A stretch of 26,459 nucleotides of DNA from a virus. The position numbers and the translations under genes were made by a program. The notes beneath the pieces were generated by a model, which ran no database searches, was not told the DNA's origin, and saw only the letters and a list, made by a program, of their open reading frames with translations. The DNA lies in IMG/VR virus record IMGVR_UViG_3300001846_000199, positions 1 to 26,459 of that record; one strand, 5' to 3'. This document shows positions 1 through 26,459 of the stretch, one piece after another. Position 1 is the stretch's first letter; each line of letters begins with the position of its first letter.

Positions 1-1
1 G

Positions 2-790
2 TACGGTCTGATTGCATCATTCGCCTTGCGCATTCAGAAAGAAAACCCCGATTGGGCGCTTCTCAACTGCATCGCAGTCGCTCATGACCGCACAGTGCAA
101 CAAGCCACTGACCACAAATTCAATGACGGTGAGCCACCAGTCGCTCCCCCCATTGCATTTCTCGACTTTGTTCAAACAGTCATGAACAAAGTATGCGGTC
201 TGGCTCGCGCAGATATGCGCGGTAAGCGCACCGAGGACTTCGGCAACGGCATCGACTTCAGCTCCGACATTACCGATCAGATCGGTTTCAGTGTCGACAG
301 CAACAAAATCGTCGGTCTCGTCGATGATGATTTCTTCTGTCTTAACAACTTGCACCACTACATCGCGCAAGGTATGGATTACCTGACAGACATCGAGCCT
401 CTTCACTACCACGCAGAGTCAGTCAAGCGCGATGACGATACTTGGGTCAAAGCCAACATCGCTGACTCATTTGATGATGCTGTCACTATCATCAACAACA
501 AAGCACTAGCCTACGCTGAAGAGCAGGCTAAGCTTCGTCAAGGTGAATCAGCAACTATTGACTTCTCCGCTCGAGCCAACGTCGAAACCGACAATGGCAA
601 GACTCGCGAGAAGCTAGCCAAGGCTGAAGCCGAGTTCGAGACTATCACTAAAGAGCGCAAATCGCGCAAAGCCAAAGTTGAGAAGCAACTCAACAGGATG
701 GCTAACAACGTTGCACGCAAGTCTGGTGCATCTGTTGGCGAAGTCAAAGCCAAGCTCGGTGCGCTTGTTGACAACGCAGTTACTGCCTAA
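2..790 (+). CDS. Conserved-looking phage protein of unknown function, 5'-truncated
   Basis: The reading frame is open from the first bases of the window, so the gene begins upstream; the TTG at 26 is only an internal codon. The visible 262 residues fall into two parts. The first ~150 residues are mixed and rather acidic (a VDDDFFCLNN stretch near residue 110). The C-terminal ~110 residues are rich in Lys, Glu and Ala and look like a long helix or coiled coil (KLAKAEAEF, TKERKSRKAKVEKQ), followed by a short basic tail. I do not recognise the family. It lies on the same strand as the replication arm and is closed by a strong terminator, so it is the last gene of its transcript. A DNA-binding or structural role would fit the basic coiled coil, but that is a guess. 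Confidence 0.75.
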   Translation, partial: YGLIASFALRIQKENPDWALLNCIAVAHDRTVQQATDHKFNDGEPPVAPPIAFLDFVQTVMNKVCGLARADMRGKRTEDFGNGIDFSSDITDQIGFSVDSNKIVGLVDDDFFCLNNLHHYIAQGMDYLTDIEPLHYHAESVKRDDDTWVKANIADSFDDAVTIINNKALAYAEEQAKLRQGESATIDFSARANVETDNGKTREKLAKAEAEFETITKERKSRKAKVEKQLNRMANNVARKSGASVGEVKAKLGALVDNAVTA

Positions 791-802
791 TTACTCCCCT
801 CA

Positions 803-841
803 CCCATCTAGGTGCTCTCGAGCATCTAGGTGGGTTTTTTT
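803..841 (+). terminator. Rho-independent terminator after the first gene
   Basis: A 14-bp stem (803-816 with 821-834) with two G-T wobbles closes a CTCG tetraloop and is followed at once by seven T residues. It begins 13 bases after the stop codon of the truncated gene. This is among the clearest transcription stops in the window and separates that gene from the small-gene operon that follows. Confidence 0.92.
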
Positions 842-951
842 ATCCATCTGTATGACCTCAGTGGGTCTAGGGGCGGCAGTCCGCAGGGCGTTTAGTGTGC
901 CTGCATCACTATCATCATTTTGAACAAAACGTGAACCTCGGAGCGTGAACC

Positions 952-1107
952 ATGAAACGCGAATCTTTACTCAAAATTCAGTTACGTGCGTCGCTTGCCG
1001 CTGCGCAGGTGTGTGCATCTTTGCAGTCGTTTTTTGCCTGGGCATCCGCACGTTGCGACGACCTAAACACATTCTTTCTAGCCAAATCAGCCAAATATCG
1101 GAGGTAA
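952..1107 (+). CDS. Small unknown protein (51 aa)
   Basis: The ATG is preceded by a GGAG ribosome-binding site eight bases upstream (about 939-942). The frame runs 51 codons to a TAA lying inside the spacer between the GGAGG site and the ATG of the next gene, which suggests translational coupling. The product begins MKRESLLKIQLRASLAAAQV, is Ala- and Leu-rich, has two Cys and ends with a basic tail (AKYRR). It looks like one amphipathic helix rather than a clear membrane segment. No family recognised. It is the first gene after the terminator and so probably the first of the small-gene operon. I see no convincing promoter in 842-951. Confidence 0.5.
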   Translation: MKRESLLKIQLRASLAAAQVCASLQSFFAWASARCDDLNTFFLAKSAKYRR

Positions 1108-1109
1108 CT

Positions 1110-1421
1110 ATGGCAACAGAAATCTATGCGGAATTTCCGTTCAACGAACTCAGAACCCCAACTGGTGACTACTACGACAACAAAACCCAACTCGAACGTG
1201 CGGGCTTTGAAGAGTCGCAAATGTGGTCAGTAGTCGAAGGTGAAGGTGAAGACGGCTCCGAAGTGCTTTGCTACGGGCCTGTTCACCACTACGTCAATTT
1301 ACTTGGCTACATCGGTACAGCCGAGCATCACGACGGTGACACCTATTACTTTGAAACCATCAAAACCGCAGCGGAAATTGCGTGCGAAAACGCATATTTC
1401 TGCGACACCTGTGAGGACTAA
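1110..1421 (+). CDS. Small acidic unknown protein (103 aa)
   Basis: The start at 1110 is chosen because GGAGG (1100-1104) lies five bases upstream; the frame is open further 5' but that extension has no ribosome-binding site and overlaps the preceding small ORF. The product is strongly acidic, with many Tyr, Glu and Asp (EGEGEDGSEV, HHDGDTYYFE) and a C-terminal CDTCED. No family recognised. Its stop lies two bases before the next ATG, so it is part of a tight operon of small genes. Small acidic early phage proteins often inhibit host enzymes or act as DNA mimics; here that is only a hypothesis. Confidence 0.7.
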   Translation: MATEIYAEFPFNELRTPTGDYYDNKTQLERAGFEESQMWSVVEGEGEDGSEVLCYGPVHHYVNLLGYIGTAEHHDGDTYYFETIKTAAEIACENAYFCDTCED

Positions 1422-1423
1422 TC

Positions 1424-1681
1424 ATGACTAAAGAAGAAGCGCTCGAACTAGCAGCCGAAAAAGCTGAAAACATCATGGCTATTCGTACTGCAATTTTAGA
1501 TGCAATACCCGAAGAAGGTAACACCGACGAAGTAACAATCGCTGGTCTGAGTCTCTTTATTCAAGCCGCGCTCCATATGGCTGATGGCGACCGCGAAACG
1601 TTGAACCAAATGCTCGAATCCATCATCGAGTTATCAACGGCAATGAACAACCACGTGGACGAAAGTGAGACGGTGCACTGA
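1424..1681 (+). CDS. Small unknown helical protein (85 aa)
   Basis: The ATG follows the previous stop after two bases, with GAGGA about eight bases upstream inside the previous gene. The product starts MTKEEALELAAEKAENIMAI, is rich in Glu, Ala, Leu and Met and appears all-helical, possibly with two or three helices (about 3-25, 38-52 and 56-72). It is acidic and has no Cys or evident signal peptide. No family recognised. It belongs to the run of small genes between the first terminator and the AAA+ ATPase. Confidence 0.68.
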   Translation: MTKEEALELAAEKAENIMAIRTAILDAIPEEGNTDEVTIAGLSLFIQAALHMADGDRETLNQMLESIIELSTAMNNHVDESETVH

Positions 1682-1682
1682 T

Positions 1683-1946
1683 ATGGATGCGACAACCCAC
1701 AGAACCGTCCGCCTCCACGCAACTATGGAGACCGAACTGTTCCTCGATATCAATGTGCCTTTATCTGTAGGTGATGACGACCTATGGCACTACTACCGAG
1801 ATGGCCACATCGACGGTGCCGATTTCAAAGAAGACCCCGATAGCTGGGGCGGTTGGGTATGGAATGAACACATCAACCTGAATGAGTTCAACCCTGCTGC
1901 GCCAGACCACGCTGTTCAACTTTCACTCTTACTGGAGGACGAATGA
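1683..1946 (+). CDS. Small acidic unknown protein (87 aa)
   Basis: Start placed at the ATG just after the preceding stop. An in-frame GTG at 1665 would add six residues and overlap the previous gene, and the ribosome-binding site is weak for either. The product has a beta-like N-terminus (RTVRLHATMETELFLDINVP) and an acidic, Trp-rich second half (DDDLWHYY, WGGWVWNEH). This pattern resembles small phage proteins of unknown function, but I cannot name a family. Its TGA overlaps the ATG of the next gene by four bases. Confidence 0.62.
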   Translation: MDATTHRTVRLHATMETELFLDINVPLSVGDDDLWHYYRDGHIDGADFKEDPDSWGGWVWNEHINLNEFNPAAPDHAVQLSLLLEDE

Positions 1947-2194
1947 ACCTCGTAATCAAAAAAGTAACCAGAGATTGGGGGCCTACCCCATCCGAAGAGT
2001 CGGTCAAGTTTTTTGAAATCGACGAGCCGACGGACGAAGAAGCGTTCGCTCGTTACTTTCGTGAATGCGAAAACCGTTTCAAGTACTGCAACGACATCCA
2101 CCACATCATCGTTGATGACGCTAAAGAAGCAGCGTACCGCGAGTGGATAAGTGACATTAACAACTACGCCAATAATGGCGGAGACATGTGGTAA
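1943..2194 (+). CDS. Small unknown protein (83 aa)
   Basis: The ATG overlaps the previous stop (ATGA), with GGAGG about six bases upstream, a strong site for translational coupling. The product is acidic, with a short beta-like N-terminus (MNLVIKKVTRDWG) and a helical remainder with aromatic and acidic residues (DEEAFARYFRECENRFKYC). No family recognised. It is the last gene before an intergenic gap carrying the first copy of the 17-bp palindrome, so a transcription unit may end or be re-initiated here. Confidence 0.65.
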   Translation: MNLVIKKVTRDWGPTPSEESVKFFEIDEPTDEEAFARYFRECENRFKYCNDIHHIIVDDAKEAAYREWISDINNYANNGGDMW

Positions 2195-2198
2195 TTAT

Positions 2199-2215
2199 TA
2201 TTAGCCAGACTAATT
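2199..2215. promoter_or_regulatory. 17-bp palindromic operator-like site, copy 1
   Basis: TATTAGCCAGACTAATT fits the recurring consensus TATTAGYnnnRCTAATA (ATTAG, five bases, CTAAT). It sits five bases after one gene and 29 bases before the start of the next, in one of the few gaps of this compact region. No good -35/-10 pair is visible at this copy. The same palindrome recurs at six other transcription-unit starts. Confidence 0.6.
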
Positions 2216-2243
2216 CATTTAACTGTAACCGAAAGGAGCACTA

Positions 2244-2453
2244 ATGATGAGCCGCGAACCGTGCCGCGTAAGCGACGACCCAAGTTACGACTACTCTGAT
2301 TACTGCGAAGGAACAGGTGTGTATGCACCATATCGTGATGATCACGATGCCGACGCTAAGTATGACGAATGGCGTGAAGCAAACCCCCGCCCGAGCGAGC
2401 TACCGAAAGGTGCCCTCGACCCATTCATAACCCCCTACGAAGGAGACAACTAA
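2244..2453 (+). CDS. Small very acidic unknown protein (69 aa)
   Basis: AAAGGAGCA lies just upstream of ATGATG; either Met could be used (2244 or 2247). The product is extremely rich in Asp, Glu and Tyr (DDPSYDYSDY, YRDDHDADAKYDEW) with a Pro-rich C-terminus, and looks low in regular structure. No family recognised. It follows the first palindromic site directly, and its stop overlaps the ATG of the MoxR-like ATPase (TAATG), so the two are co-translated. A small acidic partner or adaptor for the ATPase, or a nucleic-acid mimic, is possible but unproven. Confidence 0.65.
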   Translation: MMSREPCRVSDDPSYDYSDYCEGTGVYAPYRDDHDADAKYDEWREANPRPSELPKGALDPFITPYEGDN

Positions 2454-3451
2454 TGCGTACTATACGCCCATCCCAACTTGCGCCAGAGATCAAAGCCAAC
2501 GCAATGGCTGGCTTAGCAACAATGATCTGGGGCGCTCCTGGCGAAGGTAAGTCCGAAATCGTTTACCAAATCGCTGAAGAAATGAACGCGAAGCTGTTCG
2601 AAGTTCGCGCCAACCTATTCGACCCTGTAGATGTCCGTGGTGGCTTGAAAGTAGTTGAACAAAAAGACGGCACATACCGCACCAGGTATGGCGTGCCCGA
2701 AGACTACCCCGACTCCAACTACCAAGGCACCGTGATCATCTTCATTGACGAATTAAGTACCGCTCCCAAAGCAACTCAAAACTCATTCTTGCAACTGTTG
2801 ACCACTGGGAAAATCGGTACTTATCAAGCCCCACCAAACACGATCTTCATTGCCGCAGGTAACCGCGCAACAGATCGTGCTGCAGTTCACGAAATGCCGA
2901 CGCCAGTTAAGAATCGCTTTGCACACTTCACAGTAGAAGCGAATATCGATGACTGGGTAGCGTGGGCCGTGAACCATGACATCGATGCGTCGATCGTGAG
3001 CTTCTTGCGTTATCGCCCCCAACTGTTATCAGACGTTGACGCTACTCAGAATGCATTCCCAACACCTCGTGCTTGGGACTACGTGAGTCGCAAACTCCCG
3101 TTCATGAACGATGAGTTTTATGGCGTTGCATCACTAGTTGGTGACGGTGCCGCTGGCGAATACATCGCGTTCAAACAGATCTACCAAGATGTACCCGACG
3201 TTGATGACATCCTCGCTAAGCCAACCACAACCAAAGTACCAACTGGCACATCAGTTATGTACGCAGTTTGTGGGGCCTTAACTGCGCGTGTTAACGCAGC
3301 CAACTTTGAAGCAATCATGAAATACACCAAGCGCATGCCACCTGAGTATCAGGTAATTGTTGTGCGCGACTCGCTAGCAAAAGACAGGTCGCTCATGACG
3401 AGCCAAACCTTCACCAAATGGACTCAAGAAAACGCTGACGTACTTTTATAG
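2453..3451 (+). CDS. MoxR-family AAA+ ATPase
   Basis: A 332-residue AAA+ ATPase. It has a Walker A at residues 27-34 (GAPGEGKS), a Walker B at 95-100 (IIFIDE), sensor 1 Asn near 137 (AAGN) and an Arg-finger-like Arg at 155 (PVKNRF). The order and spacing match MoxR-like ATPases, which work with VWA-domain partners as chaperones or remodelling machines. A VWA/metallopeptidase protein follows two genes later (4375-5472), giving the usual MoxR-VWA pairing found in bacteria and in some phages. The start overlaps the previous stop (TAATG). The target of the phage-borne machine is unknown; assembly or activation of a viral or host metal-dependent complex is the general idea for the family. The ATPase identity is secure; the phage role is inferred. 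Confidence 0.9.
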   Translation: MRTIRPSQLAPEIKANAMAGLATMIWGAPGEGKSEIVYQIAEEMNAKLFEVRANLFDPVDVRGGLKVVEQKDGTYRTRYGVPEDYPDSNYQGTVIIFIDELSTAPKATQNSFLQLLTTGKIGTYQAPPNTIFIAAGNRATDRAAVHEMPTPVKNRFAHFTVEANIDDWVAWAVNHDIDASIVSFLRYRPQLLSDVDATQNAFPTPRAWDYVSRKLPFMNDEFYGVASLVGDGAAGEYIAFKQIYQDVPDVDDILAKPTTTKVPTGTSVMYAVCGALTARVNAANFEAIMKYTKRMPPEYQVIVVRDSLAKDRSLMTSQTFTKWTQENADVLL

Positions 3452-3462
3452 GACTTTTTATT

Positions 3463-3654
3463 ATGAAGAAATTATTAGTTGCAGTACTAGTTACTGCGTC
3501 ATTCTCGGCTTCTGCCTACTACTCATGCTTCTGGCAAAAAATTTCAGAGCAAACCGGTATGAACGGTCTGAAAATTTGCCAATGGAAATGCGGTTACGGC
3601 AGTGACGCTACATACACCACCACGTCCGGTTACGGATTTTGTCCAAACCCTTAA
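3463..3654 (+). CDS. Exported small Cys-containing protein (63 aa)
   Basis: The product opens with a classical signal peptide: a KK n-region, a hydrophobic core (LLVAVLVTASFS) and an Ala-Ser-Ala cleavage motif near residue 18. The mature part is about 45 residues with four Cys (SCFW, ICQWKC, GFC), enough for two disulfides in the periplasm. The AGGA site is weak and about ten bases from the ATG. It lies between a cytoplasmic AAA+ ATPase and a predicted DNA-modification protein, an unexpected place for a secreted protein. It recalls tiny Cys-containing exported proteins scattered through phage genomes, but I cannot name a family. Roles such as superinfection exclusion or envelope modification would fit and are untested. 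Confidence 0.72.
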   Translation: MKKLLVAVLVTASFSASAYYSCFWQKISEQTGMNGLKICQWKCGYGSDATYTTTSGYGFCPNP

Positions 3655-3666
3655 TAGGAGATTGTT

Positions 3667-4373
3667 ATGGCTTCAGTAAGAATGACCCAACAAATGCGGC
3701 ATGACATCAGCCGCGCCGCAGAGACCGCTTACGATACTGCTAACCCCGAACCTAAACCATCAACTGAGTTTGTTGACGGCTTAAAACAAGCCATTATAAA
3801 TTCACCCGAGCAAAAATTCTTTTGCGAGATGATTAAGCTTGGCTATGACCGTGGACTTGACAAGCGCCACGGCAAATCCCTTCTGCCTCAGAAAAACAAA
3901 GAGCCAGTCACTTCGATTGATTTGCGTCGGGCTAAAACTTCAAATATCTCCACAACAAAGACTATGAAGAGCACACTATTCATTTCAATACTGCGCTCGA
4001 CCCGTTCTACGTTACTGAGCAAACTCGTTACACTTGGGGCAACCCAAGCATCTACGTTCAAGACCTCGATCCAGCTGACCAACCTCAATTGCTCGCACAA
4101 CACGATGCATTGCTGATTGACAAGAAAGCTTGGTCAGACGCCAGATACAACTACAAACAATCGATCCGTAACTTGCTTGATAAATGTTCGACACTCAAGC
4201 AATTACTCGAGATCTGGCCCGCTGCTGAGTCACTTGTTGAATCAGACAAGCTTGCTCAAATGCACGTCAAAGTTACACGCAAGCAACGCGCGCAACAGGT
4301 CAGAGAAGAAATCGACTTTGATCCAACACTAGCCAATCAAACGGTACTAACTGCAAAACTGCTTGGAGGCTAA
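3667..4373 (+). pseudogene. Nmad5-like nucleotide-modification protein, reading frame interrupted
   Basis: The N-terminal half starts at 3667 (ATG after AGGAG) and reads MASVRMTQQMRHDISRAAET onward. It makes sense up to about 3935 (SIDLRRAK) and then turns into low-quality sequence ending at 4116. The C-terminal half is in the -1 frame. It is open from 3936 and reads NFKYLHNKDYEEHTIHFNTA, through LLAQHDALL, to STLKQLLEIWPAAESLV and ends at 4373. The join falls at an AAAA run (3934-3937): one extra A would restore a single product of about 235 residues. The 'LKQLLEIWPE'-type segment and the overall layout recall phage Nmad5 (nucleotide modification associated domain 5) proteins; moderate certainty. 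No classical -1 slippery heptamer is present. Either a true frameshift mutation, a homopolymer sequencing error or unusual recoding explains it. Confidence 0.6.
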
Positions 4374-4374
4374 T

Positions 4375-5472
4375 ATGTCAGCCGAAAGCGATATGCTCAA
4401 AGCGCGAGCACAACTACTGATGGATCAGCCCTTCTTTGGAGCCCTCGCGTTACGACTCAAACTTGTTCAAGACGATAACAACTGTGATACCGCGGCCACG
4501 GATGGTACGCGTCTTATCTACAACAGTAAGTTTATTGGCAAGCTAGATACCATCACTCGCAAAGGCCTCATTGCGCATGAAGTTATGCACTGCGTCTTCA
4601 ATCACATGACGCGTAGACAAAACCGCGACCAAAAAATGTGGAATATCGCGACTGACTATGCCATCAACAACCACCTAATCGATTGTGGCTTTGTGCTACC
4701 TGAAGGTGGTTTGGTTGATAAGCAGTATCAAGATATGACTGCCGAGAAAATCTACGCCAACCTCGATCACGAGAACCCACCCAAGCAATGTCCGTGGGGC
4801 ATGGTGCTCGATGCAGGCGCTGGCCAACTCGAATCAGGCTCCAATGCAGCACTTGAGTCTGAATGGCAAGTCGCTGTTACCCAAGCAGCTGAAGTTGCAA
4901 AACGCGCAGGCAAACTGCCAGGGGCAATGCAGCACTTCATCCAAGACATTATCAAACCAGTCGTGGATTGGCGGACTGTACTCTGGCCTTTTTGTACGGC
5001 ACTAACTAATGACGACTACAGTTGGCGCAAACCACATCGTGCATACATCAGTGAAGACGAATATCTACCAAGCATGCTTACTGAGGGTGCCGGTCACCTT
5101 GCAGTAGTCATTGATTCGTCCAGCTCTTGTGAGCACTACTGGAAACAGTTCATTAGCGAGATGGCTGCAATCCATTCGGAGCTACGTCCGACGCAGCTAA
5201 CTTTGTTGCATGTTGATACGGAAGTACATCATGTCGACGAAGTTGAGCCTGACGATATGTTTCCAGAACTAAAAGTACGAGGCGGTGGCGGTACAAAATT
5301 CAGCCCAGCATTTGATTACATCAATGAGCATTACCCAAATGTCGAAGCAGCTGTGTACCTTACTGATCTAGAGTCTCATGACTTTGGTGAAGAACCACCG
5401 TACCCAGTTCTCTGGGTTTCTACGGAGAGACACGAGGCTCCCTGGGGCCAGACCTGTTACATCACGCTATAA
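4375..5472 (+). CDS. Metallopeptidase/VWA-like protein (DUF2201 type), MoxR partner
   Basis: Start set at 4375 because GGAGG lies six bases upstream; 12 bases of upstream open frame contain that site. The 365-residue product has an N-terminal zinc-peptidase-like domain with HEVMH at residues 68-72, followed by an ATDYAINN segment that may supply a further ligand (Asp about 94). The C-terminal VWA-like domain carries the MIDAS signature: DSSSS (Asp247, Ser249, Ser251), Thr at about 307 in RGGGGT, and Asp at about 331 in LTDLE. This two-domain layout is that of the DUF2201 family, commonly encoded beside MoxR ATPases. The cognate ATPase is two genes upstream in the same operon. Whether it acts as a protease or only as a metal-binding adaptor cannot be told from sequence. 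The operon ends just after it at a palindromic site. Confidence 0.85.
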   Translation: MSAESDMLKARAQLLMDQPFFGALALRLKLVQDDNNCDTAATDGTRLIYNSKFIGKLDTITRKGLIAHEVMHCVFNHMTRRQNRDQKMWNIATDYAINNHLIDCGFVLPEGGLVDKQYQDMTAEKIYANLDHENPPKQCPWGMVLDAGAGQLESGSNAALESEWQVAVTQAAEVAKRAGKLPGAMQHFIQDIIKPVVDWRTVLWPFCTALTNDDYSWRKPHRAYISEDEYLPSMLTEGAGHLAVVIDSSSSCEHYWKQFISEMAAIHSELRPTQLTLLHVDTEVHHVDEVEPDDMFPELKVRGGGGTKFSPAFDYINEHYPNVEAAVYLTDLESHDFGEEPPYPVLWVSTERHEAPWGQTCYITL

Positions 5473-5505
5473 TTAGTTGAACTAATTTATTAGCTGCGAT
5501 ACTAT
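5471..5505 (+). promoter_or_regulatory. Promoter overlapping palindromic operator, copy 2
   Basis: AATTAGTTGAACTAATT (5471-5487) is a complete 17-bp palindrome around a central G. A promoter-like pair overlaps it: -35 TTGAAC (5477-5482), 17-bp spacer, -10 TACTAT (5500-5505). A further ATTAG half-site lies in the spacer (5489-5493). A protein on the palindrome would cover the -35 box, so repression is the simplest reading. The next gene starts at 5526, about 14 bases after the expected transcription start. Confidence 0.68.
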
Positions 5506-5525
5506 TTCGCTCTTACTAGGAGAGT

Positions 5526-5846
5526 ATGATGAGTATTGATGACGCTACACCAGCCGAGTGGGACAGATCCACTCAAAGATTTAAACCAACGAGAGAATAC
5601 GTTGACCCCTACGACCAACCCAAAGTTGATCTAGTCAACAACCCTGACCACTACAACGCCGGAAAGCTCGAGTGTATCGATGCGATTGAAGCATCTATGT
5701 CCCCCGAAGCTTTCAAAGGCTACCTCAAAGGCAACGTTGAGAAATACGTTTGGAGAATGTCCTACAAAGGCAAACCTGTTGAAGACCTACGCAAAGCTGC
5801 GTGGTACCTCAACCGCCTTATCGAGGCCGAGGTCAAAACCAGATGA
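5526..5846 (+). CDS. DUF3310 family phage protein (106 aa)
   Basis: AGGAG lies just upstream of ATGATG. Residues about 38-100 carry the DUF3310 pattern: VNNPDHYNAGKLECIDAIEA, then a FKGYLKGNVEKYVWR helix and a KAAWYLNRLI helix. DUF3310 proteins are small and very common in tailed phages next to replication or nucleotide-metabolism genes; their biochemical function is not firmly known to me. The N-terminal ~35 residues are variable and charged. The gene opens the replication operon behind the promoter at 5471-5505 and overlaps the next gene by four bases. Confidence 0.85.
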   Translation: MMSIDDATPAEWDRSTQRFKPTREYVDPYDQPKVDLVNNPDHYNAGKLECIDAIEASMSPEAFKGYLKGNVEKYVWRMSYKGKPVEDLRKAAWYLNRLIEAEVKTR

Positions 5847-6067
5847 GTAACCTCTTCACCTGCATTTACGCAGCTGTTGAAGAAGGTCATTTCATCCAGA
5901 ACAAACTAGGTAAAACCGCTTACCTAGTTTCTGACTTAGAGCGGAACTTATATGTCTTTACTCATGACGAGTTACAGAAATTTAGGAAGAAGCACAAAGT
6001 CTTAGAAATCTTTCACCCAGGAGGGCGTTTCGATGGACACCAAAGATTACTTCAAAGCTATCCCTGA
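5843..6067 (+). CDS. Small unknown protein (74 aa)
   Basis: The start at 5843 is taken because its ATGA overlaps the previous stop; an upstream in-frame start would merely reread DUF3310 coding sequence in another frame. The product begins MSNLFTCIYAAVEEGHFIQN and looks like a small alpha/beta protein with a basic middle (KFRKKHKVLE). No family recognised. It lies in the replication operon between the DUF3310 gene and DNA polymerase, and its 3' end overlaps the next gene by 35 bases. Confidence 0.65.
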   Translation: MSNLFTCIYAAVEEGHFIQNKLGKTAYLVSDLERNLYVFTHDELQKFRKKHKVLEIFHPGGRFDGHQRLLQSYP

Positions 6068-6239
6068 TCTAGATGACGATCAAATTCATCCTGAGTTCCA
6101 CACCTATGCAACTGTGTGGATTAAGTCACGCATGCCTGACCGCTACGAAGAACTTAAGGCGCGTTACAAAGCAATCGAAGGAGAAATTATGGCTCAACAC
6201 GAGTGCAATGCAGCACAAAGTGAGGAGCTACCCTTTTGA
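6033..6239 (+). CDS. Small acidic unknown protein (68 aa)
   Basis: A strong GGAGGG site (about 6020-6025) precedes the ATG by roughly eight bases, which supports the 35-base overlap with the previous gene. The product is acidic and mostly helical, with DYFKAIPDLDDDQIHPEFHT near the start and a RYEELKARYKAIEGEI helix. No family recognised. Its TGA overlaps the TTG start of the DNA polymerase, so polymerase translation is probably coupled to it. Confidence 0.68.
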   Translation: MDTKDYFKAIPDLDDDQIHPEFHTYATVWIKSRMPDRYEELKARYKAIEGEIMAQHECNAAQSEELPF

Positions 6240-8047
6240 CTTTAATTACTCTTGATTTTGAAACTTACTACGACAACAAACTGTCGTTAACCAAGATGAC
6301 CACGATGGACTACGTCCGACACGAGAAGTTTAAAGTGTGGGGCGTAGGCATCAAGATAAATCATGAAGACGCTGAATGGTATGGCGAAGATGAGTGTGAA
6401 GACGCATTGCGGGCCCTGGACTGGAACGACGCAACGCTTGTGTGCCACAACACTCCATTCGATGGCTACATACTGACTAGATACTATGGGCTAGTACCAA
6501 AGTATTACGTCGATACCGCGGCGATGAGCAGAGGCCTCTTTCCGACGCAAAGTGCCCGTCTCAAAGACGTAGCTATACGTTGTTTCCCCGATGACGAGAC
6601 AATGCGTAAAGGCGAAGAACTTGCTGACGCTAAAGGTATCTACGACCTTGACCCAGAACTAGAAGAGTCGATCGCTGGCTACTGTATCCAAGACGTAAAC
6701 CTAACGTATTGGATTTACCAACACATGATGGCCTTTGGTATGCCGCAGTCAGAAATGGATCTCATCGACATGACGTGTCGCATGTTCTGTGAACCAAAGC
6801 TGATCGTAGACCGCGAAGCACTCACCACGTTTCGTGATGAAACAATCGCAACCAATGAAGCGCTTATCAATGCAGCAGGTGTAGACCGCAAAGTGTTGAG
6901 CTCCAATCAGCAATTTGCAGAGTACATCTACACGCTTGGTCTCGTGCCACCTACCAAAAAGTCCCCTACTACAGGTCAGAACATCCCCGCTCTCGGTAAA
7001 AGTGACAAGGCATTCCAGCAGATGCAAAAAATGTACCCCCAGTTTCAACATGTATGGGACGCGCGTCGTGCCGTAAAGAGCCGCATTGCAGAGACCAGAG
7101 CCCAACGTTTCTTAGATGCTGCACATGAGGACTGTACTATTTCAGTACCACTTCGGTACTACGCAGCTCACACCGGTCGCTTCGGTGGTACAGAAAAAAT
7201 CAACATGCAAAACATGCCGCGCAACTCTGAGCTGCGGAAAGCGTTGTGTGCCCCGCCTGGGCACCTCGTGTTTGTTGCTGACTTATCAAACATCGAGGCA
7301 CGCATGCTTGCATGGCTCGCTGATGAAGATGACCTGCTTGACCAGTTCAGAAATGGTGACGATATATACAGCAACTTAGCCAGTCGTATATATGGCTTTA
7401 AAGTAAACAAACATGATCACCCGACGGAACGTTTCGTTGGTAAGACCGCTGTGTTGGGCTTGGGTTATGGCATGGGCGCTGCAAAGTTCCAAGCAACTTT
7501 GGAATCAGGTGCTATGGGCCCTTCGATGACGTTCTCTATGGATGAAGCCTTTGAAGTAGTGAATACATATCGTATGACATTCCAAGGCATACCAGTGCTT
7601 TGGCAGAAACTCGAGCTCAAACTAGCAAACACAATCAGTCCAACATATGAGGAAGAATGGCACGGCCTCCGTTTCCATCAAGGCAAAATACATCTGCCTA
7701 ATGGCCTTGCTCTGCATTACCCCAACTTACGATTCGAAGGCGGCAAGCTCGTCTACGACGGTGCTCGCCATACAGAAACCACTTGGGGCGGACGTATTAC
7801 AGAGAACGTTGTGCAGGCGTTAAGCCGACTGGTAGTCACCGACGCCATGCTTCGCATCGAGGCAGACCCTACTCTTGATGCAAATGTAGTGCTAACCGTA
7901 CACGATGAAGTAGTTTTAATTAGCCAAGCTAATAATCCTGATGTTACAATGGACAAACTTATAACTCATATGTGTACACAACCATCCTGGGCTAGCGACA
8001 TTCCCCTAGATGCCGAGGGAGGTTATGCAACTAACTATAGTAAGTGA
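6236..8047 (+). CDS. Family A DNA polymerase with 3'-5' exonuclease domain
   Basis: A 603-residue replicative polymerase. The exonuclease domain has DFETYY (Asp7, Glu9), HNTPFD (71-76) and YCIQD (Tyr149, Asp153). The polymerase domain has motif A VADLSNIEAR (Asp349), motif B RFVGKTAVLGLGYG (Arg399, Lys403, Tyr411) and motif C VHDEV (556-558). There is no 5'-nuclease domain, as usual for phage enzymes. The start must be the TTG at 6236: the first in-frame ATG would remove the exonuclease catalytic residues, and GAGGAG lies eight bases before the TTG. The residue equivalent to E. coli Pol I Phe762 is Leu407, a state reported to be associated with temperate phages. It overlaps the previous stop (TTGA) and is coupled to the CsrA-like gene downstream. 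Confidence 0.95.
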   Translation: MTLITLDFETYYDNKLSLTKMTTMDYVRHEKFKVWGVGIKINHEDAEWYGEDECEDALRALDWNDATLVCHNTPFDGYILTRYYGLVPKYYVDTAAMSRGLFPTQSARLKDVAIRCFPDDETMRKGEELADAKGIYDLDPELEESIAGYCIQDVNLTYWIYQHMMAFGMPQSEMDLIDMTCRMFCEPKLIVDREALTTFRDETIATNEALINAAGVDRKVLSSNQQFAEYIYTLGLVPPTKKSPTTGQNIPALGKSDKAFQQMQKMYPQFQHVWDARRAVKSRIAETRAQRFLDAAHEDCTISVPLRYYAAHTGRFGGTEKINMQNMPRNSELRKALCAPPGHLVFVADLSNIEARMLAWLADEDDLLDQFRNGDDIYSNLASRIYGFKVNKHDHPTERFVGKTAVLGLGYGMGAAKFQATLESGAMGPSMTFSMDEAFEVVNTYRMTFQGIPVLWQKLELKLANTISPTYEEEWHGLRFHQGKIHLPNGLALHYPNLRFEGGKLVYDGARHTETTWGGRITENVVQALSRLVVTDAMLRIEADPTLDANVVLTVHDEVVLISQANNPDVTMDKLITHMCTQPSWASDIPLDAEGGYATNYSK

Positions 8048-8052
8048 TTCAG

Positions 8053-8238
8053 ATGCCACGATTGGTACTGACAAGGAAACTCAACGAAAACATCATCATT
8101 CATGATGATGACGGCGTTCTGGCGAAAATAAAAATTTCAAAGGTTGACAGGAATCAAGTTCGACTCACGTTCGAAGCAGATAACGAGATCAAAATTGATC
8201 GACAGGAAGTATTCGACAAAAACGCTCCTACTAATTAA
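8053..8238 (+). CDS. csrA-like: CsrA-like RNA-binding translational regulator
   Basis: A 61-residue protein with the CsrA fold signature: LVLTRKLNENI at the N-terminus (compare LILTRK..E.I), IKI and NQVRLTFEA strands, and IKIDRQEVF, whose Arg50 matches the RNA-binding Arg44 of E. coli CsrA. CsrA dimers bind GGA in mRNA leaders and block or alter translation. The frame can also start at GTG 8044, overlapping the polymerase stop as GTGA; the ATG at 8053 best matches the family N-terminus. There is no strong ribosome-binding site, so coupling to the polymerase is likely. A palindromic site follows directly after its stop. Whether it acts on phage or host mRNAs is unknown. Confidence 0.88.
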   Translation: MPRLVLTRKLNENIIIHDDDGVLAKIKISKVDRNQVRLTFEADNEIKIDRQEVFDKNAPTN

Positions 8239-8239
8239 T

Positions 8240-8257
8240 TATTAGCTATGCTAATAT
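8240..8257 (+). promoter_or_regulatory. Palindromic operator-like site, copy 3, with extended -10
   Basis: TATTAGCTATGCTAATA (8240-8256) has 7-bp arms. Its right arm forms an extended -10 box, TGCTAATAT (8249-8257), although no good -35 is visible. It lies directly behind the CsrA-like gene and 22 bases before the primase-helicase start, where a strong GGAGGAG site follows. Confidence 0.65.
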
Positions 8258-8278
8258 GGTTGCCCTGTAGGAGGAGCT

Positions 8279-10783
8279 ATGCAACTAACTTTTTTAGAAG
8301 CCGCTAATGGACAACGGCTAAGTAAGACCCACTGTCCCAAAAACGGATTCACTCCGTACCCTCATGTAAAGAACGTAACATCCTACGAAGAAACAATACC
8401 CAAAGACACGACAGGCTTGGCGATGTTTGAACAACTCATTCGCCACCACGGTAACGAAGGTCGCTGTCTTTTAAAAGGCAATCTCAAACGTCCAATAGCA
8501 AACGAGTCACGTGCTGGCAAAACTGACCGCATCGGTTACAGCAACTTACTCGTTCTTGATATTGATGGAATTACATTACCAAACCACACCAACCCCAAGA
8601 CTTTTACTAGCAAAGATGTCAGCACCCTAGCCAAAGCAGTAATGCGCGAGTTGCCGCCTGCAGTACAAGACTGCAGCTTTGTTGCACAAGCCTCTGCAAG
8701 TCTTGGCTTAAAGGGCGACAAAGTATCCCTACATATATTCCTTCTGTTAGAACACGCTATGCCTGCCAAGTCAGTCAAGCTGTGGCTACAAAACTGTAAC
8801 TTTGAGTCCAAGCTATTTTCATCACAACTGGAGCTGTCTTCTAACGGACACTCCCTCAAGTATCCATTAGATACGTCAGTAGCAGACAACTCAAAACTCA
8901 TCTTCATTGCGCCTCCTACCTTTGAAGACGGAACCCACGACCCGTTCAGTTCATCCTCCGCTGATCGGGTCGTGCGTGTTTCCGGTATTACGGAGACGCT
9001 TGACCTTGCAGCGCTTATGGGTGACATCAGCCCAGAGGTTGTTTATCAAAAAAGCAACGAGCACAAAAACAAGCTACGTACCCAACGTGGCTTCAAAGCA
9101 AAGAAAGAAAAGCTAACCATCGCTACAGTCGATAACAAATCAGAAGAGATACTTGATAACCCTGACCGCATGTCGATCGCTATTGCAGACGATACCAACC
9201 CGCCTTTCATACGTTGCAACGTAAACGGCGGCGACAGCAACGCGTATTACTTCAAACTTGAAGATCCTACATATATGTACAACTTCAAGGGCGAACCGAT
9301 CTGGTCTATCGAAAAAGCTGACCCCGACTTCTACAAGTCTTTGTTTGATGTGTATCAAGAAGAGATGGAGAAAGAAGGCCGAGCTAAGTTTCCAATAGCG
9401 TTGCGTGATTTCTATACAGACACTTATTACAACGGTGTCTTTGACCCAAACCTGAATCAGTTTTGTGATGAGTTTCCGTTGATGCCGTGTGCTTCCAGTA
9501 GCATCGAGGGCTTCATGCGGTCACACGGTCGCAGCAAGCCTGACTATATACCGGATGCACGCGTCATTTTTGATCCGTCATCAGACAAGGCTGCAGTCAA
9601 TCTTGAAAAGGTGCCATACCACATCAACATGTTCCGCAAGACCGAGTACATGTTGTCAAACCGTGAGCACGAACCGCTAAGCATGGGTGACGCAGCAAAG
9701 ATCGCTGACTCATGTCCACTGATCTACAAGTTGATGACTCACATCTTGGGAGGATCGGCTCTCGAGGTCGAGCACTTCACCAACTGGCTTGCTTATATCT
9801 TCCAAACTAAAAAGAAAGCAATGACCGCCTGGGTACTACAAGGCGTTCCAGGCACCGGTAAAGGTATCTTCTATACAAAAGTACTCAGACCGTTGTTCGG
9901 CACCGAGCACGTACCGATGCGTGCATTACAAAACATCGAAGAGCAGTTCAACTTATACATGCGCCAAGCGCTTTTCCTAGTAGTTGATGAGTTCCATATG
10001 GCCTCAGCTAACTCAGGTACTATGAAAATCGCTGACAAGCTAAAGAACGCAATCACTGAAAACACGATGACTATTCGTGCCATGCGTTCTAACCAAGTTG
10101 AGATGCCTAACTACACAAACTTCATCTTCCTTACCAACCGTATGGATGCAGTAAAAATTGAAGAAGGCGATCGTCGATACAACATCGCACCTCGCCAAGA
10201 GCAGAAGCTCGAGCATGTATACCCAGAAGTTATCGACGGCATTGATGACATCAGTAAAGAGCTGCACAACTTCGCTGCCCTACTCCGTGCATACAGAATC
10301 AACAAGCAGCTAGTACGTACGCCGATTGCAAACAACGCAAAAGCACAGATGGCTCAAGTAACCATGTCGGTTATGGAAGAGTTCTTCGCCGCAGTGCGCC
10401 ACGGCAATCTGCAGTTCTTCCTAGATATTCTCGACATCAGCCTAACCAACGTATTACAAGGCCAGGAGATTACGACTGCACAGCGCTTCGTTAAACAGTG
10501 GATTGCTGAGTCACAACAACCATACTCAGTTATACCACTAGAACATCTGCGCGTTGTGTATGGCGTGCTAACAGATGACCGACTATCGCAACGCGAGTTC
10601 ATAAAGAAAGCAGCTCGCTGCGGTGTTTCTAAAGAACGTAAGAGACCAGCGGGTGGCGGGAAAAACTGCAACCCAATGACCGGTGTCGTCACCACATGGC
10701 GACTCGATAAAGAACAACTTCAAGACATTACTGACAAATACTTCAATGACAAAGACCGTAAGCTGCTTGCTTATAATAAGTAA
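8279..10783 (+). CDS. Primase-helicase: AEP/PrimPol-like domain fused to SF3 helicase
   Basis: 834 residues behind a GGAGGAG site. The N-terminal part (about 1-240) resembles an archaeo-eukaryotic primase: hydrophobic strand then DID (LLVLDIDG, Asp94/Asp96) and a later VSLHIF strand with His152, the usual metal and nucleotide-binding positions. The C-terminal part (about 490-680) is an SF3/D5-type phage helicase: Walker A GVPGTGKG (522-529), Walker B VVDEF (Asp570-Glu571), and motif C-like FLTNR near 619 followed by an Arg-rich GDRRYNI. The middle region is unassigned. It would prime and unwind DNA for the family A polymerase encoded upstream. The primase assignment is weaker than the helicase one. 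The gene forms its own unit between palindromic sites 3 and 4. Confidence 0.85.
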   Translation: MQLTFLEAANGQRLSKTHCPKNGFTPYPHVKNVTSYEETIPKDTTGLAMFEQLIRHHGNEGRCLLKGNLKRPIANESRAGKTDRIGYSNLLVLDIDGITLPNHTNPKTFTSKDVSTLAKAVMRELPPAVQDCSFVAQASASLGLKGDKVSLHIFLLLEHAMPAKSVKLWLQNCNFESKLFSSQLELSSNGHSLKYPLDTSVADNSKLIFIAPPTFEDGTHDPFSSSSADRVVRVSGITETLDLAALMGDISPEVVYQKSNEHKNKLRTQRGFKAKKEKLTIATVDNKSEEILDNPDRMSIAIADDTNPPFIRCNVNGGDSNAYYFKLEDPTYMYNFKGEPIWSIEKADPDFYKSLFDVYQEEMEKEGRAKFPIALRDFYTDTYYNGVFDPNLNQFCDEFPLMPCASSSIEGFMRSHGRSKPDYIPDARVIFDPSSDKAAVNLEKVPYHINMFRKTEYMLSNREHEPLSMGDAAKIADSCPLIYKLMTHILGGSALEVEHFTNWLAYIFQTKKKAMTAWVLQGVPGTGKGIFYTKVLRPLFGTEHVPMRALQNIEEQFNLYMRQALFLVVDEFHMASANSGTMKIADKLKNAITENTMTIRAMRSNQVEMPNYTNFIFLTNRMDAVKIEEGDRRYNIAPRQEQKLEHVYPEVIDGIDDISKELHNFAALLRAYRINKQLVRTPIANNAKAQMAQVTMSVMEEFFAAVRHGNLQFFLDILDISLTNVLQGQEITTAQRFVKQWIAESQQPYSVIPLEHLRVVYGVLTDDRLSQREFIKKAARCGVSKERKRPAGGGKNCNPMTGVVTTWRLDKEQLQDITDKYFNDKDRKLLAYNK

Positions 10784-10800
10784 TATTAGTTATACTAATA
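10767..10800 (+). promoter_or_regulatory. Promoter overlapping palindromic operator, copy 4
   Basis: TATTAGTTATACTAATA (10784-10800) is a palindrome with 7-bp arms. A -10 box TATACT (10791-10796) lies within it, 18 bases after TTGCTT (10767-10772). The site is at the end of the primase-helicase gene and 25 bases before the Cas4-like nuclease gene. A bound protein would mask the -10 box. Confidence 0.66.
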
Positions 10801-10825
10801 CTCTACTTATTACTACCTAGGATGG

Positions 10826-11578
10826 ATGATGATTAAGTTAACTCAGGACACGAGACCTGATCACGTAGAAGAGTTCGAGAAACCAAAGGAGCTAGGCGAT
10901 GTCCGAGCATGGAGTTATTCAGCACTTAAAGTCTATGAAGAGTGCCCTTACAGAACATATATCAGCCGTGTTAAAGGCGTTAAAGAGCCTACTAACCCAG
11001 CTGCAGATCGCGGCACGCAAATCCATCAGTACGCTGAAGACTACGTTAACGGCACTGAAGGCGAAATGCACGACTCTCTACACAAGTTTAAAGACGACTT
11101 TGAAGAACTTCGTCAGCTATACGCCGAAGCAAAAGTAGAACTTGAAGGTGAATGGGGCTTCGACCTTGACTGGGCACCAGTCGGTTGGATGCAAAAAGAA
11201 ACATGGGCACGTATCAAACTCGATGCCCTCGTACATGAAGACGAAACCTCAGCCCGAGTAATCGACTACAAAACTGGTAAGAAGTGGGGCAACGAAATAT
11301 CCCACGGGCAGCAAGGCCTGCTGTATGCCATCGGTACTTTCTTCAGATATCCAACTCTACAGTTCGTTACTACAGAGTTTTGGTATCTCGATAAAGGCGA
11401 AACAACTAAGAAAAGTTATACCCGTGAGCAAGCAATGGTCTTTGCTCCAGGTTTTCATCGGCGTGCCATCAAAATGACGACCGAAACAGATTTTGCTCCC
11501 ACCCCTAGTAAAGATGCATGCAGATGGTGCTCGTTCCGTAAAGGCGACGAACCAGAATGCACGTGGGGCGTGAGCTAA
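10826..11578 (+). CDS. Cas4/RecB-like PD-(D/E)XK nuclease with Fe-S cluster motif
   Basis: A 250-residue nuclease. The catalytic core is visible: His67 in RGTQIHQYAE, Asp133 in RIKLDALV, and Asp147 and Lys149 in RVIDYKTGK, followed by a QGLLYA helix. Four Cys are placed as in Cas4 and AddB-type iron-sulfur nucleases: Cys40 (EECPYR) and the C-terminal Cys232, Cys235 and Cys245. Such phage exonucleases process DNA ends for recombination-dependent replication or degrade host DNA. No cas1 or cas2 and no CRISPR array are present, so a CRISPR role is not indicated. The start is ATG 10826 or 10829. It ends the replication block and is followed by a terminator. Confidence 0.9.
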   Translation: MMIKLTQDTRPDHVEEFEKPKELGDVRAWSYSALKVYEECPYRTYISRVKGVKEPTNPAADRGTQIHQYAEDYVNGTEGEMHDSLHKFKDDFEELRQLYAEAKVELEGEWGFDLDWAPVGWMQKETWARIKLDALVHEDETSARVIDYKTGKKWGNEISHGQQGLLYAIGTFFRYPTLQFVTTEFWYLDKGETTKKSYTREQAMVFAPGFHRRAIKMTTETDFAPTPSKDACRWCSFRKGDEPECTWGVS

Positions 11579-11620
11579 CGAGCTTACTAGGTCAGATCCT
11601 CCCCCTCAGTAAGACCCCTT

Positions 11621-11657
11621 GCCCCGTCTAGCTCCCCTCAGCTGGCGGGGCTTTTTT
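11621..11657 (+). terminator. Rho-independent terminator after the replication block
   Basis: GCCCCG (11621-11626) pairs with CGGGGC (11646-11651), with a further AGCT/AGCT pairing inside, followed by six T residues. It lies 43 bases after the nuclease stop and closes the 5526-11578 replication region. Confidence 0.85.
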
Positions 11658-11716
11658 ATTCCCGATCGGAATCCAACTGATCCTCAAGTCACATGAAAAA
11701 TGAAGAGAGAAACCCT

Positions 11717-11893
11717 ATGAAATATTTCAAATCCTTTTTCCGTAACGCGCTCGTCTTTGCGATGGGCGTTGTTGCGGTAGTACTCACTCTATCCATTCTT
11801 GGGCAAGCCTTCGCTATTGGCATGTTCGCACTCGTTATTGCGTTCGTGTTTAGCGGCATTGCCTTTTTACTTACACGGAGACCAAAAGATTGA
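11717..11893 (+). CDS. Small two-helix membrane protein (58 aa)
   Basis: The ATG at 11717 is preferred because GAGAG lies about seven bases upstream; an in-frame ATG at 11693 would add eight hydrophilic residues. The product has a basic N-terminus (KYFKSFFRN), two hydrophobic segments (about 10-29 and 34-52) and a basic tail (TRRPKD). It should be an inner-membrane protein with both ends inside. No family recognised. It is the first gene after the terminator, and its stop overlaps the TTG start of the next tiny membrane protein. A holin-like or membrane-exclusion role is conceivable. Confidence 0.6.
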   Translation: MKYFKSFFRNALVFAMGVVAVVLTLSILGQAFAIGMFALVIAFVFSGIAFLLTRRPKD

Positions 11894-12018
11894 TCCAAAT
11901 ACTTTTCGCCTTTTTTAGTTTTTACGAAATTCTTTTTCTAATCGCCGCTGTTATAGGAGTTACATATGATTTTTGCAGGTCTACTGTCCGCTCTAGGACT
12001 TCTGTTTCTGATATTTAA
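11890..12018 (+). CDS. Tiny single-pass membrane protein, TTG start (42 aa)
   Basis: A short frame starting with TTG that overlaps the preceding TGA (TTGA), with GGAG (11877-11880) nine bases upstream. The product is strongly hydrophobic over residues 3-25 (QILFAFFSFYEILFLIAAVI), followed by a short Arg/Ser-rich tail. It overlaps the start of the next gene by 53 bases in another frame. Start overlap, ribosome-binding site and hydrophobicity argue for a real gene, but the size and the TTG start keep confidence low. Confidence 0.42.
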   Translation: MIQILFAFFSFYEILFLIAAVIGVTYDFCRSTVRSRTSVSDI

Positions 12019-12256
12019 ATTCGGTGTACGCAGAGTCATTGCGTACGACATCCCCATCGACATCGCTGTCACCGGCTTCCTCATGTACGCATTTGCCGGT
12101 ACGTACAGCGGCATGATCGCTGCAATGGTCGGTGGCCTCATTGTTTCCATTGTGCTCTACACCATGAAACGCACCATGCGTCGTGAAGAGCTCAGGCTCG
12201 TCAAGACATCGTCGTTCCCCTACCGAGCATATCGCTGGGTGGGAGTGAAGCCATGA
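11966..12256 (+). CDS. Small multi-pass membrane protein (96 aa)
   Basis: ATAGGAG lies just before the ATG. Three hydrophobic segments are visible (about 2-19, 27-46 and 49-66), with FKFGVRR between the first two and a basic cytoplasmic tail (KRTMRREELRLVK). Size and topology resemble holins and small phage membrane proteins, but no endolysin gene lies nearby, so a lysis role is not supported by context. The TGA overlaps the ATG of the next tiny gene. No family recognised. Confidence 0.65.
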   Translation: MIFAGLLSALGLLFLIFKFGVRRVIAYDIPIDIAVTGFLMYAFAGTYSGMIAAMVGGLIVSIVLYTMKRTMRREELRLVKTSSFPYRAYRWVGVKP

Positions 12257-12372
12257 CATCTTTCTTTGAAATGCTCATAGCAGCCGGAGTCCTTGTAATT
12301 TTTGGTCTGCTTATCTACGGCAGTTACATGCATGAAATGCAAAAAGATGAGGAACGAAAAAATGACAAATGA
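12253..12372 (+). CDS. Tiny single-pass membrane protein (39 aa)
   Basis: The ATG overlaps the preceding TGA (ATGA), so it is likely translationally coupled. The product has one hydrophobic segment (about 6-25, MLIAAGVLVIFGLLIYG) and a charged C-terminal tail rich in Glu, Lys and Arg (MQKDEERKNDK). It is the fourth membrane protein in this nested cluster. Its end overlaps the next small ORF by 11 bases. Confidence 0.52.
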   Translation: MTSFFEMLIAAGVLVIFGLLIYGSYMHEMQKDEERKNDK

Positions 12373-12505
12373 TGATTTGAAAGAGCTGTTATTCGGCCAC
12401 ATACGGAGAATATTTGATGAGACAGATGTATCGGAAAAAAGACGGACACCTAATCCCAGTAAAGAATGTCCACCTACCTCAAACGAGGTATCTGAAAAGC
12501 GTTAA
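12362..12505 (+). CDS. Small unknown hydrophilic protein (47 aa)
   Basis: GAGGA lies about nine bases before the ATG. The product starts MTNDDLKELLFGHIRRIFDE, probably one amphipathic helix, then a polar Pro/Ser tail. Its 3' part overlaps the next gene by 89 bases in another frame, an unusually long overlap, so it may be a short leader-type ORF or spurious. No family recognised. Confidence 0.38.
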   Translation: MTNDDLKELLFGHIRRIFDETDVSEKRRTPNPSKECPPTSNEVSEKR

Positions 12506-13154
12506 GCCTCCCAGCACCAACATGTTGAAACGAGGCAAGCTAAACAAAAAGCTTGGAGACAAAGTTGCAGTGAGAATGTGGAAAGGCATGACCATGTACT
12601 CCCTCACTCTCGAGGAGCGTGCTACGTGTCCTGAGTACTGCGAACAGTGGCAAAACTGCTACGGCAACAATATGCCGTTCGGTCACCGTTTTGATCACAC
12701 TGATCCAGCATTCAAACCAATGTTGGAGCTGCAACTAGAAGAGCTTAATCGCCAGCATCCCGAAGGTTTCGTTGTCAGACTGCATGTCCTGGGTGACTTC
12801 TATGACGCGCTTTACATCACGTCATGGCAGATCTGGCTACACAAGTTTCCTAACTTGCATGTGTTCGGATACACACACCACGAGTCAGAGTCCACGCTTG
12901 GGGACATGATCAATAACGTCAATCGTATTTACCCTGATCGGTTTCGCGTCCGCTTCAGTGATGATCGAAAAGTTGATTTCAGTGCGCGTGTTATTAGCGA
13001 ACCACCCACTCGCACTCATTCTATGCAGTACACACGAGAAAGTGGGATGGATTGGCGCGTTGTCTGCCCAGAGCAGTTGAACCGAACAGAGAGCTGCACA
13101 ACATGCGGATATTGCTGGTCTAGCGACAAACCTATTATTTTTATTGAACACTAG
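12417..13154 (+). CDS. GP88-like phage protein with Cys clusters (245 aa)
   Basis: Start at the ATG 12417 with GGAG about ten bases upstream; a TTG lies one codon earlier. An N-terminal Cys motif reads TCPEYCEQWQNCYGNN (Cys71, Cys75, Cys81). The middle has alternating strands and helices (VVRLHVLGDFYD, NLHVFGYTHHE, RFRVRFSDD). A C-terminal Cys cluster is TESCTTCGYCWSS (Cys227, Cys230, Cys233), with Cys217 just before it. This resembles the phage GP88 family, whose Cys pattern and barrel-like middle hint at a metal or Fe-S enzyme distantly like radical-SAM proteins. Its function is unknown. The family call is moderate; a metal site is likely because the Cys are clustered at both ends. Confidence 0.68.
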   Translation: MRQMYRKKDGHLIPVKNVHLPQTRYLKSVKPPSTNMLKRGKLNKKLGDKVAVRMWKGMTMYSLTLEERATCPEYCEQWQNCYGNNMPFGHRFDHTDPAFKPMLELQLEELNRQHPEGFVVRLHVLGDFYDALYITSWQIWLHKFPNLHVFGYTHHESESTLGDMINNVNRIYPDRFRVRFSDDRKVDFSARVISEPPTRTHSMQYTRESGMDWRVVCPEQLNRTESCTTCGYCWSSDKPIIFIEH

Positions 13155-13171
13155 TATTAGTAGGGCTAATT
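13144..13171 (+). promoter_or_regulatory. Palindromic operator-like site, copy 5
   Basis: TATTAGTAGGGCTAATT (13155-13171) fits the consensus and lies against the ATG at 13172. A TTGAAC (13144-13149) is 17 bases before TAATTA (13167-13172), the same geometry as copy 6, but transcripts from it would start inside or after that ATG. The palindrome also contains the AGGG ribosome-binding site of the next gene, so binding or RNA pairing could affect its translation. Confidence 0.55.
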
Positions 13172-13348
13172 ATGAAGCTTACAAAATCAGACCTTAATTT
13201 CATTAAGCGCAAGGGCAAAGTTCAGACTTCGGGGCGTTACAAGCTCGATGCAGCACCCGCCGATTCCTGGTGCCGATGCCCCCCTGTAGTACGCCAAGGA
13301 TTCTTTCCAAACAACTGTAGAACCTGTGGATCGAGAGTCCGTATTTGA
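13172..13348 (+). CDS. Small Cys-knuckle (zinc-binding?) protein (58 aa)
   Basis: The product begins MKLTKSDLNFIKRKGKVQTS, is basic, and carries CRC (Cys34, Cys36) followed 13 residues later by CRTC (Cys49, Cys52), a four-Cys arrangement able to bind zinc. A small zinc-ribbon-like nucleic-acid or protein adaptor is the simplest idea. AGGG lies six bases before the ATG within the palindromic site. No family recognised. It lies alone between palindromes 5 and 6. Confidence 0.6.
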   Translation: MKLTKSDLNFIKRKGKVQTSGRYKLDAAPADSWCRCPPVVRQGFFPNNCRTCGSRVRI

Positions 13349-13373
13349 TCCTTTTTATTAGCTGTGCTAATAT
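13345..13373 (+). promoter_or_regulatory. Promoter overlapping palindromic operator, copy 6
   Basis: -35 TTGATC (13345-13350), 17-bp spacer, extended -10 TGCTAATAT (13365-13373). The palindrome TATTAGCTGTGCTAATA (13356-13372) covers the -10 box. This is among the best promoter/operator arrangements in the window. It faces the helicase gene, whose start is about 13 bases after the expected transcription start. Confidence 0.72.
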
Positions 13374-13392
13374 TGTAAACCATCAATGAGTG

Positions 13393-14736
13393 ATGCCTAT
13401 GTACGAACCATTTGAACATCAACAAGTCACGACTGACTTCATCAACGCGAACCCGCGTTGCTTAATTACATCTGATCCTGGCACCGGTAAGACACGCTCT
13501 GTACTGGACGCAATCGTGGGCCGCGGAACACGAACCTTGGTTCTCGCCCCGCTATCCATCTTGGAAGCATCGTGGGCAGATGACATCGAGAAGTTCCAAC
13601 CTAACCTGACATATGCCGTGGCATATGCCAAAAACCGTGAAGACGCATTTACCGAGTCCAATGCAGATGTAGTAATTACCAATCACGATGCCGTGAAGTG
13701 GATCGCTAAACACTACTACGTGCTATGTGGTTTCGACACGCTTGTTATCGACGAGTTCACTGCATTCAAAAACAAAGACTCTCAACGCAGCAAAGCATGC
13801 TTAAAGATTGCAGAAGCGTTTACCAACCGTATCGCAATGTCCGGTACGCCTAACAGCAACGGCATTCTGGATATCTGGCATCCAACATTAATTATCGACG
13901 ACGGCGAGCGTCTGGGCCGTCGCTTCTACAGCTTCCGTTCTTCTGTATGTACTCCCCGTTTCAACGGCTTTGCTAATGAGTGGGTACAGAAGAACGATGC
14001 AGAAGAAGTCGTAGCCGCAGCTCTGAGTGACATCAACATTAGGTACGAGCTAACCGAATGTATCGACATGCCAGAGCAAACAATCAGAACTATGTTTGTC
14101 ACATTGCCTAAAAAGATCAGACAACAATACGAAGATCTCAAAGAAGACTCCGTGTTGTACACCGGAGCAGCGACGATCAACGCAGTGCATGCCGGTGCCA
14201 AGGTAAAGAAGCTTCTTCAGCTATGTACCGGTGCTGTATACGACGAGCGCGGCGAGACACAACAGATACATAAAGAACGTTATGACCTTGTAATGCAGCT
14301 TGTTGAACAGCGTGCGCAATCGCTTGTGGCCTTCAACTGGAAACACGAAGAGCGTTACATGACCGAGCTCGCAGACAAGCTGGGTATCAAGCACGCAACA
14401 ATCGACGGCAGCACACCAGCCGCCAAGCGCAAAGAAATTGTTGATCGGTTGCAAGCCGGACAGCTTCAGGTGGTGTTCTGTCACCCCCAATCAGCAGGTC
14501 ACGGTTTGACTATGACCAAAGCAAAAACAGTTATCTGGGCTTCGCCTACCTACAACGCGGAGCACTACCAGCAATTCAATCGACGCATCTATCGAGCCGG
14601 TCAGACAGACAAAACCGAAGTCATACAGATTGCAGCGCGCGACACCTGGGAAACAGACGTGTACGAAAAGCTGCAAGGCAAAGTCGATCGAATGGACGAG
14701 CTACTCGGAATTCTAAACAAACTAAAAGCAGCCTAA
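13393..14736 (+). CDS. SNF2-like SF2 DNA helicase/translocase
   Basis: About 447 residues. Motif I is DPGTGKT (28-34), motif II is VIDEFTAF (Asp120, Glu121), motif III is SGTP (150-153), and motif VI is FNRRIYRAGQTDK near the C-terminus. These are the SNF2/DEAD-like SF2 motifs, in the usual order and near the usual length of phage versions. Phage members remodel DNA in replication or recombination; translocation without strand separation is possible. The start is uncertain (GTG 13390, ATG 13393 or ATG 13399); a GAG-containing element upstream may favour the latter two. It sits behind the promoter/operator at 13345-13373 and heads the cluster of recombination-type genes. Confidence 0.9.
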   Translation: MPMYEPFEHQQVTTDFINANPRCLITSDPGTGKTRSVLDAIVGRGTRTLVLAPLSILEASWADDIEKFQPNLTYAVAYAKNREDAFTESNADVVITNHDAVKWIAKHYYVLCGFDTLVIDEFTAFKNKDSQRSKACLKIAEAFTNRIAMSGTPNSNGILDIWHPTLIIDDGERLGRRFYSFRSSVCTPRFNGFANEWVQKNDAEEVVAAALSDINIRYELTECIDMPEQTIRTMFVTLPKKIRQQYEDLKEDSVLYTGAATINAVHAGAKVKKLLQLCTGAVYDERGETQQIHKERYDLVMQLVEQRAQSLVAFNWKHEERYMTELADKLGIKHATIDGSTPAAKRKEIVDRLQAGQLQVVFCHPQSAGHGLTMTKAKTVIWASPTYNAEHYQQFNRRIYRAGQTDKTEVIQIAARDTWETDVYEKLQGKVDRMDELLGILNKLKAA

Positions 14737-14762
14737 ACCAACCTAAACGAAGAGAGACCATT

Positions 14763-15128
14763 ATGAATATTAATGAACTAATCGAAGCGCGTGCAAAGAT
14801 CAAAGAAACGATCGATGCACTCAACGCTGAACTCACAGAAGCAAAAACGTCAAAGGAAGATCTAGACCGTCAGCTTCTTACCTCATTAGACCAGCAGGGT
14901 TTGTCTCGCACTGCGAATGACAAAGCCAGCGTGTCTATCAACAACGACACAGTTCCAGACGTGACTGATTGGGATGCTCTTTATGAGCATATCAACACCA
15001 CCAAAGACTATTCGTTGTTGCAACGTCGTGTGTCTTCGACTGCATACAAAGAACTTCTGAAGCTTGGCGAAGATGTTCCTGGTCTGCAGCCACGTGAAAT
15101 ACGACGCATTAACTTTAGATCCCTTTAA
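14763..15128 (+). CDS. Conserved-looking phage coiled-coil protein (121 aa)
   Basis: GAAGAGAGACC lies directly before the ATG. The N-terminal ~45 residues form a heptad-like coiled coil (LIEARAKIKETIDALNAELT), followed by a beta-like region (ASVSINNDTVPDVTDWDALY) and a basic end (LQPREIRRINFRSL). The general layout recalls small phage DNA-binding or recombination accessory proteins, but I cannot assign it. It lies between the helicase and the 229-residue conserved protein in the same unit, each gene preceded by a GAGAGA-type ribosome-binding site. Confidence 0.62.
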   Translation: MNINELIEARAKIKETIDALNAELTEAKTSKEDLDRQLLTSLDQQGLSRTANDKASVSINNDTVPDVTDWDALYEHINTTKDYSLLQRRVSSTAYKELLKLGEDVPGLQPREIRRINFRSL

Positions 15129-15155
15129 ACATGAATCATGACGAGAGAAAATATT

Positions 15156-15845
15156 ATGTCTAAGACAGCATTAGCAGTAAAAACCGACAACCTTGTAGCA
15201 TCAACTGACAAGCTACCCGCTCACCTCGTAGGTATTGATGGCGGCCGTGGTAACGAGAACGTGGGTCAAAACGTACAGATTCCACGCGTCAAGCTGTTAC
15301 AAAAAATGTCAAACGAAGTAGATAAGCATCACGCTGCCTACATCGAAGGTTGTGAACCAGGGCATCTGGTCAACACCCTAACCAACCACAACTACGGCAA
15401 TGACTTGTATTGCATCAGCTTGCACTTCAAGACTGAGTTTGTTGTGTGGCGTTCGTTAGATGCGGGCGGCGGTTACGGTGGCGCATTTGAGTCGCAAGCT
15501 GCGGCACAAGAATACGTTGACGCGCAAGACAAACCGTCTGACTACGACATCAACGAAACTCACGCACACATCATCCTGATCAAAGATCCAGAGACTGGTG
15601 AGCTCGAGCGCTCCCCCGCCATCATGGACTTTGCTAGCTCCAAGCTTCGTGTATCAAAAGCATGGAACTCACAGATTGGCATGAAAGGTGGCGATCGATT
15701 CGCTGGCTTGTGGAAAGTTTCTGGCGTTCCTACCGAGAACAAAATGGGCAAAGCCTTCATGAATTGCGAAGTCTCGTTTGTCGGCTGGGCCCAAGAAGAA
15801 GACTACAAAACTGCGGAGGCTTTGTACGAGCAGTATTCCAAATAA
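15156..15845 (+). CDS. Conserved phage protein, putative ssDNA-binding/recombination accessory (229 aa)
   Basis: Start set at ATG 15156 (MSKTALAVKTDNL), with GAGAG nine bases upstream; an in-frame ATG at 15138 would add six residues. The core 'VQIPRVKLLQKMSNEV ... CISLHFKTEFVVWR' and the later 'PAIMDFASSKLRVSKAWNSQ' recur, to my memory, in many marine phage proteins of unknown function located near replication or recombination genes. A ssDNA-binding or DNA-end-handling role fits the context but is inferred. Beta-rich with an acidic C-terminal end (AQEEDYKTAEALYEQYSK), as is common in single-stranded DNA-binding proteins. Confidence 0.6.
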   Translation: MSKTALAVKTDNLVASTDKLPAHLVGIDGGRGNENVGQNVQIPRVKLLQKMSNEVDKHHAAYIEGCEPGHLVNTLTNHNYGNDLYCISLHFKTEFVVWRSLDAGGGYGGAFESQAAAQEYVDAQDKPSDYDINETHAHIILIKDPETGELERSPAIMDFASSKLRVSKAWNSQIGMKGGDRFAGLWKVSGVPTENKMGKAFMNCEVSFVGWAQEEDYKTAEALYEQYSK

Positions 15846-15860
15846 GTTCGTGGCTGACCG

Positions 15861-15920
15861 CCGAGCATCACTCCACTCGGTCTCCTTGACGGCATGGCCC
15901 ACCGTTGGTCACAACGGGCC
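15861..15920 (+). other. Two adjacent hairpins before the nuclease gene
   Basis: CCGAG (15861-15865) pairs with CTCGG (15876-15880). CCGTTG (15902-15907) pairs with CAACGG (15912-15917) around GTCA, extended by GGC/GCC across a three-base bulge. No T tract follows, so these are not ordinary terminators. The following gene lacks a good ribosome-binding site, so the structures could affect its translation or mark an RNA-processing site. Confidence 0.42.
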
Positions 15921-15931
15921 GCTTAATATTA

Positions 15932-16366
15932 ATGAACGAACATAGCTTTGTTAGGTCAATACATAACGCGCTTCACCCTGATGTGTACAAATGGAAAATC
16001 CATGACACGTATACGGGAGGTGTGCCTGACGCCATGTATGCAGGGCCTGCGGGTGTGCTCTTTGTTGAATACAAGTACTTAAAATCTCTCCCAAAAAAGG
16101 ACACAACCGTGATTCGTCATTCGTTATCCGCGCTTCAACAGGCCTGGTTAGAGCGCATGTCAGGAAGTACACCTGTCGCACTAATATTAGGCTGTGAAGA
16201 TACCGCACTAATAATAGTTGACGATTTCGCAGCTAATATATATAAATATAACTATGTAGAAAAAGCAATCCCACGCAAGCAGGTAGCTGCGTGGATCTAC
16301 GACATAACACACTCAGGAAGAGCATCTAATGAAAAAAGCCAGCGAGTTACCAGCAGCCGTGAATAA
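15932..16366 (+). CDS. PD-(D/E)XK nuclease, VRR-NUC/resolvase-like (144 aa)
   Basis: Start placed at ATG 15932 (MNEHSFVRSI); the in-frame TTG at 15905 lies within a hairpin and adds no motif. The catalytic pattern is short and clear: GGVPD (Asp33), then a hydrophobic strand VLFVEYKYLK with Glu46 and Lys48. The length and layout suit small phage nucleases of the VRR-NUC or Holliday-junction-resolvase-like kind. It would complement the Cas4-like exonuclease and SNF2 helicase in recombination or genome processing. Its last 38 bases overlap the XRE regulator gene, and promoter elements for that gene lie within its 3' half. Confidence 0.78.
   Translation: MNEHSFVRSIHNALHPDVYKWKIHDTYTGGVPDAMYAGPAGVLFVEYKYLKSLPKKDTTVIRHSLSALQQAWLERMSGSTPVALILGCEDTALIIVDDFAANIYKYNYVEKAIPRKQVAAWIYDITHSGRASNEKSQRVTSSRE
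16181..16246 (+). promoter_or_regulatory. Near-consensus promoter with CTAAT half-sites before the XRE gene
   Basis: -35 TTGACG (16218-16223), 17-bp spacer, -10 TATAAA (16241-16246), inside the nuclease gene and 82 bases before the XRE regulator start. Half-sites of the 17-bp palindrome surround it: CTAATATTAG (16181-16190), a CTAAT within ACTAATAATAGT (16208-16219), and AGCTAAT in the spacer (16231-16237). This would allow the regulator to control its own gene. Confidence 0.55.
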
Positions 16367-16907
16367 CTTACGACGGATCTGGAACGAAAAGAAAGCCGAA
16401 ATGAAGTTTACCCAGGTACAAGCCGCAGAAAAGCTTGGGTGGACACAAGGCGCTATCTCACACTACCTAAACAACATTACCGAACTGGGCCCCGCCGCCA
16501 CGATTAAGTTCGCCAATTTTCTCGACGTTGATCCAAGTGAAATCGACCCCGAAGTCACTGAGCATCTACCAAACATCTACACTCGGGTGATCAAATACGA
16601 CATCGGCAATCTGAAAAAACCCATCAACCGGAAACAATTTCATAAAGAAGTGAAGTCCCAGTTCTGGGTTGAAGCTTTAGCCTCAGATTTCCCTTCAGAT
16701 ATTGTTGTGGAAGGAGCACAGTTTATAGGAGTTTGTGCTCTGCGAGTATGTGTACTCAAAGACCACCCAGACGCTAAAGTTCTGCTAGTCAAAGAGCGCA
16801 AGAAAAAGCGCAGCTATGTCTGCAGAGCAGACGCACTACCCGCTAAAGACAAAATCGAAAACCTGTGGGCTGTACTAGAAGTTTCTGTCCGAACTGCTGT
16901 CGCTTAA
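16329..16907 (+). CDS. XRE-family HTH transcriptional regulator (candidate phage repressor)
   Basis: 192 residues; AGGAAGAG lies just before the ATG. Residues 27-49 form an HTH_3/XRE motif (FTQVQAAEKLGWTQGAISHY), followed by LGPAATIKFANFLDVDPSEI, typical of the lambda-repressor-like fold. The C-terminal ~100 residues (ending ENLWAVLEVSVRTA) are in the place of a LexA/CI peptidase domain, but I do not see the expected Ser and Lys catalytic context, so autocleavage is uncertain. It lies last-but-one on the + arm, not divergent from an early operon as in lambda. It is the only clear XRE-type DNA-binding regulator in the window and therefore the best candidate ligand for the 17-bp palindromes. 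Confidence 0.8.
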   Translation: MKKASELPAAVNNLRRIWNEKKAEMKFTQVQAAEKLGWTQGAISHYLNNITELGPAATIKFANFLDVDPSEIDPEVTEHLPNIYTRVIKYDIGNLKKPINRKQFHKEVKSQFWVEALASDFPSDIVVEGAQFIGVCALRVCVLKDHPDAKVLLVKERKKKRSYVCRADALPAKDKIENLWAVLEVSVRTAVA

Positions 16908-16985
16908 CGCTACAGGCTACTTGTTCGGACAAATGAAAGAAAACTACAGAAACCACGCAAAAACCCTTAAAAAAACGCTCAAGTA

Positions 16986-17014
16986 GTAATAAAAAAACAT
17001 TGTAAATTTATTAC
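16986..17014. repeat. AT-rich inverted repeat upstream of the excisionase-like gene
   Basis: GTAATAAA (16986-16993) and TTTATTAC (17007-17014) are perfect 8-bp arms 13 bases apart. They lie in the 169-base gap between the XRE gene and the excisionase-like gene. The gap contains no clear promoter. A regulator or excisionase binding site is possible. Confidence 0.4.
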
Positions 17015-17076
17015 CTCCAGTATTAAATGGTTGAAGTCCCACCTACAAACAACTTTTGTCTAGGAAGATTTCAGGT

Positions 17077-17283
17077 ATGGAAGCGATACTACTTGAGCGC
17101 TATGGCCCGTTCATGGATTTAGAAGAATTAGCCGCGCTAATGAGAATCAAAAAGCAGTCGATGTACCAACAGATTTATCGCGGCCAGCTTGATGTCCCTC
17201 ACGTACGCCGAGGTAAGAAGTACCTTTTTCCCACTCAGGAAGTAGCAAGATATTTTACTGAACAGATAAGTGTGCCAGGGTAA
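17077..17283 (+). CDS. xis-like: Excisionase-like HTH protein (68 aa)
   Basis: Start at ATG 17077 with AGGA about ten bases upstream; a TTG at 17056 would add seven residues. The product has a MerR/HTH_17-like winged-helix layout: MDLEELAALMRIKKQSMYQQ as the helix-turn-helix, then YRGQLDVPHVRRGKKYLFPT as the wing, then EVARYF. Small proteins of this kind next to an integrase gene commonly act as excisionases, or as recombination directionality factors. It ends three bases from the convergent integrase stop, an unusual tail-to-tail arrangement. Function inferred from fold and position. Confidence 0.7.
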   Translation: MEAILLERYGPFMDLEELAALMRIKKQSMYQQIYRGQLDVPHVRRGKKYLFPTQEVARYFTEQISVPG

Positions 17284-17286
17284 GCC

Positions 17287-18282
17287 TTACATCCCAGCTA
17301 AATCTTCCGCCCTCAAGTTAACGTACCGAGATAATTGATCGAGTGTGCGGTGCCCTGATACAACCCGCACTTGTTCAACGCGCATTCCTCTCTCAAACAT
17401 ACGGCTAATTGCCTCATGTCGAAGATCATGGAAGCGCAAATCCTTGATGCCTATTTTGTTGGTCATTCGGGCAAATTTGTCCGAAATTGACTCGCTCCTA
17501 CGTACATGAAACAGGTTATCCCCTTGCTGAGTTGTGTTTCGTGCGCGTAGGAGCGCCTCTCTAACGCCCTTCAGAAGGGGTATTTTCGACTTACTCCTAC
17601 CACCCTCTGCCTTCTTATCTTTTCGCCACAGGTGGATTACACCGGCATCCTCGTCGATGTCTGACCACTTGAGTCGGTGTATTTCCCCCTGACGCATGGC
17701 AGATTCGACAGCAATGTCTATTGCTGTACCAATCCAGTGCTTACCAGCAGCTTCCATTAATGCGTCGTACTCACCTGGGGCGAGTCGACGCTCCCTTCGC
17801 TTACTACCCATAATGATCTTTTTCTTTTGCAGCTCATCGATAGCCTGGGCAATGACGTTCTCTCTCAGGGTAAGTCTGCTGTTATCGACAGCTTGCTTCA
17901 GATAATACATTTGAGTTTGGAGTGTGCTTGCCACAACTCGCTTACGCCGATATGCAGCGAAGTCGAGTACCTCGTCATAGGTCAGGTCATGAATGGAGAC
18001 ACCCGCAAAGTAGACTTTGATTTGATTCAGCTGTGTCCGCTTGGGGCCAGCTACCTCGAGGCCGAACCGCTCGAAGCTATGGATAAGATCATCGACTAAT
18101 GAATCTATGGTCTCTGACCGCGAACCGCGATTCGGGAGCAACAGTCCGAGATCAATGTCTTCTTCCTTGCGCCGCGCCCAAGCCTTGGCTGCAGCGTGAG
18201 ACTTGAACGTCTCGTTTACCCTTACTTTCTTATACCGTACTTCAACGTACCAACTATTTCCTCGTTTCCGTATCGATGCCAC
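17287..18282 (-). CDS. int: Tyrosine recombinase integrase
   Basis: 331 residues with a GTG start at 18282 and GGAG about eight bases upstream. The N-terminal ~50 residues (IRKRGNSWYVEVRYKKVRVN) resemble the arm-type DNA-binding domain, followed by a core-binding region (about 55-155). The catalytic domain shows Arg197 (AMRQGEI), Lys233 (SKSKIPL), His285 and Arg288 (HDLRHEA), His311 (SGHRT) and Tyr320 (SRYVNL), the complete set. It would insert the phage at a host tRNA gene through the attP core at 18361-18380, 79 bases before its own start. The gene reads away from attP, so in the prophage its upstream sequence beyond the core would be host DNA. Confidence 0.95.
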   Translation of the reverse strand: MASIRKRGNSWYVEVRYKKVRVNETFKSHAAAKAWARRKEEDIDLGLLLPNRGSRSETIDSLVDDLIHSFERFGLEVAGPKRTQLNQIKVYFAGVSIHDLTYDEVLDFAAYRRKRVVASTLQTQMYYLKQAVDNSRLTLRENVIAQAIDELQKKKIIMGSKRRERRLAPGEYDALMEAAGKHWIGTAIDIAVESAMRQGEIHRLKWSDIDEDAGVIHLWRKDKKAEGGRSKSKIPLLKGVREALLRARNTTQQGDNLFHVRRSESISDKFARMTNKIGIKDLRFHDLRHEAISRMFERGMRVEQVRVVSGHRTLDQLSRYVNLRAEDLAGM

Positions 18283-18293
18283 CGCTTTCTCCG

Positions 18294-18311
18294 TGCGTCA
18301 TATGTGCGTCA
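18294..18311. repeat. Direct repeats of TGCGTCA, candidate integrase arm sites
   Basis: Two copies, 18294-18300 and 18305-18311, are 11 bp apart, about one helical turn, between the integrase start and attP core. Two more copies lie on the other side of the core (18511-18525). The paired layout suits arm-type integrase sites. Confidence 0.55.
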
Positions 18312-18360
18312 AGGCATGTATGATCGCTCGGAAACCAAGCTACAGCAAGGGTTTGAAAAT

Positions 18361-18380
18361 TGGCGGAGAAGGAGGGATTC
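18361..18380 (-). other. attP: attP core matching a tRNA-Ser 3' end
   Basis: On the - strand the sequence is GAATCCCTCCTTCTCCGCCA. This reads as the end of a tRNA: T-loop GAAT, T-stem CCCTC, acceptor CTTCTCC, discriminator G and CCA. The G discriminator and this acceptor type suit tRNA-Ser. The match breaks off inside the T-loop, and no rest of a tRNA is present. It lies beside the integrase start, the usual place for an attachment core. The host gene is inferred. Confidence 0.75.
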
Positions 18381-18419
18381 TGCTCCCCAAAACTGTGTAA
18401 GTTGTTCTATTACAAGGAC

Positions 18420-18611
18420 TTATGTTCTTTTTACCTTCTTTTTGTGGACATACCACGAGGCTCTTAACTTCCTGATATTTCTACTTAATTTATTTTGCAT
18501 TAATTTTGGGTGCGTCAATGACGCATTCAAAAAGCGAGTTACTTTCAAGTCATCGACAGCAATAACAGACAGCGCTGCTAACGTGAACGCTAGCACATAA
18601 TGGGTAAGCAT
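18420..18611 (-). CDS. Possible small membrane or exported protein (63 aa)
   Basis: The ATG has AGAGG about six bases upstream and a TATAAT box about 24 bases before it. The N-terminus is hydrophobic (HYVLAFTLAALSVIAVDD), followed by a basic hydrophilic part (NKLSRNIRKLRA, HKKKVKRT). It could be a single-pass membrane protein. Against it, the frame contains the right-hand TGCGTCA sites, and the region may be recombination DNA only. No family recognised. Confidence 0.38.
   Translation of the reverse strand: MLTHYVLAFTLAALSVIAVDDLKVTRFLNASLTHPKLMQNKLSRNIRKLRASWYVHKKKVKRT
18511..18525. repeat. Inverted TGCGTCA pair, right arm of attP
   Basis: TGCGTCAATGACGCA contains TGCGTCA (18511-18517) and its inverted copy (18519-18525), on the opposite side of the core from the direct pair at 18294-18311. 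It is a candidate arm-type integrase site or regulator site. Confidence 0.5.
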
Positions 18612-18615
18612 AGGG

Positions 18616-18665
18616 GGCCTCTCGGTAAAGCGTAATTATATTAGCTACGAGGCCATGCAGCTAAT
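18616..18665. promoter_or_regulatory. Promoter-like box with split operator beside attP
   Basis: ATTAGCT (18640-18646) and AGCTAAT (18659-18665) are perfect inverted arms with a 12-bp spacer, a widened form of the 17-bp palindrome. On the - strand a TATAAT (18640-18635) lies directly beyond the inner arm, with no good -35. A second inverted repeat, GGCCTC (18616-18621) and GAGGCC (18649-18654), overlaps it. Transcription would run toward the 63-aa ORF, attP and integrase. Confidence 0.5.
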
Positions 18666-18683
18666 GAATAAAGATCATGCGGG

Positions 18684-18920
18684 TCATGCAAATCGGTACT
18701 TACCCCGATTCTTTTTGCGACTCACTACCTTCACATTACTAGCTTTATTGTTACGAGGATTGCCGTCTTTGTGGTGGACATCTTTCGTATCGCCCTTCTT
18801 CACTTTACCTGCGGCCAGGGCTCTGCGACGTGCAGTGTTACGGCCTGCACGATTCTTCTTTTGCTCTTCCTTGCTGTGATATTCCTTGTACTCTTTTTTG
18901 TAGTTGCGCTTAGTAGTCAT
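18684..18920 (-). CDS. Small basic HNH-like (His-Me finger) protein (78 aa)
   Basis: The product is very rich in Lys and Arg in its first half (NYKKEYKEYHSKEEQKKNRA), followed by KDVHHKDGNPRNNKASNVKV and then VVSRKKNRGKYRFA. The VHHKDGNPxNN...NxxVVSRxxNR pattern is that of short HNH-like nuclease proteins found in marine phages. Only the minimal motif is present, so it may bind or nick DNA, for example at packaging or as a homing-derived remnant. The ribosome-binding site is weak and its start overlaps the Lys-rich mini-gene by 11 bases, suggesting coupling. It is the last clear gene of the tail-side operon. Confidence 0.65.
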   Translation of the reverse strand: MTTKRNYKKEYKEYHSKEEQKKNRAGRNTARRRALAAGKVKKGDTKDVHHKDGNPRNNKASNVKVVSRKKNRGKYRFA

Positions 18921-19008
18921 AATTTTTCTTGCCTTTTTTCTTGGATTTTTTTTTCTTCTTCTTGTCTGGTTGGTTTAGATAGCATTGTTTGCCTTTACCT
19001 GCGTGCAT
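18910..19008 (-). CDS. Lysine-rich mini-protein (32 aa)
   Basis: GGAG lies eight bases before the ATG. The product begins MHAGKGKQCYLNQP and then has KKKKKKSKKKGKK before a short NYDY end; nearly half of it is Lys. It overlaps the start of the HNH-like gene. A polyanion-binding role (DNA or the membrane surface) is suggested by composition alone. Its good ribosome-binding site and position filling the only gap in this operon support a real gene. Confidence 0.5.
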   Translation of the reverse strand: MHAGKGKQCYLNQPDKKKKKKSKKKGKKNYDY

Positions 19009-19018
19009 GATGTGGCTC

Positions 19019-19498
19019 CTATACGGCTGTGATTGTGTTGTACAGAAACCCGTACAACTTGATTGTGATTCCAGATAACCCAAGGATCAGGACACTTTGG
19101 ACGGTGCCCCAGAAGACCTGCTTGCGACGGCGCTTCTGTGCGTAAATTGTTTGCTCTCGTTTCTGCCGAATCTGTCTGCGTAGGTCAGTTAGTTCTTTGT
19201 ATCCTTCGGGCCCATACGTATACAACAGCAGCTCACGCAGCTCTTTCTCTTGCTGTAGTGCCTTCTTCTTCGCAGCGAACACTTGCATCGCTTCTTGCTC
19301 GACGCTTTTTGACGAAACAATTTTCTTAAATAGCGGAGGGTTCTTAGCGTTGCGCTCGGCTTCGTTGAGATCAGAAATAGCCCCGTACCACTTTCCTAGT
19401 TGGCCAAGCGTATCTTCAACTTCTCTACCAGCACTAACCATCTTCTTCACGACATTGAACGCGGTGGTAGCTGTAGTAATAGCGGTAATGGGATCCAT
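19019..19498 (-). CDS. Conserved marine-phage protein with C-terminal membrane segment (159 aa)
   Basis: GGAG precedes the ATG by about nine bases, and the ATG overlaps the previous stop (TAATG). The N-terminus is MDPITAITTATTAFNVVKKM. The middle is an Ala/Lys/Glu-rich helical region (EAERNAKNPPLFKKIVSSKS, EQEAMQVFAAKKKALQQEKE), then YGPEGYKELTDLRRQIRQKRE, and a hydrophobic segment at about 127-150. To my memory proteins of this exact layout recur in marine podo- and myophages near tail or packaging genes without assigned function. A membrane-anchored or virion-internal role is possible; a lysis accessory role is another option. Confidence 0.62.
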   Translation of the reverse strand: MDPITAITTATTAFNVVKKMVSAGREVEDTLGQLGKWYGAISDLNEAERNAKNPPLFKKIVSSKSVEQEAMQVFAAKKKALQQEKELRELLLYTYGPEGYKELTDLRRQIRQKREQTIYAQKRRRKQVFWGTVQSVLILGLSGITIKLYGFLYNTITAV

Positions 19499-19944
19499 TA
19501 CGATGGCTCCGTTGGCCAGGTAACGTCATCGAGAGACGTAATGGAACTGTAGACCCCAGGGATATCTCGCAACTCTTGACGGTAAGTTGCCCACTCCGCT
19601 TTTTGCGTATCGTTCATTGGGCTGTCTGGCATGACCCGCCAATCACTGTCGCCTAACTTACGATCGCGCTCCATCCGTAACTCAGCCATCAGAGAAGCGG
19701 AATCAAGAACCCAACTGTAGTTTTCCCAATAGTGGTTAATTGATGGTCGTGCTGGCTTTGTCTTTATCCAACCCCCATCTCGCCAGTACCAATTGACACA
19801 TACCTCAGCGTCATCAATGCCGTAGTCGAAACTACGCACAGTTTGGCCATCGATCACTTCGCCGTCGGTAAACATACCGTCTTCAGACGGGCTGCAAGTT
19901 GCGGCGACTTCACCATTCTCTTTAACAAATGCAAATTTAATCAT
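19498..19944 (-). CDS. Tail fibre assembly chaperone (copy 2)
   Basis: The start is taken at 19944, where ATGA overlaps the stop of the fibre-tip gene; an upstream in-frame start has no support. The 148-residue product has an N-terminal beta-like half (MIKFAFVKENGEVAATCSPS) with a YWRDGGWIKT element. It ends with the phage tail assembly chaperone signature: RDRKLGDSDWRVMPDSPMND, then W..YRQELRDIP and VTWPTEP. Such proteins follow tail-fibre genes and help their trimer folding. The partner is probably the 252-residue protein encoded immediately upstream. A related protein follows the other fibre gene (25271-25810). Confidence 0.82.
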   Translation of the reverse strand: MIKFAFVKENGEVAATCSPSEDGMFTDGEVIDGQTVRSFDYGIDDAEVCVNWYWRDGGWIKTKPARPSINHYWENYSWVLDSASLMAELRMERDRKLGDSDWRVMPDSPMNDTQKAEWATYRQELRDIPGVYSSITSLDDVTWPTEPS

Positions 19945-20699
19945 ACGACGTACCCAAGTAATTCTGTTCTGTGCCCTTCCCACACTCGGTCAACGAGCGG
20001 AGCGCCGGCATAAGTGTTCCCCCCGAAAGAAACAATGGAGGTACTAAACGTATTGTTCGTGTAATCCCACTTACCGACTCTTGATGACGCTGAGTACTGC
20101 CGGTCAGCTGCAGGGCCAAAAGTTCGATATCTGTAAGCGCCATAGCCGTGAGCGTAGGCATACAAATTCAACAAGTCCGTTTGACTAGCAGCTGTGTGCC
20201 ATGTAGCAGCACCACTGCTCGATGCAGTCACGTTGTGGTGTCGCGCATTGCGAACACGAAACGTTGGTTTCTCGGTCGTAAATGTCAGCTGACCAGAAGT
20301 GTTGTAGACATTTAGTCCGTAATTAGATGGGTTCTGATTACTTATCAGTCCATCATTAAACAAGTTACACCGTTGAATGACCGCGTAATCAACAGCTTCT
20401 GTTGCAACAACAATTGACCCGTAAGAACAGTTAGCGTAAAAACGCCGATACCTTGTCCCACTAGATGTTGTGAAATCCGAATACCGGCTAAACAGTCTGT
20501 AGTTCGTGGTCGTAGTCGGGTTATTCGGTTTAGCTACAATCAAAATGTCGTCAGGGTAGCTGTTAGGTATGGTGGCGTAGCTTTGTGTCCATGCATTACT
20601 CGCCGGTACTACACCGGTCGCCAACACCTGATAACCGATTGTCGTTTCATCTATCTGAGTAAACCCAGAATTGTTGTAAGCCTGTATCCCCCACGCCAT
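19941..20699 (-). CDS. Short tail-fibre/tip protein (252 aa)
   Basis: Begins MAWGIQAYNNSGFTQIDETT, the same opening as its neighbour (MAWGMQVFKQDGTIRLDPGD), so the two are paralogous at the N-terminus. The rest is beta-rich, with many Thr, Ser, Asn, Tyr and Gly and little charge, as in phage distal fibre proteins. It overlaps the stop of the previous gene by one base and the start of the chaperone gene by four. The chaperone directly after it supports an assignment as a host-contacting fibre component. The exact position in the virion cannot be told. Confidence 0.72.
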   Translation of the reverse strand: MAWGIQAYNNSGFTQIDETTIGYQVLATGVVPASNAWTQSYATIPNSYPDDILIVAKPNNPTTTTNYRLFSRYSDFTTSSGTRYRRFYANCSYGSIVVATEAVDYAVIQRCNLFNDGLISNQNPSNYGLNVYNTSGQLTFTTEKPTFRVRNARHHNVTASSSGAATWHTAASQTDLLNLYAYAHGYGAYRYRTFGPAADRQYSASSRVGKWDYTNNTFSTSIVSFGGNTYAGAPLVDRVWEGHRTELLGYVV

Positions 20700-21001
20700 T
20701 ATGTATTCAACTTAAATACGTTAACTTGGTAATAAATTGGCGAACCCGTAGACGAGTAGCCGTTAAGTAGCGTCAACGTAACCGTGTTGCTTGTTGATAC
20801 TGCTTTCAAATAATCAGAGACCGGCGTGACATCGATGCCCCAATCTCCATTCGTAATGTCGTATCCACCCCCAACACTTAATGATGTCGAGTTACCTTGA
20901 GCTAATGTCCCGCTGAAATATTTGTAGTGCATTACCTGACGGTCGCCTGGATCTAAACGAATCGTGCCGTCTTGCTTGAAAACTTGCATTCCCCAAGCCA
21001 T
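20699..21001 (-). CDS. Small tail-tip protein, paralogue of the next gene (100 aa)
   Basis: Begins MAWGMQVFKQDGTIRLDPGD; the motif MAWG-x-Q with a later G...D...Q is shared with the 252-residue protein that follows. Beta-rich, with a YDITNGDWGIDVTP element and a short hydrophobic end (YYQVNVFKLNT). Its ATG overlaps the stop of the gpJ-like gene (TGATG), so it is co-translated. Probably a minor tail or fibre component that caps or decorates the tip; inferred from location and paralogy. Confidence 0.65.
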   Translation of the reverse strand: MAWGMQVFKQDGTIRLDPGDRQVMHYKYFSGTLAQGNSTSLSVGGGYDITNGDWGIDVTPVSDYLKAVSTSNTVTLTLLNGYSSTGSPIYYQVNVFKLNT

Positions 21002-22443
21002 CAGAGGTCACCTATCTTTACTCGCAGAGCGCCTGTCGTGTCATAAACTAAAATTTTTGTGCCTTGAATAACCATACGACCGCCAGAAGCGGCACTTGCT
21101 AAGTTGATGGTTGCGCCCGTACCTACAAGGTTTAGCTTATTAACACCGATAGAACCCGCACCTATCCGATCCGCACTAAGGGTGCCAGTCGTTATTTTGT
21201 CTGCGCCTAAATTCCCAATCTTTGCATTGGTGATCGAAGCGTCTTGAATCATTGCCGACTTAAGATAGGTGTCACCGTTATAAATAAAGAACGGAACGTT
21301 ATCGCTAGAGGGCGTGGTTGTACCCAACCCGTCGCCCGTATCTGCTGGGTCGATGACCGCGAACTTATCTGCTCGGACAATGAACGCAGACGTTGGAGTC
21401 GCGCCCGTTGTCGTGCTGCTTAAACCGAAGCCCGCAACGTGACCGTTGCTGTCTATTTTGACTGAGTACTGACCTTGAAGGCCACTTATAGAAGTAGCGT
21501 TCGTACTAATGCTAGTCGTGTGACCATTAACAGTACTACTTACATTACTAATCTGACTTGAAAGCGAAGAGTCTGCGTTAGCGCGCGTTATGGACTCATT
21601 GCTTATAGCAGCTGAATTACTTCCAACAGAAGCTTGCAAATTAGTTATATCGGTTGTCAGTGCAGAGTCTGCGTTAGCGCGCGTTGTGGACTCAGCACTA
21701 AGTTGTGCTGACGTTGCCGCACCATTAGCTGTTGTCTCTACAGCACCCATGCGAGTTAATAAGCTGTCGCCGGTATAGGTCGAATCGTAACCAGTAAAAG
21801 TTTCTAAATCAGGGATTAAGGCTATAGGCTCGGCAAGAGATTGAGCCAACTCACTGGAGGTAATTGCGTTTGCTAAGACATTAAGTTGATAAGCCACATC
21901 AGTAGCTGTCTCCCCTAATGTGCCGGTCGTGTTGTTGTAGGGCCCAGTTACGGCGCTTGTTGACACGTGTCTAACCCAATAATATCGAGAAGCATCGGAG
22001 CCGACGGGGTCAATGTATGTGAACCCGTTTACTGCACCAATCAGTTGTGCATCGCCAAGGCTGTTCGTGTCGTGTGCCCAAACTTCAGTAAACGCGTAGT
22101 TTGAAAATGTAGCGGCGTCCCAAGTTAGAATGATTATGCTGTAAGCACCATTAGCAGTCAGATTCGTAGGCGCGGGCGGCACAGTTGTATCGGTCTCGGG
22201 GGTGCTTGGGCCAAAATCAGTGCCGTCGCCGGTGTTATTTATATTAAAAGGTATAGATTTAAGGTCTATTGCTAGCCCAGAAGCTAACAACTCACGAAGC
22301 GTTACGGCTCTATCTTTCGGATCACCTTTTCGGCCAAGGCGAATCTCTAAAGCTTCTGCCAGCTTGGCCAAGTAATTTCTTGTTTCAGGCGATACATCTT
22401 TGGGCACCGCCGGAAAACCAGGAACATGAGTCGGCTTAGTCAT
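21001..22443 (-). CDS. gpJ-like tail-tip/host-specificity protein with FN3 and DUF1983-like domains
   Basis: 480 residues. The N-terminal ~85 residues contain a helix (EALEIRLGRKGDPKDRAVTL) and a Pro/Thr linker. A fibronectin type III-like domain follows at about 90-170 (PPAPTNLTANGAYSIIILTW). Next is a coiled coil at about 235-325 with a repeated unit (ESTTRANADSALTTDI and ESITRANADSSLSSQI). The C-terminal region (about 325-435) resembles the DUF1983 domain of lambda gpJ: QYSVKIDSNGHVAGFGL, SAFIVRADKFAVID, and VPFFIYNGDTYLKSAMIQDA followed by ITTGTLSADRI. It is much shorter than gpJ (over 1100 residues), so it represents only the distal part. The likely role is receptor contact at the tail tip. 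Overlaps both neighbours by one to four bases. Confidence 0.82.
   Translation of the reverse strand: MTKPTHVPGFPAVPKDVSPETRNYLAKLAEALEIRLGRKGDPKDRAVTLRELLASGLAIDLKSIPFNINNTGDGTDFGPSTPETDTTVPPAPTNLTANGAYSIIILTWDAATFSNYAFTEVWAHDTNSLGDAQLIGAVNGFTYIDPVGSDASRYYWVRHVSTSAVTGPYNNTTGTLGETATDVAYQLNVLANAITSSELAQSLAEPIALIPDLETFTGYDSTYTGDSLLTRMGAVETTANGAATSAQLSAESTTRANADSALTTDITNLQASVGSNSAAISNESITRANADSSLSSQISNVSSTVNGHTTSISTNATSISGLQGQYSVKIDSNGHVAGFGLSSTTTGATPTSAFIVRADKFAVIDPADTGDGLGTTTPSSDNVPFFIYNGDTYLKSAMIQDASITNAKIGNLGADKITTGTLSADRIGAGSIGVNKLNLVGTGATINLASAASGGRMVIQGTKILVYDTTGALRVKIGDL
21568..21694. repeat. 31-bp direct repeat inside the tail-tip gene
   Basis: Positions 21568-21598 and 21664-21694 match except for one base, 96 bp apart. 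They encode the repeated unit ES(T/I)TRANADS, a 32-residue step in the coiled coil. It reflects internal duplication and a possible site for copy-number change of the fibre stalk. Confidence 0.75.
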
Positions 22444-24218
22444 GACGACTGAATCTCCTCAAGCGTTTGCGCGATGCATACAGAATTTAGATCTGCACTC
22501 TGAACTTCTATTTCCCACTCTTGGCCCACCACAGCAGGCAACCGAAAGACCGGCTGTTTATTACCTTTTACAGATGCTGTAGAAATAGCAGGTACGGTAA
22601 AGTTAAGTGAGAAATCTGAATCAGCTGTTTTGCTGACTACTGCATGGAAAATTAGCGTTCCATCTGCCCACACTTTGACAGTCGCTGGGAAGCCATACTG
22701 GTTAGCATCAATACTCATCCAGCCCATCGATATGGGCTTATCAGTTTTAAAAATCTTGCTTTTGAACGTAGCGTCTAGGGTCTGGGCTGCTACTTCGCCA
22801 TCACCTACAGCTTCGAATTCTTGAATGCGCGTGTCGCAAAGCGTGTACAGCTGGTTGTCTTTAGGATCTGTATACCCACCGACTACTGCTCCCCCGTTAG
22901 AGTTGTTGGAGTTATCAATTAAAATCAGAGCCGTTTCGTCTGAACGGGGGTCATAAACAAAACCACCTTGAGAATGAAACGCGACATACATTCCTTCATG
23001 TCTAAAAGCTTTGTAATCTTTCGGACGATAATCACCCGTAGCATCTCGCCATTGTGCAGGCTTAATAAGCCCATCGGTTAAGAGCTTTCCTTGCCCTCCT
23101 TCAACAGCACATAGACCATCTGCCCCCGCATAAATAACGTACTGACCCATGTCCACTACACTGTGTTCGTTAAGACATGCTTGCGCCAGATCTATGCGGG
23201 TCGCGGTCATTGCACTGGGGTCAGTACCAGAGATGAAATAAGGCTGGCCGTCTGTAAGAGCAGTAACACCACCACTAGTAGAGGCTATAGCGACAATGTC
23301 GTCCTCAGTTGTAATGCGATAAGCAATCGGCCAAGCATGTGGAAGAAACGCCTCGCTTAAACAGAACCGCTTGCCAGTAAAACCAGCCATTACACCTTGG
23401 GCCAGCGGTATCAAACCCTTCAAAGGGCCATCAGGATATAGAGAAGAGTCATCGTCTGGCGGCCCTATCCAGCCTGCACTAGGGATAACTTCCCCGAGCT
23501 CGTCTGCATTTTTAGTATCTGTGTAGCTGGTCGTAGAAATGGGACGTTCATTTACAAACTGAAATGCTGCGCTAGTGGAGCCTGAGTTAGATCTATATAT
23601 GCGTATTACTGCCCCATTACCTAGATTGTGGTTACTGCCAACGTTTAGTGCAGGTATAGATAAAGTTGCAGTCTGGCTGTCGTCCATTGAAACAATACCA
23701 GATGGCGCGCTTGGAGGGCCTTCGCGCCCATCAACAGTGACGTACGTAAACACGTACGAAACATCATTCGGGGTTAGTGTGTCATCTGGAAGACCATTAA
23801 CCGTTACAGTAGCGAATGTATGCGGAGCAGGTACTCCCAGCCTGTATGAATTAGCTGGATAACCCGTGGCGGCACCAGAAATAATTGTTGATTGCCACCC
23901 TATGCGTGGGTAGTTTTGCCCCGTCCAATACAGGCGGTTCGTGGTGTCTCCTGGTATTGGGCCTTTTGCAACCGATATGTCGGTCTGATCCCACTGCAAC
24001 CAAACACTCGTACCGTCCTGTTTGTAGTACAAGTAGATTGAGCGCCGAGCAGATGATGCAACGCTTCCCGCGCTTGTAGGCGGGTGAGGTGGTCGGCCTC
24101 GAAGGTTTCCAGTGTCCAGCTTTGCATTCTTTACTAACTGACCGAACTGTTCCGCCAGCAATCGAGGACTTATTGCGGGGGCCATGCCGCCGAATCTGTC
24201 TAATTTAAAGTAAGTCAT
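22440..24218 (-). CDS. Large phage structural (tail/hub) protein (592 aa)
   Basis: The ATG follows GAGG by five bases; ATGA overlaps the gpJ-like gene. It opens with FGGMAPAISPRLLAEQFGQL and NAKLDTGNLRG, which recalls marine phage structural proteins that, to my memory, start with a motif like FGGM.P......A. The remainder is beta-rich and Gly-, Thr- and Pro-rich, with FN3-like YVFTYVTVDGREGPPSAPS and repeated blade-like strands (VVDMGQYVIYAGADGLCAVE). A beta-propeller hub like podovirus P22 gp10-type tail proteins is one possibility. I cannot tell podovirus from siphovirus here. The gene starts just behind palindromic site 7 and heads the tail operon that ends at the HNH-like gene. Confidence 0.62.
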   Translation of the reverse strand: MTYFKLDRFGGMAPAISPRLLAEQFGQLVKNAKLDTGNLRGRPPHPPTSAGSVASSARRSIYLYYKQDGTSVWLQWDQTDISVAKGPIPGDTTNRLYWTGQNYPRIGWQSTIISGAATGYPANSYRLGVPAPHTFATVTVNGLPDDTLTPNDVSYVFTYVTVDGREGPPSAPSGIVSMDDSQTATLSIPALNVGSNHNLGNGAVIRIYRSNSGSTSAAFQFVNERPISTTSYTDTKNADELGEVIPSAGWIGPPDDDSSLYPDGPLKGLIPLAQGVMAGFTGKRFCLSEAFLPHAWPIAYRITTEDDIVAIASTSGGVTALTDGQPYFISGTDPSAMTATRIDLAQACLNEHSVVDMGQYVIYAGADGLCAVEGGQGKLLTDGLIKPAQWRDATGDYRPKDYKAFRHEGMYVAFHSQGGFVYDPRSDETALILIDNSNNSNGGAVVGGYTDPKDNQLYTLCDTRIQEFEAVGDGEVAAQTLDATFKSKIFKTDKPISMGWMSIDANQYGFPATVKVWADGTLIFHAVVSKTADSDFSLNFTVPAISTASVKGNKQPVFRLPAVVGQEWEIEVQSADLNSVCIAQTLEEIQSS

Positions 24219-24231
24219 AGTACCTCTATTT

Positions 24232-24248
24232 TATTAGCTGGACTAATA
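24232..24248 (-). promoter_or_regulatory. Palindromic operator-like site, copy 7, ahead of the tail operon
   Basis: TATTAGTCCAGCTAATA on the - strand, between the glycosyltransferase stop and the structural gene start (14 bases away). A TTGCAG lies upstream with possible -10 boxes TAATAA or TAAAAT, but a start there would leave almost no leader, so the promoter call is weak. It is the only standard copy on the - arm. Confidence 0.62.
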
Positions 24249-24263
24249 CACTGCAATAAATGT

Positions 24264-25268
24264 TTACCAGGTAATGTGCTTAGCTGGATACGCAACTAGC
24301 TTACAGACATCTGGTCGATAACTTTCTGGCCACTCGACAGTGATTTCAGGAAGGTCATCCTCGTGCATCATATCCATCGCTTCGAGCTCGTCATACTTTT
24401 CTGTAAGTTCAGTTAACCACTTCACATATCCCCAATCACGGTCATATGCCCACTGAACAACGCCATCTAACCTAGTGTCATAGACATAGGTTGGGTAGGT
24501 CTCTCGATGCTTAACCACTTTAAGCTGACCGTGCATGTGCGCGTCTTTCAACTCTAGAAAGCGCACTGTGTCTTCACCTACCAATAAACCAACCTGAAAC
24601 TTGCCCTGCGCAGCGGCGGCTCTGGAAAACAAAGTAATCCTTAGATGGTGTTCCCACTTATCAATGTACTTCTGACAATGTATAGCCCATCGCTGATGCA
24701 CATCCGCTAATGCTTTTGATTCATCATCAGTCTGTGGGATTAAAGTCCCATCTATCGCGCTTTGCCACCATGCCCAATCCTGTCGAAAGACTCGCTTCGC
24801 ATGACCTTGAATCAAAGTAGGGTCAGTTGGGTCAGCAGTGGTAAACATTGGGTCTTGTAGAAAATCATGACCGCGTAACACGGGGTCATAACCGCGCTCT
24901 TTATATATGCCTAACTGGTCATACAAACATATGACATCAGGTGCATCTGACCGTTCGACTATTTGTTTATATGTCCAAACACCGTGTGGTGTTACAAAAT
25001 CATCGCCATCAATCATGACCATAAACTCATGGTCAGATGCTAAGAACAACTCTAAAACAGAGTTCTTACCAGTAGACGCTGTACCGTCACTAGTAGTGAT
25101 ATAGTGCTCGATGTTTTCCTCAACACACCATGCTTTTGCTTCGTTAACGTAGTCCTCGTCTTCACTATTAAAGACCATGATCAGGTCTTCTTTAGGCACG
25201 GTTTGTAAATGCCGCTTAGTAGCCGGCATGCTTTTCGAGCACAGCGCGTAAAACTTGATCAAAGCCAT
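24264..25268 (-). CDS. Glycosyltransferase family 2-like protein
   Basis: Start at 25268 with GAGGG about eight bases upstream; an in-frame start at 25298 would overlap the previous gene by 28 bases without a ribosome-binding site. The 334-residue product begins MALIKFYALCSKSMPATKRH, a GT-A nucleotide-binding-like start. It then has EDLIMVFNSEDEDYVNEAKA, and FMVMIDGDDFVTPHGVW near residues 83-97, the DXD-type metal and sugar-nucleotide site. This layout suits GT2-like enzymes. It lies within the tail genes, between a fibre/chaperone pair and the structural gene. It may glycosylate virion fibres or the host receptor; the acceptor is unknown. Confidence 0.8.
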   Translation of the reverse strand: MALIKFYALCSKSMPATKRHLQTVPKEDLIMVFNSEDEDYVNEAKAWCVEENIEHYITTSDGTASTGKNSVLELFLASDHEFMVMIDGDDFVTPHGVWTYKQIVERSDAPDVICLYDQLGIYKERGYDPVLRGHDFLQDPMFTTADPTDPTLIQGHAKRVFRQDWAWWQSAIDGTLIPQTDDESKALADVHQRWAIHCQKYIDKWEHHLRITLFSRAAAAQGKFQVGLLVGEDTVRFLELKDAHMHGQLKVVKHRETYPTYVYDTRLDGVVQWAYDRDWGYVKWLTELTEKYDELEAMDMMHEDDLPEITVEWPESYRPDVCKLVAYPAKHITW

Positions 25269-25270
25269 GT

Positions 25271-25810
25271 CTAACCCTCTAGTGGTTTGATAGGCCAAGT
25301 TACGTTAACTGGGAAACCTTCTTGTTGTGGTATGTCGCGAAGCGCCTGCCGGTAGTCAATCCACTCTTGTGCTGTACCTCTATCGGCAAGACCGTAGCGG
25401 TCAGTGTCAACCAAGAGCATCATGCGTTTCTGACGGACTGCGGCTGCTTTCTCTTCAACAGATAGAGGCACAACAGTGTACGTATAAGTAATGGTTGTAT
25501 CGTTTTCCGATACAGTTTCTTTAAGCGTTTCAGTTAGCGTGTCGTAATCAGGAGAGGCTTCTCTAACAATGTCCTTTACTTGGCCTTTCGGGTTTTCAAA
25601 CTCTACAGCTTGATCCTTCGTAGCCTCCCAATGTTCCCAATACTCTGAGGCATAAACCGCGTTGTCTTGTGCTAAGCCATGTAACGATTCTTCTGTGTAC
25701 TCAGGGGGTAATGCGTTACCAAAAACGTAATCAGGAAAACCTTCTTTGCGGTACACAATGTGGAACTGCATTGTTAAGGGGTCTGCTTTTGTAATCTCAT
25801 AATTAATCAC
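25271..25810 (-). CDS. Tail fibre assembly chaperone (copy 1)
   Basis: GTG start at 25810 with AGGA about ten bases upstream. The N-terminal half is beta-like (MQFHIVYRKEGFPDYVFGNA), the middle is charged and helical, and the end carries the chaperone signature: RQKRMMLLVDTDRYGLADRG, EWIDYRQALRDIP and VTWPIKP. It shares that ending with the protein at 19498-19944. It follows the truncated fibre gene directly, its likely client, so the phage has two fibre-chaperone pairs. It ends three bases before the glycosyltransferase start. Confidence 0.8.
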   Translation of the reverse strand: MINYEITKADPLTMQFHIVYRKEGFPDYVFGNALPPEYTEESLHGLAQDNAVYASEYWEHWEATKDQAVEFENPKGQVKDIVREASPDYDTLTETLKETVSENDTTITYTYTVVPLSVEEKAAAVRQKRMMLLVDTDRYGLADRGTAQEWIDYRQALRDIPQQEGFPVNVTWPIKPLEG

Positions 25811-25821
25811 TTTGATAATTC

Positions 25822-26459
25822 CTATGAAAATTGGATAAAAGGTCGGTTATAAACGGACAAGCCTGTCATGGCATTCCACCACTCTGTAACTGCTGACCCA
25901 GCATTACTTCCGTGCCCACGGCCATTCTGTGAGTCCCAGTTAATGTTGGATCCAGTTACAAACGTCCACGCGTATGTTGTTGGTGAAGTTCCAGCTATAG
26001 CACCAAAATGAGCCGCGCTAGTTCTATTAAGCGTGCATGTAACTGATCCACCACCAAACGCCTTGGCACCCAAAGTTTTCATTTTTAATGTTGTCCAGCC
26101 GCTGTTGCTTGATGACTTCGTGTAGATTTCTACGTGTATGTCATAGGGATCAAAAGTTGTGCCCTGCCACGGTTTATGTACAACAAGGCCACAAAAATCG
26201 TTGTTGCCGATAAGACGATTAGTTCGGCTAATGGTTCCGTATTGAGAGTGGGTGGCACCGACCATGCTTTCTGGATGCCAATAGCCAGTTCGGTTAGCTT
26301 GCCCATAGCCATAGCGTGTTGGGGTAGCATTACCAGGGCGAAAGCTTCCAGGGTAAATTGTTGCAGAGCGCCCATTGACCCCATGAAATTGATTCATCGA
26401 AATCGTGCCGCTCGTTGGGATCACATCATTAAATTCATCAGCCCCGTAGTAAGCATTCA
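25822..26459 (-). CDS. Tail fibre protein, 5'-truncated by the window end
   Basis: The frame has no stop up to the last base; before the nominal GTG at 26424 it reads NAYYGADEFND, then VIPTSGTISMNQFHG. That is the usual linker of phage fibre proteins (IPTSGTISxxxFhG), so the true start is outside the window. The remaining ~200 residues are beta-rich and full of Gly, Ser, Thr and Asn, with a Trp/Tyr-rich distal part (AWTFVTGSNINWDSQNGRGH), as in receptor-binding tips. The downstream chaperone supports the assignment. Confidence 0.78.
   Translation of the reverse strand, partial: NAYYGADEFNDVIPTSGTISMNQFHGVNGRSATIYPGSFRPGNATPTRYGYGQANRTGYWHPESMVGATHSQYGTISRTNRLIGNNDFCGLVVHKPWQGTTFDPYDIHVEIYTKSSSNSGWTTLKMKTLGAKAFGGGSVTCTLNRTSAAHFGAIAGTSPTTYAWTFVTGSNINWDSQNGRGHGSNAGSAVTEWWNAMTGLSVYNRPFIQFS

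Follow-up and report, generated by a model that had tools for sequence, protein, structure and literature searches.

A 17-bp palindrome at nearly every operon promoter is probably the operator of one lambda-like repressor in an uncultured temperate phage

Genes and palindromic sites of the window

The stretch of DNA analysed here, referred to as the window, is the linear 26,459-bp IMG/VR virus record IMGVR_UViG_3300001846_000199, positions 1 to 26,459. It represents an uncultured, marine-type phage, predicted to be temperate from its tyrosine integrase gene (17287..18282, minus strand; PF00589, E = 1.2e-20; phrog_1, E = 1.1e-41), which we read as a sign of that lifestyle. A search of 50,697 cultured phages gave no close DNA match. 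By primase, the nearest cultured relatives are KPP25 and phiR18 at about 33% identity and phiA008 at 29%, and the KPP25-like phages are in this respect the closest cultured kin of a clade that itself has no cultured member. Searches of 84,980 genomes with a single primase and with a primase alignment revealed no integrated prophage. Beside the integrase gene lie a gene for an excisionase-like HTH_17 protein (17056..17283, plus strand; profile matches) and one for a 192-aa XRE/CI-type DNA-binding protein (16329..16907, plus strand; Pfam HTH_3, E = 2.4e-8, above the cut-off). The xre gene is the last of a helicase operon that contains the SNF2-type helicase, genes 14763 and 15138, VRR-NUC and xre. 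Viral loci were recruited via the XRE protein (14 loci) and via the primase (51 loci).

The palindromic core ATTAG-N5-CTAAT occurs in ten exact copies in the window. A preliminary description had listed seven sites, each in an intergenic gap, with starts one base earlier than those of the core. All seven hold the exact core (2200, 5472, 8241, 10785, 13156, 13357 and 24233) and do lie in gaps, but the count was too low, since three more cores at 7919, 17127 and 26218 lie inside ORFs, the one at 7919 with evidence of selection on the DNA itself. Four of the seven sites match the full 17-mer exactly, TA...TA ends included, while the other three deviate; the TATTA-N7 form was counted four times in the window. 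Besides the ten cores there are two weaker copies at 5489 and 17010. A putative XRE operator sequence is TATTAGCTATGCTAATA. An order-3 Markov model predicted 0.03 core copies on average and never more than 2 in 200 simulations, other gapped 5-mer palindromes reached at most two copies each in the window (except words overlapping the core, with four each), and the reversed, not complemented, control pattern gave 0 copies. The Markov expectation, the reversed controls and the presence of the sites in relatives rule out a chance origin.

Most of these putative operators lie on the plus strand at the starts of transcription units. The first, TATTAGCCAGACTAATT (2199..2215, exact core), occupies the gap 2195-2243 upstream of a small ORF at 2244, and no good -35 was found at it. 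The exact core at 5471..5487 (plus strand) lies over the -35 of the promoter TTGAAC-17-TACTAT, which would serve the gene at 5526; here TTGAAC forms the palindrome centre and TACTAT follows 17 bp further on, a layout with TTGAR in the centre that is shared by contigs G015, G018 and G025. The -10 of the same promoter is overlapped by the weaker site ATTAGCTGCGATACT (5489..5503, plus strand; two mismatches), a variant in the right half-site which lies 17 bp from the core at 5472 and recurs at the same junction in relatives. Inside the DNA polymerase ORF, the site at 7918..7934 (plus strand; exact core at 7919) is followed by the extended -10 TGTTACAAT (~7942-7950). The primase-helicase gene is preceded by a site at 8240..8256 (plus strand), whose centre is 31 nt upstream of the start codon, and between the primase and exonuclease genes the site at 10784..10800 (plus strand) comes with TATACT or TAATAC as -10 and TTGCTT as -35. 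Two more plus-strand exact cores follow, one after a GP88-like gene (13155..13171, with TTGAAC at -19) and one upstream of the SNF2-type helicase operon (13356..13372, with TTGATC-17-TAATAT).

Further right, the xre-hth17 gap holds the degenerate site ATTACCTCCAGTATT (17010..17024, plus strand), and the same gap carries a site in about a dozen relatives. The exact core inside the HTH_17 ORF (17127..17141, plus strand) is weakly conserved, shows no raised codon constraint and is of uncertain function. On the minus strand, the site at 24232..24248 comes with TTGCAG-17-TAAAAT and precedes the internal-virion-protein gene, which runs leftward (22440-24218). A further exact core on this strand (26218..26232) falls within the tail-side ORF 25822-26424; its function is uncertain and it has no promoter-like match. 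The cores at 2200, 17127 and 26218 show no good promoter, which counts against the explanation we favour, namely repressor operators built into promoters.

Conservation and promoter architecture

To describe the sites in relatives, we generalised them as AWTASY-N3-RSTAWT. All 23 relatives tested carry this pattern, in 2-15 copies each against 0-2 for the controls. In a set of 20 contigs (647 kb), gaps hold 118 sites in 52 kb and ORFs 53 in 595 kb, a 25-fold higher density in the gaps, with 2 and 7 for the reversed control. The preliminary description had proposed both a gap-versus-coding comparison and a scan of relatives, and both turned out in favour of the motif. The gene junctions carrying sites are the same across contigs and their distances from the same gene starts are nearly fixed; at the helicase, for instance, most contigs have the site centre 29 nt ahead of the start and roughly 9-12 nt past the preceding stop codon. 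Most of 43 relatives carry the palindrome both before and after the primase gene; at the position corresponding to 8240, some have an altered yet still palindromic sequence, and a few upstream primase sites are degenerate or absent. A diverged but palindromic example is AATACC-TAT-GGTATT in L043, L046 and L062. The N3 spacer accounts for 171 sites, other lengths for at most 9 each except N6 with 26, and many of these N6 cases are N3 sites of the 5489 type with the variant right half AGTACT or similar. No sites were found in 32 kb scanned from each of the lytic distant relatives KPP25 and phiA008 (primase 29-33% identical), nor in contigs that share just the capsid leader described below and have no xre visible (30 kb of G031, and G032, G033 and G039, all fragments).

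After aligning 110 gap sites in the orientation of the downstream gene, we found two features besides the palindrome, T-T-G at -19 to -17 and an additional T at +9. TTG at -19 from the site centre occurs at 38 of the 110 sites and at 0 on the reverse strand, and after removal of similar upstream sequences at 17 of 64 versus 0. The right arm of the palindrome coincides with a -10 box TAATAT at 17-bp spacing from the -35. In a wider set of capsid-gene loci, partly of the same phage clade, 67 of 78 carry TTGCAT-17-TAATAT with the site. A simple sigma-70 scan was uninformative (11 matches versus 21.7 in shuffles); the signal came from the orientation-aware alignment. This direction-specific overlap with -35 and -10 elements supports the palindromes as predicted promoter-operators, in agreement with the earlier suggestion that they act as operators or promoter elements.

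The site inside the polymerase gene gives a further view of this architecture. It coincides with the top synonymous-constraint window of pol (0.94, z 4.4), whereas the neighbouring codons have a mean identity of 0.49; the codons ATT, GCT and AAT at 7919 are essentially fixed wherever the amino acid is kept, while neighbouring codons drift. The extended -10 TGNTACAAT follows the site in 33 of 33 distinct sequences. Because of this synonymous constraint and the invariant TGNTACAAT, we conclude that the DNA itself is under selection here. The pol-internal site is a predicted promoter, placed to serve csrA and primase, and would clearly exemplify the overlap of regulatory DNA with the gene of a conserved enzyme.

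Since sites sit just past stop codons, many copies are perfect inverted repeats and a csrA gene adjoins one of them, they might be read as RNA hairpins in 5' leaders, serving as an attenuator, a processing site or a CsrA target, instead of as DNA sites. Among 144 non-redundant sites, however, positions +-2 hold the unpairable C/A in 35 and T/G in 45, and Watson-Crick pairs number 64 versus 72.3 expected under independence. Mixed half-site types are frequent, and the right arm, being the -10 box, would lie upstream of the inferred transcript start. The two arms therefore vary independently, which fits two protein subunits reading half-sites and does not fit a hairpin. We rejected the RNA explanation and give it hardly any chance.

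The number of scattered sites, some of them inside ORFs, also brings to mind the stoperators that halt elongation in L5-like mycobacteriophages. Stoperators as described so far are asymmetric, 13 bp long and for the most part oriented one way (PMC6550527), whereas the sites here are 17-bp palindromes at promoters; they are two-fold symmetric, with halves that vary independently, and not asymmetric and uniformly oriented. A stoperator function thus seems very improbable.

The XRE protein as candidate binder

The xre gene is present at the same place in every contig long enough to show it. Among solved structures, N-terminal domains of lambda CI come closest to the protein (phmmer versus PDB sequences, 1.8e-4), and its own N-terminal domain has the lambda CI fold (VIA versus 3kz3/1lmb, Z 12.4). 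In the alignment, Gln29 and Gln40 are the counterparts of lambda Gln33 and Gln44, by which CI contacts operator A2, and they do not vary among 24 homologues. The one match among cultured phages is a DicA-type protein of phage Rac-SA53. The lambda-type geometry that had been noted for the 17-bp site therefore agrees well with this CI-fold protein as predicted from its sequence. Whole-model VIA matches outside the phage repressors (epoxidases, MPnS) reflected shared HTH domains only and were set aside.

The C-terminal domain bears a weak likeness to the lambda CI C-terminal domain (VIA Z 6.2 over 79 residues at 3.5 A) and to UmuD (Z 5.0). Foldseek returned no match below E = 0.001 for this domain, a result that does not exclude a fold. 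In the 24 homologues, one Pro is invariant and one Lys near-invariant, but there is no conserved Ser and hence no conserved Ser-Lys dyad. Because the domain lacks a conserved Ser, SOS (RecA) self-cleavage is not supported.

Variation in the recognition helix (helix 3) had no predictive signal for half-site usage (p=0.18). As this helix is almost invariant, covariation with half-site type could not be demonstrated; G011 and L013 have an identical HTH, yet G011 uses many AATACC half-sites. The XRE, HTH_17 and integrase genes co-occur, and since all three travel together, co-occurrence alone cannot single out XRE. With helix-3 covariation uninformative and the HTH of G011 and L013 identical, the XRE protein is the likely binder by co-occurrence and geometry.

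The same uninformative covariation and the co-occurrence of HTH_17 with XRE leave some room for promoter-linked sites that are real and bound by another protein, such as a host regulator, HTH_17 or a phage protein outside the window, perhaps acting as an activator. Palindromes between -35 and -10 are typical also of MerR-type activators, and the sites here resemble theirs in this respect, but the spacing is the normal 17 bp versus 19-20 bp at MerR promoters. HTH_17 proteins of the excisionase kind act at att sites, which speaks against HTH_17 as the binder, and a 17-bp site that is two-fold symmetric and has T-A ends suits a dimer of the lambda CI fold. We consider another binder unlikely, while granting it a modest chance.

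Proposed repression and its relation to known systems

We regard it as quite likely that the palindromes form the genome-wide operator set of one dimeric repressor of the lambda CI/DicA type, most likely the XRE protein (16329-16907). One lambda-like repressor would probably switch off the whole virus via a palindrome that nearly every operon has at its promoter. Each half-site TAWTASY of the two-fold symmetric 17-bp site would take one subunit. Most sites appear to form part of a sigma-70 promoter, lying over the -35 or else between the two boxes, in which case the right arm doubles as the -10. A dimer bound there would hence shut out RNA polymerase. During lysogeny, XRE would directly silence early genes, replication, recombination, excision and the late structural operons. 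The sites themselves, their conservation, the symmetry of their halves and their overlap with promoters are observed; binding by XRE, repression as the direction of control and a role in lysogeny are the three elements that we infer from sequence.

Negative autoregulation of xre is likely, because the gene ends the helicase operon, which bears a site. The site in the xre-hth17 gap would fit repression of the excisionase-like gene. Two observations speak against the scheme: the xre gene has no operator immediately upstream, and we saw no divergent cI/cro switch. About 80 nt before xre, synonymous codons of the VRR-NUC gene are strongly constrained over 16241..16268 (plus strand), a stretch that contains no operator; its codon identity (0.96 at 16247) is the strongest in the gene, whose mean is 0.54. 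Our guess is that it is a candidate repressor-maintenance promoter free of an operator.

Like the sites here, the lambda CI operators in OL and OR are 17-bp two-fold sequences that begin T-A and lie over -35/-10 elements, and CI shares with XRE the N-terminal fold and the conserved Gln pair. Lambda differs in having two clustered operator regions, whereas the single sites here are spread over the genome at ~10-18 promoters, late capsid promoters among them; the XRE C-terminal domain is only weakly similar and lacks the conserved Ser-Lys dyad, and there is no divergent cI/cro pair. In E. coli, the DicA operator Oc, TTGTTAGTCATAACTAACAA, overlaps the dicC -10 and was the only one bound by DicA among three candidate operators (PMC3441716). 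Its half-site TTAGT is related to that found here, and the overlap with the -10 of the controlled promoter is the same; the spacer is N4 (a 20-bp site) versus N3 here, and the DicA-type protein is about 40% identical to XRE in the HTH only.

L5-type mycobacteriophages have up to 30 repressor sites per temperate genome, with a clade-conserved motif (PMC6550527, PMC9283540). They resemble the present phage in the dispersal of the sites across a temperate genome and the retention of the motif across a clade, but their sites are asymmetric 13-bp sequences that bind a monomeric repressor and act on elongation, whereas those here are palindromes that lie within promoters. The C1 repressor of phage P1 likewise controls operons genome-wide through many dispersed operators, but its sites are asymmetric 17-bp sequences and the protein itself is no XRE dimer of the CI fold. 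The hallmark of dispersed operators, one motif at many promoters genome-wide and conserved in the clade, was found here. Dispersed repressor sites are thus known from L5-like phages and P1, but asymmetric; a lambda-type palindrome as a cassette of early and late promoters is a variant.

Taken as a whole, the more detailed scheme stands at about even chances: a CI-type protein without the conserved self-cleavage dyad would hold the entire phage off via one promoter-operator cassette at 10-18 transcription units, including the pol-internal and capsid promoters, and would be the product of the last gene in an early operon bearing its own operator, with no divergent cI/cro switch. If confirmed, this would be lysogeny built simply, by one lambda-type operator at every promoter, with no reliance on a central switch and antitermination. 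The analysis yields, from sequence alone, a near-complete predicted regulon, with promoters and directions, for a widespread uncultured temperate phage group, and the motif together with xre may serve as a marker for clade members and their transcription units in metagenomes.

In addition, a covarying leader RNA of ~170 nt, for which no Rfam match was found, precedes the capsid gene, and the capsid promoter with its site would open this new structured leader.

A conserved leader RNA upstream of the capsid gene

A conserved leader RNA of about 170 nt (CGGCCCGTAGCCGTAAAAAACGT...) separates the putative operator-promoter, in which a palindrome is built into the -35/-10 promoter, from the gene for the major head protein (phrog_334). 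This leader was present in at least 120 viral contigs, and the loci that carry it (L080, L083, L087, L095 and L112-L191) all lie outside the window; one example is found on the minus strand of L080 at 6470-6703. In an alignment of 41 sequences, compensatory double changes were observed at 13 of the 38 predicted pairs, one of which was C-G in 21 sequences and G-C in 20, and two of the hairpins share a loop of the ACGATA type. Comparison of the leader with Rfam returned no match reaching the gathering threshold, and the single match below it was at chance level.

Variant palindromes at the capsid promoter

Upstream of the leader RNA, the capsid promoters of five loci (L116, L119, L140, L163 and L177) lack the ATTAG sites (ATTAG-N5-CTAAT) and carry another palindrome, GATACT-N6-AGTATC. 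At the capsid promoters of L145, L158 and L185, the half-sites are separated by an N2 spacer. These differences possibly reflect an immunity switch to another repressor.

The csrA homologue and the primase ribosome site

A csrA homologue (PF02599) immediately precedes the primase gene, and together with the primase ribosome site it occupies window positions 8044-8275. The ribosome site, CTGTAGGAGGAG, a possible CsrA target, is located inside GCTC...GAGC and is nearly letter-identical across the relatives. Single-sequence folding gave no significant result.

Constrained gene starts and neighbouring genes

Two gene starts showed very high synonymous constraint: that of the GP88-like gene, with 0.97 at 12441-12470, and that of the 15138 gene, with 0.93 at 15138-15185. 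The Gene product 88 family gene (PF17338; 12414-13154) adjoins two of the proposed operator sites. At 2453-5472, a MoxR-type AAA ATPase and a phrog_1314 protein, presumably vWA/metallopeptidase-like, are encoded near each other in one phage.
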